From the NCBI GenBank assembly GCA_004010935.1, contig CP026511.1, forward strand, positions 4,712,001 to 4,776,000: DNA of 64,000 bases, in the 5' to 3' direction. This DNA is from Pseudomonadaceae bacterium SI-3 (GTDB lineage Bacteria; Pseudomonadota; Gammaproteobacteria; Pseudomonadales; Pseudomonadaceae). Both the position numbers and the translations under genes were made by a program. This document shows, in pieces, positions 1 to 64,000 of the stretch (the first letter of the stretch is position 1; the number at the start of each line of letters is the position of its first letter). The notes under the pieces are model-generated. The model was given only the letters and a program-made list of their open reading frames with translations, searched no databases and was not told where the DNA came from.

Positions 1-623
1 TCCACCCAGCTCGCCGGGATATCCACGCGTGGCAGCTCGTCGACGATCTCGTTGACCTGGAAGATGACGATGCCGTCGCTGAAGGCGGTCGGCTCGACCA
101 GTGCGGGGGTGTCTTCGGTGCTGGGCCCGGTGAAGATGTTGCCGTGACGGTCGGCCTGGAAGCCGGCGACCAGCGCGACATTGGGAATCAGGTCCACCAA
201 CAGGCGCGAATAGAGCTCGATGTAGGTGTGGATGGCGCCGACTTCCAGCAGCCCGTCTTCCAGCAGCTGGCTGATGCGCAAGCTCTGCGGACCGGCAAAG
301 GAGAAGTCGAGCTTGCGCGCGATCTGCCGTTCGAACAGGTCCAGGTGCTCGGCGCGGCTAACGCTCGGCATGATCATGTGCAGGTCGTGCAGCTTGCCGG
401 GGTCGGCCTGGGCCAGGGAGCGGGAGAGGAAGTCCGCCTGCTTCTGGTTATTGCCCTCGAGCACCACCCGATCACCGGGGGCGATCAGCAGTTCCAGGGC
501 CTCGACGATCCGCTCGCTGGGCAGCACCACGCCATCGGCGAGGTTGCGCACCTGATCGAGACGCCGGGCTTTTTCAGCGCGACGACGCGACCACTGCGGC
601 GGTGGGGAGATTGTTGTTGTCAT
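1..623 (-). CDS. mdcA: Malonate decarboxylase alpha subunit, 5' part (acetyl-S-ACP:malonate ACP transferase)
   Basis: The reverse strand opens at ATG 623 (MTTTISPPPQWSRRRAEKAR) and stays open for 207 codons to the window edge, so the C-terminal part is missing. The sequence, including GDRVVLEGNNQKQADFLSRS and the stretch VAGFQADRHGNIFTGPSTED, matches my memory of MdcA. This subunit moves the acyl-carrier protein from acetyl to malonyl at the start of malonate decarboxylation in the cytoplasm. The other mdc genes (C, D, E, B, G, H) would be expected to the left, outside the window. No mdc regulator is visible upstream; the next gene is an unrelated membrane protein on the same strand. Confidence 0.85.
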   Translation of the reverse strand, partial: MTTTISPPPQWSRRRAEKARRLDQVRNLADGVVLPSERIVEALELLIAPGDRVVLEGNNQKQADFLSRSLAQADPGKLHDLHMIMPSVSRAEHLDLFERQIARKLDFSFAGPQSLRISQLLEDGLLEVGAIHTYIELYSRLLVDLIPNVALVAGFQADRHGNIFTGPSTEDTPALVEPTAFSDGIVIFQVNEIVDELPRVDIPASWV

Positions 624-739
624 GGCGACTCCACAGTATTTCCGCTTGTGGAGCGCACAGTAGGAAGATGACCGGAGGGTCATCAATCAAGCGCAGAGGC
701 GTTTCGTTACGCTGAGGTTAACGATGGCTCTGGATGGGC

Positions 740-1177
740 TCACAGCCAACCGAGCGCCACGCTGGCGAGCAGCACGTAGCGGCCGCCCTTGGCCAGGGTT
801 ACCAACAAGAGGAAGCTCCACAGCGGTTCACGCAGCGTGCCAGCCACTACTGTCAGCGGGTCGCCGATGATGGGTACCCAGCTCAGCAGCAGCGACCAGC
901 GGCCGAAGCGGTGATAACGGCGCTGGGCCCGTTCCAGCTGCTGCGCGCTGACGGGGAACCAGCGTTTGTTGCGCAGGCGTTCGATCGATCGGCCCAACAG
1001 CCAGTTGACCAATGAGCCCAGCACATTGCCCAGCGTGGCGACCGCCAGCAGACCTGTCAGCGAATAGCCGCCATGCAGCAACAGCCCGACCAGCACGGCC
1101 TCGGATTGAGCGGGTACCAGCGTAGCGGCGGCGAAGGCCGCGCCGAACAGGCCGAGGTAGGCAGTCAGGTCGAACAT
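740..1177 (-). CDS. YqaA/DedA-like inner membrane protein
   Basis: A 145-residue hydrophobic protein with four or so membrane segments. It has the pattern of the short YqaA branch of the DedA/SNARE-associated family: a small-residue-rich N-terminus (FGAAFAAATLVPAQSEAVLV), a central GNVLGSLVNWLLGR motif, then RFGRWSLLLSWVPIIGDPLT. The glycine- and proline-containing G-D-P-L-T loop is typical of the family. It probably acts in the inner membrane; longer DedA relatives are linked to lipid carrier flipping or envelope homeostasis, but no function is assigned to YqaA itself. Start at ATG 1177. It is a single gene between mdcA and the oppositely oriented phnN. Confidence 0.75.
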   Translation of the reverse strand: MFDLTAYLGLFGAAFAAATLVPAQSEAVLVGLLLHGGYSLTGLLAVATLGNVLGSLVNWLLGRSIERLRNKRWFPVSAQQLERAQRRYHRFGRWSLLLSWVPIIGDPLTVVAGTLREPLWSFLLLVTLAKGGRYVLLASVALGWL

Positions 1178-1288
1178 TATGGAATGGTGGGCTCAGGCAT
1201 CGCCGATGCGACATAACGAGAAGGCATGATGAAAATCTGGCAGGCTGCAGCCTTGGCGTCACGCATGGCAAGGTAACAGAGGATTTTG

Positions 1289-1828
1289 ATGAAAGGCAGG
1301 TTGATCTACCTCATCGGCCCTTCCGGTTCCGGCAAGGACAGCGTGCTCGATGCGGCACGCGAAGCCCTGGCCGAGCGCGGCGTACGTATCGCACGGCGAG
1401 TCATCACGCGCTCGGCCGAAGCCGTGGGCGAATCTGCCGAAGCGGTCAGTCATGACGAGTTCGATCGTTTGGAGCGCGACGGTGCCTTTGCCATGAGCTG
1501 GCGCGCCAACGAACTCGCATACGGGATACCCATCCAGATCGACCAGTGGCTGGCCGCCGGTGAGGATGTGCTGGTCAACGGTTCGCGTGGCTATCTTGAG
1601 CAGGCGCGCCAGCGCTATCCCGACCTGCTGGCGGTGTTGCTCAGCGTACGCCCCGAGGTGCTGCGCCAACGGCTGCTCAAGCGCAACCGCGAAACGCCGG
1701 AGCAGATCGAAGCCCGCCTGGCGCGCAATGCGCGTTTCGAGGACTCGCTGGACGAACTCTTTCTACTGGACAACTCAGGCGATCTTCACGAGTCAGTGAG
1801 CAAGCTGCTGCGACTCATCGATCGTTAA
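1289..1828 (+). CDS. phnN: Ribose 1,5-bisphosphate phosphokinase PhnN
   Basis: A 179-residue P-loop kinase that phosphorylates ribose 1,5-bisphosphate to PRPP, the last step of phosphonate C-P lyase metabolism. The Walker A motif GPSGSGKD lies near the N-terminus, after RLIYLI. The layout is that of guanylate-kinase-like PhnN, with a lid helix around RLLKRNRETPEQIEARLARN. I chose ATG 1289 because AGAGG at 1278-1282 lies six bases upstream; a TTG three bases earlier is less likely. No other phn genes adjoin it, so here it may serve a general PRPP bypass. Assignment to the family is firm; the physiological role is inferred. Confidence 0.85.
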   Translation: MKGRLIYLIGPSGSGKDSVLDAAREALAERGVRIARRVITRSAEAVGESAEAVSHDEFDRLERDGAFAMSWRANELAYGIPIQIDQWLAAGEDVLVNGSRGYLEQARQRYPDLLAVLLSVRPEVLRQRLLKRNRETPEQIEARLARNARFEDSLDELFLLDNSGDLHESVSKLLRLIDR

Positions 1829-1832
1829 CGCA

Positions 1833-2075
1833 TCAGCGCCCTGGCTGTGGGTGGAAGCCCGGCACCGCGCTGGGCCGGTCGATGCGGCCGGCCGGCATGG
1901 TGCACTTGAGGTCGCGAAAAGGTTGGCCATTGAGCAGCTCCCAGCCATGCCCCGGCGAGGTCTGTCGACAGATCACGGTGCCGTCGGCCTTGCTTTGCCA
2001 CTGGTAATACGGCGCCGGGGCGGCGTACGCCAACAGCGGCAAGAACAGGCTGAACGCAATGAGAACGGCGCGCAT
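1833..2075 (-). CDS. Small secreted DUF4124-like protein
   Basis: An 80-residue protein beginning MRAVLIAFSLFLPLLAYAAP, a clear Sec signal peptide with cleavage near AYA/A. The short mature part has two cysteines (TVICRQTSPG and FRDLKCTMPAG), which could form a disulfide. The pattern YYQWQSKADGTVICRQTSPG resembles the DUF4124-type periplasmic domains common in Pseudomonas, though it is too short to be sure. Its stop lies only a few bases from the phnN stop, so the two genes converge. Function unknown. Confidence 0.6.
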   Translation of the reverse strand: MRAVLIAFSLFLPLLAYAAPAPYYQWQSKADGTVICRQTSPGHGWELLNGQPFRDLKCTMPAGRIDRPSAVPGFHPQPGR

Positions 2076-2154
2076 GGGTCGGACTTCGATGGAGGGCTGG
2101 CGCCACTTTAGCCGGATCGATCCATAGCGCAAGCACAGCTGGTCGCAGCGGCGG

Positions 2155-2583
2155 CTAGGACCAGACCTTTTGCGCCTCGCGCATGAAAATCTCCACCGTT
2201 TTCGGCCCGATCCCTTCGAACTCGCCCAGCCTTTTTTCCAGCTCCTTGCGGTCCTTGCTTTGTTCACGAATGTTGCCGAGCTTGCCGCCGTATTCGTTAT
2301 TGAGTTTGTCGCTGAGCTTGAGCAGGCGTTCGGCGGTCGATTCGTCATAGCGCACGTAGTGACCCTCCCCCAGCATGTCCACCAGCTCTTGCCAGCTGCA
2401 GTTGCCTAGCTTTCTCGGCGTGTCGCGTTTGTGCTTTTCGACGATGACACGATAGGCGTCGGCGGCGATGTCCTGCTGGATGCGCTTGCCGAACAGGAAG
2501 CTGGCGATGAACCATTTGAACAGCTCGCCTTCTCCCTGACTGATATCGATCCCGAATTCTTTCGCGCTGATTTCACTGGCCAT
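2155..2583 (-). CDS. Small HhH-containing protein, endonuclease III-like
   Basis: A 142-residue protein starting MASEISAKEFGIDISQGEGE. It is acidic/basic mixed, with no signal peptide. Near the C-terminus, LGEFEGIGPKTVEIFMREAQ is a helix-hairpin-helix motif of the endonuclease III/HhH-GPD type (GIGPKT). The protein is much shorter than Nth or MutY, and no iron-sulfur cysteine cluster or catalytic Lys/Asp arrangement is evident. It is probably a DNA-binding protein rather than a complete glycosylase. I used the internal ATG 2583 because the longer frame adds an unlikely Arg-rich leader. Conserved in Pseudomonas to my recollection; role unknown. Confidence 0.65.
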   Translation of the reverse strand: MASEISAKEFGIDISQGEGELFKWFIASFLFGKRIQQDIAADAYRVIVEKHKRDTPRKLGNCSWQELVDMLGEGHYVRYDESTAERLLKLSDKLNNEYGGKLGNIREQSKDRKELEKRLGEFEGIGPKTVEIFMREAQKVWS

Positions 2584-2964
2584 TGCTGTGTCTCGCTCGC
2601 GGTGGATTCCTCTGTTGCGACGCCAACGGCAGATCAGGGTTCGCATCGGCTTTTGCGCGGCGATAGGCAGAATTCCGCCTATCGCCGCTTCACCTATGAG
2701 CGAAATATTGCCAACAGGGGCTATGAGGCGGCCCTTACCCGCTGAAACAGAGCCTTCGGCGTTATGGCACAGCTCGTGCTAAGCCTTAACTGCCCGATGC
2801 GACGACCAACGACAAGAAAAGCCGCACAGCGCTCCTGCTTCACTCTGTGAAAGCACGTCCGACGCCGTCTCTCCTTTTCTTGTCGTTGCATGCAGCCCTG
2901 GCGCTGTAGCTGATCGTCTATCGTCAGTTCTGCAAAACCAATAACAACGAAACGGAGATACACC
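2584..2964. other. Intergenic spacer upstream of the TAXI transporter genes
   Basis: About 380 bases between the divergent HhH gene and the TRAP receptor gene. I see no convincing gene. The right end carries the ribosome site AACGGAGA a few bases before ATG 2965, so the promoters for both genes probably lie here. No repeats or strong hairpins were noticed. Confidence 0.5.
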
Positions 2965-3918
2965 ATGAGATTGACCAAACGCTTCAGCCTGCTCGCTGCC
3001 GCAGCGGCCTTCACCGCCAGCACCGCCGCAGTGGCTGCCCCGACCTTCATCAATATCCTCACGGGCGGCACCAGCGGTGTGTACTACCCAATCGGGGTGG
3101 GCATCTCCCAGCTGTACAGCAAAGGCATCGACGGCGCGAAAACCTCCGTGCAGGCAACCAAGGCTTCGGTCGAAAACCTCAATCTGCTGCAATCCGGTCG
3201 TGGCGAGCTGGGCTTTGCCCTTGGTGATTCTGTCGCTGACGGCTGGAATGGCGTCGAGGAAGCCGGCTTCAAGGCACCCCTGAAGAAACTGCGCGCCATC
3301 GGCGGCAGCTACCCGAACTACATCCAGATCGTCGCCAGCAAAGAGTCCGGCATCAAGACGTTGGCCGACCTCAAGGGCAAGTCGATCTCCGTCGGCGCGC
3401 CGAAATCCGGCACCGAACTCAACGCCCGCGCCATCCTCAAGGCTGCCGGCCTGAGCTACGAAGACATGGGCAAGGTGGAATACCTTCCGTTTGCCGAATC
3501 CGTCGAGCTGATCAAGAACCGCCAGCTGGATGCCACCCTGCAGTCGGCCGGCCTGGGTATGGCCGCCATTCGCGACCTGGCTTCGACCATGCCGCTGAAC
3601 TACGTGGAAATCCCGCAAGACGTGGTCGACAAGATCGGCAACGACGCCTACCAGGCGGCCAAAATCCCGGCGGGTACCTATGACGGCCAGGAAGCCGACG
3701 TGCCGACCGTGGCCATCACCAACATCCTCGTGACCCATTCGGACGTGCCGGATGACATTGCCTACCAGATGACCAAGCTGTTGTTCGAGAACCTCGACCA
3801 GCTGGGCAACGCGCATTCCGCCGCCAAGGACATCAAGCTGGAAAACGCCACCAAGGCGCTGCCGATCCCGCTGCATCCGGGCGCCGAGCGTTACTACAAG
3901 GAAGCCGGCGTACTCTGA
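2965..3918 (+). CDS. TAXI-family TRAP transporter solute-binding receptor
   Basis: A 317-residue periplasmic protein. Residues 1-25 form a Sec signal peptide ending AAVAA, and the mature part begins PTFINILTGGTSGVYYPIGV. The Gly-rich TGGTSGVYYP motif at the mature N-terminus is diagnostic of TAXI (TRAP-associated extracytoplasmic immunogenic) receptors. Later blocks (KGKSISVGAPKSGTELNA; ATLQSAGLGMAAI) fit the periplasmic-binding fold. It should deliver a small organic acid to the fused permease encoded next. The 171-base gap to that gene contains a hairpin that could set receptor:permease stoichiometry. Ligand unknown; glutamate or other carboxylates are known for the family. Confidence 0.9.
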   Translation: MRLTKRFSLLAAAAAFTASTAAVAAPTFINILTGGTSGVYYPIGVGISQLYSKGIDGAKTSVQATKASVENLNLLQSGRGELGFALGDSVADGWNGVEEAGFKAPLKKLRAIGGSYPNYIQIVASKESGIKTLADLKGKSISVGAPKSGTELNARAILKAAGLSYEDMGKVEYLPFAESVELIKNRQLDATLQSAGLGMAAIRDLASTMPLNYVEIPQDVVDKIGNDAYQAAKIPAGTYDGQEADVPTVAITNILVTHSDVPDDIAYQMTKLLFENLDQLGNAHSAAKDIKLENATKALPIPLHPGAERYYKEAGVL

Positions 3919-3955
3919 TTACGCCCCTGGGCAGCCTGGTGCTGCTCAGCCTGAA

Positions 3956-3983
3956 CCGCGGGCGTCAGTCCTGACGTCTGCGG
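3956..3983. other. Hairpin between TRAP receptor and permease genes
   Basis: An inverted repeat with 13-base arms, two mismatches and a 2-base centre lies 38 bases after the receptor stop. There is no U-tract, so it is more likely an mRNA-processing or stabilising hairpin than a full terminator. Such elements often let receptor mRNA exceed permease mRNA. Confidence 0.3.
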
Positions 3984-4089
3984 CTCGCCCAACCCGAATC
4001 TGAAGAGGCGCTAGTAAAACCAGCGTGAAATCACGGCAGGTTTTGTTAGCGGCTCTACGCGACCACGCTTTATCGGCTCGAGGCAATTC

Positions 4090-6123
4090 ATGAGCGAACT
4101 ACAACAAGAGGAAGGCCTGGCAGGTAGCGCAGCCGATTGGCCAAAAGCATTGTTTTATGTGGCCCTGCTGTTCTCCATCTACCAGATCGTCATGGCGGCG
4201 TTTCACCCGGTATCGAGCCAGGTACTGCGAGCCGGGCATGTCGGCTTTCTGCTGATGGTCGTTTATCTGTACTTTCCAGCCGCGGGCAATGGTCGCCCCT
4301 GGCAGCCGCTGGCCTGGGTATTGGGCCTGGCGGGCATGGGCACGGCGTTCTACCAGTGGTATTTCGAAGCTGACCTGATCCAGCGCTCCGGCGACCTGAC
4401 GACCATCGACTTCGCCGTCGGCGTCCTGCTGATCGCCCTGGTATTCGAAGCCGCTCGCCGGGTCATGGGCATCGCCTTGCCGATCATCTGCGCCACATTC
4501 TTGGCCTACGGCCTGCTAGGCCAGTACCTGCCTGGTGACCTCGCGCACCGTGGCTACGGCATCGATCAGATGGTCAACCAGCTCGCCTTTGGCACCGAAG
4601 GGCTCTACGGCACGCCAACCTACGTGTCGGCGACCTATATCTTTCTGTTCATCCTCTTCGGCGCTTTTCTCGAACAGGCCGGGATGATCAAGCTGTTCAC
4701 CGACTTTGCCATGGGCCTCTTCGGCCACAAGCTGGGTGGGCCGGCCAAGGTGTCGGTGGTGTCCTCCGCGCTGATGGGCACCATCACCGGTTCCGGCGTG
4801 GCCAACGTGGTTACCACCGGCCAGTTCACCATTCCGCTGATGAAGCGCTTCGGCTACAAAGCCGCCTTTGCCGGCGGTGTGGAAGCAACGTCTTCCATGG
4901 GCAGCCAGATGATGCCGCCGGTGATGGGCGCCGTGGCCTTCATCATGGCCGAAACCATCAACGTGCCCTTTATTGAAGTCGCCAAGGCTGCGCTGATCCC
5001 AGCCCTGCTGTACTTCGGCTCGGTGTTCTGGATGGTGCACCTGGAAGCCAAGCGCGCCAACCTCAAAGGCTTGCCGAAAGATGAATGCCCGAGCGCCATG
5101 GCCGCGGTCAAGCAGCGCTGGTACCTGCTGATTCCACTGGGTGTGCTGGTTTACCTGCTGTTTTCCGGGCGGACGCCTCTGTTCTCGGGCATGGTCGGCC
5201 TGGCGCTGACGGCCATCGTCATCCTTGGTTCGGCGATCATCCTCAAGGTCTCGTCATTCGGCATCCGCGTCGCATTCTGGATCGCCCTGGGCGTGCTCTG
5301 TGCCGGGTTCTTCCAGCTCGGCATCGGGGTCATCTTCGGGGTCATCGCGGTACTGGTAGCGATCTGCTGGTTCATCAAGGGCGGGCGCGACACCCTGGTG
5401 GTGTGCCTGCATGCACTGGTGGAAGGCGCGCGCCATGCGGTGCCGGTGGGTATCGCCTGTGCGCTGGTTGGCGTGATCATCGGTGTGGTGTCGTTGACCG
5501 GTGTGGCCTCGACCTTTGCGGGCTACATCCTCGCGGTTGGTGAGGACAATCTGTTCCTGTCGCTGCTGCTGACCATGGCCACCTGCCTGGTGCTGGGCAT
5601 GGGCATTCCGACCATCCCCAATTACATCATCACCAGTTCCATCGCCGCACCGGCCCTGCTGGACCTTGGCGTTCCGCTGCTGGTCTCGCACATGTTCGTG
5701 TTCTATTTCGGCATCCTGGCTGACCTGACACCGCCTGTCGCGCTGGCCTGCTTTGCAGCAGCGCCGATCGCCAAGGAAACCGGGCTGAAGATCAGCATGT
5801 GGGCGGTGCGCATCGCCATTGCCGGCTTCGTGGTGCCGTTCATGGCGGTCTACAACCCGTCGCTGATGATGCAGGGCGACAGCCTGTGGATGACTGCGTA
5901 CATGGTGCTGAAGGCAAGCTTTGCCATTGGTCTCTGGGGCATCGCCACGATCGGCTACCTGCAGCGGCCGCTGGCCTGGTGGGAGCGGGTGCTGGGCTTC
6001 GCCGCCGGTGCGATGCTGATCATGGCCATGCCGATCACCGATGAAATCGGCTTTGGTATCGGCTTCCTGCTGCTGGCTCAGCACATCGTGCGTGCCCGCC
6101 GGGCCGGGCCGGTACTGGCGTGA
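4090..6123 (+). CDS. TRAP transporter fused permease (DctQ-DctM type, TAXI system)
   Basis: A 677-residue polytopic inner membrane protein. The first ~170 residues hold a four-helix DctQ-like part. The rest is the large DctM permease, with the conserved block around residues 230-285 (ALMGTITGSGVANVVTTGQF and TSSMGSQMMPPVMGAVAFIM) and a second pseudo-repeat with LVLGMGIPTIPNYIITSS. This is the usual 4TM-12TM fusion of TAXI systems. It drives sodium- or proton-coupled uptake of the substrate bound by the upstream receptor. The downstream DUF1850 gene overlaps its stop by four bases, so the two are translationally coupled. Confidence 0.92.
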   Translation: MSELQQEEGLAGSAADWPKALFYVALLFSIYQIVMAAFHPVSSQVLRAGHVGFLLMVVYLYFPAAGNGRPWQPLAWVLGLAGMGTAFYQWYFEADLIQRSGDLTTIDFAVGVLLIALVFEAARRVMGIALPIICATFLAYGLLGQYLPGDLAHRGYGIDQMVNQLAFGTEGLYGTPTYVSATYIFLFILFGAFLEQAGMIKLFTDFAMGLFGHKLGGPAKVSVVSSALMGTITGSGVANVVTTGQFTIPLMKRFGYKAAFAGGVEATSSMGSQMMPPVMGAVAFIMAETINVPFIEVAKAALIPALLYFGSVFWMVHLEAKRANLKGLPKDECPSAMAAVKQRWYLLIPLGVLVYLLFSGRTPLFSGMVGLALTAIVILGSAIILKVSSFGIRVAFWIALGVLCAGFFQLGIGVIFGVIAVLVAICWFIKGGRDTLVVCLHALVEGARHAVPVGIACALVGVIIGVVSLTGVASTFAGYILAVGEDNLFLSLLLTMATCLVLGMGIPTIPNYIITSSIAAPALLDLGVPLLVSHMFVFYFGILADLTPPVALACFAAAPIAKETGLKISMWAVRIAIAGFVVPFMAVYNPSLMMQGDSLWMTAYMVLKASFAIGLWGIATIGYLQRPLAWWERVLGFAAGAMLIMAMPITDEIGFGIGFLLLAQHIVRARRAGPVLA

Positions 6124-6521
6124 TCGGACTCTGTCTGGGCTTGGCCGGGGTGGTGTGGGCGCAGGTGCCCGCAGCCGACTTCACCCTGGCCTGGACCCAT
6201 ACGATCGAGAAGATCCGTTGGGAAGAGGATTACCGCGTGACGCCGGACGGGCTGCTGCTCGGCGAAGCGCGGGTCAAGGGTTCAGGTGCCGGGATGGAAA
6301 TTCCGGATGACGCCGAACTGCGTGACGGGGCCTGGCACTACCAGCGCCAGATGCCGCCGTTGCAACCCTTGCGAGTGGGGCGAACCCCCGAAGCAGGGGA
6401 TTACCAATTGTGTTTTAACCAGCGTTGTCACGCCTTGAGCGAATGGCTTGGCCCGCCAAAAGCGGACCAGCCCGCGCTGGAACTCTGGAGCTGCGCCGCG
6501 CAGGCGGTGGGCTCCTCCTGA
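6120..6521 (+). CDS. DUF1850 protein, TAXI-transporter accessory
   Basis: A 133-residue protein starting at GTG 6120, which overlaps the TGA of the permease gene in a GTGA arrangement. The N-terminus (VIGLCLGLAGVVWAQVPAAD) is a probable signal or anchor. The body has the DUF1850 pattern: FTLAWTHTIEKIRWEEDYRV, then RVKGSGAGMEIPDDAELRDG. DUF1850 proteins are regularly encoded beside TAXI TRAP permeases and are presumed auxiliary, but no activity has been assigned. Its position supports the TAXI assignment of the whole operon. Confidence 0.8.
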   Translation: MIGLCLGLAGVVWAQVPAADFTLAWTHTIEKIRWEEDYRVTPDGLLLGEARVKGSGAGMEIPDDAELRDGAWHYQRQMPPLQPLRVGRTPEAGDYQLCFNQRCHALSEWLGPPKADQPALELWSCAAQAVGSS

Positions 6522-6535
6522 TTCTGGGTGACGCT

Positions 6536-6664
6536 TTGCCGCGTTAGGGGCGCATAGATCGCCCGGCGGATCGGTGGAGCGTGATCCGCCCTACAGCTCT
6601 AGCCCTTGCCGCGTTTGGGACGCATAAATCGCCTGGTTGATCGGTGAAGCGTGATCCACCCTAC
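6536..6664. repeat. Two tandem REP-like repeats, 70-base period
   Basis: Two copies of a 59-base unit (6536-6594 and 6606-6664) differ at about ten positions. Each contains an inverted repeat: GGCGGATC...GATCCGCC in the first and GGTTGATC...GATCCACC in the second, where a G-T pair replaces one base pair. They lie between convergent genes (DUF1850 and PepSY). They look like Pseudomonas REP-type extragenic palindromes and may protect or end both messages. Confidence 0.65.
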
Positions 6665-6689
6665 GTTGGCTCAGCGCCCACGGCGATTA

Positions 6690-7886
6690 TCAGATGGCCT
6701 GCACCGTCGCTCTGCGCTTGCTTGCTGCGAGCTGTCTGGCGCGCAACTTGCGCCACCAGATCACCACGCCGGTCACCGACAGCACGGCAATTGCCAACCC
6801 TAATACCGCGATCAGAATGCGCCCTGGCATACCCAGGATCCGGCCGCCGTGTATGGCGGGCTGCAGCATGTGGAACTGCTGACCCAAGGTGCCCTGCCCC
6901 GGTATCTCCTGCCCCAGCAATTGCGTGCCATCGCTGCCATGAAAGAACAGCCAGGCGTTGCCCTGGTTGCTGTCGTGGTCACCAAAGCCAGCGCCATAGA
7001 AGTTGTATTCGAAGCTGTAGTAAAGCTCACCAATCGGCTCGCTCAGGCCAAGGTCGGCAGCGTGCTGCATGGCATAGTCATAAGCACGGTGGAAGTCGTA
7101 CTGGGTGGTGCCCAGCTCCGCCTCTGGCAACCTGCCGCGTGCCTCGTAGACGCTCGGCTCAACTGGCGAAAACAACGACACCACCGGTTTGAACACCTGT
7201 TCGGGCAGGTTCATGGCAATGCTGCTGATGGCGACCGGCGTGAGCAGCAACCACAGCCACAGCCCGCTAGCACGATGCACATCGTGGTTGAGCCGCTGCC
7301 GCTTGATCTTCCAGGCCGTCCACCACTTGCCGAAAAACGGCCTACCACGTGGAAAGGTCAGCAGCAGGGAGACGAAACAGTCGAGGGTCCAGAAGATCGC
7401 GACGACACCCATCAGCCAGATGCCCCAATTGCCGGGCAAGGTCAGGTTGTAGTGAAACTCCAGCATGAAGGGCACGAAATTCTTGCGTGAAAAGCAGCAC
7501 TCGCCCCAGTAGCGTGTGCCGACAAGCTCGCCGGTCACCGCATCGAGGTATTGCACCAGGGGCTTTATGTCATAGGGCTTGCCGGTTTGCGGATCGTTGC
7601 GCGGCACCAGGGCCATTAGCGCGGCATGTCCCGGCTCATCGGGAAACTCCATGTACCAGACCTGCATGCGCGGGTTGGCCTGCTCGACCCGCTCGACCAG
7701 CGCTCCAGGTGCCAGCACCGGGCCTTCGCTGGCAGTGTGGTAGAACTCGGGGTTGAGCCACTCGTCCAGCTCGTGGTGGAAAGCCAGCACACTGCCGGTG
7801 ATGCCCGCCAGAAACAGGAACAGCGCCGTGGCCAGGCCGATATAGCGGTGCAGCAGTACCAGGATCGAACGCATCAAAGTGTCCAT
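6690..7886 (-). CDS. PepSY-associated membrane protein, putative ferri-siderophore reductase
   Basis: A 398-residue inner membrane protein. An N-terminal helix (LVLLHRYIGLATALFLFLAG) is followed by the PepSY-TM signature GSVLAFHHELDEWLNPEFY. Two central membrane helices come next (MGVVAIFWTLDCFVSLLLTF; GLWLWLLLTPVAISSIAMNL), and a last helix near the C-terminus (IAVLGLAIAVLSVTGVVIWW). Histidines in the helices fit haem or iron binding. Relatives such as FpvG and PiuB reduce iron from siderophores at the inner membrane. It lies 55 bases downstream of the TonB receptor gene on the same strand, so it is probably the last gene of the iron-uptake operon. Confidence 0.8.
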   Translation of the reverse strand: MDTLMRSILVLLHRYIGLATALFLFLAGITGSVLAFHHELDEWLNPEFYHTASEGPVLAPGALVERVEQANPRMQVWYMEFPDEPGHAALMALVPRNDPQTGKPYDIKPLVQYLDAVTGELVGTRYWGECCFSRKNFVPFMLEFHYNLTLPGNWGIWLMGVVAIFWTLDCFVSLLLTFPRGRPFFGKWWTAWKIKRQRLNHDVHRASGLWLWLLLTPVAISSIAMNLPEQVFKPVVSLFSPVEPSVYEARGRLPEAELGTTQYDFHRAYDYAMQHAADLGLSEPIGELYYSFEYNFYGAGFGDHDSNQGNAWLFFHGSDGTQLLGQEIPGQGTLGQQFHMLQPAIHGGRILGMPGRILIAVLGLAIAVLSVTGVVIWWRKLRARQLAASKRRATVQAI

Positions 7887-7941
7887 CTCGCAGAAAGCAC
7901 AAAGCCGCCGGCCGATGAAGGCCAGCGGCTAACGACAGGGC

Positions 7942-10419
7942 TTAGAAGTCGTAGGTCAGGGTCACCATGACGTTGCGGGATTCGCCGTAGTAGCACTGGT
8001 TGAGGCTGTTGCAGGCGGCGATGTATTTCTCGTCGGTCAGGTTGTTCAAGTTCAGCTGCGCGCCAAGCCCGTCGAGCCCAACGCGCGACAGGTCATAGCC
8101 CAGCATGGCGTCATAGAGCGTGTAGGACGGGATGCGCAGCGTGTTCTCCGCGTCCGCCCAGCTCTTGCCGAAGTAGCGCACGCCGCCACCGATCTGCAGG
8201 CCCGCGATTGCGCCCTGCTCGAAGGTGTAGTCAGTCCATAGCGATGCCATGTTGCGCGCCACCGCGTTGGGCGTATTGCCGCGGTTGTTGACCCCGGCGG
8301 TGCCGACGTAATCCTTGCTGTACTCGACGTCCATGTAGGTGTAGCTGGCGATGACGTTGAGGTTGTCCAGCGGGTTCACGCGCGCTTCGAGTTCCACGCC
8401 ACGGGAGGTGATCTCGCCCACAGAGCGGAAGAAGTTCTCGTTGGAGTCCTTGCTGGACAGATTGGACTGTTTCAAATCGAACAGCGAAATCGTGTAGAGA
8501 TCATCGGTGCCCAGCGGCTGATACTTCAGGCCGACTTCGACCTGCTCGCCTTCGGTCGGGTCAAGCAGGGTGATGTCGTAGGCACCGTTGCTGTAGTTAT
8601 AAGCACCCGTCGCGTTGGGGTTGAAGGACTCCGAATAGCTGACGTACGGCGACATACCGTTGTCGAACGCATAGAGCACTCCGACTCGCCCGGTGAATTG
8701 CTCGAGTTTGGATTGATCGGACTGGTCGCCGTACTGGGATTCGGTCTGATCGAAGGATACGTCCACCCAGTCCTGACGCATGCCCAGGGAGAAACGCCAG
8801 TTGTTCAGGCTGATCAGATCCTGCACATAAAGGCCGGTTTGCTGCAGCTCCCGTGCCTCGTCGTACTGGTGATAAAACGCAAGACTGCCTGGGTTGGCCA
8901 CGCCGGTGTAGGGATTGACGGTGCCCACTCCGGTTGCCGCGTCGTAACTGACCTTGGCCTTGCGCCGTTGGTAATCCAGCCCAGTGACCAGGGTATGGCT
9001 GAGCGCACCGGTATCGAACAGGAACTGCAGCTGGTTATCCAGCGTCCAGGCGTGCAATACCTCATCGGCACCCGTGTAGTAGCGCACCAACTCGTCAGTG
9101 GTGGCGTAGCCGTATTGGTAGACCTGCCCTGACTCGACGGTGGAATCGAGGTACTGGAAGTTCTGCCGCGCCGACACCGTATCGTTGAAGCGGTGTTCCA
9201 GCTGATAGCCGACCATCTGCTGGTCGCGCTCGAACTGCTCGTAGTCCTCGTCGCCCTCGAAGAAGCTGCGCGAGATGCGCTGGCCGTTGTGGGAGGTGAC
9301 GGTGCCGTCGGCTGGGAGGCCCCCGTGATATCCGCGTTCAGGATCGCGCTGGAGCATTGCCTGCAGCGTGAGCCGGGTGTCTTCGGTGAAGTCGATGCTC
9401 AGCGAGGGCATCACGGCGTAACGCTGTTCCTCGATGCCATCGACCTGGTTGTCGGCATCCTTCGCGACACCGACCAGGCGGTAGGCAATGCGCTCGTCTT
9501 CCAGCGGCCCGGTGAAGTCGAAAGCCGCTTGCTTGTTGTCCTCGCTGCCGTAGGACAGGCGTATCTGCCGGCTCGTCTGGTATTGCGGCTTCTTGCTGGT
9601 CATCGCCACCAGCCCGCCCGGTAGGCTGCGTCCGTAGAGCACCGAGGACGGTCCCTTGAGAATGTCGATACGCTCGATGAAATACGGGTCGACCTGCAGG
9701 CTGCTATAGGTGCCGCTATCACCCAGCAGCTTCTGGCCGTCGAGGTAGAGGTTATCCACCGAGCCGTCGGTGATACCACGCATGGCAACGTAGTCGTATC
9801 GGGTCGTCGCGCCATAGGGCGTGCTCATCAGACCTGGCGTGTATCGAACCGCCTGCGCGATGGAGCGCGAGCCTTGGTCCTCCATCTGCTGGCGCGTGAC
9901 CACGGACACGGTCTGGGACGTTTCAGCCAAGGGCATGCTCGTCTTGGTCGCCACGCTGCTGTGCGTCGCCTTGTAGCCGTCCATCTCACCCAGTGCGTTT
10001 CCCAGCGCGAAGCCCTCGACCACCATGGGCTTGAGCTCCACGGCTCCGGCTTGCTCGCGAGCCGGCATCAGGGAATAGGTCCCGCGCTCGTCACGGACCG
10101 CCTGCAAACCGCTGCCGCGCAGCAAGGCTTGAAAGCCCTCATCCACGCCGTACTGGCCCTGCAAACCGTTGGAGTCGCGGCCGTCCACGAGGCTGCCTTC
10201 GACGGACAGCATCACCCCCGCCTCGCCCGCGAAACGGCTCAGTGCGCTGGATAGGGAACCGGCTGGGATGTCATAGCGCCGTGCAGTTTGCTCAGCGGCC
10301 GATTGCGCCAGCGCCACAGGAACGGCGGCAATTGCCGTCAGCGGCAAACAGAACAGCGCGGCACGGACGGCCCGAGACAGTGGGTTGGAACGGCGGGGAG
10401 GCAAGGCATTGGAGCGCAT
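7942..10419 (-). CDS. TonB-dependent siderophore receptor with N-terminal signalling domain
   Basis: An 825-residue outer membrane receptor. The signal peptide covers roughly the first 39 residues (ending PVALA). A secretin/TonB N-terminal (STN) signalling domain follows (RRYDIPAGSLSSALSRFAGE through QALLRGSGLQA). The plug contains TSQTVSVVTRQQMEDQGSRS, and the long beta-barrel ends in the terminal aromatic NVMVTLTYDF. This is the transducer type (FpvA/FecA-like) that signals siderophore binding to a FecR protein. The start is ATG 10419, with AGGAAG just upstream; a longer upstream extension lacks such a site. The fecR and sigma genes lie directly upstream. The substrate cannot be told from sequence. 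Confidence 0.92.
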   Translation of the reverse strand: MRSNALPPRRSNPLSRAVRAALFCLPLTAIAAVPVALAQSAAEQTARRYDIPAGSLSSALSRFAGEAGVMLSVEGSLVDGRDSNGLQGQYGVDEGFQALLRGSGLQAVRDERGTYSLMPAREQAGAVELKPMVVEGFALGNALGEMDGYKATHSSVATKTSMPLAETSQTVSVVTRQQMEDQGSRSIAQAVRYTPGLMSTPYGATTRYDYVAMRGITDGSVDNLYLDGQKLLGDSGTYSSLQVDPYFIERIDILKGPSSVLYGRSLPGGLVAMTSKKPQYQTSRQIRLSYGSEDNKQAAFDFTGPLEDERIAYRLVGVAKDADNQVDGIEEQRYAVMPSLSIDFTEDTRLTLQAMLQRDPERGYHGGLPADGTVTSHNGQRISRSFFEGDEDYEQFERDQQMVGYQLEHRFNDTVSARQNFQYLDSTVESGQVYQYGYATTDELVRYYTGADEVLHAWTLDNQLQFLFDTGALSHTLVTGLDYQRRKAKVSYDAATGVGTVNPYTGVANPGSLAFYHQYDEARELQQTGLYVQDLISLNNWRFSLGMRQDWVDVSFDQTESQYGDQSDQSKLEQFTGRVGVLYAFDNGMSPYVSYSESFNPNATGAYNYSNGAYDITLLDPTEGEQVEVGLKYQPLGTDDLYTISLFDLKQSNLSSKDSNENFFRSVGEITSRGVELEARVNPLDNLNVIASYTYMDVEYSKDYVGTAGVNNRGNTPNAVARNMASLWTDYTFEQGAIAGLQIGGGVRYFGKSWADAENTLRIPSYTLYDAMLGYDLSRVGLDGLGAQLNLNNLTDEKYIAACNSLNQCYYGESRNVMVTLTYDF

Positions 10420-10532
10420 GATTCTTCCTTTCTGCGAAGGCAAATTCGGGGTCGATGCGGTTATGCCCAGCGAGAGAAGAGAAAAGGGAACCACCCAACG
10501 AAACATTTTTTGCTCTGGCTCCAGTAGCGTGG

Positions 10533-11471
10533 CTATGCCGGCTCCAGGCTTACCCACCAGGGCAACCGGCGATTCACGCGCAGCGACAGCGTGCTGGCAA
10601 CCACGTCCAGCACTCGGTCGGTATCGGCCAGTGGGTAGGCACCGACGACACGCACGCCGGCAATCCGAGGATCACAACCTAGGTAACCCTGCCGATAGCG
10701 CCCCAATTCGGCGACGAACTCATCCAGGCGAAGGTTATCGGCAAGCAGTACCCCGCTCGCCCAGGCCTGCCGACCCGATTGAACCGGACGTTCAGGCTCG
10801 ATGCGAAGGTCGTTGAAGTCCAGCTGCTGTCCTTGGTGCGCCATGCGCGATCGGCCACTGGCGGGCCGGGCCTCGACAGCGCCATCGAAAACGCTGAGCC
10901 GGGTATGCCCGTCGCGCTGCAACACCGAAAACCGCGCAGCAGCTTCGGCCTTCACGCTGCCCTCGGCGGTGCGCAGCAACAAGGGACGCCGTTCGTGGCT
11001 CACCTGCACCAACAGCTCGCCCCGGTAAAGCGACAGTTGGCGAACCTGATCATCGAGCGCGACGTCCACGGCGCTGTCGGTGTTCAGCCACAGGTGCGAA
11101 CCCTCGGGCAATTGCCAATCGCGCACCTCGCCCACCGCCGTGCGTTGATCGGCCGTCCAGCTGCGCCAGGGCATGGCGCCACCCGTCAGGGCCAGAACAC
11201 CACCACCGAAAACGACGGACAGGGTTTTCAGCGCCTGCCGTCGCGTCGGCTGCCGACGCTGCATCAAGCTGCTCGCCTTGGCGCCAAACGGATCGCGGGA
11301 GAGCGGTTCGAAACGCCCACTGATCTGCTCGACGCGCCGCCACGCCCGAGCGTGCTCCGGATCGCTGAGCCAGCGCCGCCAGGCTTGGCGGTCGTCATCG
11401 CTAACGGTGCCCGACTGCAGTACAGCAAACCACTGGGCAGCTGCCTGCAGTACCTGGTAATCGAGATTCAC
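10533..11471 (-). CDS. FecR-family anti-sigma/sigma regulator
   Basis: A 312-residue inner membrane regulator. The N-terminal cytoplasmic DUF4880 part contains QAWRRWLSDPEHARAWRRVE. A single membrane helix lies near LKTLSVVFGGGVLALTGGAM. The periplasmic FecR domain has GEVRDWQLPEGSHLWLNTDS and ARFSVLQRDGHTRLSVFDGA, and the C-terminal part meets the receptor STN domain. It starts at GTG 11471, overlapping the sigma-factor stop as GTGA, so the two are translationally coupled. It would hold or activate the neighbouring ECF sigma until the receptor reports bound siderophore. Confidence 0.9.
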   Translation of the reverse strand: MNLDYQVLQAAAQWFAVLQSGTVSDDDRQAWRRWLSDPEHARAWRRVEQISGRFEPLSRDPFGAKASSLMQRRQPTRRQALKTLSVVFGGGVLALTGGAMPWRSWTADQRTAVGEVRDWQLPEGSHLWLNTDSAVDVALDDQVRQLSLYRGELLVQVSHERRPLLLRTAEGSVKAEAAARFSVLQRDGHTRLSVFDGAVEARPASGRSRMAHQGQQLDFNDLRIEPERPVQSGRQAWASGVLLADNLRLDEFVAELGRYRQGYLGCDPRIAGVRVVGAYPLADTDRVLDVVASTLSLRVNRRLPWWVSLEPA

Positions 11472-11986
11472 GCGTCGTCCTCGATCAGGGTCAGGCAGTG
11501 CAGCATGGCCTGCGCCATGTACTTTTTGACCATCCGCTCGGACACGCCCACCTCCAGCGCGATGGCTGCGTAGGTCAGGCCATGCAGCTGCGACAGAAGA
11601 AACGCTCGACGCACCTTTTCCGGAAGTCGCGCCAGCATGGCGTCGACCTGCAACAGCGTTTCGACCACCAGCGCCTGGGATTCCGGTGACGGCGCGACCG
11701 CTTCCGGCTGCAGCGCGACGGCATCCAGGTACGCCTGCTCGATCTGCCGCCGACGCCAATGGTTGATCAACAGGCCACGGGCGATTATGTGCAGGTAGGC
11801 GCGCGGTTCGCGGATCGCATCCAGCCCCTGATCCTTGCTTAGCACCCGTACGAAGGTGTCCTGAGCCAGGTCGGCGGCCCGCTGGCTGCAGCCGAGCTGG
11901 CGCCGCAACCAACCGTTCAGCCAGCCCTGATGGTCGACATAGAGCCGATGCACCAGTTGTTGCCGGACCAACCCGTCAGCTGCCAT
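11468..11986 (-). CDS. ECF sigma factor, FecI-like (iron starvation)
   Basis: A 172-residue sigma-70 family protein with only regions 2 and 4. Region 2 contains AADLAQDTFVRVLSKDQGLD and AYLHIIARGLLINHWRRRQI. Region 4 contains LARLPEKVRRAFLLSQLHGL and the helix-turn-helix TYAAIALEVGVSERMVKKYM. This is the iron-starvation FecI/FpvI group, and the order sigma-FecR-receptor is the classic cell-surface signalling cassette. Its target promoter is expected in front of the receptor gene (10,420-10,532). A Fur-box-like site lies 27 bases upstream of its ATG. Confidence 0.92.
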   Translation of the reverse strand: MAADGLVRQQLVHRLYVDHQGWLNGWLRRQLGCSQRAADLAQDTFVRVLSKDQGLDAIREPRAYLHIIARGLLINHWRRRQIEQAYLDAVALQPEAVAPSPESQALVVETLLQVDAMLARLPEKVRRAFLLSQLHGLTYAAIALEVGVSERMVKKYMAQAMLHCLTLIEDDA

Positions 11987-12012
11987 GTTTCGCCGCCTTT
12001 CACTCGAAGGAC

Positions 12013-12031
12013 GCTAATGCTAACGCTTCTC
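12013..12031 (-). promoter_or_regulatory. Fur-box-like site upstream of the ECF sigma gene
   Basis: The 19-mer GCTAATGCTAACGCTTCTC agrees with the Fur consensus GATAATGATAATCATTATC at 13 of 19 positions by hand count. It lies 27-45 bases upstream of the sigma-factor start, where iron-bound Fur would block transcription. Iron repression fits the siderophore-uptake content of the operon. Confidence 0.5.
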
Positions 12032-12137
12032 ATCAACAAAAGACCACGAGGTTTTCTTCTTTGGTGTTTCAATCGCGAGTTGGGGCTTTTGGATGGCTGG
12101 ACTAGGCTATCGGACATCTGACTGCAGGAGATCCCCC

Positions 12138-12662
12138 ATGATCCGCTTCGCCTGGCTCACCCTAGCTGCACTATCCGCCGCCTCCCTGCCCGCTCAGGCT
12201 GAGCAGTTGCTGCCTGGTCTATGGGAGTTCACCAGTGAAAAGCTGGTCGTGGACGGCATGGAAATGCCGGGCATGGCCGAAATGCTGGCGCAGATGAAAG
12301 AGCTGCCGCCCGAACAGCGCAAGATGATGGAGAGCATGCTCGCCGAACAAGGCGTTGAGCTGGGTTCCGGTGGCATTCGGCTCTGCCTGAGCGAAGCTCA
12401 GGTCGAATCACGCAAGCTGCCCTTCCAGGACGAGCCCGGCTGCACGCAGGAAGTGCTCGAGCAGACCGACAGCCTGTGGCGATTCCGTTTCGAGTGCCCG
12501 GATGCGAAGGGCCAGGGCGAGACGAAGATCATCAGCAACCGGGAAGTGGCCAACATGATCGAGACGACGTACGCCGTGGGTGAACAGCAGGGCACCAGCC
12601 GGATGCAGTCGCGCGGCCAGTGGCTCGGTGAGGACTGCGGTACGCTGAAGCCTCAGAGCTAG
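12138..12662 (+). CDS. DUF3617 periplasmic protein
   Basis: A 174-residue exported protein. The signal peptide MIRFAWLTLAALSAASLPAQ ends near AQA/E, and the mature part begins with the DUF3617 hallmark EQLLPGLWEFTSEKLVVDGM. A Met/Glu-rich linker (MAEMLAQMKELPPEQRKMME) follows, then a Cys pair region with CLSEAQVES, PGCTQEV and FECPDAKG. DUF3617 proteins are common in proteobacteria and uncharacterised. ATG 12138 follows an AGGAG site; a longer frame from 12093 has no ribosome site. Confidence 0.75.
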   Translation: MIRFAWLTLAALSAASLPAQAEQLLPGLWEFTSEKLVVDGMEMPGMAEMLAQMKELPPEQRKMMESMLAEQGVELGSGGIRLCLSEAQVESRKLPFQDEPGCTQEVLEQTDSLWRFRFECPDAKGQGETKIISNREVANMIETTYAVGEQQGTSRMQSRGQWLGEDCGTLKPQS

Positions 12663-12673
12663 CTTACGCGGAC

Positions 12674-12687
12674 GTTTCACGTGGAAC
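12674..12687. promoter_or_regulatory. parS: parS-like ParB-binding palindrome
   Basis: GTTTCACGTGGAAC is a 14-base near-perfect palindrome (one mismatch) matching the core of the widespread bacterial parS sequence TGTTNCACGTGNAACA. It lies in the short gap between two convergent genes, a typical parS location. ParB loading at such sites organises the chromosome origin region, and Pseudomonas chromosomes carry several copies. No parA or parB gene is in this window. Confidence 0.5.
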
Positions 12688-12708
12688 GCAACGCCCAGAG
12701 CTAGGTGG

Positions 12709-13065
12709 TTATTCAGTCACCCATTCGCCGGCGCTGTTCTGCTCGCAGGCGGGCTTCAGAAAACGTGCATCGCTGGCCACGCCGTAATAATGAATGTCCT
12801 GGCGATACGGCATGTTGGATACCTGAGCGTTGCGGCAGATACCGAAGGACCCAGCTGGGCATTGCTCGACGAAGGTCACTTCGACCTTCTTGTCTTTGAG
12901 AGCAGGCTGGCAAAATCCAGTGCGGAACAGCGTTTCAGGAATGCTTTGATTCTGCTGGCAGACCTTCACTTCAACCCGATCATCCTGGCTGCGAACAATG
13001 CAGCCTTCTGCAAACGCCTCGGCGCAAGGCCCCACCATCATTAGCAGCACGTACAGCGAACGCAT
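12709..13065 (-). CDS. Small exported Cys-containing protein of unknown function
   Basis: A 118-residue protein from ATG 13065. The N-terminus MRSLYVLLMMVGPCAEAFAE looks like a signal peptide. The mature part has several cysteines (GCIVRSQDD, KVCQQNQ, GFCQPALKD, EQCPAGSFGICRNA, KPACEQN) that suggest disulfides in the periplasm. I do not recognise the family. The gene faces cobW divergently; their starts are about 90 bases apart, so the promoters share that gap. Confidence 0.6.
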   Translation of the reverse strand: MRSLYVLLMMVGPCAEAFAEGCIVRSQDDRVEVKVCQQNQSIPETLFRTGFCQPALKDKKVEVTFVEQCPAGSFGICRNAQVSNMPYRQDIHYYGVASDARFLKPACEQNSAGEWVTE

Positions 13066-13155
13066 CACCGGTTCCTCCCGATCGGACGCCGCGACTCTAG
13101 CATGCAGGCCTGAAAACCGCTTTCCTCTGTTCAGCAGAATGCGCACCATAGCGCG

Positions 13156-14118
13156 ATGCTCTCCCATATCCCGACACATCTCATCAGCGGCTCACTTGGT
13201 GCTGGCAAGACAAGCCTGATACGCGCCCTGCTGGCGCAGCGGCCTTCCAACGAGCGCTGGGCGATCCTGATCAACGAGTTCGGCCAGATCGGGCTCGATG
13301 CAGCGCTGCTGAGCACCGCCGACGCAGGCGTGAGCCTGACGGAAGTCGCCGGTGGATGCCTGTGCTGCGTGAACGGCGTGCCATTCCAGGTGGGTCTGGG
13401 TCGACTCCTTCGCCAAGCAAAGCCGGACCGCTTGTTCATCGAACCCTCTGGCCTTGGCCATCCTGCCGAGCTGCTCGATCAACTGGCAGGCCCACCGTGG
13501 CGAGACGTGTTAGCGCTGCAGCCCAGCGTGGCGGTCATTGATGGGCCGGCGCTGCTGCGTGGCGAAAAGCTCCCGGTGAGCCAGACGCAATCGCTGCAGC
13601 GTTGTGGCTTGCTGGTGATAAACAAGAGCGAAGATTTAGGGCAAGCCGAACGACGGGCAGTGCAAGCGCTGCTGCCAGCGATACCGATCTGCTGGACGCA
13701 ACAGGGCCAGCTGCCGATCACGGAGTTGCCGGGCATCGCTCAGCGCGCTGGGCACGCGGTGACCATGCCTGCGTTGCCCTCCTCTATAGCCACCCTTGGC
13801 AGTGTCTGGCTCGACCCGCGGCAACCGCTCTGCCAGAGCCAGGGAAATGCCGAAGGCTGGAGCATCGGCTGGCGTTGGCATCCCAGCCAGCGCTTTGATT
13901 TGGAGCGGGTAACAGCATGGCTGGAATCGCTGGACTGGCGCCGTGCCAAGCTGGTTATACAGGGTGCACAGGGCTGGCAATCACTTAACGCACTGGGTGG
14001 CCAAAGCCTGGTCTTCAGGCCCAGCGAATGGCGCAAGGATTCTCGCCTCGAGCTGATTTTCGCAGAGCCTCAGGATGAAAAACGTTTGAATGACGCGATG
14101 CTCGCCTGTCGTCTATGA
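13156..14118 (+). CDS. CobW/COG0523 G3E GTPase, putative metal chaperone
   Basis: A 320-residue GTPase of the SIMIBI G3E class. Walker A is GSLGAGKT at residues 12-19. The metal-binding motif CLCC is at residues 68-71 (GGCLCCVNG), and base-recognition NKSE follows LLVIN. The C-terminal CobW_C domain contains GWRWHPSQRFDLERV. The subfamily is the short YjiA/YeiR-like branch, which hands zinc or another metal to target enzymes using GTP hydrolysis. No zinc-regulated promoter is evident to me. It stands alone between two oppositely oriented genes. Confidence 0.85.
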   Translation: MLSHIPTHLISGSLGAGKTSLIRALLAQRPSNERWAILINEFGQIGLDAALLSTADAGVSLTEVAGGCLCCVNGVPFQVGLGRLLRQAKPDRLFIEPSGLGHPAELLDQLAGPPWRDVLALQPSVAVIDGPALLRGEKLPVSQTQSLQRCGLLVINKSEDLGQAERRAVQALLPAIPICWTQQGQLPITELPGIAQRAGHAVTMPALPSSIATLGSVWLDPRQPLCQSQGNAEGWSIGWRWHPSQRFDLERVTAWLESLDWRRAKLVIQGAQGWQSLNALGGQSLVFRPSEWRKDSRLELIFAEPQDEKRLNDAMLACRL

Positions 14119-14127
14119 GCTGTACGC

Positions 14128-14502
14128 CTACTCGCCTCGACGGCGCCATTCGTCCATCTGGATGATCTGCCCTGAATCCTGACGCGCGGGAAACGGATGC
14201 GCCTCCATTTCGATGGGGCCCTGGCGTCCACCAAACATCACGATGCTGCCCTGATGGCGCTGCTCGCCAGTCACCGTGAACTCGAAACCGTAGACCCGCG
14301 CGAAGCGGCGATGACCGCGCGCATCACGAATCAGCGCGAGACGGCGAAAGGCTACGTTCCCATCGAGCAGTTCTACATCCATCTTTTTACAATGCTGCCG
14401 CACCGCGATGAGCGCCCTTTCGCGAATGCCGTGGGAGTGCCACAGCCAGGCGCCAGCGGAAAGCAACAGGAGAAAAACGAACAGGTTGCCGAGGGTCATC
14501 AT
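14128..14502 (-). CDS. DUF3301 single-pass membrane protein
   Basis: A 124-residue protein with an N-terminal membrane helix (GNLFVFLLLLSAGAWLWHSH) and a soluble body with the DUF3301 pattern: RERALIAVRQHCKKMDVELL, then RDARGHRRFARVYGFEFTVT. It is conserved in Pseudomonas, and its role is unknown. I chose the ATGATG at 14502, because homologues start just before the TLGNLF segment; a start at 14529 would add nine Arg/Ala-rich residues. It ends ten bases from the cobW stop and is preceded closely by the SUKH gene on the same strand. Confidence 0.7.
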   Translation of the reverse strand: MMTLGNLFVFLLLLSAGAWLWHSHGIRERALIAVRQHCKKMDVELLDGNVAFRRLALIRDARGHRRFARVYGFEFTVTGEQRHQGSIVMFGGRQGPIEMEAHPFPARQDSGQIIQMDEWRRRGE

Positions 14503-14557
14503 GCGTGCGGCAGCCAGCTGCCGGCGCACGGCCGGGGCGTGATGGCCGAGACGTCCA

Positions 14558-14965
14558 TCAACTCTCCAGCCAAACGTCGCGCGCCCAGTGCCAGACCGAC
14601 TCCCAGCTTTCGTCCGTCATTTCATGCTCGCTGCCATCGAACAGCATGACCTCACCTTCGAGATCGACTACATAAAAGTCCGGCCCGTCCTGGCAGAGAG
14701 GTAGCAGATCTCGCTCCACGCCTGCGTCCCAAGCGCTCGCGGCCACTTCGGGCAGATAGGTATGCGATTGCGGATCGACAGCAGTTACCGGTTCCAGACG
14801 CCCATAGATCACATCGCTGACGGTGAGCAGATACTCGCGCAGACCAAAGGGTAAGTTGATTAGCAACTCCTCCTCGACCTCGACCAACCGGTCATCGTCC
14901 GGCAACTCGAGCGGTACCGGTACCGGCTCGCTTAGCTCACGCAGCTGCTCGATCACTTCCTCCAT
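14558..14965 (-). CDS. SMI1/KNR4 (SUKH) family protein
   Basis: A 135-residue acidic protein with the SUKH fold pattern: VEEELLINLPFGLREYLLTV near the middle and DFYVVDLEGEVMLFDGSEHE toward the end, finishing with a Trp-rich ESVWHWARDVWLES. SUKH proteins often act as immunity proteins to secreted nuclease toxins, but isolated chromosomal copies also exist. No toxin gene lies nearby, so a housekeeping role is as likely. ATG at 14965. Confidence 0.7.
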   Translation of the reverse strand: MEEVIEQLRELSEPVPVPLELPDDDRLVEVEEELLINLPFGLREYLLTVSDVIYGRLEPVTAVDPQSHTYLPEVAASAWDAGVERDLLPLCQDGPDFYVVDLEGEVMLFDGSEHEMTDESWESVWHWARDVWLES

Positions 14966-15191
14966 GACGGTCCCCCTTTGACGGTCTTAAGAATGCGCCG
15001 TTTATACAAGCCCTCGCATTGGCTAGCCAGTACCAGTCGCGCTAAAGTATTTGCCGTTTTGAAATAATGGCGCACCGGCAGGTTTCGCAGCTAATCATTA
15101 ATCCGTCTTGCAGTCTCAGACCATAAGGTAGCAACCGCAATTGGTGCCTGCTCGTCGCCATTAGCCCGTACCGGGGCCGACAGGAGAAATT

Positions 15192-17447
15192 GTGGCATCC
15201 ATCGAAGATCAAGACATGCTCGCCAAGGCCATTGCCCAATGCGGCGATGAGCCCATCCATATCCCCGGCAGCATTCAGCCCCACGGCTTTCTGCTGGTGC
15301 TTAGCGAGCCAAAACTGACGATTACCCAGGCCAGCGAAAACGTTCGTGAATGGCTTGGCGTCGATGCGCAAATGCTACTGGGTCAGCCTCTGACGGAACT
15401 CATCGGTGACTGCGGCTTTGCCGAAGGGCTCGCCAGTCTGACTGACGATGACCACAATCCCTTTCATCTGCGAGACATCAATTTCAACCTGCCTGGCCGA
15501 AGCAACCATCCGCCGCTGGCTCTTATGGCGCACCGTTACCACGGCAAGCTGATCGTCGAATTCGAATCAGCCGGCAGCCCAGGCGCGGCATACGACAAGC
15601 TATACCCCTTGATGCGCACTTTCGTCGTGCAGCTGCAGGAGGCGCAAGACCTTCAATACATCTGCCAACTGGCCGTTGATGAGGTCAAGCGCATCACCGG
15701 GTTCGGTCGGGTCAAAGCCTATCGGTTCGACGCCCAGGGCAACGGCCATGTGTTGGCAGAACAGGCTGACGAAGGTTATCCGCATTATCTGGGCCTGTGC
15801 TTTCCCGCCTCGGATATCCCGCCACAGGCACGCCAACTCTACTGCAACAACCTGATCCGCGTGATCCAGGACGCCAATTACAAACCCTCTCCGGTGGTAC
15901 CCACGCTCACCCCCGACGGAGAGCCGCTGGACCTGAGTTTCGCCTCGTTGCGCAGCGTGTCGCCGGTTCACCTGCAATACATGCGCAACATGGGCACGCT
16001 GGCTTCGATGTCGATCTCCATCGTCATTCAGGGGCGCCTGTGGGGTCTGATCTCCTGCCACGATGCCAGGCCTCGCCAGGTCAACTACCAGACCCGAACA
16101 GCCTGCGAACTCCTTGGGCGCATTATGTCGCTGCAAATCGAAGCCAAGGAAGCAGCAACCCTGGCGCAGCGCAAGCTCGAACTCCGACGGCAGATCGTCG
16201 AAATGCTCTCGTCAATGGCCGACCGCGACAGCGTTATTGAAGGCTTCAAGTGCCTGCCGAAGGTCGTACTGGATTTCGCCGGTGCGGTCGGTAGCGCCAT
16301 CGTCTCCGGCGAACACTCCGAACCGGTGGGCGAAACGCCGCCGGCAGCCTTACTGGTGCGACTCACTCATTGGCTATCCCAGCAGCGCGACCAGCTGGTG
16401 TTCAGCACTGACTGCGTCAGCCGAGATGTACCGGCTATCCCCGAACTGGCCGAGCACTGCGCCGGCTTGCTGGCGATTTCCATTTCCCGACTGCACCCCC
16501 ATTACCTGATCTGGTTCCGACGCGAACAGATCAAGACGGTCAATTGGGCCGGTCAGCCAGAGAAACGCATCGACAGTCAGGGCACCCTCTCTCCACGCCA
16601 CAGCTTCGCAAGCTGGCAGGAGACCGTACGCGGCTATGCCTCACCTTGGCAGCAAGTAGAGTTGGAGGGCGCGCTGGAGCTGCGTACCGCGGTGCTCGGT
16701 ATCGTTCTGCGCAAGGCAGAAGAAATGGCCCAGCTGGCGGGCGAGCTGCGCGAAAGTAACAAGGAACTGGAGTCGTTTTCATACAGCGTTTCGCACGACC
16801 TGCGGGCGCCGTTGCGGCATATTGCCGGGTACGCCGAGCTGCTCGGTGAGCTTGAAGGCAGCAAGCTCAGCGAACGTGGCCTGCGCTTTCTGGACAATAT
16901 CGGCGATGCGGCCCGATTTGCAGGAACCCTCGTCGACAACTTGCTGAGCTTTTCCCAGATGGGCCGCGCCGCGCTGCGCTTGTCCGATGTGAATCTTTCC
17001 GCGCTGGTTGAATCCATTCGTCAGGAAATGGCACCGGACTGCGACGGCCGCGAAATAGAATGGCAGGTTCATCCCCTGCCTATCGTGGTCGCCGACGCTG
17101 CTTTCATCCACATGGCGTTGCGCAACCTGATCTCGAACGCGATCAAGTACAGCCGCAAACGCGAGCGCGCGATCATCGAAATCGGCGCCGAAGAGCGCGC
17201 TGAAGAGATCATCGTCTACGTTCGCGACAACGGCGTGGGCTTCAACATGCAATACGCCAACAAACTGTTCGGCGTCTTTCAGCGCCTGCATCGCATGGAA
17301 GAATTCGAAGGCACCGGGATTGGTCTGGCCAGCGTGCGCCGAATCATCGAACGCCATGATGGTCAGGTCTGGGCCAATGGCGAGGTCAACCAGGGCGCAA
17401 CCTTCTTCTTTTCGCTCCCCAGACTTACCTACGCGTCACCCATTTAG
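15192..17447 (+). CDS. bphP: Bacteriophytochrome histidine kinase
   Basis: A 751-residue red/far-red photoreceptor, PAS-GAF-PHY-HisKA-HATPase. The biliverdin-attaching cysteine is Cys17 in QCGDEPIHIPGSIQPHG. The GAF domain carries the PASDIPPQAR motif with Asp208, the residue that contacts the chromophore. The kinase core has SYSVSHDLRAPLRHI with phospho-His535, then N box NLISNAIKYS and G boxes DNGVGF and GTGIGLA. It starts at GTG 15192 behind CAGGAGAA. The response regulator follows 13 bases after its stop, and the heme oxygenase for its chromophore is the last gene of the same run. Light would set its autophosphorylation. Confidence 0.93.
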   Translation: MASIEDQDMLAKAIAQCGDEPIHIPGSIQPHGFLLVLSEPKLTITQASENVREWLGVDAQMLLGQPLTELIGDCGFAEGLASLTDDDHNPFHLRDINFNLPGRSNHPPLALMAHRYHGKLIVEFESAGSPGAAYDKLYPLMRTFVVQLQEAQDLQYICQLAVDEVKRITGFGRVKAYRFDAQGNGHVLAEQADEGYPHYLGLCFPASDIPPQARQLYCNNLIRVIQDANYKPSPVVPTLTPDGEPLDLSFASLRSVSPVHLQYMRNMGTLASMSISIVIQGRLWGLISCHDARPRQVNYQTRTACELLGRIMSLQIEAKEAATLAQRKLELRRQIVEMLSSMADRDSVIEGFKCLPKVVLDFAGAVGSAIVSGEHSEPVGETPPAALLVRLTHWLSQQRDQLVFSTDCVSRDVPAIPELAEHCAGLLAISISRLHPHYLIWFRREQIKTVNWAGQPEKRIDSQGTLSPRHSFASWQETVRGYASPWQQVELEGALELRTAVLGIVLRKAEEMAQLAGELRESNKELESFSYSVSHDLRAPLRHIAGYAELLGELEGSKLSERGLRFLDNIGDAARFAGTLVDNLLSFSQMGRAALRLSDVNLSALVESIRQEMAPDCDGREIEWQVHPLPIVVADAAFIHMALRNLISNAIKYSRKRERAIIEIGAEERAEEIIVYVRDNGVGFNMQYANKLFGVFQRLHRMEEFEGTGIGLASVRRIIERHDGQVWANGEVNQGATFFFSLPRLTYASPI

Positions 17448-17460
17448 TACGGGACTCTAA

Positions 17461-17946
17461 ATGCTCAAACCGATTCTGCTGGTAGAGGACAATCCACACG
17501 ATCTCGAGCTGACCTTGGTTGCGCTCGAGCGCAGCCAGTTGGCCAATGACGTGATTGTCATGCGTGATGGTGCCGATGCGCTGGATTACCTGCTCCGCCG
17601 CGGCGATCACGCCGAACGCGCCGATGGCAACCCAGCCGTGCTCCTGCTGGACCTGAAGCTGCCCAAGGTCGACGGGCTGGAGGTGCTGAAGACCGTACGC
17701 GACACGCCTGATCTACGCAGTATCCCAGTGGTGATGCTCACCTCCTCTCGTGAAGAGCCCGATCTGGTCAGGGCTTATGAACTCGGAGTGAACGCTTACG
17801 TGGTCAAGCCGGTCGAATTCCGAGATTTCGTCGCCGCCATCTCCGATCTGGGGATTTTCTGGGCCGTGCTAAACGAGCCGCCACCCGGATCGCTGCGGTT
17901 GCAGCGCCAACTTCGGGATCGCAAGAGCAGCGAGGAGCCGAGCTAG
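17461..17946 (+). CDS. CheY-like response regulator, phytochrome partner
   Basis: A 161-residue stand-alone receiver. Acidic residues lie in LVEDNPHD, the phosphoacceptor is Asp64 in LLLDLKLPKVDG, and the conserved Lys is in VVKPVEF. It has no DNA-binding domain. The long loop after the first helices (LLRRGDHAERADGNPAVLLL) is typical of the Rcp1-type regulators paired with phytochromes. It starts 13 bases after bphP, so it is almost certainly its cognate partner. The phosphate may pass on to the hybrid kinase encoded next. Confidence 0.9.
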   Translation: MLKPILLVEDNPHDLELTLVALERSQLANDVIVMRDGADALDYLLRRGDHAERADGNPAVLLLDLKLPKVDGLEVLKTVRDTPDLRSIPVVMLTSSREEPDLVRAYELGVNAYVVKPVEFRDFVAAISDLGIFWAVLNEPPPGSLRLQRQLRDRKSSEEPS

Positions 17947-18014
17947 AACGCTCATGCTTAAGGCTCCTAAGCAGAACTCCTTTCAAGTAGTGCGGTATCC
18001 GCGACAGGATGGTT

Positions 18015-20417
18015 ATGCCGGCGACAACACCTATCTGCGTCCTGTTTGTTGAAGACAGCCCGCACGACGCTGAACTGGCGCTCGTCACGCTCGAAAGGAG
18101 CGGCTACACCGTCGATAGCGAAGTGGTTTTCGACCACGCGGGGGTTGTCGAAGCCTTGCAACGTCGCTCCTTCGATCTGATTCTTTCTGACTTCATTCTC
18201 CCCGGTTATTCCGGCAGCCTGGTATTGCAGGAAGCCAGGCAGCTCGCACCCGAAACCCCCTTTATCTTCCTATCCGGCGTATTCGGTGAAGAGCATGCTG
18301 TAAACATGATGCGCTCAGGTGCGGTCGACTATGTGCTCAAGCAGAACCTGGGATTTCTGCCGAAGGCAGTCGAGCGGGCCCTCAGCGAGGTGCAGGAACG
18401 GCGCGGGCGCTTGCGCGCAGAAGAAGCGTTGCGTGAGGTCGAGGTAAGGGCCCGATTGGCAATCGATGCTGCCGGGCTCGGCATGTGGGATTACGAACCA
18501 CAAAACGGCACGATGATCCTGGACCGGCGCTGTCGGAGCATGTTCGGCTTGCCGGGCGAGGCGCCGGTGAACATCCAGGTATTCGAGTCGCTGTGCCACC
18601 CCGACGACTTGCAGCGTATGCGCGAGCATATCTGGGACGCCATCAGCACCGACGATGGCGACAAGGAATACACCACCGACTATCGGATCATGCTTGAGTG
18701 CGGCCAGGTCCGCTGGTTCGAAACACGCGGTCAGGCGTTTTTTGAAGACGGACTGTGTAAACGCTTCATCGGTGTAGTGATGGACGTGACCGAGCAGCGG
18801 CTGGCGACCGAAGCGCTCAAGCGCATGAACGAAACCTTGGGTGAGCGGGTGGAAGAGCGCACCCGGGAACGTGACCGCACCTGGGAGCTGTCCAGAGACC
18901 TGCTTGCCGTCATGCGGTTCGACACCACCGTGGTTGCGCTCAACCCCGCCTGGGAAGAAGCGCTTGGCTGGCCGCGTGAACAGCTGCTCAATACGCCGTT
19001 GTGGTCGCTGGTTCATACCGATGACCTCACAGCGACTCACGCAGAAACCGAACGGATTCGCAGCGGCAACGTCACCGACCGTTTCGTCAACCGCATGCAA
19101 CATTGCGATGGCAGCTACCGCTGGCTGTCCTGGACTGCGGTACCGGAGGCGGGAATGATGTACGCCGCCGCGCGCGACATCACCAGCGAAATTGCAGCGG
19201 TGGACAAGCTCGCTGCGGCCAACCGGGAATTGACCGAACAGATCAAAGAGCGCGAGCGCATCGAAGCCACCCTGCAGCAGATGCAACGGCTCGAGGCGGT
19301 TGGCCAGCTTACGGCGGGCGTCGCACATGACTTCAACAATCTGCTGACGGTGATCCTGACCAGCGCCAGCTTCCTCAAGAATGATCTGGAACGAGGCGCG
19401 CCACTGGCTAAATCGCTCAGCCGCCTGCAGTACATTCAGGAATCCGGCGAACGCGGCGCAACCCTGACCAGTCAGCTGCTTGCGTTCGCTCGCAGACAGC
19501 AACTCGCCCCCAAAGCTGTGGACCTGAACGACACACTGGTCGGTCTCTTGAGCCTGTTGCACAGCACCCTTGGCGGTTCCGTGACCATCGAAACCGACAC
19601 CCGTGCCGGGCTCTGGCACGCGCTGGTCGACCCTACACAGATCGAGATGATCATCCTCAATCTCGCCATCAACGCACGCGACGCCATGGGCTCCGGCGGC
19701 TGCCTCACGCTGCGTACCGACAACGCGGTGATTACCGCACCAGCGGAGCGGGCCGAAGAACCTGGGCCAGGGGAGTACGTCGTCCTCTCGGTGAAGGACA
19801 CCGGTTCAGGCATGAGCGACGAGGTGCTGCAAAAAGCTTTCGAGCCCTTCTTCACGACCAAGGAAGTGGGCAAAGGCTCAGGGCTCGGTTTGGCGCAAGT
19901 GTTCGGTTTCGCCAAGCAATCCGGTGGCGGAGCGCGCATCGAGACTGAGCTGGGCGTCGGTACCACAGTGATGGTCTATCTGCCTCGAGTGACCGCACCG
20001 GAACGCAGCCTCGGCGTCCCGGACCATGAGCTGGGCACGCCCGTCGACGACGCCTCGCATAAAGTGCTGCTGGTCGACGACGATCACGCCGTGCGCGAAG
20101 TAACCGCACAGATGCTGAGCAATCTAGGCTACGCAGTGGTTCAGGCTGACGGTGGTCGTATGGCCTTGGAGATGCTCGAACAGGGCGCGGCGGTGGATCT
20201 GCTGCTCGCAGATTTCGCCATGCCAGGCATGAACGGGGGTGAACTCGCCCGTGCAGTCTCGTCTCGCTATCCCAAGCTGCCCGTGGTGTTCATCACCGGG
20301 TACGCCGAGCTTGGCGAACTGGGTATGGGTAGCTCGACCATCATCCAAAAGCCCTTTCGTGAAGAACACTTGGTGCGAAAGCTGAGCATGGTTCTGAAAG
20401 AAAGCAGCTCGGCCTGA
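18015..20417 (+). CDS. Hybrid sensor kinase: REC-PAS-PAS-HisKA-HATPase-REC
   Basis: An 800-residue cytoplasmic hybrid kinase with no membrane segments. The N-terminal receiver has phospho-Asp59 (LILSDFILPGYSG). PAS domains follow (RLAIDAAGLGMWDYEPQNG; TVVALNPAWEEALGWPREQL). The kinase H box is QLTAGVAHDFNNLLTV with His438, and a C-terminal receiver has Asp733 (LLLADFAMPGMNG). The front receiver may accept phosphate from the neighbouring phytochrome, making a relay. I chose ATG 18015, six bases after ACAGG; ATG 18009 abuts that site. Its stop overlaps the heme oxygenase start (TGATG). Confidence 0.88.
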   Translation: MPATTPICVLFVEDSPHDAELALVTLERSGYTVDSEVVFDHAGVVEALQRRSFDLILSDFILPGYSGSLVLQEARQLAPETPFIFLSGVFGEEHAVNMMRSGAVDYVLKQNLGFLPKAVERALSEVQERRGRLRAEEALREVEVRARLAIDAAGLGMWDYEPQNGTMILDRRCRSMFGLPGEAPVNIQVFESLCHPDDLQRMREHIWDAISTDDGDKEYTTDYRIMLECGQVRWFETRGQAFFEDGLCKRFIGVVMDVTEQRLATEALKRMNETLGERVEERTRERDRTWELSRDLLAVMRFDTTVVALNPAWEEALGWPREQLLNTPLWSLVHTDDLTATHAETERIRSGNVTDRFVNRMQHCDGSYRWLSWTAVPEAGMMYAAARDITSEIAAVDKLAAANRELTEQIKERERIEATLQQMQRLEAVGQLTAGVAHDFNNLLTVILTSASFLKNDLERGAPLAKSLSRLQYIQESGERGATLTSQLLAFARRQQLAPKAVDLNDTLVGLLSLLHSTLGGSVTIETDTRAGLWHALVDPTQIEMIILNLAINARDAMGSGGCLTLRTDNAVITAPAERAEEPGPGEYVVLSVKDTGSGMSDEVLQKAFEPFFTTKEVGKGSGLGLAQVFGFAKQSGGGARIETELGVGTTVMVYLPRVTAPERSLGVPDHELGTPVDDASHKVLLVDDDHAVREVTAQMLSNLGYAVVQADGGRMALEMLEQGAAVDLLLADFAMPGMNGGELARAVSSRYPKLPVVFITGYAELGELGMGSSTIIQKPFREEHLVRKLSMVLKESSSA

Positions 20418-20959
20418 TGGACAGTGTGCGAAATCGTCTACGCGCAGCCACCGCGCTTCAGCATGAACGCGTCGACGCTGCCTTTTCGGCCTATCAGCTG
20501 GATCAGACCGATGGCTACCGAGCCTTTCTACAGGCCCATGCGCAAGTGCTCATCCCGTTAGAACTCACGCTGGAGCAGGCGGGCATCGAAACGATGCTCA
20601 ATGACTGGTCCCAGCGCAGCAGGCGTCAGGCATTGCTTGCAGATCTGCAGGCGTTGGGCTGTACGGAACCTAATTCAGCGCAGGCTGACACAGCCCCCTC
20701 ATCCGGTTGGTGCTGGGGCGCAGCTTACGTCATTGAAGGGTCTCGCCTGGGTGGACGCGTACTGGCGCGACGCGTGGCAGAAGCCAACCCCTCCGCCCCG
20801 CTACGCTATCTAAGTCACGGCAACGCAACGCCGTTTTGGCCGAGCTTTCTTCACGAGCTGGAACAGCAGGCAGGGGCCTGCGATTGGTCCGAGGTGCTGG
20901 CCGGTGCGCATGCATCCTTCGAATGCTTCCTGAGCGCAGCCCGGTCGAACAGGCCGTAA
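20417..20959 (+). CDS. bphO: Biliverdin-producing heme oxygenase
   Basis: A 180-residue bacterial heme oxygenase that opens haem to biliverdin, the chromophore of the phytochrome encoded three genes upstream. The proximal haem ligand is His16 (ATALQHERVDAAF), and the distal helix has WGAAYVIEGSRLGGRVL with the flexible glycines. The start ATG overlaps the preceding stop as TGATG, so it is translated with the hybrid kinase. In most Pseudomonas bphO lies directly before bphP; here it is at the far end of the operon. A strong terminator follows two bases after its stop. Confidence 0.9.
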   Translation: MDSVRNRLRAATALQHERVDAAFSAYQLDQTDGYRAFLQAHAQVLIPLELTLEQAGIETMLNDWSQRSRRQALLADLQALGCTEPNSAQADTAPSSGWCWGAAYVIEGSRLGGRVLARRVAEANPSAPLRYLSHGNATPFWPSFLHELEQQAGACDWSEVLAGAHASFECFLSAARSNRP

Positions 20960-20960
20960 A

Positions 20961-20990
20961 AGCAGAAAAGCCCTTTCGGGCTTTTCTGCT
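20961..20990 (+). terminator. Rho-independent terminator of the phytochrome operon
   Basis: A perfect inverted repeat with 13-base arms (AGCAGAAAAGCCC and its complement) and a TTTC loop, two bases after the bphO stop. The arms carry A-run/T-run ends (AAAA...TTTT), so the structure can work in both directions. It marks the right end of the ordinary chromosome before the metal island. Confidence 0.8.
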
Positions 20991-21622
20991 TACGTGGTGG
21001 TTTACAAATAATTCTGACAATTTCAGCCCCTTGGATCAGGGGCTGGGCCCGCTTTGAAGTTAGCATTGAGATAATAATATTTCGACAATTCGCATGGTGA
21101 GAACGATTAGATGCAGGATTTTTGCCAAAATATTCTGACAAATCTCAACACCCAAAGAGCGTAAACGGTTGGCTACCAGAATTTCCCGCCAGAGTAAGCT
21201 CACTACGGTAAGCAGTTTCGCGGGATTCGGATGCACCCGCTCTGAGGCCAGCGAGTGTTTACGATCAGCTCGCAAATCGTCTGCTGGGTCTGTTCTTCGG
21301 AATCGCGCCGGATGATAAACCTTCCACCGTTGCAGATTTTGTCATCGTAGGGCCACGCTTCGAAGGCTGCTTCCTCGCATCACTTGAATATTCTAGCGTC
21401 TGTTACTCCACAGGCCTTCGCTGTACACATACCGACCCATGTCATGGCGATTTGCTGGTCACTTAGGAGCTCGGGCTTCGACCTGCGGACCTCCTTCATT
21501 CCTCCCGCAGCCTCGGGGTACGCAAACATCCCACCGAATTTCGTCACGCCATGCTTGAAGTTGAAAGTATTGATATCATATGGACCAAAATGTCTAAACA
21601 CTGACCTTAGAGGTAATGATAA
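20991..21622. other. Gene-poor junction between core genome and metal island
   Basis: About 630 bases with no gene I can support. Base use becomes more A/T-rich after 21,004. An open frame from about 21,210 to 21,466 on the plus strand reads like protein (SVYDQLANRLLGLFFGIAPD) but has no good start and could be a decayed gene end. No tRNA gene, direct repeat or integrase was seen that would show how the island entered. Confidence 0.4.
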
Positions 21623-21985
21623 ATGTCCCGACTGGCAGAGTACCGTAAACTGGAAGAGCAATTGAAGTCGCAAATGGCCGAACTTGAGGCCATGAGAAAC
21701 GACAAGAGCCTTAAAAAGGATATGGAATTTGAAGATAAGCTTCGCTCGCTGATGGGTGAATACAGCATTACTCTACCTAGTTTGATCAATATTCTTGACC
21801 CGCAGTTTGGGACTCGTCGCGCTCCGGTTCAGCAAGGCCCGACACCACGCCGTGCTCGTCAGGTCAAGACATACAAGAACCCTCACAGCGGTGAAATAGT
21901 TGCGACCAAAGGTGGCAATCACAAGGTCCTGAAAGGCTGGAAAGCAGAATATGGAACGGATGAGGTCGAAAGCTGGATCCAGTGA
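21623..21985 (+). CDS. MvaT/MvaU-type H-NS-like xenogeneic silencer
   Basis: A 120-residue nucleoid protein. The N-terminal coiled coil (MSRLAEYRKLEEQLKSQMAE) mediates oligomerisation. The C-terminal AT-hook-like part (TYKNPHSGEIVATKGGNHKV, then LKGWKAEYGTDEVESWIQ) matches MvaT/MvaU. These Pseudomonas H-NS analogues coat A/T-rich acquired DNA and silence it. Length is normal for the family. It stands alone at the left border of the metal island, so it may be an island-borne paralogue rather than the housekeeping copy. Confidence 0.85.
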   Translation: MSRLAEYRKLEEQLKSQMAELEAMRNDKSLKKDMEFEDKLRSLMGEYSITLPSLINILDPQFGTRRAPVQQGPTPRRARQVKTYKNPHSGEIVATKGGNHKVLKGWKAEYGTDEVESWIQ

Positions 21986-22155
21986 TAGCTTAGATCCCTC
22001 TGGTTTCAATAAGAGATCTAATTAAGGCCTCTTAAGTTACGCATGAATATGCATTGGCCGATCCGCCGAGCAGCACAAAGCAGTACGCCACGGATTAGCA
22101 GAGGTGGCCCGCTAGTTATATTGGCCATATCGCAAATCGCTAAATAGCGTGATTT

Positions 22156-22836
22156 TTAAAAGCCTGGCGCCTCGATCAGATAGCCCATTCCGCGAGCAGT
22201 TTGTATCAGCTTCGGCTCGAACTCATCATCAATCTTTGCCCTTAACCGGCGTACCGCCACCTCGATTACATTGGTATCGCTATCGAAGTTCATGTCCCAT
22301 ACTTGGGAGGCGATAAGTGACTTTGAGAGCACTTCCCCGCGACGCCTAAGCAATAGCTCAAGAAGTGCGAATTCCTTTGCAGTTAGGTCTATGCGTTTCC
22401 CCGATCGCGTAACCCGTCGTCTCAGCAAGTCCATCTCAAGGTCGAGGAGCTTGAGTATCGTTTGGTTGGGAGCATGGCTGCCGCGGCGAAGCAGCGTGCG
22501 TATCCTGGCAAGCAGTTCGGAGAAAGCAAACGGCTTGATGAGATAATCATCAGCGCCCAACTCCAATCCCTTTACTCGATCCTGAACCCCGTCTCGGGCG
22601 GTAAGGAATAGCACTGGAACGTCATTACCGGCAGCGCGGACATTCTTTAAAACCTGCCACCCATCCAAGCCAGGCATCATCACATCTAAGATGAGCAGGT
22701 CGTATTCCCCGTGAAGCGCATGCTGAGCAGCATCAGTCCCGTTCTCTACTCGATCGACAGTGAAGCCGGCCTCCGTGAGCCCCTGCTGTAGGTAGGTGCC
22801 TGTTTTCGGCTCGTCTTCAGCAACAAGAAGCTTCAT
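22156..22836 (-). CDS. copR: Heavy-metal response regulator CopR
   Basis: A 226-residue OmpR-family regulator. The receiver has EDE at residues 7-9, phospho-Asp51 ([13 protein letters not shown]) and the switch Lys in LIKPFAF. The winged-helix output contains [20 protein letters not shown] and [20 protein letters not shown]. It matches the CopR/CusR/CzcR heavy-metal group. ATG 22836 has GCAGGAG seven bases upstream. Its sensor copS is not adjacent but 11 kb away (34,020-35,393). A copy of the recurring TTACA-N4-TGTAA box lies 61 bases upstream, suggesting autoregulation. It is divergent from the ptrA-like gene, as in P. aeruginosa. Confidence 0.9.
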
Positions 22837-22896
22837 AAGGTACTCCTGCAAGCATTTAGAACAGTGTGGCGGTTGTCGGTCCTTGCATCCAGTACC

Positions 22897-22910
22897 TTAC
22901 AGAAACGTAA
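22897..22910. promoter_or_regulatory. Metal-regulator box upstream of copR
   Basis: TTACAGAAACGTAA matches the recurring palindrome TTACA-N4-TGTAA with one mismatch. It is centred about 67 bases upstream of the copR start. Confidence 0.6.
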
Positions 22911-23125
22911 TGCTCGCATCATCTGTCTGACAGCTTCTAGCGTTAACGTCTACACCAGCAGTTGCCCCCACACTCTGCTTTTTGGCCATTTCCATGCTCC
23001 TTTGGCCTATTGGCGCCTTGATGGCGCCTTTTTTTTTGCATGCTGGAACAGAACCTATTTACAGCAGGTAAAGATGCCATACACGCAACCTGCGCTTTCG
23101 CTTGTACTCACTTCTTCTGCGTTAC

Positions 23126-23139
23126 TGACGAAACCGTAA
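23126..23139. promoter_or_regulatory. Degenerate metal-regulator box upstream of the ptrA-like gene
   Basis: TGACGAAACCGTAA matches TTACA-N4-TGTAA with three mismatches. It lies 115 bases before the ATG of the PtrA-like protein gene, in the copR-ptrA divergent region. Confidence 0.4.
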
Positions 23140-23253
23140 TGTTTCGATCAGGTTTCTGACAGGGACACTCGGTTAGCTTACACACAAGCCCAAGCCTCTG
23201 TTAATGGAGCTGCGCTGGGTCTCCCGTATCTTCGTAAACAAAGGTAAAAAGTC

Positions 23254-23463
23254 ATGAAACTTTTCAAATCCCTTTCTGTACTGCTCGCCATCGCAGCAAG
23301 CTCTTCCTATGCAATGGCAGAAGGTGGTGGTGATCGTACCTTTGCTCGTATGGAGCAGGCTCGCCAAGTAGCGATCGCTAGTTATCAGGCTGACCAGAAC
23401 GACCAAGCCCAGGAGCTAGCCGCGAAGGAAACTTCAGCGAAGCACGCTCATGCTAATTGCTGA
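23254..23463 (+). CDS. ptrA: PtrA-like small periplasmic copper-response protein
   Basis: A 69-residue protein. A signal peptide (MKLFKSLSVLLAIAASSSYA) is followed by MAEGGGDRTFARMEQAR, the N-terminal signature of the PtrA family. The short tail has His residues and a terminal Cys (HAHANC). In P. aeruginosa, ptrA lies beside copRS and is strongly copper-induced; it has been linked to type III secretion control, although a periplasmic copper-tolerance role fits better with its signal peptide. Two more proteins with the same AE-G-x-R signature are encoded at 36,038 and 52,704 in this window. Confidence 0.75.
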   Translation: MKLFKSLSVLLAIAASSSYAMAEGGGDRTFARMEQARQVAIASYQADQNDQAQELAAKETSAKHAHANC

Positions 23464-24067
23464 AGCGAAACCGTACGCAGATTTGACTGCGCAGCTCTTA
23501 ACTGTGGCAGCTTCTGCGATGTTATAGCTGCCACGGTGCTGGTATAGGCAGAAATGTTTGTAGAACCGGCGAAGCCGTTATAGCTACTTCGAACCATGGC
23601 TCGTCAAAAACCTAACCTAATATCTTCGCACCGAGCAGACCAAGTTTATACTGGCTAGTAGGTTACAACCCTCTTGAGCGGCTAAGATTTGATAATTATC
23701 CAATCTCATGAGGCCTTCTAGACTGCCCGCAAAGCCTGGAAAGATCCGCTGAAAAGCAGTGAATGAGCAACAAACTGCTAATGAACTGCTAGATTATGGC
23801 CGGACCTTTTTAGCGGCTCTTATCCAGCCCGCGGTTTAAGTAAAGCCAGCTAAAGTGACCGGAACTCTGATCGCAGACGTTTTCGGGGCGCTTTAAACTT
23901 ACAAAAATGTAATCACGCGTTTTTCTTCGGCATGCCATATTTACGAATAATGGCGAGTCGCTTGATAAGACAGACCGTGCGCGAGCTTCTAAGATCGATT
24001 AACGCTGGCAACACCAACCCTAAAGGCTGGTTTCGGCTTGGCTCCTTAGCTTGATTGGAACGTACAC
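23464..24067. other. Spacer holding the copA promoter region
   Basis: About 600 bases without a gene. It contains a 9-base-arm hairpin (23,504-23,534, no U-tract), a possible end signal for the ptrA-like message, and the metal box at 23,899. The rest is A/T-richer than neighbouring genes. No small open frame with a ribosome site convinced me. Confidence 0.4.
23899..23912. promoter_or_regulatory. Metal-regulator box upstream of copA
   Basis: TTACAAAAATGTAA is a perfect match to TTACA-N4-TGTAA, followed by TC as in several other copies. It is 155 bases upstream of the copA ATG and probably drives the copA-copB-cytochrome operon through CopR. Confidence 0.7.
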
Positions 24068-25921
24068 ATGCAACGTAAAACCTCTAGGCGAACCTTTGTT
24101 AAAGGCTTGACTGCCGCAGGCCTCCTTGGCGGTCTTGGCTTGTGGCGAGCTCCGGTCTGGGCAGTGAGTAGCCCAGGCCAGCCCAGCGTACTAACCGGCA
24201 CGGAGTTCGATCTGCTGATTGGGGAGACGCCGGTCAATATCACCGGCGCGGCCCGGACAGCGATGACTATCAATGGGACCATCCCAGGGCCGCTTCTACG
24301 TTGGCGTGAAGGGGATACCGTCACGCTGCGCGTCAGGAATAAGCTGAGCGAAGATACATCGATTCACTGGCACGGCATGATCCTGCCGGCCAACATGGAT
24401 GGCGTGCCTGGATTGAGCTTCCACGGCATCGCTCCCGATGGCATGTATGTATATAAGTTTCAGGTTAAACAAAACGGTACTTATTGGTACCACAGTCATT
24501 CAGGCCTACAAGAGCAGGTTGGTGTTTATGGCCCGTTGGTCATTGATGCTAAGGATCCCGAACCGTTCAGCTATGACCGCGACTATGTCGTCATGCTGAC
24601 CGATTGGACCGATGAGGATCCCGCTCGAATCCTTTCTAAGCTCAAGAAGCAGTCAGATTATTACAACTTCCACAAGCGCACCGTCGGAGACTTCATTAAC
24701 GACGTGAGCGAAGACGGCTGGGCCGCTACGATTGCGAATCGGAAAATGTGGGCTCAGATGAAGATGAGTCCCACCGACCTCGCCGACGTAAGCGGTTACA
24801 CCTATACCTATCTAATGAACGGCCAAGCACCAGACGGGAACTGGACCGGTATCTTTAAGCCCGGCGAGAAGCTTCGCCTGCGGTTCATCAATGGCTCGGC
24901 CATGAGCTATTTCGATGTCCGCATTCCAGGGCTGAAGATGACTGTAGTCGCAGCCGATGGCCAATACGTCAACCCAGTTAGCGTCGATGAATTCCGCATT
25001 GCCACGGCAGAAACCTACGATGTGATTGTGGAGCCTGCTACCAAGGAGGCTTACACGATCTTCGCTCAATCGATGGACCGCACAGGGTACGCCCGAGGCA
25101 CGCTGGCGATTGCCGAAGGGCTAAGCGCTGCTGTTCCAAAAACCGATCCTCGACCAATAATCACTATGGACGACATGGGAATGGATCACGGCAGCATGGG
25201 CGGTATGGCGGGCATGGACCATGGCGAGGGCATGCAGGGCGACATGAGTGGGATGGACCATAGCAACATGTCCAGCATGAACCACGGTGACATGCAAGGG
25301 ATGGGCGGCATGGGCGCAATGGCCGGAATGGATCACAGCAAAATGGCTGGGATGTCTGGGATGGACCACTCTGCAATGGCCGGGGTGAGCGCAGCTATGC
25401 AATCGCACCCGCCCTCTGAGTCCAATAACCCGCTGGTGGACATGCAGACCATGAGCCCAACGCATAGGCTGAATGATCCAGGTATTGGCTTACGAGACAA
25501 CGGCCGCCGAGTCCTGACCTATGGCGACTTGAGAAGCACTTTCCCGGATCCGGACGGCCGTGAGCCAAGTCGAACAATAGAACTCCATCTCACCGGCCAC
25601 ATGGAGAAGTTCTCCTGGTCATTTGACGGCATAGAGTTCTCTGATTCGGAACCCCTGCGGCTCAAATATGGAGAGCGGGTACGCATCACTTTGGTCAACG
25701 ACACCATGATGACCCATCCAATTCACCTCCACGGTATGTGGAGTGATCTTGAAGATGAGAATGGGCAGTTCATGGTTCGCAAGCACACGATCGACATGCC
25801 TCCAGGTTCGAAGCGCAGCTACCGCGTAACAGCTGATGCGCTCGGTCGCTGGGCCTATCACTGTCACCTACTGCTTCACATGGAAATGGGCATGTTTCGT
25901 GAAGTCCGAGTGGATGAATAA
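24068..25921 (+). CDS. copA: Multicopper oxidase CopA (periplasmic copper resistance)
   Basis: A 617-residue Tat-exported laccase-like oxidase. The twin-arginine signal is SRRTFVKGLTAAG. Copper-ligand motifs are SIHWHGMILP and WYHSHSGLQE in the first cupredoxin domain, and HPIHLHGMWSD and HCHLLLHMEMGMF at the C-terminus, so the type 1, 2 and 3 sites are complete. Between about residues 367 and 445 lies a Met/His-rich insert built from MDHS, MGGM and MNHGDM units, which binds Cu(I). It oxidises Cu(I) to the less toxic Cu(II). It is the first gene of an operon with a Met/His-rich peptide, copB and a cytochrome c. Confidence 0.95.
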   Translation: MQRKTSRRTFVKGLTAAGLLGGLGLWRAPVWAVSSPGQPSVLTGTEFDLLIGETPVNITGAARTAMTINGTIPGPLLRWREGDTVTLRVRNKLSEDTSIHWHGMILPANMDGVPGLSFHGIAPDGMYVYKFQVKQNGTYWYHSHSGLQEQVGVYGPLVIDAKDPEPFSYDRDYVVMLTDWTDEDPARILSKLKKQSDYYNFHKRTVGDFINDVSEDGWAATIANRKMWAQMKMSPTDLADVSGYTYTYLMNGQAPDGNWTGIFKPGEKLRLRFINGSAMSYFDVRIPGLKMTVVAADGQYVNPVSVDEFRIATAETYDVIVEPATKEAYTIFAQSMDRTGYARGTLAIAEGLSAAVPKTDPRPIITMDDMGMDHGSMGGMAGMDHGEGMQGDMSGMDHSNMSSMNHGDMQGMGGMGAMAGMDHSKMAGMSGMDHSAMAGVSAAMQSHPPSESNNPLVDMQTMSPTHRLNDPGIGLRDNGRRVLTYGDLRSTFPDPDGREPSRTIELHLTGHMEKFSWSFDGIEFSDSEPLRLKYGERVRITLVNDTMMTHPIHLHGMWSDLEDENGQFMVRKHTIDMPPGSKRSYRVTADALGRWAYHCHLLLHMEMGMFREVRVDE

Positions 25922-25933
25922 GAGGAACCTTAT

Positions 25934-26236
25934 ATGGGAAATTCTATGAAGCGTAAAACTCTTATCGGCAGCGCTCTTATGTTTAGTTTGCTGGGCGTAA
26001 TGAATATGTCAGCTGCGTTTGCAGAGCAAAAGCATGATCAGCACAAGCAATCATCGGCTTCATCGCAGAATCAAGGCAACAAGCCGGCATCTCAGACACA
26101 AGGCACCTCTAACTCAAAAATGAACCACGGCGACATGGATCATGGCTCGATGGACCATGGAGAAATGGAGCACGGCAAGATGGATCATGACCCCAAGGCC
26201 ACTGATACTGAGGTGGATTCGCACCATGACCACTAG
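25934..26236 (+). CDS. Met/His-rich periplasmic peptide, copper-binding
   Basis: A 100-residue exported protein. Following the signal peptide (ending AAFA), a Gln/Ser/Lys-rich linker leads to a short tandem of [16 protein letters not shown] and KMDHD units and a His-rich tail (DSHHDH). These MDHG repeats resemble those in CopA and CopB, so it probably buffers periplasmic copper. ATG 25934 has an AGAGG eight bases upstream. Its end overlaps the copB start by 11 bases, so it may be a split-off copy of the copB N-terminal region. No close family name recalled. Confidence 0.65.
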
Positions 26237-27224
26237 ACTTTCTCGCTTTGCTCTGATTGCGCTCGGAGTTTCGTTGAGCGCAGCGGCTGGAGGGACAGCC
26301 AACGCTGCCGAGATGATGGATCACTCGATGCATCAAACCCCTCCCACTGAGGCAGCTCAAGCCCCTGCATCTTCAGCCAAGCCCGCAGCTAAGAATCATG
26401 GCTCCGGTGGGCAAATGGACCACTCCGCAATGGGTCATGGTGCGATGGACCATAGCAAGATGAACCATGGCCAAATGAAGCATGACGATACGCTCGAAAT
26501 GCCCGGCATGGTTCATCCCTCGTTCATTCCAGTATTGACCGATGCGGATAGAGAAGCGGCTTTCCCTGGTCTTCAAGGTCATACGGTCCATGACAAGTAT
26601 CTGGCCTGGTTTCTTCTGCTAGATCAACTTGAGTACCAGAACGCAAATGAAGGTAGCACCCTCAGTTGGGAAGCTACTGCCTGGGTTGGTGGCGATATCA
26701 ATCGATTCTGGTTTCGCTCGGAAGGTGAGCGAACGAATGGCGTTACTGAAGACGCGGAAATTCAGGCGCTCTACGGGCGTGCCATCAGCCCCTGGTGGGA
26801 TGTGGTAGCAGGTGTTCGCCAGGACTTTAAGCCAGAGTCGCCGCAGACGTGGGCGGCTTTAGGCGTCCAGGGGATGGCTCTGTATGGGTTTGAGGCGGAA
26901 GCCACCGCCTTCGTCGGTGAAGGTGGGCAGACAGCAGCACGTTTTGAAGGCGAGTACGACATTCTCCTCACTAACCGGCTCATCCTCCAACCGACTGCCG
27001 AGCTCAATTTCTATGGCAAGGACGATCCTGCACACGGAGTGGGCGCTGGTCTCGCAAATACAGAGGTGGGGCTCCGCCTCCGATACGAAATCGTTCGTGA
27101 GTTCGCACCGTACATCGGCGTCACGTGGAGCCGGGCATACGGTAATACCGCTGATATGGCGAGAGATGACGGCGAAGACCTAGATGAGGCGCGGTTCGTT
27201 GCTGGCATCAGGCTTTGGTTTTAA
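26226..27224 (+). CDS. copB: Copper resistance outer membrane protein CopB
   Basis: A 332-residue outer membrane protein. The signal peptide (ending GTANA) is followed by a Met/His-rich segment ([20 protein letters not shown]) that binds copper. The CopB beta-barrel domain then begins near [20 protein letters not shown] and ends in a terminal aromatic (FVAGIRLWF). It normally works with CopA in outer-membrane copper sequestration. ATG 26226 was chosen because it is the first codon giving a signal peptide; an upstream frame from 26142 lies inside the preceding gene. The cytochrome gene follows nine bases after its stop. Confidence 0.92.
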
Positions 27225-27233
27225 GGTCCCTCG

Positions 27234-28043
27234 ATGAAAAGAATAATTATTAGCTTCGCTGCCTTCTGTGCTCTAGGCCTGTTGGTAGTGGCCGGAGTTG
27301 TTTTCTCAGGACTGATTAGCGTTGCCGCGGATGATCCTCATACGGGAGTCGTGCACGCATTCCTGGAAACTGCTCGCAATCGCTCGATTGAGGCTCGCTC
27401 CGAAGACATAGCCGTGCCATCTCTCGACGATGAAGACCAAATCCGCGCCGGGGCGGGGAACTACGACTCGATGTGTGTGGGTTGTCATTTGGCGCCAGGC
27501 ATGGCTGAGACCGAGCTAAGCAATGGCCTTTATCCCGCTCCTCCCAGCCTGGCTGAGGCGGGGCTATACGATGACCCAGCAAAAACATTTTGGGTCATCA
27601 AGCATGGCATTAAGGCCACTGGGATGCCCGCGTGGGGTAAAAGCATGGCTGACCCGTACATCTGGGGAATGGTGGCTTTTCTGCAGAAGCTTCCTGAGTT
27701 AGATGAAGGAGCGTATCGAGCACTCGTTGCGTCTAGCGGTGGTCACCAGCATGGTGGTGGGGAGACCCCAGCTGGGCATAGTGAGCAACACGGCGAGATG
27801 GCCTCGGGCGACCACCATCAGGGCGACAGTGGCGGCTCGGATCACCATGGCTCCAGCAGCACAGGTGGAGCATCCGGCCAATCAGGCTCCGGTCATCATG
27901 GTAATAACGAAAGCGATGACCATCATGCGTCCGAGGAGCCCCAGGCGGTTGAGCACAGCAATGGCAGTGACAGTGCCGATGCGGAAGGCAAATCCCCTTC
28001 AAAAAACCATGTGCACGCAGACGGGAAGCAACACGAGCACTAA
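27234..28043 (+). CDS. Cytochrome c with His/Asp-rich C-terminal tail
   Basis: A 269-residue periplasmic protein. After an N-terminal helix comes one class I cytochrome c domain with haem motif Cys81-x-x-Cys84-His85 (MCVGCHLAPGM) and a distal Met likely in ATGMPAWGKSM. The last ~100 residues are low complexity, rich in His, Gly, Ser and Asp (GGHQHGGGETPAGHSEQHGE), a probable metal-binding tail. As the last gene of copA-copB-cyt, it could accept electrons released when CopA oxidises Cu(I), or shuttle copper. The pairing of haem with a metal-binding tail is unusual. Confidence 0.8.
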   Translation: MKRIIISFAAFCALGLLVVAGVVFSGLISVAADDPHTGVVHAFLETARNRSIEARSEDIAVPSLDDEDQIRAGAGNYDSMCVGCHLAPGMAETELSNGLYPAPPSLAEAGLYDDPAKTFWVIKHGIKATGMPAWGKSMADPYIWGMVAFLQKLPELDEGAYRALVASSGGHQHGGGETPAGHSEQHGEMASGDHHQGDSGGSDHHGSSSTGGASGQSGSGHHGNNESDDHHASEEPQAVEHSNGSDSADAEGKSPSKNHVHADGKQHEH

Positions 28044-28521
28044 CATCCGGTATATGTGTGCCTATGCGGTTCTGATCGAGGCTCTAAGAAAGGCGGTTCA
28101 GCAAGCAGAGGATCGGCCCTAGGCCATCCTAGTCGACGCAACGGTACCGGAGGGCTTTGCAATTGCTTCCTTCCTAAAAGTTAGGCCGCAAGGCCAGTAA
28201 CTTACCTAGTTAAGCGGCTTGCGCTCCGGCCGTTCCCCAACGAATACTCCCAGTCGTGGCGACAGGAAGCTCCCTCATTTTCAACTCAATCATCTCGAAC
28301 AGACTAGCGAAGCCGTACAGGCAATCTGACGGCCACATCGCCACCAACTGCGCCCGCAGATCCCCGGTGCGGTTGGACTTACCTTACAACATTGTAATGA
28401 GGTTTTTCGAAACGGGCTCGGTAGGAGCGTGTCGTAATTCAGTGTCTGCTAACAGGCTGTTGAGCCATATCGGCCAGTAAGCAAACGACGAAATACAACT
28501 ATCGAACCCTGGAGAACGTAA
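28044..28521. other. Spacer with promoter of the Csp gene
   Basis: About 480 bases without a supported gene between the cytochrome and the copper-storage protein gene. The right part holds a perfect metal box at 28,384. The left part shows short open frames with no start signals. Confidence 0.4.
28384..28397. promoter_or_regulatory. Metal-regulator box upstream of the csp gene
   Basis: TTACAACATTGTAA is a perfect TTACA-N4-TGTAA palindrome, 124 bases upstream of the copper-storage protein start. It implies separate copper control of this gene. Confidence 0.7.
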
Positions 28522-28851
28522 ATGACAAACTCAATGTTCGCATCCTGTATCCAAGCTTGTTCGAACTGTGCCCTAGTGTGCGAAATGTGCGCCTCTGCTT
28601 GCCTACGCGAGGATGATGTAAAAATGATGGCTCGCTGCATCGAGCTTGACCGCGACTGCGCGGACATTTGCAGGTTGGCTGCCACACTGATGAGCCGCGA
28701 AAGTGAATATGCTAAGGAGTTCTGCGCCCTTTGCGCCAAGATCTGCCGTGCATGCGGAGAGGAATGCGCGAAGCATGAAATGGATCATTGCCAAGAGTGT
28801 GCGAAGGCGTGCATGAACTGCGCTGAGGAATGTGAGCGAATGGCAGGATAA
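28522..28851 (+). CDS. csp: Four-helix-bundle copper-storage protein (Csp-type)
   Basis: A 109-residue protein with 19 cysteines spaced along amphipathic helices (FASCIQACSNCALVCEMCAS; CAKICRACGEECAKHEMDHC; ECAKACMNCAEECERMAG). This is the signature of Csp proteins, whose thiol-lined four-helix bundle holds many Cu(I) ions. No signal peptide is visible (MTNSMFASC), so it is the cytosolic Csp3-type rather than the exported Csp1-type. It has its own box-bearing promoter and probably serves as cytoplasmic Cu(I) reserve behind the P-type ATPase. Confidence 0.88.
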   Translation: MTNSMFASCIQACSNCALVCEMCASACLREDDVKMMARCIELDRDCADICRLAATLMSRESEYAKEFCALCAKICRACGEECAKHEMDHCQECAKACMNCAEECERMAG

Positions 28852-28866
28852 CATCCGTAACTCACT

Positions 28867-28899
28867 GCTCTGGCACTACTAAATTGGGAGTGTCAGAGC
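28867..28899 (+). terminator. Probable terminator hairpin after csp
   Basis: Arms GCTCTGGCACT and AGTGTCAGAGC pair over 11 bases with one G-T pair, 15 bases after the csp stop. There is no strong U-tract, so confidence is moderate. Confidence 0.4.
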
Positions 28900-29092
28900 C
28901 CCTCGAAGAATAAGAAAAGCCATGGTGCGCTTAATGTTCGCGCCTCCATGACATATCGAAAAAGTGCGTACGATACCCGCAACTGCCAAGAGCGAATCAA
29001 TCCCTGTCCAGCAGCATTTCATTCCAAAGCGAAATACGATAGTGAATCGCCCCGGGTTTCGTGGAGGCCTCAACTCTTGAGAAGATGAGGCT

Positions 29093-29416
29093 ATGAGAAA
29101 GACTACGACCTACTCCCCCGAAGTCCGTGAACGTGCTGTGCGCATGGTTCTGGAGCACCTGAACGACTACCCCTCCGAGTGGGCGGCCATTGAGGCCATC
29201 GCCCCGAAGATTGGTTGTGCAGCGCAAACCCTGCATGGCTGGATTCGTCGCCACCAGACTGATGCCGGTCAGCGTCCTGGGCCGACCACCGAAGAGCGCG
29301 AACGCATCAAAGCCCTGGAGCGTGAGAACCGTGAGTTGCGCAAAGCCAACGAGATTCTGCGCCTGGCCAGTGCGTATTTTGCCCAGGCGGAGCTCGACCG
29401 CCGCACCAAGTCCTGA
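29093..29416 (+). CDS. IS3-family transposase OrfA
   Basis: A 107-residue DNA-binding protein. The helix-turn-helix region ([40 protein letters not shown]) is followed by a leucine-zipper-like helix ([20 protein letters not shown]) for multimerisation. It starts 50 bases inside the left terminal repeat. The downstream OrfB frame is -1 relative to it, so the active transposase would be made by programmed frameshifting near its end. Confidence 0.88.
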
Positions 29417-30315
29417 GGGCATTTGTCGATCAGCATCGTGACCGTCTCGGGGTCGAGTCGATCTGCCGTGTCTTGCAGATCGCCCCGTCCGGTTACCGCC
29501 GGCACGCGGCGCAGCAGCGCAACCCGGAACTGCGCTGTTGCCGTGCTCGGCGCGATGACGCGTTGATCTTGGAAATCCAGCGGGTGTGGAACACCAACAT
29601 GCAGTGCTATGGCGCGGTGAAGGTCTGGAAGCAGCTCCGGCGAGAAGGCATCGAGACGGCCAGATGCACGGTGGAACGGTTGATGCGTCGGGCTGGATTG
29701 CAGGGCATTAGGCGCGGCCAGGTCGTGCGGACAACGGTGGCCGGCGACAAGTCGCTCTGCCCGCTGGATCGCGTACAGCGCCAGTTCCATGCCGATCGCC
29801 CGAACCAGTTGTGGGTGTCGGACTTCACGTATGTGTCGACCTGGCAGGGCTGGCTGTATGTGGCCTTCGTGATTGACGTGTTTGCGCGGCGGATCGTCGG
29901 CTGGCGAGTCAGTACCAGCATGAAGACCGAGTTCGTGCTGGATGCCCTGGAGCAAGCCCTGTATGCCCGTCAGCCACATCGCACGGGTGGCCTGATCCAC
30001 CACAGCGACCGTGGCAGCCAGTACGTCTCGATCCGCTACACCGAGCGACTGGCAGAGGCCGGCATTGAGCCCTCAGTTGGCAGCAAGGGCGATAGCTACG
30101 ACAACGCCTTGGCCGAAACAATCAACGGGCTGTACAAGGCCGAGCTGATTTAACGTCAATCATGGAAGAGCCGCGAAGCTGTTGAGATGGCGACTTTGAA
30201 ATGGGTGCACTGGTACAACCACCAGCGGTTGCTGAGTTCAATCGGCTATATCCCGCCTGCGGAGGCTGAGGCAAACTTCCACCAGCAACAAGCAGGTCAG
30301 GCCATGGCGGCCTGA
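29413..30315 (+). pseudogene. IS3-family transposase OrfB, interrupted by a premature stop
   Basis: An rve-type integrase domain with all three catalytic acids: Asp in QLWVSDFTYVST, Asp in LIHHSDRGSQYVS and Glu in DNALAETINGLYKAELI. A TAA at 30,151-30,153 then interrupts the frame. Past it the same frame continues for 53 codons (WKSREAVEMATLKWVHWYNH; SIGYIPPAEAEANFHQQQAG) to the normal family end at 30,315. The stop replaces one residue in a segment that reads ELI-x-RQSWKSRE, most simply a Tyr codon changed to TAA. The product would lack its C-terminal 50-odd residues and may be inactive. Confidence 0.75.
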
Positions 30316-30545
30316 CTTTAACGAAACGGCCTCCACGAAACCCGGGGCGATTCAATAGTTACGCGCTAGCAACTCTTACTTAGCCACCGATGATCGCCAC
30401 CGTAACGGTCTATTCTCTTGCCACTGTCTCCCGATTGAGCGCTGAAAACTAATTGAGTGAATTAGCATGAAAGCTCCTGGCAAAAAGGCGGTCCAACAAC
30501 AACCAAGCGGGCCATGCGACCTTATTTTGCTGGGAGAAAACGAAA

Positions 30546-31271
30546 ATGGTTTTGCGAATATTCCCATCGCAGCGATTGGCTTTGCTGCTAGTACTGCTCG
30601 CCGTTCTGCAACTCAGTGGCTGCGCCGTTTCCCCGCGCCTGAAACCAAGCGACCAGCCAAGCGTTGCTCGCAAAACCTTTGTCATCACTGGTGCCTCCAG
30701 TGGCTTCGGCCGCGGCGTGGCGCTCAAGCTTGCCGCTCTGCAAGGCGACGTGGTGCTAGCGGCCCGCCGGACCGACGTGCTCGAAGAACTGGCCGCGCAG
30801 ATACGCATGGCTGGAGGATCGGCACTGGTGGTGACCACCGACGTGAGCAACCCGAACGAGATGCAGGACTTGGCACGAGCCGCCATCGAGCGTTTCGGCA
30901 GGATCGACGTTTGGATTAACAACGCTGCGGTCGGAGCGCTGGGTCGTTTCGAGGACGTTCCCGTCGAGGACCATGCGCGGATCGTGGATGTCAATCTTAA
31001 GGGCATGATCTATGGCAGCCACGCAGCCATGCGCCAGTTCAGAGCTCAAGGCTTCGGCACGCTTGTCAACGTGGGCTCAGTCGAGAGCGAGATACCGCTG
31101 GCTTATCATGCCTCCTCCGCAGCGACCAAAGGTGGCGTCATAAATCTCGGCGCGGCAATCGCTGAGGAGATTCGCCTGAGCGGTAGCGAGACCATCAATG
31201 TCGCCACCGTCATGCCCTGGGCTGTGGACACACCGTTTCTGGGAATCAATTTGCCCTTTCTAGTTCATTGA
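30546..31271 (+). pseudogene. Truncated lipoprotein-type SDR oxidoreductase
   Basis: The product has a lipobox (LAVLQLSGCAVS), the Rossmann motif TGASSGFGRG and the NNAAVG motif of short-chain dehydrogenases. The catalytic YxxxK reads HASSAATKGG, with Ser where Tyr should be. The frame agrees with the family up to PWAVDTPF (about 31,237), then runs eight foreign residues to TGA, lacking the usual ~70-residue C-terminus. Its 3' end overlaps the convergent DUF305 gene. It was probably cut when the metal-island DNA joined here, and it is not expected to be active. Confidence 0.7.
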
Positions 31272-31701
31272 TCAGGGACTTCATTTCTGCGATTTCTCGG
31301 CGCTGAGCGTCGATGATTTCGTCAGCTAACTTGCGGACGCGAGGATCTGAAATCTGAGCTCGTTCACTTGTTAGGATTGCTATGGAATGGTGGGGGATCA
31401 TGGCCTTCATGTAGTCCGTGTCGTCTACCGTCGCTTGCCCACGTACAAGCCATAGTGCAATGGTAAAAGCTACTGCACTTCCTGCCAATATCGCTAGGTT
31501 TATTGACTTACGCTTATACATGTTGAGCATGAATGCGAGCATGACTACTGCCATTACCGCGCCCATCACTAATGCCATCCAAGCGCGAGTCTCGCTCCAA
31601 AAAACATGCTCGAACGAGTAAGTATTTAAGTACATCACGCCATACATAATGATCGTAGACGTGGCTACCATCGCTGCAAAGCGCCAGTAAGACATTTGCA
31701 T
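31246..31701 (-). CDS. DUF305 membrane-anchored protein, copper-associated
   Basis: A 151-residue protein with three N-terminal membrane helices (e.g. MVATSTIIMYGVMYLNTYSF; AWMALVMGAVMAVVMLAFML), then a DUF305 domain: DTDYMKAMIPHHSIAILTSE and DEIIDAQRREIAEMKSLINE. DUF305 ferritin-like domains with the MIPHH motif often occur in metal-resistance loci. A perfect metal box lies 136 bases upstream (31,837), so it belongs to the copper regulon. Its 3' end replaces the missing end of the SDR gene. Confidence 0.8.
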   Translation of the reverse strand: MQMSYWRFAAMVATSTIIMYGVMYLNTYSFEHVFWSETRAWMALVMGAVMAVVMLAFMLNMYKRKSINLAILAGSAVAFTIALWLVRGQATVDDTDYMKAMIPHHSIAILTSERAQISDPRVRKLADEIIDAQRREIAEMKSLINELERAN

Positions 31702-32245
31702 AGTTAGACCTCTTTAATGATTGCTGCTGGATCGGCGACTCAACGTGTTCGCGCAGCCCTGCTTAGAAGTGGCTTTCGAATGCTCTCCTAAAAACGGACA
31801 AGCCGAAGATGATGAGGTTTCGATTTTTTGAGAAGCTTACAAAAATGTAATCATCGACCGCTTTAAGACCGGCTTAAAGCGCTGCCAGCGCTGTACTACG
31901 CGTAATGTTCCCCTGAACTAATCAATCGCTAATAGCTTATAAGCAGACAATACCAACGTCGCGCTATGGACCACTGCGCGAAAGAGCGGGCCCACTAAGA
32001 TGGCCTTCAAGCCTTGAGACCCGACTACTCGGCTTAGCAAGCCCAAAGAGTTATCGTGAGCAATAGAACACTCGGAGAGAACAATTCAGCACCCAGCATA
32101 TGCCACGTTCTTGTCGAGTGTGACCGCAGGGTTAGTATTCGCACATTAGATGTGTGGCGGCTAAGACGGCTGGGTGTAGCTGGCTCCAAAACTGAGCGGC
32201 GAGGTTATTCTGTCCCAAGCCGCGCCTTTCGTGGCGCGCGGGACC
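31702..32245. other. Spacer with a metal box and a hairpin
   Basis: About 540 bases between the DUF305 gene and the ATP-grasp-like gene (both minus strand). It holds the box at 31,837 and, near 32,221-32,238, a hairpin with arms CGCGCC/GGCGCG just downstream of the ATP-grasp stop, which may be its terminator. An open plus-strand frame at 32,056-32,418 overlaps the real gene and looks spurious. Confidence 0.4.
31837..31850. promoter_or_regulatory. Metal-regulator box upstream of the DUF305 gene
   Basis: TTACAAAAATGTAA is identical to the copA box, including the following TC. It is 136 bases from the DUF305 start on the minus strand. Confidence 0.65.
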
Positions 32246-33913
32246 TCACTCACTTTGAAACAACAGACCTTCGATTCGATCATGTTCTTCCGGTGTTGGC
32301 AGGGCAGATGAGTCAACATTGCCAATACTATTTGGCTGACCATTTTCTGGTGGGCCAACTTCAGGGTGGTAGGCGCCATCTGCGTCGAAAGCAACCCAGC
32401 CGTACAATTCTCGGATGACTTCGGAAGGATGGCCATCTTCCATTGCCACATACCAGTCCGCCAATCGGAAACGCTTACCGGCAAGCTTAGAAGTAGCCAT
32501 TTCGGCTCGAACCAGCGCCAGATATAGCGGGTGCGGCAGTTCCTCTACGGCGCCGGTTTCGTCGAGCAAGAACGTGAACGAGGCGTGCGACCGTTGCTCT
32601 GTAGAACCGGCTCGCTCCTCTTCCTCGCCTAAGGTAAAAACGGGAGCAAAACCGCCCCCCTCTGTTCTGAAGTTGGTCGTCTGGCCTTGGTAGACCCTGG
32701 CAGCGTTCCACTGCACCTCGCCAGCATAAGCGTAAGCGCGCAGATCAAACTTCATCGATCGTACCTGAGGGTCGGCGACGATTCTACGCTCGCCAGGAGC
32801 TACAAGGGACTGGGCCACGTAGTTTCCGCCAACGATTTCTTCCCAAACGCGCTTGGTGAGCTTGTCTCCTCGGTATGCACCGCGACTACCATACCCGCTG
32901 ACAGGCTTGAAAAAGAGGCTACGGCGGTTTTGCCACAGGTGCTCTGCATTACCATGCCCGACAGGAACGGTAAGCGGGACGTATTGGGCCAATACGGTTC
33001 GGATTTGCTGATCAACGCCAATCTCTTCCAAAAAACGTGCGTTGGTTAGGTCAACCAACCTGCGTTTGTCGGCGTAAAGGGCATAGGCCTGAGGGTGTGG
33101 CGTTACCGTCACGACATCAGCCAAATAAGCGCTGCGCAGCGCGCTGCAATTGTCGCCTTCCAGATAGAAATCGGTGAGTCGGTTGTAGACGAGATCCACA
33201 GGCTTTCCGTCGACCAAGAGGGACTCGTTGTGAAAGGCCAGATCGGCTGGGTCTGCGATTAGGCAGTCGATTCCTGCTGACTCGAATAACCGCTGAAAAA
33301 GAAGGAACTCCGGATACAGATATTGGGCTTGTGGGCTTTCATCCAAGATCACCACGCGCGTGAGCGGACGTTGCTCGCCGCTCGTAGACCATTCCTGGGC
33401 GAACATATCCAGAATCGAACGCTCGAAGCCGCCGGGTCCATCCTGACCTGGCGAAAGCCCGACTACGCCGCTGCAACAACTACGCTGCGCGCGGGCGAGC
33501 AATACGTTTAGCATCGCTCCGCCCGCATTTGTGTTTATTTCGATGAGCCCAAGCTTGTCATCATCCAGATGGAAGTCGTAGCCAAAGAAGACGCCGCGCG
33601 CACCCCGAGGATCATGTCGTGCAATAGGAGGTGCAGAATCCAGAGCATGCTCACGCCAACCGGGCGAACTCACGGTCTGCTCGATGGCCTGAATAACCTC
33701 ATTAACCTGGCGCAGCCGCAAGGATGAAACAAAGACCGGTCGTGCTGCAAACACATGGGGGCAACGTGACTTCAATAGCTCCGACAGCTCTGAATTCCCA
33801 AGCTGTTCGGTCAATGAGTTTACGAGCGCAGCTTGATCTAGGCTTACGCAGAAGCACGCTTCGTTGAGCGCTGCGGCTGTCGAACCGCATTTTCTTGATG
33901 AGGACGCTTGCAC
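32246..33913 (-). CDS. ATP-grasp-like protein of unknown substrate
   Basis: A 555-residue cytoplasmic protein I cannot name. Blocks suggest an ATP-grasp ligase: GLIEINTNAGGAMLNVLLAR in the first half; LFFKPVSGYGSRGAYRGDKL with an ATP-binding Lys and Gly-rich loop; NYVAQSLVAPGERR; then MKFDLRAYAYAGEVQWNAAR and GQTTNFRTEGGGFAPVF, whose Asp, Arg and Asn could bind magnesium-ATP. It resembles circularly permuted ATP-grasp or tubulin-tyrosine-ligase-like proteins only in motifs. GTG 33913 was chosen because GGAGG lies six bases before it. It follows copS by 106 bases on the same strand, so a copper-linked peptide or amide ligase is possible but unproven. Confidence 0.7.
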   Translation of the reverse strand: MQASSSRKCGSTAAALNEACFCVSLDQAALVNSLTEQLGNSELSELLKSRCPHVFAARPVFVSSLRLRQVNEVIQAIEQTVSSPGWREHALDSAPPIARHDPRGARGVFFGYDFHLDDDKLGLIEINTNAGGAMLNVLLARAQRSCCSGVVGLSPGQDGPGGFERSILDMFAQEWSTSGEQRPLTRVVILDESPQAQYLYPEFLLFQRLFESAGIDCLIADPADLAFHNESLLVDGKPVDLVYNRLTDFYLEGDNCSALRSAYLADVVTVTPHPQAYALYADKRRLVDLTNARFLEEIGVDQQIRTVLAQYVPLTVPVGHGNAEHLWQNRRSLFFKPVSGYGSRGAYRGDKLTKRVWEEIVGGNYVAQSLVAPGERRIVADPQVRSMKFDLRAYAYAGEVQWNAARVYQGQTTNFRTEGGGFAPVFTLGEEEERAGSTEQRSHASFTFLLDETGAVEELPHPLYLALVRAEMATSKLAGKRFRLADWYVAMEDGHPSEVIRELYGWVAFDADGAYHPEVGPPENGQPNSIGNVDSSALPTPEEHDRIEGLLFQSE

Positions 33914-34019
33914 GTGAAACCTCCAGAACCAAATATACAGGTACGAAAGCCTTGGCCTCCTCCGGTTCAGCCGGGCATTTGTATAAGCGTAGATCAGCGT
34001 CGTTGCCAGCACTTTGCCA

Positions 34020-35393
34020 TTAACTAGACATCAGCCTTGGAAGCGTCATTGTGAAAGTCGTGTGCCCCTCAGCTGATTCGCAAGCGATGCGCCCCTTGTG
34101 GGCCTCAACAATCGACCGTGTGATAGCCATGCCGAGGCCCGCATTAAGGGTAGTACCTTCGCGCCTTGCGGTATCCACCCTGTAAAATCTGTCGAATATT
34201 CGAGTGTGAAGCTCGGCTGGAATAGTAATGCCGCGGTTGGTTATAGCTGTCGAAACCGAGTTACCACTCTCGCTTATTTCAACCCTGATAATGCTGCCTT
34301 CCTCTGCATACCGAACTGCGTTCGAGACTATGTTTGAGATGGCCCGTCTTAGCATTGATTTATCGCCATGTACCGACCCATCGCCTGAAAGCGCGATTTC
34401 GACCTTCTTGTCCTCGGCTGCGAGCTCGTAATATTCGATAACACTCGTGGTCATCTCAGCCATGCTGGCCCCTTCGGCACTGGGCGTAATCTTCCCATTG
34501 TCCGCTTTGGCGAGGAACAGCATGTCATCGACCATCTTTGACATGCGCCTAAGTTCTTCGAGGGCGGAATACAAGATATCCTTGTAGTCGGTATTTTCGC
34601 GGTCGCGCAAGAGCGCGACCTCCATTTGGGTCAGCATGCTGTTCAGCGGCGTTCTTAGCTCATGCGCGATGTCCGCTGAGAAACCTGACAACCTGAGGAA
34701 TGAGTCATCCAAGCGCGAGAGCATTTCATTGAAGTTGTCTACGAGTTCATGAAGCTCGCCTGGCACTGACTCGGTTGGAATTCTGGTATCCAAACAATTG
34801 GCAGTTACTGTAGAGGAAGTCTTAGAGAGTTCATCGATCGGTTTTAAACCCTTCCTGATCAGAACCACACCTAAAGCGCCACTCAAAAGTGCACTGACCA
34901 CCAGCGTATAAGCGAACCATTGCTGAATCATTTCGAAGAAGTGGACTCGATGCGTTACATCCAAAGCCAGATAGATGACTGTGTCTTGCCCTTCGACCCA
35001 CTGGTTTACTTTTCTGGTAATGCCACTGTACTGATGCCCAGCGAAATTTACTGTCCAACGTTCCTCTTGGATGTCCGTGACAAGTGGTAGCAAGCTCTCA
35101 GAGAGATTGTGATGTGAGTAGACTGTCTTGCCGTCTACTACAACTGCAGTTGCGAAGCCAAAGGAGTGCTCAATAACGGCATCGATCCTTGAAGCGGTCT
35201 CAGGCCCAAATGCTGAGCTGTTGAGCAGCGTACGCTCTACTGCAGCGGCCTTTTCATTCAGCACTTGTTCATCTTTGCGTTCGAAATGGAGCTGGCAAAA
35301 ATAATTGAAGCTGATTGCGGCCGCCATCAGCACAACCGTAACCACAAGCATGAAAGCTATCGCCATTCTGCTCGTCAGTGACACTTTTCCCAT
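34020..35393 (-). CDS. copS: Heavy-metal sensor histidine kinase CopS
   Basis: A 457-residue inner membrane kinase. An N-terminal helix (AIAFMLVVTVVLMAAAISFN) is followed by a periplasmic sensor domain with His residues (TVYSHHNLSE; NFAGHQYSG), a second helix (FAYTLVVSALLSGALGVVLI) and HAMP. Phospho-His244 lies in SADIAHELRTPLNSM, and the ATPase has N box NIVSNAVRYAEEG and GLGMAITRS. It matches CopS/CusS. ATG 35393 was preferred over an upstream frame with no ribosome site. Its partner copR is 11 kb away on the same strand. A terminator-like hairpin precedes it. Confidence 0.9.
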   Translation of the reverse strand: MGKVSLTSRMAIAFMLVVTVVLMAAAISFNYFCQLHFERKDEQVLNEKAAAVERTLLNSSAFGPETASRIDAVIEHSFGFATAVVVDGKTVYSHHNLSESLLPLVTDIQEERWTVNFAGHQYSGITRKVNQWVEGQDTVIYLALDVTHRVHFFEMIQQWFAYTLVVSALLSGALGVVLIRKGLKPIDELSKTSSTVTANCLDTRIPTESVPGELHELVDNFNEMLSRLDDSFLRLSGFSADIAHELRTPLNSMLTQMEVALLRDRENTDYKDILYSALEELRRMSKMVDDMLFLAKADNGKITPSAEGASMAEMTTSVIEYYELAAEDKKVEIALSGDGSVHGDKSMLRRAISNIVSNAVRYAEEGSIIRVEISESGNSVSTAITNRGITIPAELHTRIFDRFYRVDTARREGTTLNAGLGMAITRSIVEAHKGRIACESAEGHTTFTMTLPRLMSS

Positions 35394-35427
35394 CAGTACG
35401 GTCCTAGTTAGGCCATCACTCACAAGA

Positions 35428-35465
35428 AAGCAGGCGGGCACCCAGAAAAGGTGCCCGGCCTGCTT
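35428..35465 (-). terminator. Hairpin terminator or attenuator before copS
   Basis: Arms AAGCAGGCGGGCACC and GGTGCCCGGCCTGCTT pair with a single bulged base around a 7-base loop. On the minus strand the stem is followed by TTCTTG. It sits between the Met-rich peptide gene and copS, so it would limit read-through from the box-driven promoter into copS. Confidence 0.6.
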
Positions 35466-35493
35466 CGATCATGTTTGCTCGCACTCTCGTATC

Positions 35494-35724
35494 CTAAGCA
35501 GCGTCTGAATTTTCGCCAGTTTGCGAGTGGCCGGCTTTGGCCCCCTCCATCATTTCACGACACTCTTTCATCATTCCATGCATGTCGCCCATCATTTCCA
35601 TATGCTTGTCGCCGCTCATCATGCCGGTTTCTGAATGGCTTTGGTCCGATTTATCTACCGCTGCGAAACTCAGTCCGCTCGCCAGGGTGATTGCGATTGC
35701 TGTAACGGTGATGGCCTTTCGCAT
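35494..35724 (-). CDS. Small Met-rich periplasmic protein
   Basis: A 76-residue protein. The signal peptide (MRKAITVTAIAITLASGLSF) ends near FAA, and the mature part is Met/His-rich (MMSGDKHMEMMGDMHGMMKE, then CREMMEGAKAGHSQ). It contains one Cys. The composition suggests a Cu(I)/Ag(I) buffer in the periplasm. It is the third gene after the box at 36,427, with small spacings to its neighbours. Confidence 0.65.
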   Translation of the reverse strand: MRKAITVTAIAITLASGLSFAAVDKSDQSHSETGMMSGDKHMEMMGDMHGMMKECREMMEGAKAGHSQTGENSDAA

Positions 35725-35747
35725 GTTAAATCTCCAAGTTCAGTGGG

Positions 35748-36005
35748 TTATTCGCTTTTGCTTAATAAGGTGTTTTCGCCAACGTTGGGCTCCTCGGGCT
35801 TGTCGCATTTACCGCTAGACATATGCTTCATGCATACGACCATCATCAACAAGCAGGGCAAGAGAAAGAGCAGGCTTGGCAGCGTTGTTGCCAACGCCGC
35901 AGTGCTTTGGTTCAGTAGCATGTAGCCAACCACAGCTGCGGTTAACCCCGTTACGACCGGATTGCGCTGCAGTACGCTTTTAATCTTGGATATTATGCCC
36001 CTCAT
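35748..36005 (-). CDS. Small DUF2933-like membrane protein
   Basis: An 85-residue protein with two membrane helices (GLTAAVVGYMLLNQSTAALA; LPSLLFLLPCLLMMVVCMKH). The second helix with the PCLLMMVVCMKHMSSGKC pattern resembles DUF2933 proteins found in copper and silver loci. Cys, Met and His residues near the membrane face could bind Cu(I). It lies 32 bases downstream of the PtrA-like gene and 23 bases upstream of the Met-rich peptide gene. Function unknown. Confidence 0.6.
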   Translation of the reverse strand: MRGIISKIKSVLQRNPVVTGLTAAVVGYMLLNQSTAALATTLPSLLFLLPCLLMMVVCMKHMSSGKCDKPEEPNVGENTLLSKSE

Positions 36006-36037
36006 CTAACTATCCCTCGGATATTAAGCTTGGCAGA

Positions 36038-36355
36038 TTAGCCATTGTTCACGCCAACTGGGGTGCTCAGAAACTCTACCGTATGGATCTTCCCGTCAGG
36101 GGTCTTGACCGTCATCTCATACGTCTGGACTTGGGCGCTTGTTCTATAGTTTTGAATCATTCGAGTCGTGCCGGTCGCGCCAGCAGGTGCGATGCTCAGC
36201 ACTTGGCCTTCTTTTACAAGCTCCTTAAGGGTGGGCTTTGCTCCTGCCGAGTCATTTAAGCGATTCAGCGTACGTTCGCTTCCGCCTTCGGCCATTGCAA
36301 GCGAGGAAGCAACGGTCAGAATAAAAGGAACGATTACTTTGGTTATGCGGTTCAT
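36038..36355 (-). CDS. PtrA-N-domain periplasmic protein (second copy)
   Basis: A 105-residue protein. The signal peptide ends at SSLAMA, directly followed by EGGSERTLNRLNDSAGAKPT, which repeats the AEGG-x-RT signature of the ptrA product at 23,254. The longer C-terminal part (RTSAQVQTYEMTVKTPDGKI, then HTVEFLSTPVGVNNG) is not in that copy. ATG 36355 has AGAGG eight bases upstream. A perfect metal box 72 bases upstream suggests that it heads the run ptrA-like, DUF2933-like, Met-rich peptide, copS. Confidence 0.7.
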   Translation of the reverse strand: MNRITKVIVPFILTVASSLAMAEGGSERTLNRLNDSAGAKPTLKELVKEGQVLSIAPAGATGTTRMIQNYRTSAQVQTYEMTVKTPDGKIHTVEFLSTPVGVNNG

Positions 36356-36426
36356 GGTTTGCACCTCTTGGTTAGTTGATGCCTGTAGATTAAAGGCTTG
36401 CTACTTACAAGAAGCTGTTGCCAAGG

Positions 36427-36440
36427 TTACAAAGCTGTAA
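36427..36440. promoter_or_regulatory. Metal-regulator box between the PtrA-like gene and cusF
   Basis: TTACAAAGCTGTAA, a perfect TTACA-N4-TGTAA, lies 72 bases upstream of the second PtrA-like gene and 56 bases past the cusF stop. It is placed to drive the minus-strand copS run. Confidence 0.7.
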
Positions 36441-36495
36441 TCCCTCATTTTCGTGTTGGTACGACCGCCGCGCCTGCGGCAGTCGTTTTCAACTT

Positions 36496-36852
36496 CTACT
36501 GCTTTTCGATGCGGGTAATGGTGGAATCCATGCCCTTCGAGGAGAACTCGAATTCGACCTGGTCCCCTTCTTTCAACTTTTGGAGCTGATCAGGCTTCGC
36601 TTTGAAGCCCATCGTCATAGAAGGCCAACCCAGCGCTTCGACCGGGCCGTGTGCAATGGTCACGGTGCCGCTCTCGGTGTTTACTTTCTTGACTGTGCCG
36701 ATGGCTGTAGCGGTCTGTCCCGCCGACTTCTGGTCCATTGGCATGTTCATGCCTTTGTGATCCATCGGCATGCCGTCCATTGGCTCCTTGTCGGCGGCAT
36801 AGGCGACTGGCACCAGGAAGAGTGAGGCAAGGGTGATGTGCTTAATGTTCAT
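36496..36852 (-). CDS. cusF: Periplasmic copper chaperone CusF
   Basis: A 118-residue exported protein. The signal peptide ends near VAYA. A Met/His segment follows ([20 protein letters not shown]), then the CusF beta-barrel: [36 protein letters not shown] and [11 protein letters not shown]. The W-x-x-M-x-M site (WPSMTM) plus the upstream His bind Cu(I)/Ag(I). It hands metal to the CusCBA pump. Its ATG overlaps the cusA stop (ATGA), making it the last gene of cusC-cusB-cusA-cusF. The CusB protein here carries a second CusF-like domain. Confidence 0.9.
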
Positions 36853-39800
36853 GGATGTTCTCCAGTGGGGTTGGTTGCTTGCTGGGTGGTAACTCGCAAT
36901 TGCCGGCGGCGCATCAGCAGGTAAGCTGCCGGCAGAACGAACAGGGAGAGCAAAGGGGCGGTGATCATCCCGCCCACCATGGGCGCGGCGATGCGGCTCA
37001 TGATTTCGCTGCCGGTTCCGCTACCCCAGAGGATGGGCAGCAGACCGGCGATAATCACTGCTACGGTCATGGCCTTGGGGCGCACCCGCTGCACAGCGCC
37101 TTCGCGGATTGCGTCGAGCAGTACGCCTTCGCCATGGGCTCCAGCGTTAACCCGATCTGTCCATGCGTTCTTCAAATACAGCAGCATAATGACGCCGAAC
37201 TCAGCAGAAACGCCTGCCAGTGCGATGAAACCGATTCCTGTCGCTACGGATAGGTTGTACCCGAGCAAATAGAGGAACCAGACGCCACCGGTTAGGGCGA
37301 ATGGCAGCGTGGCCATGATCAGCAACGCCTCCCCAAAGCGCCCAAACGTGAGGTAGAGCAAGACAAAAATGATGAGCAAGGTAGCCGGCACGACGAGCTT
37401 CAGCTTCGCGTTAGCTCGCTCCATGAATTCGAATTGGCCGGAATAGCTGATGCTCATGCCGGATTCGAGCTGGACCCCTTTGCTGATCTTTTCCCTCAGA
37501 TCGCCCACCACAGCCGCCATGTCGCGGCCACGAACATCGACGTAAACCCAGCCCGACAGCCTTGCGTTTTCGCTTTTAAGCATTGGCGGCCCGTCGGTCA
37601 CCTGTACTTTGGCCACGGTCCCCAACGTGATCTGGCTGCCTTGCGGCGTGTAGATCGGTAGGTTGCGCAGATCGGATATCGAGTCGCGCCACTCGCGGCC
37701 ATAGCGGAGGTTGATCGGATACCTGGCGAGCCCTTCCACGGTTTCACCAATGGTTTGACCACCGATGGCACCGGCCACGATCGATTGCACGTCCGCGATA
37801 TTCAGGCCGTAGCGTGCGGCGGCGACACGATCGATATCCACATCGATATACCTGCCGCCGGTCAGTCTCTCAGCAAGCGCCGAACTGACCCCAGGCACCG
37901 TTTTGGCGATTTTTTCCACTGCCTGGGTGGCTTTGTCGATCTGTGCCAAGTCAGTGCCATACACTTTCACCCCGATCGGGCTCTTGATACCCGTCGCCAG
38001 CATATCGATACGGTTTCGAATCGGCGGGATCCACAGATTGGCTAATCCAGGTACCTGTACGGTGCGATCCAACTCCTCAACCAGCTTGTCAGGCGTCATC
38101 CCAGGGCGCCATTGATCCTTCGGCTTGAACTGAATGGTCGTCTCGAACATTTCCAGCGGGGCGGGATCTGTAGCGGTGTCGGCTCGACCAGCCTTACCGA
38201 ACACGTGTGCAACTTCTGGAACCGTTTTTATGAGCCGGTCCGTCTGCTGCAGTAGCTCAGAAGCCTTCTGAGCGGAGAGGCCTGGAAGCGCAGTGGGCAT
38301 ATAAAGGAGGTCACCTTCATCCAGCGGGGGCAAGAACTCCCCACCAAGGCGAGAGGCCGGCCACAAGCCTGTCAGGAAGACCAGAACAGCCACCAGCAGA
38401 GTCATCTTGGGCCAGCGCAGTACCGCGTCCAGGGCCGGCTTGTAGATCCAGATGAGGCCACGGTTGAGTGGATTACGGTGTTCGTCAGGGATTTTGCCCC
38501 TGATCCAATACCCCATGAGCACCGGAACCAGCGTGACAGACAGGCCCGCGGCGGCTGCCATTGCATAGGTTTTGGTGAACGCCAGTGGACCGAACAGCCG
38601 GCCTTCCTGCGCCTCCAGGGTGAACACTGGAATGAACGACAGCGTGATGATCAGCAGGCTGAAGAACAATGCCGGCCCCACTTCAACAGCCGCGTCAGTA
38701 ATGACCTTCCAGTGCTCCTGGCCCTTCAAGGTGGAGTCAGGATGCCGCTTGTGCCAGGCCTCAATGTGCTTGTGGGCGTTTTCGATCATGACGATTGCTG
38801 CATCGACCATCGCTCCGATGGCGATCGCGATGCCACCCAACGACATGATGTTGGCGTTGATGCCTTGCCGCTGCATGATCACAAAAGCAATCAGGATGCC
38901 GATCGGCAACGACACGATGGCGACCAACGACGAGCGCAGATGCCACAGAAAAATCGCGCAAACCAACGCAACGACAATGAACTCCTCGATGAGCTTGTGC
39001 GTGAGGTTTTCAACGGCACTGTCGATCAGCTTGCTACGGTCGTACGTCGTGACGATTTCGACGCCTTGGGGCAGGCTCGCTTTCAGCTCATCCAGTTTGG
39101 TCTGAACGGCAGCGATGGTTTCCCGAGCGTTCTTGCCGCTCCGCAGGATCACCACGCCGCCGACTACCTCACCTTCACCGTCAAGCTCGCTGATGCCCCG
39201 GCGCATTTCCGGGCCGAGTTGGATATGCGCAACGTCCCCTAGCGTCACTGGCACGCCGCCGTCGAGACGCAAAGGAATGGCTCGAAAGTCTTTGAGTGTC
39301 TTGAGATACCCGGTCGCACGGACCATGAACTCGGTTTCTGCGAGTTCCAGAACACTCCCGCCGGTTTCACGGTTGGCTTCATCGATCGCCTTTGCAATCT
39401 GCTGCTGCGTCACGCCCCTGCTTGCCATGCGCACGGGATCCAGTACGACCTGATACTGCTTGACCATCCCGCCTATGGGCGCGACTTCCGCCACGTTGGG
39501 CAGTGTCTTGAGCTCATAGCGCAGGAACCAATCTTGCAAAGAGCGCAGCTGCGAGAGGTCATGTTTGCCCGTTCGGTCTACCAAAGCATATTGGTAGATC
39601 CAGCCGACACCTGTGGCGTCAGGGCCCAAAGCGGGTTTGGCGGCGGCGGGAAGCCGACTCTGCACCTGACTCAGGTACTCCAGCACCCGAGAACGGGCCC
39701 AATAGAGGTCGGTGCCGTCCTCAAACAGGACGTACACGTAGCTATCCCCGAAGAAGGAGTAGCCGCGGACCGTCTTTGCGCCGGGGACAGACAGCATGGT

Positions 39801-40013
39801 CGTCGTCAGTGGGTAGGTGACCTGATTCTCAACGATCTGGGGCGCCTGCCCGGGGTATGGCGTGCGGATGATGACCTGAACGTCGGAAAGGTCTGGCAAT
39901 GCATCAACAGCGGTGTTTTTGACCGACCAGACACCCCAAGCCACCGCGAACACAGTAGCCAGCAGGATCAGAAAGCGGTTGGCCACTGACCAGCGAATTA
40001 TGGCTGCGATCAT
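36849..40013 (-). CDS. cusA: Copper/silver RND efflux pump CusA
   Basis: A 1054-residue resistance-nodulation-division pump of the heavy-metal class. It opens with [20 protein letters not shown]. The proton-relay helix reads [20 protein letters not shown], with the Asp and Glu of monovalent-cation pumps rather than the DFG-D pattern of CzcA. Two large periplasmic loops and twelve membrane helices are present, and the length is normal. It expels Cu(I)/Ag(I) from periplasm or inner membrane through CusB and CusC using proton flow. It overlaps cusB upstream (4 bases) and cusF downstream (ATGA). Confidence 0.95.
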
Positions 40014-41461
40014 GGCTGGCCCCCCAGCTTCTCGATGTGCTCAATGACCAGGCCCTCTTCGCTTTCACGCGCGCCGACACGGACGTGATCGCCGGTCTGC
40101 AACTTTGTTAGGAGCGATTGATCTGCAACCGGAAAGGACATTGTCATCCCAGGCATGTTCAGCGTCTTGAACGGCCCATGCGACAGGCCAACCATGCCAT
40201 CTTCCAGGCTGACGATCGTACCTTCAGCCTCGTGCAGCGCAGGTTCTGTAGAAGTTGCAGGCTCCTCCAAACCCTGAGCGGTCAGCCCGCGTAGGCTCGC
40301 CTCTGAATCCAGGAGAAACTGACCGGACGCCACGACCTTCTGACCGGCTTCCAGCCCTTCAAGCACCTCTGTCTGGTCATCGAATTCCCGGCCTGTGCGA
40401 ACCTCAATCGGGCGGTAACGGCCTTGATCCTCGGCCAGCATCACCAATGCGCGCCGACCGGTGCGAATGACCGCCTCGGACGGGATGACCAAGACATCTT
40501 CGACGTTGCGACTCAACGTCACCTCGGCCGTCATGCCGGGACGAAGCCGTTGTTGCGGGTTAGGTAGCTCGACCCGGACACGCACAGTGCGGCTATCCAG
40601 GTTGGCCTGCGATAGTACCGTCTGGATCGTTCCTTCCAGCGTTTCACCCGCAAAAGCGGGCAGGCGCGTTGTTACTGATTGCCCTGGCGCTAAATTTGCG
40701 ATCCGCGCCTCTGGTACTGCAACTTCTAGCCAAACCGTGTCCAGCCCGTTGACGCGCGCAAGAGTAGCGCCGGCGGGTACGGTCATGCCCTCGCGAACGT
40801 CGAGGCTGTTCAGCACGCCGCCTATTGGACTCGTCACTGTCCAAACGGGGCGCGCTTTACCAGTTCGTTCTAGCTGCACTATGACTTCTGGCGGCATGCC
40901 AGCAAGGCGCAACCGCTGGCGAGCCGCTGCGAGCAGCTGGGGTTGGCCGACCCCTTTGAGCGCCAGGTACTCTTCCTGTGCGGCAGCCCATTCGGGAACC
41001 AAAAGATCGGCTAACGGCGCGCCTTTTTCGATGACATCCTCCGGTGCTCGGTCGTAAACGCGCTCGACAAAGCCACCGGCACGCGCCTGCACAACCGCCA
41101 CGTCTCGCTCGTCAAACATCAACGCGCCTGTCGCTTCGAGCGACTGGCTGATCGATTCACGCGTTACGGTTGCCAAGCGCACGCCGAGATTCTGCGTCAC
41201 GCTCGGGTCGATACTGATCGATGCCCCGTCGCTTCCCTCATCTGCATAGCGTGGAATCAATTCCATATCCATGAATGGCGACTTGCCCGGCTTATCGAAC
41301 TTTTGCTGGGGTACCATAGGGTCATACCAATAGAGCACTTCCTTGTCTTCTTCTGCAGGCGATTGTCCGAAGGCTGCGGTAGGCAGACCGATTAGCGCTG
41401 CAGCGCTAATCATCAGAGGCAGACTGAAGGCGAGTACCAGCCGCTTGTGTTGGAATGTCAT
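40010..41461 (-). CDS. cusB: CusB periplasmic adaptor with fused C-terminal CusF-like domain
   Basis: A 483-residue membrane-fusion protein. After the signal peptide, a metal-binding segment ([20 protein letters not shown], then [12 protein letters not shown]) is followed by barrel-sandwich, hairpin and beta-barrel domains ([40 protein letters not shown]). The last ~70 residues form a CusF-like domain ([20 protein letters not shown], then SFPVADQ). The fused domain duplicates the separate CusF of the same operon, with MPGMTM giving the Met ligands but no Trp at the usual site. It links CusA to CusC. It overlaps cusA by four bases. Confidence 0.93.
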
Positions 41462-42711
41462 GGTCGGGTATCTCCAAAGGCGAAATGCAGGCGGGCATTG
41501 CTCAACGATCGATCGCGGGCGACGTCAATACGCCGTAGCCGGGTCTCCACAAGCTGTCGTCGCGCTTCGATCACAGCGGTCAGCTCACCGCTTCCGGAGC
41601 GGTAATCGGCCATGGCAAGGCGGACCTTCTCTTCAGCGAGGGGTAGTAAGGTTTTGTCGAGGCGGATGAGTGCGCGGTCCAGACGCTGATACTCAGCGAG
41701 GTCAGTACTCAGCTCTTGGTTGTACAGGCGCAAGGTCGCTTGGCGCTGAGCCTCGATCTGGGCAAGGCGAGCTCGTTCGGCCGCGATCTTCGGATCCTGC
41801 CGAGAGCTGGTAAACAGCGGCAGGTCGAAGCTGACGCTGAGGTTCACCATGTCGCCGTACTCACGGCCACGTCGCAGGTAGTCGACCCCCCAACTCCAAT
41901 CCGGTGTTTTCTCTGCGATGGCCTGGTGAACCTTTGCCTCCGCTTCACGAGTCATCGGGTCGAAGGCGAGTAACGCCGGGTGCCGGTTCAGGTTGTGCTG
42001 ATAGTTATCAACGGCGGCAAGCCATTGCGGCCAGTCACCTGTAAGCGGCTGGCCTGCTAGCTCGCCTATCCAGCGCCGGAGGCCGGCCCGCGCAACAGCC
42101 TGGTTACGCAGCAGCTCATCCTCTTGTTCAGCCAGCAATGCTGCCTCTTGCCTCGGAAGTACGCTGTCTGCGGTTTGTCCGCTGCCGCCAGCAATGCGGG
42201 CCTGAACAGCCCGCGAAAGGAGCTGATTCTCGCTGTAAAGCTGCTTGAAAAGGCTTAGCTTCTGCTCGACCGCGAAGCTAGCGATCCATGCCTCGGCGGT
42301 TGCTTGGCGCACACCGAGACGTTCAACCGTTTGCTGGGCGTTTGCGAGCGCAACACTAGCCTGCGCGGCCTCGACACGAGCGCGCCTTTTCGCTCGGTTT
42401 GGCACATCTTGCATGACCCCAACCATTTGCATGGTCATGGCCTCTTGCTCCAACTGCCAGCGAGCGTCACCTTCGATGGGCACGCTTTGCAGTCCAAGCT
42501 TAAGTTTAGGGTCAGGAAGCTCGCCGGCAGGGATTGCAGCGCTGCGTGCGGCCACCAGGTTGGCGGCTTGCGCATGCAGCGAAGGCGCGTCTTGCTCGGC
42601 CACGCTCAGAGCTTGTTCTAAGGTCAAAGCGGACGCTAACCCTGGAAACGAGAGCGCGCCCATGATCAAGGCGGCCACGTACGGCGGCGCCCAATAAATA
42701 CGGGGTTTCAT
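41458..42711 (-). CDS. cusC: CusC-type outer membrane efflux channel (TolC family)
   Basis: A 417-residue exported TolC-family protein. The signal peptide ends near GLASA, then LTLEQALSVAEQDAPSLHAQ opens the first coiled-coil repeat. A second repeat begins near DPKIAAERARLAQIEAQRQA, and LFTSSRQDP lies before it. The family's long alpha-helical barrel fits the high Ala/Gln/Glu content. It forms the exit duct for CusA-CusB. It is the first cus gene and overlaps cusB by four bases. An exported Cys/His protein gene lies 92 bases upstream on the same strand. Confidence 0.9.
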   Translation of the reverse strand: MKPRIYWAPPYVAALIMGALSFPGLASALTLEQALSVAEQDAPSLHAQAANLVAARSAAIPAGELPDPKLKLGLQSVPIEGDARWQLEQEAMTMQMVGVMQDVPNRAKRRARVEAAQASVALANAQQTVERLGVRQATAEAWIASFAVEQKLSLFKQLYSENQLLSRAVQARIAGGSGQTADSVLPRQEAALLAEQEDELLRNQAVARAGLRRWIGELAGQPLTGDWPQWLAAVDNYQHNLNRHPALLAFDPMTREAEAKVHQAIAEKTPDWSWGVDYLRRGREYGDMVNLSVSFDLPLFTSSRQDPKIAAERARLAQIEAQRQATLRLYNQELSTDLAEYQRLDRALIRLDKTLLPLAEEKVRLAMADYRSGSGELTAVIEARRQLVETRLRRIDVARDRSLSNARLHFAFGDTRP

Positions 42712-42803
42712 TTGCGAAGGATTCCTGATCTTTCATGCGAGCCAAAGGCGCGCGGTAGCCGGCCCGAATGCTCACTCGGGCGGTTCCTATAATTTGATCG
42801 GAA

Positions 42804-43181
42804 TTAGACGCGGGGTGGATGCCAGACGGCGTCTAAAAGGCTAGAGGGGATCAGGCCGTTATAGGGAGTGGTCACGGGTTTAGCAGCAGGCATCAGCTGG
42901 GCTTTTATTGAGACAAGCTGAAGGATACTTGCAGTTTTGCATTCTTGGCCCGTCTTGCAGACGGTCGCCGTTCCATGCTCATTCGCTTCACAGCACTCGG
43001 GCTCAGCGCCGCTGACGCCAGCCATCGACGCGTGGCTGGCTGCCATAGCCTCTATGCCTACCCTATCAGGCATTACGTGATGCGCTGACGACCCAACCGG
43101 CATGAGCAATTGCGCCATCCCGTTGATCGGAAGCGCGAGCACTAGCAGCAGGACAAGGAAGGAGCGCATGTAGGACTTCAT
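42804..43181 (-). CDS. Exported Cys/Met/His protein upstream of cusC
   Basis: A 125-residue protein from ATG 43181. A hydrophobic N-terminus (MRSFLVLLLVLALPINGMAQ) acts as signal or anchor. A middle part rich in Met, His and Cys follows (HASMAGVSGAEPECCEANEH; TVCKTGQECKTASI). The tail is hydrophobic and basic and ends with VWHPPRV. I do not recognise the family; its position resembles that of the small copper-locus proteins often annotated CopL or CzcI-like. It may be first in the cusCBAF transcription unit. Function unknown. Confidence 0.6.
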   Translation of the reverse strand: MKSYMRSFLVLLLVLALPINGMAQLLMPVGSSAHHVMPDRVGIEAMAASHASMAGVSGAEPECCEANEHGTATVCKTGQECKTASILQLVSIKAQLMPAAKPVTTPYNGLIPSSLLDAVWHPPRV

Positions 43182-43218
43182 ATTTCCAGCTTACGGGGCA
43201 ATTCATGAGCAATCAATG

Positions 43219-43270
43219 AGGCTTCGGTCGCTTCGCAACCGAAGCCTAAGCCTAAGCCTAAGCCTAAGCC
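43219..43270. repeat. Hairpin and AAGCCT hexamer array between copper genes
   Basis: Arms AGGCTTCGGT and ACCGAAGCCT (43,219-43,228 / 43,238-43,247) enclose a 9-base loop. The right arm runs directly into 4.8 tandem copies of AAGCCT (43,242-43,270). The hairpin sits just after the P-type ATPase stop and could end its minus-strand message. The hexamer array is a slippage-prone microsatellite. Confidence 0.6.
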
Positions 43271-43278
43271 GACAGGCT

Positions 43279-45642
43279 TCAAACTACACGCGTTTGACGG
43301 AGCCGGAGTGCGTTGAACACAACCGATGCTGAGCTGAGGCTCATGGCCAGGGCAGCAATCATCGGAGACAGCAACAGTCCGAAGAACGGATAGAGCAGAC
43401 CTGCGGCAATCGGGATGCTCAACCCGTTGTACATAAAGGCAAACAGAAGGTTCTGACGCATATTGCGAACCGTCGCCACCGAAAGCGTGCGCGCGCGCAG
43501 TATCCCCATCAGGTCACCTTTAACGAGCGTAACTTGGGCGCTGTTCATGGCGACGTCAGTGCCCGTGCCCATCGCTATGCCGACATCAGCCCTGGCGAGC
43601 GCCGGCGCATCATTTATTCCGTCGCCTGCCATGGCGACTACTTTACCTAGGGCTTGTAGCTTAACCACCAGCGCCTCCTTGTCCTGCGGCTTCACTTCGC
43701 CATGCACCTCATCGATCGATAGCTCACGAGCCACCGCGCGGGCAGTGGTAAGCCCGTCGCCGGTGGCCATGATGACTTGCACGCCCTCCGCTTGGAGCCG
43801 CGCTACAGCTTCCTTGGAAGTCGGTTTGATTGGGTCCGATACGGCCAGCAAGCCGGCAAGTGCCCCATCAACAGCCAGGTACACAATGCTGGTACCGCTC
43901 TCGCGCATTTTTTCTGCCTGATCTCTCAACGGCTCGACGCTCACACCCGCATCTTCCATAAGCGCGGTGTTGCCTAGTTGTAGCTGCTTGCCTTCCACCA
44001 GACCACGGACTCCGATACCTGACCCTGACTCGAAGGTCTCTGGCTTCGCCAGCTGGATACCTTCGCTTCTGGCATGGTCTACGATCGCGTGGGCTAGGGG
44101 ATGCTCACTACCTTGATCCAAGCTGGCAGACAAACGGATGACTTCCTGCGAGTCAAACGGCGTGACGCCTATGGCCCGATCGAAGACAGGTCGGCCCTCG
44201 GTCAAGGTTCCTGTTTTATCGACAATCAGCGTGTCTACCTTACGGACGTTCTCGATGGCGCCTGCGTCTCTGAAAAGCACTCCGCTTCCAGCCGCTTTGC
44301 CTGTGGCAACCATGATCGACATAGGCGTTGCAAGGCCAAGTGCGCAAGGGCAAGCAATGATCAGAACCGCAACTGCATTGATCAGGCCGAATACCCAGCC
44401 CTGCTCGGGTCCAAACAGGCCCCATGCAAAGAATGTCAGCAAGGCGATACCAATGACCGTCAGCACGAAATAACCCGCAACCGTGTCCGCCATTCGCTGC
44501 ATGGGTGCTTTGGAGCGTTGCGCATTCGCAACCATCTGGACGATTTGTGAAAGCATAGTCCCGGAGCCAACCCTGGTGGCTCGCATGACAAGCGAGCCGC
44601 TCGTGTTCATCGTCGCGCCGATGAGCGCATCGCCTGCTCGCTTCGTCACTGGGACGGGCTCGCCCGTAAGCATGGACTCGTCGACGGCGCTCTCGCCCTC
44701 TAATACCTCTCCATCAACGGGTACCTTTTCACCAGGACGAACGCGCAGATGGTCGCCCTCGTGAACATGTGTGAGCGGGATGTCCTCCTCGGAACCATCC
44801 TTGGCGATACGGCGAGCTGTTTTGGGTGATAAGCCAAGCAGGGACTTGATTGCGGAAGATGTCTGAGAGCGGGCCTTCAGTTCGAGCAGCTGACCTAAAA
44901 GCGTCAGTGAAATGATGACCGCTGCGGCTTCGTAGTAAACGCCTATCCGGCCGCCCACAGTGAATGACTCTGGAAATATGCTCGGTAAGACGGTTGCTAC
45001 GATGCTGTAAATATACGCAGCCCCTGTGCCAAGCCCGATCAACGTCCACATGTTTGGGCTGCGATGCTTAACTGATGCGAAACCGCGCACGAAAAATGGC
45101 CAACCTGCCCACAAGACAACCGGGGTCGTAAGGGCTAGTTCAACCCAGTTCTGGCTAGCGCCGTGAAACAGCGGTATCGCATGTCCCGCCATTGCCAACA
45201 GGGTTACTGCTACGGTCAGGGGCAGAGACCACCAGAATCGCTTCGAGAAGTCCTTGAGTTCGGGATTCTCCTCCTCGTCGAGTTCAGGGATCAGAGGTTC
45301 CAATGACATCCCGCAGATAGGGCAATCACCTGGACCCATTTGGCGGATCTCAGGGTGCATCGGGCAGGTGTACTCGGTCGTTGCATCACCGGCGGATGCC
45401 TTCTGTGCGGGCGGCGTGGATGCCTGAGGCGATGACCCATGAGCCTGCTGTGCAGCAAGATATCTAGCAGGGTCAGAACGGAACTTGGTCCGGCACCCCT
45501 GGCTGCAGAAGCGGTAAGTGGTTCCTTGGTAATCCTGCTCATGCTCGCTGTTCTCTTTCACCTTCATCCCGCAGACCGGGTCTGTGAGCGGTGCTGATCC
45601 TTTCGTTTGGTCAGGCTGATGGTGGCAATGCGAGGAGGACAT
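43279..45642 (-). CDS. copA: Copper-translocating P1B-type ATPase
   Basis: A 787-residue inner membrane pump. It lacks an N-terminal CxxC HMA domain; instead there are a YHS domain ([28 protein letters not shown]) and a heavy-metal-binding segment ([20 protein letters not shown], then GMSLEPL). The transport motif Cys431-Pro-Cys433 lies in [13 protein letters not shown], the phosphorylation site is Asp475 in [10 protein letters not shown], and the hinge is [20 protein letters not shown]. It exports Cu(I) from cytoplasm to periplasm. A perfect metal box lies 133 bases upstream. The name copA duplicates that of the multicopper oxidase; copF or cueA are also used for this group. Confidence 0.93.
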
Positions 45643-45774
45643 GCGAGCTCCTTGGATGAGTTAGTTAGCAGCGAACGTGGCAAGTACACCGACGGTTACG
45701 GAGTATTCTTCCAGTCTTGCTGAGTCTGACAGCCACCATATGAAAAGCGTCCTGACCTAAAGCTGATGCGCTGA

Positions 45775-45788
45775 TTACATTTTTGTAA
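45775..45788. promoter_or_regulatory. Metal-regulator box upstream of the copper ATPase
   Basis: TTACATTTTTGTAA, a perfect TTACA-N4-TGTAA preceded by GA, 133 bases upstream of the P-type ATPase start on the minus strand. A divergent small gene starts at 45,943. Confidence 0.65.
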
Positions 45789-45942
45789 GCTTGCCGGGCA
45801 CTTAAGGGCGACTTGCTGTTAGGAAGGCGGCATTTCCGCGTATGCGTTATAAGGCAGTGCGTCGACATGGATTCGCATAAAGGGACTGGATTGATCAGCT
45901 ACGCCTCGTAGCGCTGATTGTGATGCTTCTCATGTTGCGGAG

Positions 45943-46191
45943 ATGGAGGAACAAAGCCGCGAAAAAGCAGCCTCCGTTCACTTCCTAGATGGCATTAACG
46001 CCCGCGTCGCGGCCTTGGTGCATTACCTGGATGTTGGTGGTGTTCAACCCTCCGAGGCTGCCAGCATCGAACGTGTACTGGCCGGGCGGCGCGAAACCAT
46101 CCTTAACGATGACCGCCTGCTAACGGCCGCATGCGGTATCTTCGATGGGTTGCTGGCGGCATTTGTAAAAGACGAGACCGCTGATGAATGA
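45943..46191 (+). CDS. Small protein of unknown function upstream of the chrA fragment
   Basis: An 82-residue acidic, largely helical protein ([40 protein letters not shown]). There is no signal peptide and no motif I recognise. Its end overlaps the chrA fragment start by eight bases, so it was probably the first gene of a chromate operon, but it does not resemble ChrB. The ribosome site is weak. Confidence 0.45.
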
Positions 46192-46627
46192 GACCACACT
46201 GTCGCCTGCAGAGCAGGATCTGCCGCGTGCTGAACCTGTCAGCCTGCTCCAGGCTTTTCTGTTCTGGCTAAAACTTGGCTTTATCAGCTTCGGCGGCCCG
46301 GCTGGGCAGATCTCGATCATGCACCAGGAGCTGGTGGAGCGTCGGCGCTGGATCTCTGAGCGGCGTTTTCTGCATGCACTGAACTACTGCATGTTGCTGC
46401 CGGGGCCGGAAGCCCAGCAGTTGGCCACCTATATCGGCTGGCTGATGCACCGTACCTGGGGCGGCGTGATTGCTGGGGTACTGTTTGTACTGCCCTCGCT
46501 GTTTATCCTGATCGCTCTGTCATGGGTCTACATCGCTTTTGGGGATGTGCCGGTGGTGGCCGGACTGTTCTACGGGATCAAACCCGCCGTGACCGCCATG
46601 CGCAAGGCTTCATTGATCAGAACATGA
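46184..46627 (+). pseudogene. chrA: Truncated chromate transporter ChrA (N-terminal part)
   Basis: The frame matches the first CHR domain of Chr[61 protein letters not shown] and [14 protein letters not shown]. At about 46,608 family similarity ends, and eight foreign residues lead to TGA. A complete ChrA has about 400 residues with two such domains; only about 140 remain. Sequence after 46,609 is unrelated to ChrA, so an insertion or rearrangement cut the gene. Not expected to transport chromate on its own. Confidence 0.8.
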
Positions 46628-46649
46628 CGCTAGTGATGGATTCGATCTT

Positions 46650-47123
46650 ATGTCTAGCATTGTTATCCCTCAAACCACGCGGAACAGGTATCTCAGTGGG
46701 ATTGCCGCTCTAAACCTTCCGTCTGCCGCAGGAACTGGGGACTGGCACTTCCTACAAACTTTCTTTGTACAGAGGTCTAGACGTTCAACTGGCTTCATAT
46801 GTGGCTTGGGTTGCGAAATAGATACGACAGCCTTTCTAGGTGATGTCGGTGTGTTCGAATGCTCTAAGCTGTTAAAGAGCTTGGATATAGAATTCGTAGG
46901 CGATGCGGCATACTCTGCAAACCACACACGAGCTGTAGCGGACCTAGTTATCGCTGCAATCCGCATTGGGCGTAATGTGGATCATCTATGCATTGATGAT
47001 TGGCTACCCAAAATGTCTGATAAAGAAAGACTAATAGCTATGCTGCAGCAGGCATACTCAAATATGAATGAAGAACTGCGGCAAGCTCTCAACGTCTGGG
47101 TTCTGAGTAATTTACCTAAATAA
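46650..47123 (+). CDS. Uncharacterised 157-residue accessory protein
   Basis: Starts MSSIVIPQTTRNRYLSGIAA and includes GTGDWHFLQTFFVQRSRR, ICGLGCEIDTTAFLGDVGVF, ECSKLLKSLDIEFVGDAAYS and ANHTRAVADLVIAAIRIG. It is soluble with no signal peptide. I have an uncertain memory of similar proteins beside toxin- or defence-type genes, but I cannot name the family. It lies just after the chrA breakpoint in lower-GC sequence, so it probably came in with the insert. The only nearby candidate partner is the convergent gene at 47,473. Confidence 0.55.
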   Translation: MSSIVIPQTTRNRYLSGIAALNLPSAAGTGDWHFLQTFFVQRSRRSTGFICGLGCEIDTTAFLGDVGVFECSKLLKSLDIEFVGDAAYSANHTRAVADLVIAAIRIGRNVDHLCIDDWLPKMSDKERLIAMLQQAYSNMNEELRQALNVWVLSNLPK

Positions 47124-47472
47124 ATTTGCGAAATTTGCTTAGGGCGGTACGAGGCCGCACTAAGCGATCACTACGCACCTCGGGTGGTGAGGTAAAGGAA
47201 TAAATACTTCGCAAGCTGACCTTCCGCGCGGTGGAAGGCAGATCGTAGATCTGCTGCCTGCACCGGCTATCTTTACCATGCGTTTCATCTCGAAAGGGTT
47301 CAGAACCTACGCTGATGTAACAGACCGAGCTAGACGTCTGACCGGCTGCAACCGGCCAAAAGCTGCCTGTCGTTGAGTGCAATTTTTGACTCATGGCTGC
47401 CAGCAACGGCAGCAGTTAAAATGCTCAGAGACGATCACTCAACGAGCAATAGACCTAGTTTGTTCGACCGAG
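47124..47472. other. Gene-free stretch in the scrambled region
   Basis: About 350 bases with no supported gene. It contains short inverted motifs (for example ACCGGCTGCAACCGGCC near 47,340) and a stop-rich, mixed-composition sequence. No integrase, att site or terminal repeat was recognised. Confidence 0.35.
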
Positions 47473-47721
47473 CTAGATTAGTAAAAGCTCTTTCACTTTT
47501 TGCTTGATTTCAGCAGGGCTTTCTTCAAATCCGTATTTACCGGCATTATCTTTAGAAGAGTTATATCCCAAGAAATAACCATTGTATTGAAAGTAGTTAG
47601 TGTCAATTTTTCGCCTGCTTGGCTTGCCTTTTTCCAGCATATCCAGAAGCGTTTTTAAGTGTGAGCGTGTTAGCCAGAATTTTAGAAGTAATCCGCTCCC
47701 TAGCACTTCAGTGCCGATCAT
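47473..47721 (-). CDS. Small hypothetical protein, possibly a gene fragment
   Basis: An 82-residue basic protein: MIGTEVLGSGLLLKFWLTRS, HLKTLLDMLEKGKPSRRKID, TNYFQYNGYFLGYNSSKDNA and then a Lys/Glu-rich end (ESPAEIKQKVKELLLI). The A/T-rich codon use differs from the surrounding Pseudomonas genes. No ribosome site is clear before ATG 47721 and the frame also opens from a TTG at 47,742, so this may be the 3' end of a longer gene cut at about 47,750. Function unknown. Confidence 0.4.
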   Translation of the reverse strand: MIGTEVLGSGLLLKFWLTRSHLKTLLDMLEKGKPSRRKIDTNYFQYNGYFLGYNSSKDNAGKYGFEESPAEIKQKVKELLLI

Positions 47722-47784
47722 TGGAGCTGCTTGAAAGCCCAAGGCCTAGCTCAGGGCTAGTCGTCTACACCAGTTCCGCTATGT

Positions 47785-47961
47785 ATGCTGAAGGGGGCCC
47801 AACCACTCTACCTGACCAGCAACCTCAAGCGCTTCGGCGAATTCAACCTCAAGCTAAACCGGCCACCGGAGCCCTGGATCAAGGACTCGGTGTTCCAACA
47901 AGCTGCCGGCTCGCTGCGGGTGATCAGACCTAGCCAGCTAGATACCGAGAAAACGCCATGA
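47785..47961 (+). pseudogene. 3' remnant of an unidentified gene coupled to the next one
   Basis: A 58-codon frame reads MLKGAQPLYLTSNLKRFGEF, NLKLNRPPEPWIKDSVFQQA and AGSLRVIRPSQLDTEKTP before TGA at 47,959. The composition is ordinary high-GC coding, and the stop overlaps the next ATG as ATGA, a hallmark of a real operon junction. A stop codon just upstream (47,758-47,760) and the lack of a ribosome site suggest the 5' part was lost in the rearrangement. Family unknown. Confidence 0.45.
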
Positions 47962-48320
47962 TCAACATTCCTCCCGCATCCTTCCGCCTTACACCGTACG
48001 GCGAAGTGGACGCCGTGGCGTTGGAAAACCTGCGCGACAGCTTCGACACCTCTCAACTGCTCCGGCTGGTTGATCGCTTGGACGTCTGCTTGGTGGAACT
48101 GGGTGGAATCACCTCCATTCGCGACGAGCTACTGAGATTGCATGCGATGGCTCTGACGATAGTTGAGGGCATCGCTCTTACGGTGCCTGCCGAGAGTGCT
48201 TGTATCTGGACAGAAGCCCAATCTCTACAGATGGATCTTGAGGCACTGGTTTCTTGGGCGCGCTCCGCTCAGCTCATCATTGCGCCGCTGATCAATCTTG
48301 CTCCACAGCACGAGGCATGA
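47958..48320 (+). CDS. Hypothetical 120-residue protein of mobile-DNA type
   Basis: Begins MINIPPASFRLTPYGEVDAV and continues LVDRLDVCLVELGGITSIRD, MALTIVEGIALTVPAESACI and LEALVSWARSAQLIIAPLIN. It is helical and soluble, without a signal peptide. I vaguely recall such proteins in Pseudomonas plasmids and integrated elements but cannot assign a function. Its start overlaps the stop of the upstream gene remnant by four bases. It converges on the ACR3/BASS-like gene. Confidence 0.5.
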   Translation: MINIPPASFRLTPYGEVDAVALENLRDSFDTSQLLRLVDRLDVCLVELGGITSIRDELLRLHAMALTIVEGIALTVPAESACIWTEAQSLQMDLEALVSWARSAQLIIAPLINLAPQHEA

Positions 48321-48345
48321 GCGCTCTCGCCGATTTCGACGAGGC

Positions 48346-49305
48346 TCAACTGTTTCTGACCATGGCTGGAATCGCCCGTAAGTAGATCAATTCACCAATC
48401 AGTTCTACGAGTGTCTGAGTAATCACAGCCGCCGCGGCCAGCGCGCGAATGGACTCCGGGAGCGCTAGGGCCAGGGGAAGCACTACAAGCGAGTTGCGAG
48501 TGCCTGAGCTAAAGGCCACTGCCCGTGCGGCAGAAGCCTCCAAGCCAAATAGCCGGGAGCTGAGTACGCCGAGGGCCGGAGCGAGTAGTAGAAACGCTCC
48601 GTATACCGGAAGCAACGGCGCCAGGATGTCGAGTTGGTACACGACAGCCGCGATCTGCGAACCCACCACCACGATTAGAACCAGGGCCATTGCAGGCACT
48701 GGCAGCCAGGCCCAACCTGCGCTCCATGCGCGAAGCAGCAGAGATCGGCGTCCGCCAAATTCGGTGAGCACAGCCGCTACCAAGGGTAGGACGATCAGTA
48801 ACAGGAAGGCTTCTGCGAAGGGCCACAGCTCGATCACTGTGCCGGCTTCGGGGCCAAGGATTAGCCGCAAGTAGAGGGGCAGCAGCAGAAGCTGGAGCAA
48901 CAGCAGCAATGGCGTCGCCGCGAGCACCAGACGAGAGTCCCCTTTGCCCAGGTGGGTGAAGACCACCACGTAATCGATACAAGGCGTCAGCAGGACAAGC
49001 AGCGCGCCGACCAACAAGGCCTTGTTCGATGAGAGCGGCCACGTCACCAGCCACACCATCAATGGCACCAATAGGAAGTTGGCCAGCAACAAGGCACCGA
49101 CGAAGCGGCGGTTGGCAAAAGCTTCTCGCAGCTCCAAAAAAGGAATCTGCAGAAACATGGCATACATCAGCACGGCAATCGCCGGTGTGATGGCCATGGC
49201 CGTCAGTCCGGTGAATTGCGCAGAGCTCAGGCCTGCAATGGCAGCGGCCACCACCGCCGCGAAATAAAATGCTATCTGGTGTTCTTCCAGCCAGTCCCGC
49301 GACAT
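48346..49305 (-). CDS. ACR3/BASS-like carrier, annotated type arsenic resistance protein
   Basis: A 319-residue protein with about ten membrane helices in two repeats, like the bile acid:sodium symporter/ACR3 superfamily. Key segments are ITPAIAVLMYAMFLQIPFLE, LVGALLVLLTPCIDYVVVFT with a Cys in the fourth-helix region as in ACR3, and AVAFSSGTRNSLVVLPLALA with the second conserved GTRN motif. It may export arsenite or a related oxyanion. No arsR or arsC lies nearby. ATG 49305 has AGGGAAG upstream. The gene is divergent from dsbB. Confidence 0.75.
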   Translation of the reverse strand: MSRDWLEEHQIAFYFAAVVAAAIAGLSSAQFTGLTAMAITPAIAVLMYAMFLQIPFLELREAFANRRFVGALLLANFLLVPLMVWLVTWPLSSNKALLVGALLVLLTPCIDYVVVFTHLGKGDSRLVLAATPLLLLLQLLLLPLYLRLILGPEAGTVIELWPFAEAFLLLIVLPLVAAVLTEFGGRRSLLLRAWSAGWAWLPVPAMALVLIVVVGSQIAAVVYQLDILAPLLPVYGAFLLLAPALGVLSSRLFGLEASAARAVAFSSGTRNSLVVLPLALALPESIRALAAAAVITQTLVELIGELIYLRAIPAMVRNS

Positions 49306-49514
49306 CTGATATCTTCCCTTGTTGCGCAAGGGCGACATTCTCCCACTGGCATCGGATTTAACCCAGCGTTGAGGCTGGTTGCTTTTCGCTTTGCCGTTGG
49401 GCGAAGTCCGCAACGGTCCTAACAAGTCCTGCCGATAAGAGGATGCATGATGTTTCGAAATAACTGGATGGCGGGTCTGAGGCAAGTGCTCGCCATCGCC
49501 AGGAGTTAACCGCA

Positions 49515-49949
49515 ATGAATCCTCAACCTTCAGGCATGCCCTGGAACCTGCTGCTGCTAACCTGGCTGGTCGCACTGGTATCGACCCTGTCCGCGCTGTT
49601 CATTGGTGAGGTGATGGGCCAGGCACCCTGCGTGTTGTGCTGGTTCCAGCGTGCCTTCATGTTTCCGCTGGCGGTGATCCTGGCCATCGCCTGCTACCGC
49701 TCGGATTTCACCGTCTGGCACTATGCCCTGCCGCTGACCGCTATCGGTGCGGCACTGGCATTTGTTCACACGCTGCTCTATGCAGGGCTGATTCCACAGC
49801 CGATCCAGCCCTGCACGGCCACTGGTCCATCCTGCTCAGGCGCCGGAATGACCCTCTTCGGCGTGGTGCCCCTGCCGGCACTCGCCTTGTTCGCTTTTAT
49901 CCTTATCGCCATCCTGCTCATAATCATCCGTCGGAGAACCACCCCATGA
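49515..49949 (+). CDS. dsbB: DsbB-type disulfide oxidase (BdbC-like)
   Basis: A 144-residue inner membrane protein with four helices. The first loop has the redox pair in GEVMGQAPCVLCWFQRAFMF (CVLC), and the second loop carries Cys residues in IQPCTATGPSCSGAGM. It reoxidises the neighbouring DsbA-like protein and passes electrons to quinone. The length is that of the compact BdbC group rather than E. coli DsbB. Its stop overlaps the dsbA start (ATGA), so the pair is one unit. Confidence 0.88.
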   Translation: MNPQPSGMPWNLLLLTWLVALVSTLSALFIGEVMGQAPCVLCWFQRAFMFPLAVILAIACYRSDFTVWHYALPLTAIGAALAFVHTLLYAGLIPQPIQPCTATGPSCSGAGMTLFGVVPLPALALFAFILIAILLIIIRRRTTP

Positions 49950-50626
49950 ATCGCCGTTCCGTGGTCCTGATCGTCAGTGTCGTGATCCTGGCCGTCTTTG
50001 CTGCCGCCGCATTCTTCTATTCCCCCTCGCAATCGCCTCAACAGGCCCAGGCTCCCGGTTCGACAGCCCAAGAGACCGCGACACAACCCAAACAGAACGG
50101 CGGCCAGTTGGTTCGCTTCCACTCTCCAGTGTTCGGCCCGGCGCAAGCGCCAGTGACCATCGTCGAATTCTTTGACCCCTCCTGCGAGGCATGCCGCGCC
50201 TTCCACCCCTATGTGAAGCAGATCCTCGCCGAGAACCCGGAAGACGTGCGTTTGGTGCTGCGCTATGTACTGTTCCATCAAGGCTCCGAAGAGGTGGCGC
50301 GAATGCTGGAGGCGGCGCGTAAGCAAAATCTCCATGAACAAGTGTTGGGGGCTGTGCTGGAAGCCCAACCCGGTTGGCACGACGACCCCAAGGTAACGCA
50401 GGCATGGGCTGCTGCAGAGCGCGTCGGTTTGAACTTGGAACAGGCCCGCCAGGACATGCATACGCCTGGCGTCAACGCCGTGCTGGAAACGGACATGCAG
50501 GACGTTAAAGCCGTTGGGGTTCGTGGCACGCCGACTTTTTTTGTCAATGGTCGTGCGCTCAGCGAGTTTGGCCCGGAGCCGCTGCGCCAGTTGGTGAACA
50601 GCGAAGTGGCCAAGGCACGAGAATGA
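49946..50626 (+). CDS. DsbA-family thiol-disulfide protein (BdbD-like)
   Basis: A 226-residue membrane-anchored protein. An N-terminal helix (RSVVLIVSVVILAVFAAAAF) and a Gln/Ser/Pro linker precede a thioredoxin-like domain with active site CEAC (FFDPSCEACRAFHPYVK) and cis-Pro loop GVRGTPTFFVNGR. It oxidises or isomerises thiols of exported proteins. Start ATG 49946 overlaps the dsbB stop. Placed in a metal island, it may repair copper-damaged disulfides in the periplasm. The ICMT-like gene follows five bases after its stop. Confidence 0.88.
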   Translation: MNRRSVVLIVSVVILAVFAAAAFFYSPSQSPQQAQAPGSTAQETATQPKQNGGQLVRFHSPVFGPAQAPVTIVEFFDPSCEACRAFHPYVKQILAENPEDVRLVLRYVLFHQGSEEVARMLEAARKQNLHEQVLGAVLEAQPGWHDDPKVTQAWAAAERVGLNLEQARQDMHTPGVNAVLETDMQDVKAVGVRGTPTFFVNGRALSEFGPEPLRQLVNSEVAKARE

Positions 50627-50630
50627 CACT

Positions 50631-51092
50631 ATGAGCGCGCTGGAAAACCGCGTGCCACCGCTGCTCGTGGCCGGCCTGATCGCTGTGCTGATGGGTTTGT
50701 CGGGAACCAAATTGCCGGGTTTCGAACTGGCATGGACCGCGCGCCTGACCTTCGCTTTGCCAATACTGCTCCTGGGGCTCGGCGTGTGCCTCGCCGGCGT
50801 CCTGTCGTTTCGCCGCGCGCGTACTACGGTTAATCCATTGCAGCCGCAGCAGGCTTCTGCATTAGTGGAGGCTGGCATCTACCGGTACAGCCGCAACCCC
50901 ATGTACTTAGGCTTTGCCATTATCCTGGCGGCTTGGGCGCTGGTCTTGGCCTCGCCTCTAACCCTGCTTGGCGTAGTTGCTTTCGTGCTGTACATGAACC
51001 GTTTCCAGATCCCAGCCGAAGAGTGGGCGCTGGAAACATTGTTCGGCGAATCATTTGCCCGCTACCGTGCACGAGTCCGCCGCTGGCTCTGA
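50631..51092 (+). CDS. Isoprenylcysteine methyltransferase-like membrane protein
   Basis: A 153-residue protein with about four membrane helices. The C-terminal half has the ICMT/PEMT signature: GIYRYSRNPMYLGFAIILAA and IPAEEWALETLFGESFARYR. These small bacterial relatives are often encoded in metal islands and may methylate a lipid or a thiol; the substrate is unknown. It follows the DsbA gene by five bases, so it is likely cotranscribed. Confidence 0.8.
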   Translation: MSALENRVPPLLVAGLIAVLMGLSGTKLPGFELAWTARLTFALPILLLGLGVCLAGVLSFRRARTTVNPLQPQQASALVEAGIYRYSRNPMYLGFAIILAAWALVLASPLTLLGVVAFVLYMNRFQIPAEEWALETLFGESFARYRARVRRWL

Positions 51093-51306
51093 GCGTCCGC
51101 GGCGGTAGCGACTGGCGGGGCTTGCTCGTCGCGGCAGCCTGCCGAAGGTGCCACGACCTAGCCTGATCTCCTCGTGACGAGCTGCTTTGGCCACATGCCG
51201 CTAGCATGTCTCTGGTCGAAGACATAGCGCCAACGAGTGATGTCGCAAGTTCACTCCGTTGATATCGAGATAACTGTCTAGCAACAGCGGTGAGCGCAAA
51301 GCAGGC

Positions 51307-52227
51307 TTATGCTTCGCTGCGATGACTGTCGGCCTGCCTGGTGTCGATACAAACACTGCCGTCTAGCTCCATTTCAAGTGTCGAGTGGCTGACTTTGAAT
51401 CGCTCATGAAGTACACGTTTTAAATCAGTCTTCACTCGTTCAATTTCGGGCAGGCTAGCCTTCTTGATGACAACGTGAGCTTCCAATGCAGTTGAATGTT
51501 CGGCAATTTCCCAGACATGTACGTGGTGAACACTCACAACGTCGTCCACTTGCTCCATGACATTGATTATATCAGTGATGGAAACTCCTTCTGGTGCGCC
51601 CTCCATTAACAAGTGAATGGTTTTAGGTAGCATGCTAAAGCCCTGCCATAGCACGTAACCAGCAATCATCAGCGTCAGTACAGTATCTGTCCAATACCAG
51701 TCATACAGAAGGATTAATGTTCCGGCAATAATAACACCGACGGAGGCCAGCGCATCCGACACATTGTGCAAGAATGCCGCCTTTATATTCATGCTATTCT
51801 TAGACATTGTGTAGGTGAGCAAGGCCGTGACGACATCTACAATCAAGGCTATTCCCGCCACCACGACCACTGTCCATCCTTCAATGGGCTGTGGGGCAAA
51901 AAACCGACCTATAGCTTCGTAGATGAGGTAGAGACCAACGATAATCAGCGTGACCAAGTTAATCAAAGCCGCTATGGTTTCACTGCGTCGGTAGCCGAAG
52001 GTTTTAAAAGCATCTGGCGGTTTGCGACCGATTTTACGTGCGATGAGCGCAATAACCAGTGATGCGGCATCGCTCAAGTTATGTAGCGCGTCAGCTATGA
52101 GCGATAAACTGCCAGAAAGTATTCCTCCAACAACTTGTGCCAGAGTTAGCACAGTATTAACGCCAATGGCAGCGATTAAACGCTTATCGCCTATGGCTTC
52201 GGTGTTATGGTTATGTTCGTGAGCCAT
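51307..52227 (-). CDS. czcD: CzcD-type cation diffusion facilitator
   Basis: A 306-residue inner membrane antiporter. A His-rich start (MAHEHNHNTEAIGD) and six helices are present. Metal-site residues lie in LSLIADALHNLSDAASLVIA (HxxxD) in helix 2 and AAFLHNVSDALASVGVIIAG (HxxxD) in helix 5. The C-terminal cytoplasmic domain (HHVHVWEIAEHSTALEAHVV) binds regulatory zinc. It removes Zn/Cd/Co from the cytoplasm in exchange for protons. Its promoter region, 52,228-52,460, precedes a divergent PtrA-like gene; the sites at 52,461 and 52,571 could serve both. Confidence 0.92.
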   Translation of the reverse strand: MAHEHNHNTEAIGDKRLIAAIGVNTVLTLAQVVGGILSGSLSLIADALHNLSDAASLVIALIARKIGRKPPDAFKTFGYRRSETIAALINLVTLIIVGLYLIYEAIGRFFAPQPIEGWTVVVVAGIALIVDVVTALLTYTMSKNSMNIKAAFLHNVSDALASVGVIIAGTLILLYDWYWTDTVLTLMIAGYVLWQGFSMLPKTIHLLMEGAPEGVSITDIINVMEQVDDVVSVHHVHVWEIAEHSTALEAHVVIKKASLPEIERVKTDLKRVLHERFKVSHSTLEMELDGSVCIDTRQADSHRSEA

Positions 52228-52460
52228 TGGTTTTTAACCGTCCTTAAATAACATAAGACAAGGATAGGGAGCCCAAAAAAGTAATAGATAATACTAGCAC
52301 CAATACCATCTGGCCTTCCAAACCACACTGACAGAAATGCGACCACTCTCAAGCGAGTTCGTGCATTATCGTCTGAAACTTGCCGATAACTGGCCGATCC
52401 CTCTCAAACGTTAAACGACGTTGCTCGCTAATGATAGATGATGCGGCGTCAATCCGAAGA

Positions 52461-52474
52461 TGACAAAATTGTAA
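52461..52474. promoter_or_regulatory. Metal-regulator box between czcD and the PtrA-like gene
   Basis: TGACAAAATTGTAA matches TTACA-N4-TGTAA with one mismatch and is followed by TC as in other copies. It is 230 bases from the PtrA-like start and 234 from the czcD start. Confidence 0.55.
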
Positions 52475-52570
52475 TCTTCCAATCATTCTTTTCGTAGGAT
52501 AGGCCCTTGCAGATTGGTGCGCCTCGGTGCTGACATGACGAAGCAAGGCGCTCATGTCACCGCGCAATGG

Positions 52571-52599
52571 AAGCATTACATTTCAATAATGTAATGCTT
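52571..52599. promoter_or_regulatory. Perfect 29-base palindrome with widely spaced box half-sites
   Basis: AAGCATTACATT and its exact complement flank the 5-base centre TCAAT. Each arm contains a TTACA or TGTAA half-site, but they are nine bases apart rather than four. It lies 105 bases before the PtrA-like start. It may bind two regulator dimers or a different protein such as a MerR- or Zur-type regulator. Confidence 0.6.
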
Positions 52600-52703
52600 G
52601 GCTCATGCTGCTGTTAACTTCAATCACGCAAAATTCATTCGAACCTGCAGGGCTCAGCGAGAAAGCTCAGCAAGCCACCTTTGAATTTAGCGAGGACTGC
52701 CCT

Positions 52704-52934
52704 ATGAATCTGTTGAAAGCTATTGTTGTTGGTTTGGTAATCTGCGGCTCCGCATTGTCTTATGCAGAAGATGGTTACGACCGCTCAATTAAATTTAATG
52801 AAAAATTCCGAGCAGATCAAAAACGAATTCACGGAACCGAATCCGCCAAACGAAAAATAGACGAATTACAGATTAAGGATACCCGCCAAGATCAGAACAA
52901 TACGGAAAGCAAGAAAGAAACCAAAGCTGACTAA
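52704..52934 (+). CDS. PtrA-N-like periplasmic protein (third copy)
   Basis: A 76-residue protein. The signal peptide (MNLLKAIVVGLVICGSALSY) ends at SYA, followed by EDGYDRSIKFNEKFRADQKR, which recalls the AE-G-x-R start of the PtrA-like proteins at 23,254 and 36,038. The rest is highly charged and probably disordered (ESAKRKIDELQIKDTRQDQN). ATG 52704 has GAGGA seven bases upstream. A strong terminator follows at 53,003. Role unknown; metal-induced periplasmic stress is likely. Confidence 0.65.
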   Translation: MNLLKAIVVGLVICGSALSYAEDGYDRSIKFNEKFRADQKRIHGTESAKRKIDELQIKDTRQDQNNTESKKETKAD

Positions 52935-53002
52935 CCGCTTCATATCTGAACGATATTCGCCTCCGGCAGCTTCCAATCTCCTTTGGAAGCAGTTGCACTC
53001 TA

Positions 53003-53026
53003 AGCGCCCTTCGGGGCGCTTTTTTG
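53003..53026 (+). terminator. Rho-independent terminator after the third PtrA-like gene
   Basis: Stem AGCGCCC/GGGCGCT with a TTCG loop, followed by TTTTTTG, 69 bases after the stop codon. A textbook intrinsic terminator on the plus strand. Confidence 0.85.
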
Positions 53027-53059
53027 TTTCCATAACTTGCCCGCAACATCGCTACCAGC

Positions 53060-53315
53060 GAATCGCCCGGAATTTATATAAGCCGTTTCGTTTAAGTCAG
53101 GCCGCCATTGCCTGATCTGTTGTTATTAGCCTTCGCAAGGATCATGTCCGAGTGAGCTGAACAGACGCTGTGGCGTACAGCGCACCCATGTCTGGGTCGC
53201 TATCTCAAAGGCCTCACGGTTCGCCCATGATTGACGGTGTCAGCTCGGCCTTGCACAGCCCGCTGATCGTTCCAGCCAGGGCTTTGTCGTAGCTATCGCC
53301 CTTTGCTGCCGACCG
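53060..53315 (-). mobile_element. Degenerate IS3-family remnant, inverted relative of the IS at 29,043
   Basis: Read on the minus strand, this stretch matches the last ~250 bases of the element at 29,043-30,354. It shares the segment around GACAAAGCCCTGGCTGGAAC, GGGCTGTGCAAGGCCGAGCT and a GGCGGCCTGACTTAAACGAA stretch, and ends with a decayed terminal repeat (GAATCGCCC). Several indels and stops show long decay. No left end is present, so only the 3' end of orfB survives. Confidence 0.7.
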
Positions 53316-53517
53316 GGGCAGGTCAGTCGCTGTTTGCATAATCCTTCGTCAGCTCACCGTGGGTGAAAGCCATCAGGTCAAGGACGCGTATGTAGCGAAA
53401 GTCATACGCACTAAGCGCTGAGCAATTTTTTATTTACCGCTTAGATGCATCAGACTGCGCCACAAAGGCTGTGCTGTCCGCTGCGCCGCTAATGAAACTG
53501 CGCTCCGATAATTAACG

Positions 53518-53551
53518 CGCCCCGTTCTCGCTAGCTAGCAAGAACGGGGCG
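53518..53551 (-). terminator. Terminator of the czc operon
   Basis: Perfect 11-base arms CGCCCCGTTCT and AGAACGGGGCG with a 12-base loop, 22 bases past the czcA stop. On the minus strand the stem is followed by TTAATTAT, a weak U-tract. Confidence 0.65.
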
Positions 53552-53572
53552 TTGTGTGCCGCCATCCAATCT

Positions 53573-56500
53573 CTAGCTTGTTCTGTCAGCGGCCAACGCG
53601 ATTTCTTGCTCCTCCAATTCGTCTTCGCGTCGATGAGCCATCTGGTAGAGCAACGGCAAAACTAATAGCGTTAGCACCGTTGAGGAGAGAATCCCCCCGA
53701 TCACCACCGTCGCAAGGGGACGTTGTACCTCTGCACCGGTACCCACATTCAAGGCCATTGGAACGAACCCGAGTGAAGCCACTAAGGCTGTCATCAATAC
53801 CGGTCGTAGCCGGGTAAGGGCACCTTCGCGGATCGCAGTGTCCAGAGGTAAACCTTGCTCCCGTAGGCTACGGATGAAGGAGATCATTACCAGGCCATTT
53901 AGAACGGCGACGCCTGACAGAGCAATAAAGCCAACACCTGCTGAAATGGACAATGGGATATCTCTGAGCCACAGCGCAACAATGCCTCCGGTGAGCGCAA
54001 ATGGAATCCCTGTAAAGACCAACAAACCGTCTTTGACATTGTTGAACATCATGAAAAGCAGAATGAAGACCAGGAGCAGCGCCACGGGGACGACAATCTG
54101 CAGCCGCTTCGTTGCCGATTCAAGCTGCTCAAAGGTACCGCCCCAGTCGATCCAATAACCTGCCGGGATATCTACCTGGGCCTGGATTTTCTGTTCTGCC
54201 TCAGATACGAATGATCCAATGTCACGACCACGGACGTTTGCACTGACGACAATTCGCCGTTTCCCTTCTTCTCTACTGATCTGATTCGGACCGGGGGCCA
54301 AATCCAGGGTGGCCACCTCGCCGAGGGGGATATAACTTATGGTGCTGTTTAATTCCCTTGGAAGGGCAATTGGAAGCCGCTCAATTGCGGCGAGATCGCT
54401 GCGTATCTCGTCCGGTAAACGAACCACGATATCGAAACGCCGATCTCCTTGAAACAAGGTGCCTGCCTCTCGGCCACCGATAGCTACTGCAACCGCTTGC
54501 TGGACGGTATCTAGACTCAGGCCGTATCGTGCGATCTGATCGCGATCGATATCAATCGTGAGCATGGGAAGGCCAGTCGTCTGCTCGACCGTAACCTCTG
54601 AAGCGCCTGGTACTTGTCCTAGCACCTCGGATACTTCCGCCGCCGTGCTGTTAAGAACGTCCATGTCATCACCATAGATTTTCACGGCTACCGCGGCACG
54701 AACTCCGGAAATCAGCTCGTTGAAACGCAGCTGAATCGGCTGGGAAAACTCGTAGTTATTGCCCGGCAACTCAGCGGCGGATGCTTGCACCTCGCTTAAG
54801 AGCTGATTACGCGACTTGCCTGGATCCGGCCACTGTTCTTGTGGCTTCAGCATGACGTACCCGTCAGAGATATTTGGAGGCATAGCATCCGATGCCACTT
54901 CCGCAGTGCCAGTTCGCGCAAATATGCGTTCAATCTCCGGAAACTCATCCATAAGCTTTCGCTCCAGCTGCTGCTGCATCTCTACAGACTGACTAAGACT
55001 GGTAGCTGGTACACGAAGGGCTTGGATAGCGAAGTCTCCCTCGTTGAGGCTAGGCACGAATTCACTGCCCATACGTGACCCTACGAGGCCAGAAAGTATG
55101 ACTACAACTACCGCAAAGGTGAGCACTGCTGGCTTGTTGGCCATTACCGCATCGAGCGCAGGTGCGTAGGCCCGTTTAGCATTGCGGATTAGAAAGTTTT
55201 CCTTTTCCGTAACCCGCTTACCGATAAAGAGCGCAACGGCCGCCGGGACGAACGTCACCGAAAGGATTATCGCCCCGAATAGCGCTGTCACTACGGTAAA
55301 CGCCATGGGCGTGAACATCTTACCTTCTACCCCTGTAAGGGCGAATATCGGCAGATACACGATCATAATGATCAGCTGCCCATACAATAGAGGCCGACGC
55401 ACTTCCTTTGCCGCAGCGAATACTTCATGAAGCCGTTCGGACAGTGTTAATGCCCGTCCGTGATGGGACTGAGCGTGTGCAAGTCGACGCACGCAGTTCT
55501 CAACAATCACCACGGCTCCATCGATAATGATGCCGAAATCCAATGCGCCTAGGCTCATCAGGTTGGCGCTGACCTGATTGGCTACCATGCCGGTGAACGT
55601 GAAGAGCATAGAAAGCGGTATCACAAGCGCGGTTAGGATCGCCGCCCGGATATTGCCTAAGAAGAGAAAAAGTATAACCACAACAAGAATGGCACCCTCA
55701 GTGAGGTTCTTCTTAACGGTGGATATAGCTTTGTCTACGAGTACAGTTCGATCGTAGACAGTAATTGCCTTTACGCCTTCCGGAAGCGAAAGGTTTATCT
55801 CTTTCATCTTGTCGTCGACAGCCCTTGAAACTACTCGGCTATTTTCACCGATAAGCATGAAGGCCGTACCTAGTACCACTTCGCGGCCATTCTCGGTGGC
55901 TGCGCCAGTGCGGAGCTCCTTTCCAACCTCGACCGTCGCAACGTCGCGGATACGCACTGGGGTACCGTCAACGTTGCTAATAAGGGTATCGCGGATGTCC
56001 TCCACAGACTGCATTTGTCCTGGAGCGCGAACAAGATACTGCTCGCCGCGCTTTTCAATATATCCGGCACCTAGATTGTTATTGTTTTGCTCAACCGCCT
56101 CGATCAAATCTTGTAGTGTTAGTCCAAACGACCGCAAAGTGTCTGGGTTGGGGGCGATCTGATATTCCTTTGCATATCCTCCGATCGTATTGATCTCAGT
56201 AACACCAGGTACATTTCGGACTTGCGGTTTGATGATCCAATCTTGAATCTCACGCAAGTCAGCAGGGGTATACGGCGTACCGTCCGATTTGGTGGCACCT
56301 TCCTCAGCTTCAACCGTCCAAAAATAGATTTCGCCAAGCCCAGTGGAAATAGGGCCAAGTGTTGGAGTGACGCCATCTGGGAGCTGATCTTTGGCCCCTC
56401 CCAGGCGCTCGTTCACAAGTTGGCGGGCAAAATAGATGTCAGTGCCTTCCTCAAAAATAACTGTGATCTGAGAAAGTCCATATCGAGACAAGGATCGTGT

Positions 56501-56743
56501 CTGCTCGAGCTTGGGCAGCCCAGCCATTACCGTCTCGAGCGGGTAGGTAATACGCTGCTCCACTTCCAGCGGGGAATAACCTGGCGCCGCAGTGTTGATT
56601 TGCACCTGTACGTTGGTGATATCCGGGACAGCATCGATAGGCAGCTTTTGGTAGCTGTAAGCTCCTAACGCTGCCATGCCAAGCACGGCTAGCATAACCA
56701 ACCAGCGATGCTCGATAGAAAAACGAATGATACGTTCGAACAC
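53573..56743 (-). CDS. czcA: Cobalt-zinc-cadmium RND efflux pump CzcA
   Basis: A 1056-residue heavy-metal RND pump. It opens with MFERIIRFSIEHRWLVMLAV. The proton-relay helix has the divalent-cation signature LDFGIIIDGAVVIVENCVRR (DFG...D...E), which separates it from CusA. Twelve membrane helices and two large periplasmic loops are present, and the length is normal. It drives Zn, Cd and Co out of the periplasm through CzcB and CzcC. Its start is 18 bases downstream of the czcB stop, and a terminator follows its own stop. Codon use is less GC-biased than in the core genes. Confidence 0.95.
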   Translation of the reverse strand: MFERIIRFSIEHRWLVMLAVLGMAALGAYSYQKLPIDAVPDITNVQVQINTAAPGYSPLEVEQRITYPLETVMAGLPKLEQTRSLSRYGLSQITVIFEEGTDIYFARQLVNERLGGAKDQLPDGVTPTLGPISTGLGEIYFWTVEAEEGATKSDGTPYTPADLREIQDWIIKPQVRNVPGVTEINTIGGYAKEYQIAPNPDTLRSFGLTLQDLIEAVEQNNNNLGAGYIEKRGEQYLVRAPGQMQSVEDIRDTLISNVDGTPVRIRDVATVEVGKELRTGAATENGREVVLGTAFMLIGENSRVVSRAVDDKMKEINLSLPEGVKAITVYDRTVLVDKAISTVKKNLTEGAILVVVILFLFLGNIRAAILTALVIPLSMLFTFTGMVANQVSANLMSLGALDFGIIIDGAVVIVENCVRRLAHAQSHHGRALTLSERLHEVFAAAKEVRRPLLYGQLIIMIVYLPIFALTGVEGKMFTPMAFTVVTALFGAIILSVTFVPAAVALFIGKRVTEKENFLIRNAKRAYAPALDAVMANKPAVLTFAVVVVILSGLVGSRMGSEFVPSLNEGDFAIQALRVPATSLSQSVEMQQQLERKLMDEFPEIERIFARTGTAEVASDAMPPNISDGYVMLKPQEQWPDPGKSRNQLLSEVQASAAELPGNNYEFSQPIQLRFNELISGVRAAVAVKIYGDDMDVLNSTAAEVSEVLGQVPGASEVTVEQTTGLPMLTIDIDRDQIARYGLSLDTVQQAVAVAIGGREAGTLFQGDRRFDIVVRLPDEIRSDLAAIERLPIALPRELNSTISYIPLGEVATLDLAPGPNQISREEGKRRIVVSANVRGRDIGSFVSEAEQKIQAQVDIPAGYWIDWGGTFEQLESATKRLQIVVPVALLLVFILLFMMFNNVKDGLLVFTGIPFALTGGIVALWLRDIPLSISAGVGFIALSGVAVLNGLVMISFIRSLREQGLPLDTAIREGALTRLRPVLMTALVASLGFVPMALNVGTGAEVQRPLATVVIGGILSSTVLTLLVLPLLYQMAHRREDELEEQEIALAADRTS

Positions 56744-56760
56744 GATTCTATAACTCCGTA

Positions 56761-58107
56761 TCAGTGAGCATGCGAGGCGCTGGCTTTGCCAAGCTCGGAC
56801 TTGATGATGAAGCTGTTATCCAAGGCATAGCGCGCTCCGGGCTGGAGGCCTTCCTTGATTTCGACCGCGTCACTATCGCTGCGGCCACTCACGATTGGCT
56901 GAGCAGCAAAGCCATGGTCGGTCCGTACAAACACCACCGGCTTTTCTTCCAATGTGTGGATCGCATCAGGACTTACTGCGACTGGCACGGATGCTTCGCC
57001 AGCGCCTACCTGCACTTTGACGAACAGGCCGGGGCGCCAAACCCCTTCAGGGTTGGGAAGTGTGACCCGGGCGGTAGCGGCGCGGCTTTGCTGACCAACA
57101 AGTGAGCCGACATAAGAAACGGTTCCATTGGCACTGGACTCGAATGCTGTGGCCTCGATAACGGCATTGCTGCCTACTCGTACCGCGCTGAGTGCATTGG
57201 CAGGAACGCTGATATCTGCCCACACGGTGGAGAGATCGGAAATGATGAATATCTGGTCATCGGTATTGACTGACTCACCGAGCGTGATGTCCTTCTCAAC
57301 GATCATCCCATCGAACGGCGCCCTGAGTTCGTAGCGGCTCAATGCGTCTGGCTTGCCAGCATCACTGCCAAGCGCTTGTAGCTGTGCGTTTGCATTCGCA
57401 ACAGTCAGCTCTGCTTCCCGTAAAGCCTGTTGTGCCTGTAAATAATCCTGTTCCGCAGAAATACGCTCTTCCCATAGCTCCTTTTCGCGTCGATAGGTTT
57501 TTTGAGCCAATGCAAGACGTTTTTGCGCCGCGTAGAACTCGCTTCTACGTTCCGACAGGTCTGTACTCGCGATCACAGCAAGTACTTGCCCCTGTTTCAC
57601 CTGTTCGCCCAAATCGACTTTGACCGCTTCAACGACACCTGAGAGACGAGGCACAACTTGCGCTGTGCGGTCTTGGTTGAATGTAATTTCGCCAGGCAGC
57701 TCAATTGCGCTTTTTATCTTTGCGGGCTGAGCAGTTGCCAGTGAGATGCCGGCGGCTAGGATTTGTGTCTCTGAGAGTTCTACCTCTGCTGTTTCAGTAT
57801 GCTCCGCTCCCTCGGGCTCATCTTCATGCTCATCTTTCTCTGCCGCACCGACCTCGTGATCGCTATCGGCGCCTCCTTCATCATGGCCATGATCTCCTTC
57901 GGCTTCTGCATCCTCATCCGAATGCCCTTCATCCTCATGCTCCGATTCGTCACCATGCTCGCTATGTGCGTCGCCCGCATCGGGCACAGCTGGACTACTG
58001 CGAAGAAGCAATCCGCCAAGCATAAGTGCCACGCTTAATATGACGACGATCCAAAAAATCTGCTTCTTGTGACCAGCCAAGGAAGATGTATTCGATTTAC
58101 TTTTCAT
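56761..58107 (-). CDS. czcB: CzcB periplasmic adaptor with His/Asp/Glu-rich N-terminal region
   Basis: A 448-residue membrane-fusion protein. An N-terminal helix (IFWIVVILSVALMLGGLLLR) anchors it. Residues ~40-110 are extremely rich in His, Asp and Glu (HSEHGDESEHEDEGHSDEDA; HEVGAAEKDEHEDEPEGAEH), a metal-collecting segment typical of CzcB. Lipoyl, hairpin and barrel domains follow (VVEAVKVDLGEQVKQGQVLA; DQIFIISDLSTVWADISVPA). It ends HAH. It bridges CzcA and CzcC. It lies eight bases after the czcC stop. Confidence 0.93.
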   Translation of the reverse strand: MKSKSNTSSLAGHKKQIFWIVVILSVALMLGGLLLRSSPAVPDAGDAHSEHGDESEHEDEGHSDEDAEAEGDHGHDEGGADSDHEVGAAEKDEHEDEPEGAEHTETAEVELSETQILAAGISLATAQPAKIKSAIELPGEITFNQDRTAQVVPRLSGVVEAVKVDLGEQVKQGQVLAVIASTDLSERRSEFYAAQKRLALAQKTYRREKELWEERISAEQDYLQAQQALREAELTVANANAQLQALGSDAGKPDALSRYELRAPFDGMIVEKDITLGESVNTDDQIFIISDLSTVWADISVPANALSAVRVGSNAVIEATAFESSANGTVSYVGSLVGQQSRAATARVTLPNPEGVWRPGLFVKVQVGAGEASVPVAVSPDAIHTLEEKPVVFVRTDHGFAAQPIVSGRSDSDAVEIKEGLQPGARYALDNSFIIKSELGKASASHAH

Positions 58108-58115
58108 ATGGATTC

Positions 58116-59423
58116 CTATGGCTGAGTGGCCGAGGTGATAACGGCCGACCCATCTCCGACAATTCGCGAGATTTCTGCCGCCGCCTGGTTAGCTTGTGAT
58201 AGCGCAGACAGGTACTGAGATCGGGCTTGGAAAAGCGTGCGTTGAGCATCCAGTACGTCAAGGAACGTGAATTTTCCAAGTTCGAACCCCTTGCTGGCAG
58301 CTTCATAAGCGCTTTGGGCACTGGGGAGCATATCGTTGCGCAACAGTTCAAACTGCTGGCGAGCAGTGCGCAGCCGCATGTGCGCTTGGGAAAGTTCGCT
58401 TTTCAGGCGTATATGGACGGCGTTGAGCTCGTCCTGCGCCTGGTAGGCCCGTTCCTGCGCTGCTCCGATGTTGCCTTGGTTTCGATCAAACAACGGCAGG
58501 GGCATCGAGATACTCACCAATCCCAGCGTGCCGTTATATTCATCTGAGCGTTGGGCACCTACGCTAACCGTCACGTTAGAAAAGCGATTCGTCCTTTCCA
58601 GCTTTAACGCAGCCCGACGTCTTTCAGCCTCCCGACGCGCGCGGGTTAGTTGGGCGGAATCGTTCAAACGGCTATAAAGCTCAGCTAGCTCGGGAAGAGG
58701 AGGCACTGCCTCTGCCGGCTCTTTTACTCGCTCAAAGCGTGGCTGTGGATTTCCCCAGTTGGCCGCCAGCCGAGTGCGCGCAGCTTCGAGTTCAGCTGTG
58801 GCCTGGGCAAGCTCTACTTGCACTCCAGTAGCCGCAACCCGCGCCCGGGTTTCCTCTACGGGAGAAACCATGCCGGCCCTCACACGTCGATTGGCCACGT
58901 TCACTGCTTGCTTCGCAAGCTTTGAAGCAGCCTGAGCGAGGTCCAGCCGTTCTTGAGCAGTAAGCACATCGTAGTACGCGCCCATCACTGCCCCCCTCAG
59001 TCGAGCTTGGGCGTCCTGTAGGTCAGCAGCTGCTACGTCCAAGGCTCGTTGCGCCGCCTCAATACGAGCCGAACGTTTACCACCCAGCTCTATTTCTTGG
59101 CTCAGTTCAAGCGTGGTCTCCGGGGCATCGCCCCGGATTCCCTCCTGGCTAGCGGACAATATTGGATTCGGACGTGCTCCGGCTTGGCTAATTAATGCGC
59201 GAGAAGCAGCCAGCTCACGTCTTGCAACAGCCAGTTCAGGGCTTGCAGAGCTAGCGAGTTCCAAGGCGCGTAGAAAGCTTATGGATTCGACAGACTCAAC
59301 GGGGAATGTATTTGACACACCGACAGGTAAGGTCTGTGTGAAGGTCGGCAACTCTAAGGGTTGCGCAAAGGCGAGATTGCACGACAACGTCGTCAACCCC
59401 AGCGAGAAAAGAGCTTTTCGCAC
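58116..59423 (-). CDS. czcC: CzcC outer membrane efflux channel (TolC family)
   Basis: A 435-residue exported protein. The signal peptide MRKALFSLGLTTLSCNLAFA precedes paired coiled-coil repeats: ALELASSASPELAVARRELA and RARREAERRRAALKLERTNR. The second repeat also has PLPLFDRNQGNIGAAQERAY and ends with SKGFELGKFTFLDVLDAQRT, the conserved TolC-family turn. It is the outer membrane exit of the CzcCBA pump. It is preceded by czcI and followed eight bases later by czcB. Confidence 0.92.
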   Translation of the reverse strand: MRKALFSLGLTTLSCNLAFAQPLELPTFTQTLPVGVSNTFPVESVESISFLRALELASSASPELAVARRELAASRALISQAGARPNPILSASQEGIRGDAPETTLELSQEIELGGKRSARIEAAQRALDVAAADLQDAQARLRGAVMGAYYDVLTAQERLDLAQAASKLAKQAVNVANRRVRAGMVSPVEETRARVAATGVQVELAQATAELEAARTRLAANWGNPQPRFERVKEPAEAVPPLPELAELYSRLNDSAQLTRARREAERRRAALKLERTNRFSNVTVSVGAQRSDEYNGTLGLVSISMPLPLFDRNQGNIGAAQERAYQAQDELNAVHIRLKSELSQAHMRLRTARQQFELLRNDMLPSAQSAYEAASKGFELGKFTFLDVLDAQRTLFQARSQYLSALSQANQAAAEISRIVGDGSAVITSATQP

Positions 59424-59481
59424 CGAAATCTCCTAAAAAAAGGGAAGGTTCGGTGAGACGTCAGATACAGATAAATGGCGC

Positions 59482-59862
59482 TTACTGGTTACTTTGGCGT
59501 CCCACCGGTTTTGCACCGATGCGCCAATTAGGTTTCTCAGGACGCCCCGCTTCAGCCGATGCGTAGCTAGCAGAAGGAAACGGTTTCAAGCTCATTGATA
59601 ATACCGAACCAGGACAGATCCCTTTCGTTATAAGCGGCTTGATATGGTCGCCATGAAAGACACAGTCTCCATCCAGACTGATTTTTTTTGCGGCTTTTGA
59701 CGATCCTTCCTCGTCAGTACCCAGAGACTCGTGCGGATGTTCGTGATGTCCAAGATGATTTGCTGCCGAACCATCCTCATGACTGCAGCTCGTGCTAACA
59801 ACTGCCCATGATGATTGCAATGGGAACAAGGCTAGCAACATCAGCAAAACTATTTTTCTCAT
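59482..59862 (-). CDS. czcI: CzcI-like periplasmic regulator/accessory protein
   Basis: A 126-residue exported protein. The signal peptide (MRKIVLLMLLALFPLQSSWA) leads to a His-rich segment (SCSHEDGSAANHLGHHEHPH). Cys residues (DGDCVFHGDHIKP; KGICPGS) follow, then a basic Pro-rich tail. It matches CzcI, the small first gene of many czcICBA operons, presumed to sense or buffer periplasmic zinc. ATG 59862 gives the typical start; a TTG nine bases upstream has a better-placed AGGAAG and cannot be excluded. An IS lies 97 bases upstream of its start. Confidence 0.75.
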   Translation of the reverse strand: MRKIVLLMLLALFPLQSSWAVVSTSCSHEDGSAANHLGHHEHPHESLGTDEEGSSKAAKKISLDGDCVFHGDHIKPLITKGICPGSVLSMSLKPFPSASYASAEAGRPEKPNWRIGAKPVGRQSNQ

Positions 59863-59967
59863 CCAAGGCAAAACGATGACTTCCTGGTTTAGATGTCGAA
59901 TCCAATCATAAGAACTACCCCCGCCAAGACGCGAAACACATGCGCCTCTACTGCGATAGTGTAGTGG

Positions 59968-61130
<1,163 letters not shown>

Positions 61131-61332
61131 TTAGACACCTCTTTCTATGGCGAGCATTCTCGCCCTAAATAGGTGTCCGGGTTTAGTAGACCACTACATA
61201 GTGATTCGCCCTGAATTTAGTAGACAAATACACGAAAGCGTTTTTATCAGCCTTGCCAAGCCGGCGAGATAGCTGATGGCTATGGGGTGGTGACTTTAAA
61301 TAAGTGTGGATAACGACCTGGTGACCGCAACA

Positions 61333-61346
61333 TTACAAATCTGTAA
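61333..61346. promoter_or_regulatory. Metal-regulator box upstream of the porin gene
   Basis: TTACAAATCTGTAA, a perfect TTACA-N4-TGTAA followed by TC, 158 bases before the porin ATG. It is in position for CzcR or CopR to act on oprD or on the now distant czc operon. Confidence 0.65.
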
Positions 61347-61377
61347 TCGAAGGAGTGCGCGATTGGGCTTCCTCAGA

Positions 61378-61391
61378 TTACAAAATAGTCA
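61378..61391. promoter_or_regulatory. Partial second box near the porin promoter
   Basis: TTACAAAATAGTCA shares the left half of the box (TTACA) but has AGTCA in place of TGTAA. It is 45 bases, about four helical turns, from the box at 61,333. Confidence 0.4.
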
Positions 61392-61504
61392 TTTGCCGCT
61401 AATCCTGCCGTCATCTCTAGGGGAAGAACATGGCCAAGCGCTAAAAACAAAAAGGCGAAAGGCGTCATTCGAGCACTGACCTGCCGTACATAAGGAGCAT
61501 CATC

Positions 61505-62824
61505 ATGAGCAAAAAGGCCGTTTTTTCGCTGACAGCCCTTTCACTGGCATTGGGCAGCGCCCCGGTCTTTGCCCAATCGGAAACAGCCGAGGGCTTCATC
61601 GAAGGCAGCACGCTATCGCTGATAAATCGCAACTTCTATTTCAATCGGGATTTTCGCGACGGTGAGAGTGCCGCCGGCAATGGCTACTCCGAGGAATGGG
61701 CCCACGGATTGATGGCCTTCTTCGAGTCCGGATATACCCAAGGCTCGGTAGGGATTGGCTTCGACGCTTTCGCCATGCTCGGCCTCAAGCTCGACTCCGG
61801 TTCGGGGCGCTCCGGTGTGGGCGGCAGCATCGACCTGCTTCCCCACGACAGCGCTGGCGATCCTGAGGATGACTTCACACGGGTGGGGGGCGCGGTGAAA
61901 GCACGCTTGCTGGACACCGAGATCAAGGCCGGCGATGTATTTCCCACTACACCTGTCGTGCACTTCGGCGACTCTCGGCTGCTGCCGGAGTCTTTCAAGG
62001 GTGTCACCGTTGTGAACAACTCGCTGGACGACCTCACCCTTCAGGGAGGCCGCTTGCACGCGATGAGCCAGCCCAACACCAGTAACATGAACGAAGACTT
62101 CGTCACCTTCTACGGCGGGGGCGTAGACGCGCCTTGGCTCGGCTACGCAGGCGGTGACTACAGCGTGAATGAAAATATCAGTCTTAGCCTGTACACCAGC
62201 CGCCTCAAAGATGCCTGGAACCAGCATTACTTCGGTGCGTCGGCCACCTATCCGCTCTCCGATATCGTCGCGCTGCTGGCCAGCTTCAACTATTACAAGG
62301 CAACCGACGAAGGCCGTGAGTTGCTGGGCGAGTTCAACAACAACATCTGGAGCTCCAGCCTGGGTGTCGCCTTCGGCGCGCACACTGTCACGGCGTCGTA
62401 TCAGCGAAACAACGGTAACAACGACTTTGACTACTTGCGCCAGGCGGACTCGATCTACCTGAACAACTCCATTCAGTACAGTGATTTCAACTCACCTAAA
62501 GAGCAGTCCTGGATGCTGCGCTACGACCTGAACATGGCGGAGTACGGCATACCCGGGCTTACTTTCATGACCCGCTACGCCCGCGGTTGGGGCGCCGATT
62601 ACAGCAACGCGAACGAGGTGTACATGCGCCAAGACGATAACGGTGCGCCGCTGACGGGACAGAACCGCTGGGAACGCGACGTCGAAGCCCGCTACGTTGT
62701 ACAGACTGGCTCTCTCAAGGATTTGTCTCTGCGGGTGCGCCAGGCTACCACGCGGGCGACTGCTTTCGAGTCCGACCTCGATGAGGTCCGATTCATCGCC
62801 GAGTACCCTCTCTCGATCTTGTGA
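61505..62824 (+). CDS. oprD: OprD-family outer membrane porin
   Basis: A 439-residue specific porin. The signal peptide ends at PVFA, then QSETAEGFIEGSTLSLINRN opens the first strand with the family's L-x-x-RN-x-YF pattern (LINRNFYFNRDF). Later strands include AFAMLGLKLDSGSGRSGVGG and MLRYDLNMAEYGIPGLTFMT, and it ends with the short strand RFIAEYPLSIL. OprD-type porins take up amino acids or aromatic acids. In P. aeruginosa, zinc and copper repress oprD through CzcR and CopR; the gene's position next to czcRS with boxes upstream fits that. Which substrate subfamily is uncertain. Confidence 0.88.
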   Translation: MSKKAVFSLTALSLALGSAPVFAQSETAEGFIEGSTLSLINRNFYFNRDFRDGESAAGNGYSEEWAHGLMAFFESGYTQGSVGIGFDAFAMLGLKLDSGSGRSGVGGSIDLLPHDSAGDPEDDFTRVGGAVKARLLDTEIKAGDVFPTTPVVHFGDSRLLPESFKGVTVVNNSLDDLTLQGGRLHAMSQPNTSNMNEDFVTFYGGGVDAPWLGYAGGDYSVNENISLSLYTSRLKDAWNQHYFGASATYPLSDIVALLASFNYYKATDEGRELLGEFNNNIWSSSLGVAFGAHTVTASYQRNNGNNDFDYLRQADSIYLNNSIQYSDFNSPKEQSWMLRYDLNMAEYGIPGLTFMTRYARGWGADYSNANEVYMRQDDNGAPLTGQNRWERDVEARYVVQTGSLKDLSLRVRQATTRATAFESDLDEVRFIAEYPLSIL

Positions 62825-62886
62825 AACACCATGAGCAACACCACATCTTCTTTAGTTTTGCTCCCTTGGTTTGAAGATGTGTTTCA

Positions 62887-62910
62887 GGCGCCCATCAGGG
62901 CGCCTTTTTT
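62887..62910 (+). terminator. Rho-independent terminator after the porin gene
   Basis: Stem GGCGCCC/GGGCGCC around ATCA, then TTTTTT. It lies 63 bases after the porin stop and is a strong intrinsic terminator. Confidence 0.85.
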
Positions 62911-62958
62911 CGTTTGGTGCACCCGCTCGCGCTGCGGGTCAACCAAATGACCGGTAGA

Positions 62959-62972
62959 TTACAAATTCGCAA
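62959..62972. promoter_or_regulatory. Degenerate metal-regulator box upstream of czcR
   Basis: TTACAAATTCGCAA keeps the left half of the TTACA-N4-TGTAA box and three of five bases of the right half. It is 172 bases before the czcR ATG. Confidence 0.4.
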
Positions 62973-63144
62973 GATAGCCCTCACAGGGCTTTTACCGCGT
63001 TAAAGTGCTTCCCGCTTCCCTGGGCAGATCTTTTCGCCTCTGCCTTTCACGCTAGAGCCAAGCCGCTTTCGTCTTGACCTAGTTACTACATGGATTTTTT
63101 TGGTTCCGCTTACCGCGCACCTCCTTGCCGAGTTACCTCAAAAC

Positions 63145-63819
63145 ATGCGCATCCTGGTTGTCGAAGACGAGATCAAAGCTGCGGAATACTTGCAGCAGGG
63201 TCTTATCGAATGTGGTTACTTGGTCGATTGCGTAAGTGATGGCCTCGATGGGTTTCACCTGGCACTGCAGAACGACTATGACATCGTGCTGCTAGATGTG
63301 AATCTGCCAACCATGGATGGGTGGGAGGTTCTCGAACTCATCAGGCGGCGTAAGCAGACACGCGTCATCATGCTGACTGCCAATGGCCGCTTAGAGCAAA
63401 AAGTCCGCGGCTTGGAATCGGGCGCCGACGACTATCTGGTCAAGCCGTTCCAGTTCCCCGAGCTGCTTGCCCGTATCCGGACACTGTTGCGGCGAGGCGA
63501 GGCAGTCACACTTCCGAGCAACCTGCGTGTAGCCGACCTCGAACTGGACCCGGCCCGGCATAGGGCTTACCGGAGCGGTCAGCGTATCGACCTCACCAGC
63601 AAAGAATTTGCGTTATTGCATCTGCTCATGCGCCGGACTGGCGAAGTCCTCACGCGTACGGAAATAACTGCCATGGTGTGGGACATCAATTTCGACTGCG
63701 ATACCAATGTGGTGGATGTTGCGATTCGTCGCCTGCGGATGAAAGTGGACGAACCCTTCGGCGATCGCCTGATACACACCATCCGGGGTGTGGGCTACGT
63801 GCTGGAGGCGCGGCCTTGA
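63145..63819 (+). CDS. czcR: Heavy-metal response regulator CzcR
   Basis: A 224-residue OmpR-family regulator. Phospho-Asp51 lies in VLLDVNLPTMDGWEVLE, the switch Lys in LVKPFQF, and the winged helix has DLTSKEFALLHLLMRRTGEV and VVDVAIRRLRMKVDEPFGDR. It is clearly related to the CopR at 22,156 (same MPG/LPT receiver turn, same wing), so both could bind one box. ATG 63145 is used because the longer frame adds unlikely residues. It overlaps czcS as TTGA. Confidence 0.9.
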   Translation: MRILVVEDEIKAAEYLQQGLIECGYLVDCVSDGLDGFHLALQNDYDIVLLDVNLPTMDGWEVLELIRRRKQTRVIMLTANGRLEQKVRGLESGADDYLVKPFQFPELLARIRTLLRRGEAVTLPSNLRVADLELDPARHRAYRSGQRIDLTSKEFALLHLLMRRTGEVLTRTEITAMVWDINFDCDTNVVDVAIRRLRMKVDEPFGDRLIHTIRGVGYVLEARP

Positions 63820-64000
63820 AGCCACTCAGCCTCGCATCGCGTCTCGCGCTTCAAATCACACTGACCGGCGCCGCTTTGGTCGCGCTGCTGATTGCACTGA
63901 GCTACTGGGTACTGGTGCGCCAACTGGAACTGCGCGCCCAGGAGGAAGTGACGGCCAAGCTCTCTCAGATCGATCATGGACTCCTCGAAGACACCAAAGC
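63816..64000 (+). CDS. czcS: Heavy-metal sensor histidine kinase CzcS, N-terminal part
   Basis: Starts at TTG 63816, overlapping the czcR stop (TTGA), and remains open to the window edge (61 codons). It reads MKPLSLASRLALQITLTGAA, then a membrane helix (LVALLIALSYWVLVRQLELR) and the start of a periplasmic sensor (AQEEVTAKLSQIDHGLLEDT). Position and start match CzcS/CopS-type sensors. The kinase core is outside the window. Confidence 0.8.
   Translation, partial: MKPLSLASRLALQITLTGAALVALLIALSYWVLVRQLELRAQEEVTAKLSQIDHGLLEDTK

Follow-up and report, generated by a model that had tools for sequence, protein, structure and literature searches.

The TTACA-N4-TGTAA box, dispersed over a 40-kb metal segment of Pseudomonadaceae bacterium SI-3, is very probably the operator of CopR/CusR/CzcR-type response regulators (TIGR01387), a reading that includes a proposed mechanism of activation. 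The window, meaning the whole 64,000-nucleotide stretch that was analyzed, contains six perfect boxes (23899, 28384, 31837, 36427, 45775, and 61333), all where the first-pass annotation had placed them by eye, and three boxes with one mismatch, of which two (22897 and 52461) had also been listed and the third (52581) had been missed. The sites and the genes around them are as follows.

22156..22836 (-), copR, TIGR01387 response regulator
22897..22910 (+), box TTACAGAAACGTAA, one mismatch, between copR (-) and a predicted RNA (+); 24.5 bits
23126..23139 (+), weak box TGACGAAACCGTAA, upstream of small ORF 23254-23463; 13.6 bits
23899..23912 (+), perfect box upstream of the multicopper oxidase gene copA (24068-25921); 30.7 bits
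28384..28397 (+), perfect box upstream of the gene for a Csp-like Cys-rich protein (28522-28851), DUF326
31837..31850 (+), perfect box upstream of a DUF305 gene (31246-31701, -), PF03713
34020..35441 (-), copS, gene for a heavy-metal sensor kinase (TIGR01386), separated from copR by about 12 kb
36427..36440 (+), perfect box at the head of a minus-strand run; extension score 11.5 towards the minus strand
45775..45788 (-), perfect box at the head of a P-type ATPase gene (43279-45642)
51307-52227 (-), czcD-type CDF gene
52461..52474 (+), box TGACAAAATTGTAA, one mismatch, between the czcD-type gene and a small ORF; 34.1 bits, the highest in the window
52581..52594 (+), box TTTCAATAATGTAA, upstream of the same small ORF; 19.6 bits
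52605-52934 (+), small ORF, likely start 52704
59962..61199 (-), IS3-family element (NF033516, 288.9 bits, cut-off 160), between the box-61333 promoter and a czcI-like/czcCBA run
61333..61346 (no strand assigned), perfect box between oprD (61505-62824, +) and the czc run (-)
61378..61391 (+), second oprD-upstream box TTACAAAATAGTCA; 24.5 bits
62959..62972 (-), weak box TTACAAATTCGCAA, upstream of czcR; 18.4 bits
63145..63819 (+), czcR, TIGR01387 response regulator

Small ORF 23254-23463, which had been called PtrA-like, matched no family, and neither did small ORFs 36038-36364 (minus strand) and 52605-52934. Family matches were below cut-off for the Csp-like protein (TIGR04401, 38.7 bits versus 100) and for the DUF305 gene (CopM, 46.2 bits versus 90). 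The run behind box 36427 consists of small ORF 36038-36364, a DUF2933-like gene, another small ORF, copS, and an ATP-grasp-like gene, and the operon behind box 45775 possibly extends through a cusCBAF run down to 36496. The box links a set of unnamed genes to the metal response: the Csp-like and DUF305 genes, the exported-looking small ORFs, and the ATP-grasp-like gene after copS. All sites lie outside nameable genes, as had been proposed, although some overlap short unsupported ORFs. The distance from box to used start codon was 60 to 233 bp, close to the 60 to 230 bases first estimated, at every site except 52581, which is 10 bp from the listed ORF start and about 110 bp from the likelier start at 52704. 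The IS3-family element is missing from a second copy of the czc/oprD segment elsewhere in the genome.

Out of seven perfect copies in the 4,838,607-bp genome, six were in the window and the seventh was inside the second czc/oprD segment; the reversed control pattern had no perfect match. Many equally good matches inside unrelated genes had been named beforehand as a result that would refute the idea of one CopR/CzcR-type operon code. The clustering did not refute it, and the idea is supported by boxes upstream of copR in other genomes and at all five TIGR01387 genes here, by box numbers that follow regulator numbers across the genus, and by the published form of the operator. The probability of at least six of seven perfect sites falling within a 37,448-bp span is 1.5e-12, a generous figure since the span was defined by the sites themselves. 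Within the window, there were nine matches with at most one mismatch, compared to a mean of 0.51 (largest, 3) in 100 dinucleotide-keeping shuffles. Genome-wide counts of one-mismatch sites were dropped as evidence because the reversed control was equally frequent (13 further sites versus 22, or 20 versus 22 with perfect sites included). Across 56 genomes of the genus, the perfect pattern occurred 244 times and the reversed control, summed by hand, 15 times, and a clean metal regulon can be read from sequence alone in this genus.

A scoring matrix was built from copR-upstream sites of other genera, and since those sites were picked by having at most two mismatches to the pattern, the matrix is independent in place and not in form. 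All 11 sites listed in the first pass, plus 52581, were within the 13 best-scoring positions of the window. Eleven window positions reached at least 16 bits, whereas the best position in 340 kb of background from this genome scored 15.5 bits. Among the weaker copies, 61378 and 62959 stand above background; the box at 23126 is not distinctive by its own score, because background exceeds it, and is supported by other features described below. Position 17547 scored at background level (13.3 bits) and was not counted as a site. The matrix also recovered a conserved T followed by C or G after TGTAA, matching the earlier remark that many copies end in TC.

Links to the regulators were found both in this genome and beyond it. 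Of 80 CopR loci, 65 carried a box with no more than one mismatch in the 250 bp preceding copR, and 73 carried one with no more than two; resampled sequence gave a mean of 0.27 loci with a box at the stricter level. CopR and CzcR scored 339.9 and 341.0 bits against TIGR01387 (cut-off, 279.2), and a box lay upstream of all five regulators over that cut-off in the genome. The five share a near-identical segment, DTNV(I/V)(E/D)VA(I/V)RRLR, which, as in the OmpR family, would be the recognition helix. Among the 56 genomes, the number of perfect boxes tracked the number of TIGR01387 regulators (Spearman 0.76); five genomes with two or three regulators had no perfect box (G016, G018, G025, G038, and G048), and one (G031) had a box and no regulator at the threshold used.

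The boxes form part of a larger promoter layout. When the best −10 element was sought 20 to 44 nt from the box, 32 of 62 unique sequences on the copR side had it at exactly 28 nt, and 42 of 63 on the other side had it at exactly 34 nt. The cross-species consensus was TTACAaantTGTAATct-n4-GTCAG...ctGnCAG-n11-tA, and scores for this downstream extension were high at six box-gene pairs in the window; in the same scan, the extension was absent from the boxes towards copA, csp, and DUF305 and from 61333 towards oprD. The best full composite belonged to box 45775 (score 50.5). Box 23126 has phased half-sites GATCAG and TGACAG, a −10 TAGCTT at 34 nt, and the full downstream extension (score 18.3, p printed as 0.0000). 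Extensions were also found at 22897 towards the plus strand (p=0.0001), at 52581 (p=0.0001, with −10 CAAAAT at 34 nt), and at 61378 (p=0.0033). A −10 TAAAGT lies at 34 nt on the czc side of 61333 and at 28 nt from 62959 (p=0.004), the latter spacing like the copR side of other loci.

Boxes were more conserved than their flanks across aligned relatives. In alignments of 13 unique sequences including the window, 16 of 16 columns were invariant at 22897 and at 23126, where all 6 columns of the −10 were invariant as well; the same 16 of 16 held at 61333 in 12 unique sequences, which included the window and the genome's own second copy. At 61378, 12 of 14 columns were invariant.

According to our proposed mechanism, RNA polymerase would be recruited by a metal-activated regulator dimer bound to TTACA-N4-TGTAAT, an inverted repeat roughly 50 bp ahead of the transcription start. 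Some promoters probably offer the dimer extra half-sites as well, spaced at 11 bp in the stretch from box to −10. We infer that CopR and CzcR both bind, share sites, and respond to metal; the transcription starts are likewise predicted.

This code is not new, being already in print for this species group according to papers citing Garber 2018 (Mol Microbiol 107:704), which describe shared CopR/CzcR motifs in Pseudomonas stutzeri RCH2. The RCH2 CopR1/CopR2/CzcR regulon has the same regulators, similar motifs, and overlapping metal targets in the same species group; it is from another strain, and the likeness of motifs follows the citing papers' description and not the letters. The window boxes have the inverted repeat form ATKACA-N4-TGTMAT, a consensus taken from the AgrR account (PMC7380067), with the outermost left A missing at several sites. 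The AgrR box of Cupriavidus metallidurans, ATKACANNNNTGTMAT, is a 6-4-6 inverted repeat found by footprinting, with in-phase direct half-sites and a class II activator position; AgrR is a silver/copper regulator of another genus, and sharing with a zinc regulator is not described in that account (PMC7380067). The same palindrome is seen in the E. coli CusR/HprR box CATTACAAAATTGTAATG (PMC9302797) and the Legionella LciR box ATTACAAnnTTGTAAT, where two short elements lie between box and −10 and their mutation destroys or nearly destroys copper induction; LciR is reported to have a single site in its genome, in contrast to about a dozen in one 40-kb segment here (PMC6989116). In the large cop1 copper cluster of C. 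metallidurans CH34, almost every mapped cop start, that of copR1 included, is described as preceded at about 50 to 60 bp by one motif, proposed as the CopR1 site (PMC7563307). Those starts were mapped, whereas the window starts are predicted, and the motif was compared by its description (PMC7563307).

How far CopR and CzcR use the same boxes is less firm. Each could instead act through its own subset of near-identical boxes with little or no sharing, spacing or flanks picking the regulator; this version of the operator reading, not its opposite, is possible but somewhat doubtful. It would fit the full extension and 34-nt spacing seen at some boxes and not at others, and in P. paraeruginosa, where CusR, CopR, and CzcR act at one palindrome and acquired copper genes are wired to core regulators, the same site gives differing outcomes with the three proteins (PMC11195947). 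That system concerns one intergenic site with the left half printed as ATTCAT, not ATTACA, and its authors regard the overlap of targets in P. stutzeri as limited (PMC11195947). Against separate use, a review gives P. stutzeri CzcR, CopR1, and CopR2 almost the same targets, and the helices here are near-identical. Identical use by both is not guaranteed, since the left half of the reported P. aeruginosa CzcR site differs (GAAAC-n6-GTAAT).

Two other explanations were weighed. Inverted repeats of this size are used by many regulator families, and an unrelated regulator might happen to act on metal genes; no support for this was found, and it is highly improbable given that 65 of 80 loci have the box ahead of copR, that every TIGR01387 gene here has one, and that the form is identical to the published CusR, HprR, LciR, and AgrR operators. 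Even less probable is a reading without any regulatory role, in which the boxes simply came along with an AT-richer island that was acquired, or with a dispersed repeat. The segment does have a GC content of approximately 0.50 to 0.60, compared to 0.59 to 0.65 in the left flank (2-kb steps), and parts of it are found on plasmids, but shuffles that keep dinucleotides and the reversed pattern did not reproduce the boxes, and conservation above the flanks and a −10 spacing preferred across species also speak against it.

Box 22897 may drive a small anti-Shine-Dalgarno RNA. This element and two related hairpins are as follows.

22957..23037 (+), predicted 81-nt small RNA behind box 22897
52964..53026 (+), 3' end of small gene 52605-52934, with a terminator and a hairpin whose loop is CUCCUU; 28.2 bits, little above a 27.3-bit match elsewhere
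62841..62910 (+), terminator and hairpin whose loop is UUGCUCCCUU, on the 3' side of oprD; 106.6 bits

The predicted start at 22957 follows from box spacing. The layout consists of stem-loop 1, stem-loop 2 with loop UUUCCAUGCUCCUU, and a terminator, GGCGCC-TTGAT-GGCGCC-T9; folding of 22956-23042 gave a z of −2.8, and the predicted RNA, which may be expressed and functional, would carry an exposed anti-Shine-Dalgarno loop. Strong copies occurred in 40 of the 56 genomes. The RNA seems to be driven by one box copy and matched no Rfam family at its threshold. RF00519 (suhB/mmgR) matched weakly over its full length at 22957-23043, almost the bounds predicted here, and was rejected as its family: the score was 25.5 bits versus a gathering threshold of 41, and 19 homologous loci yielded nothing at E<=1. 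Judged from titles and the opening of abstracts, none of the published CopR- or copper-linked RNAs among the matches listed corresponds to it, and the RNA is unmentioned in citing-paper accounts of RCH2. A copper-raised antisense RNA in copL of CH34 lies behind a similar motif, but is about 700 nt long, versus the short intergenic RNA predicted here (PMC7563307).

We tentatively propose, at slightly under an even chance, that a Stutzerimonas-type CopR/CzcR regulon has an RNA arm. The copR-linked box would drive the stand-alone RNA, and related hairpins would end other box-controlled transcripts, namely those of oprD and the small gene in the window and those of cusF in two further Pseudomonas. 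Beside an intrinsic terminator, each would expose a loop of the form CUCC(C/U)U (in most cases GCUCC(C/U)UU) complementary to AARGGAGC ribosome-binding sites, so that Cu or Zn stress would also shut down translation of a group of mRNAs, with oprD possibly among them. If so, CopR and CzcR would act on translation in addition to transcription.

A rival account of the RNA element, a serious candidate that still falls short of evenly balanced, is that it is a strong terminator ending box-22897 transcription before the next gene, and that the similar 3' ends are ordinary terminators. The RNA does end in a canonical intrinsic terminator, and covariation in its stem was slight, seen at 1 of 11 pairs and equaled by 37 of 500 shuffles. 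In G007 and G005 (L251 and L258), the CUCC loop was missing from the 3' ends of the oprD and small-gene orthologs, and 0 of 11 viewed regions 3 to 4 kb upstream of copR in other Pseudomonas had a clear loop-plus-terminator form, which led us to reject the hairpin as a general 3'-end feature near copAB. Against this account, 16 of 16 distinct aligned copies kept the GCTCC[CT]T loop together with four inner pairs of the stem, and no such loop-plus-terminator occurred in 340 kb containing 107 terminators. One inner pair was kept via a double change, and an outer A-U pair was lost in 5 of 15. The oprD-type alignment, which was fitted to the model, has two rows without the loop, and may have small-gene rows out of register, did better, with both partners changed in 8 of 17 pairs; shuffles reached its covariation score in 0 of 500 cases, its pair count in 5, and its number of pair types in 194. 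Models excluded alignments A1, A2, A3, A5, and A6, which were misaligned in places.

As a target of the proposed RNA arm, oprD had the best score of 28 island start regions, some with guessed starts (−21.3 kcal/mol), with a 9-bp pairing to its Shine-Dalgarno sequence seen by eye. This score is not significant, because 27 of 273 background ORF starts equaled it, and oprD was not retained as a target on that basis. In P. aeruginosa, oprD repression via CopR and CzcR requires Hfq, by a mechanism left open in a 2016 report (PMC5083921), and two Hfq-dependent oprD-repressing RNAs, ErsA and Sr0161, have been described since, with no metal link given in that account (PMC7264166). P. stutzeri regulation of oprD is reported in a review to be opposite to this repression, and citing papers on RCH2 state that CzcR activates oprD (Garber 2018). 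A metal-induced RNA would be a possible further link, albeit in a species other than P. aeruginosa.

A TTACA-N4-TGTAA inverted repeat had been reported by the first-pass annotation at 11 intergenic sites in the window. In a pattern scan, its six perfect boxes (23899, 28384, 31837, 36427, 45775, and 61333, each box being named by its window start) and its two one-mismatch copies (22897 and 52461) were all found in place, along with a further one-mismatch box at 52581 that was absent from that list. The window contains 9 boxes at ≤1 mismatch, compared to a mean of 0.51 in 100 shuffled sequences. Genome-wide scoring of the motif, which the same annotation had proposed, yielded 7 perfect boxes in the single contig of 4,838,607 bp versus 0 for the reversed control pattern, with 6 of the 7 inside 37,448 bp of the window (binomial probability, 1.5e-12, the span being defined by the sites themselves). 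The seventh belongs to another copy of the czc/oprD segment, which is in inverted orientation. At one mismatch, the genome held 13 additional boxes versus 22 for the reversed control, and therefore the one-mismatch class is mostly noise. The survey was extended to 97 genomes, including 56 of the window's genus and 36 of other families. Perfect boxes numbered 0 to 12 per genome within the genus (244 in total), compared to 0 to 2 for the control (15 in total); in the genomes of other families the sum was 78, versus 81 for the control. The box is real and nonrandom.

Five regulators in the genome exceeded the cutoff for TIGR01387, the family of CopR/CzcR-type response regulators: copR, czcR, a second czcR, and two more located at 1281882 and 3204023. 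A box lies upstream of all five, and their recognition helices are nearly alike. Across the 56 genus genomes, the perfect-box count tracked the number of TIGR01387 regulators (Spearman, 0.76), the exceptions being five genomes that lack a perfect box despite having two or three regulators. One code read by several paralogues would fit. The window CopR has an identical counterpart in a metagenome-assembled genome labeled Pseudomonas sp. and is 95 to 96% identical to those of Stutzerimonas stutzeri and S. kunmingensis strains; on this basis, the source is presumed to belong to Stutzerimonas. According to a review, the targets of CzcR, CopR1, and CopR2 in P. stutzeri nearly coincide, via very similar sites, and oprD is activated there by CzcR (PMC10393844), whereas a 2024 paper calls CzcR/CopR sharing in P. 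stutzeri limited (PMC11195947). Another study places one motif ahead of almost every mapped cop start in C. metallidurans (PMC7563307). The most plausible reading of the box is the known CopR/CzcR operator; it adds a further example to a code previously described in this bacterial group.

From 592 CopR relatives found in named genomes, the 80 best were taken, and the 250 bp upstream of copR was scanned in each. The best box match had 0 mismatches at 23 loci, 1 at 42, 2 at 8, and ≥3 at 7, compared to a mean of 0.27 loci with a ≤1-mismatch box in resampled sequence. No such box was present within the initial 250 bp of copR itself (0/80 loci) or 3 kb upstream of copR (0/69 loci). A matrix was trained on 52 unique sites (67 sites from 74 loci, with six Stutzerimonas loci removed); because training sites were chosen by likeness to the pattern, it tests place rather than form. 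Its top 13 window positions included all 11 first-pass sites and 52581, the thirteenth (52576) overlapping 52581. At ≥16 bits, 11 window positions were recovered; 17 other stretches of the same genome, 340 kb in total, yielded 0. The weaker box 23126 was among the top 13, but its 13.6 bits did not rise above background by the matrix.

Promoter elements occurred at set distances from the box in the copR-upstream loci. On the copR side, the best −10 was exactly 28 nt beyond the box in 32 of 62 unique sequences, and on the side away from copR it was exactly 34 nt beyond in 42 of 63. The latter side also carries GTCAG and CTGnCAG elements, conserved across species and in register with TGTAAT in 11-bp steps. 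These match the two short elements required for activation in the Legionella LciR system (PMC6989116) and the phased direct repeats of AgrR (PMC7380067). An extension model was trained on 61 sequences, with Stutzerimonas excluded, and scored against 226,236 background positions. High scores (printed P ≤ 0.0001) were obtained for 22897 rightward, 23126 and 52581 toward small ORFs, 36427 toward the copS run, 45775 toward the P-type ATPase, and 61333 toward czc; 61378 toward oprD (P = 0.0033) and 52461 rightward (P = 0.0098) followed. In the window, no extension was found at the copA, csp, and DUF305 boxes or from 61333 toward oprD. For czcR, a −10 (TAAAGT) lies 28 nt from box 62959.

Footprints of conservation were obtained for two regions. 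Among 13 unique copR-region sequences (the window and others 79 to 99.8% identical, alignments of ≥350 bp only), boxes 22897 and 23126 were each invariant in 16/16 columns, and the middle part of the region was invariant in 102/181. Among 12 unique czc/oprD sequences (the window, its own second copy, and others 87 to 99.7% identical), box 61333 was invariant at 16/16 columns, the czc −10 at 6/6, box 61378 at 12/14, and the inter-box spacer at 13/30.

The strong side of box 22897 points away from copR into noncoding DNA, with a −10 (TAACGT) at 33 nt followed by a conserved block ending in a terminator. This candidate small RNA and related 3′-end hairpins are as follows.

22957-23037, + strand: predicted 81-nt RNA behind box 22897, exposing a GCUCCUU loop and carrying a terminator
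52964-53026, + strand: small-gene 3′ hairpin and terminator (loop-plus-terminator search, model match)
62841-62910, + strand: oprD 3′ hairpin and terminator (loop-plus-terminator search, covariance model)
L044:12643-12710 and L046:16590-16657: related cusF 3′-end hairpins at other loci

The predicted fold of the sequence from 22956 to 23042 (−26.4 kcal/mol; z, −2.8) comprises two stem-loops followed by the terminator, with UUUCCAUGCUCCUU exposed in loop 2. Eight copies (from the window, one S. stutzeri, three other-species loci, and three genus genomes) were used to train a covariance model, which they match by construction. Searching with this model gave 50 strong hits (≥51 bits) spread over 40 of the 56 genus genomes; the next-best hits reached 27 bits. 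When coordinates were compared by hand, 48 of the 50 were within ~250 bp of a listed TIGR01387 regulator; one more was <1 kb from a regulator, and one, with no regulator among the matches listed, lies beside a hit for the start region of copR. Strong copies occurred in 40 of 41 genomes with ≥2 perfect boxes versus 0 of 15 with fewer, a co-occurrence that is partly linkage because the RNA element shares its island with the boxes. Among other copR loci, the element was found in 3 of 76 searched (L041, L042, and L106), where it sits behind a small gene located after the copR box. All 16 distinct aligned copies retain the loop GCTCC[CT]T. Counting against an RNA reading, the copR-linked stem had one double change only, target prediction returned no significant target, and one genome (G015) with 7 perfect boxes is the sole genome with ≥2 lacking a strong copy. 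Rfam returned no family at threshold for the predicted RNA or the related hairpins. What may be new is this computationally predicted RNA arm. Another genome (G032) has a second, oppositely oriented element near the same copR (L194:1268-1331, +) with one compensated stem pair.

A CTCC[CT]T-loop hairpin with terminator occurred 3 times in the window (once in the predicted RNA, once ending the small gene at 52605, and once ending oprD) versus 0 in the 340-kb background; six rearranged or complementary control motifs occurred 0 to 1 and 0 to 2 times, respectively. Of 24 genus genomes, 17 gave scores of 79 to 107 bits with the oprD-hairpin model; nothing reached E ≤ 0.01 in 12 genomes of other families. 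In the oprD-type alignment, 8/17 pairs were changed on both sides. A cusF gene likewise ends in a related hairpin in P. fluorescens H24 (PF11604 tested in this strain) and in P. migulae; the stem there differs, but its pairing is retained. Counting against the RNA reading, two genus genomes have oprD or small-gene 3′ ends without the loop.

The oprD hairpin was duplicated along with the czcD-czcCBA-oprD-czcR segment, which is doubled and inverted (47808-64000 and C1:2325000-2344999 [L117]; identity of 98.7% and 94.5% over two stretches). The window copy carries an insertion.

59962-61199, same strand as the czc run: IS3-family element between the box-61333 czc promoter and the czcI-like/czcCBA run, missing from the second copy (C1:2.33 Mb)

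Family matches named copR, copS, copA, copB, the P-type ATPase, cusA, cusF, the CDF gene, oprD, czcA, and czcR, while cusB, cusC, czcB, czcC, and czcI were named from matches under the specific cutoff. Three small ORFs earlier labeled PtrA-like had no match in family searches. The boxed segment is GC-poorer than its left flank. Plasmid records matching 22100-46000 numbered 194 of 72,556; none covers 80% in one place, and the best reaches 67% coverage at 91.6%. The copS gene (34020-35441) is ~12 kb from copR (22156-22836), each behind its own box (36427 for the copS run). A copS-like gene directly follows copR in at least 62 of 80 CopR loci by threshold, a lower bound given partial copS matches just downstream in 7 others among those listed; the four closest relatives have no copS directly after copR.

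Several neighboring features were also observed. An MvaT-type xenogeneic silencer gene (21623-21985, +; PF22055) neighbors copR on the margin of the GC-poor segment. Directly after copS is an ATP-grasp-like ORF of 588 codons (32246-34012, −; PF14403, 20.6 bits, cutoff 32), a relative of which also adjoins copS in locus L080. A chromate transporter fragment of 147 amino acids (46184-46627, +; PF02417) is preceded by a short ChrB C-terminal ORF, and an ALIL frameshift pseudoknot (RF01497, 110.3 bits; 29371-29487, +) lies at the junction of two IS3 transposase ORFs.
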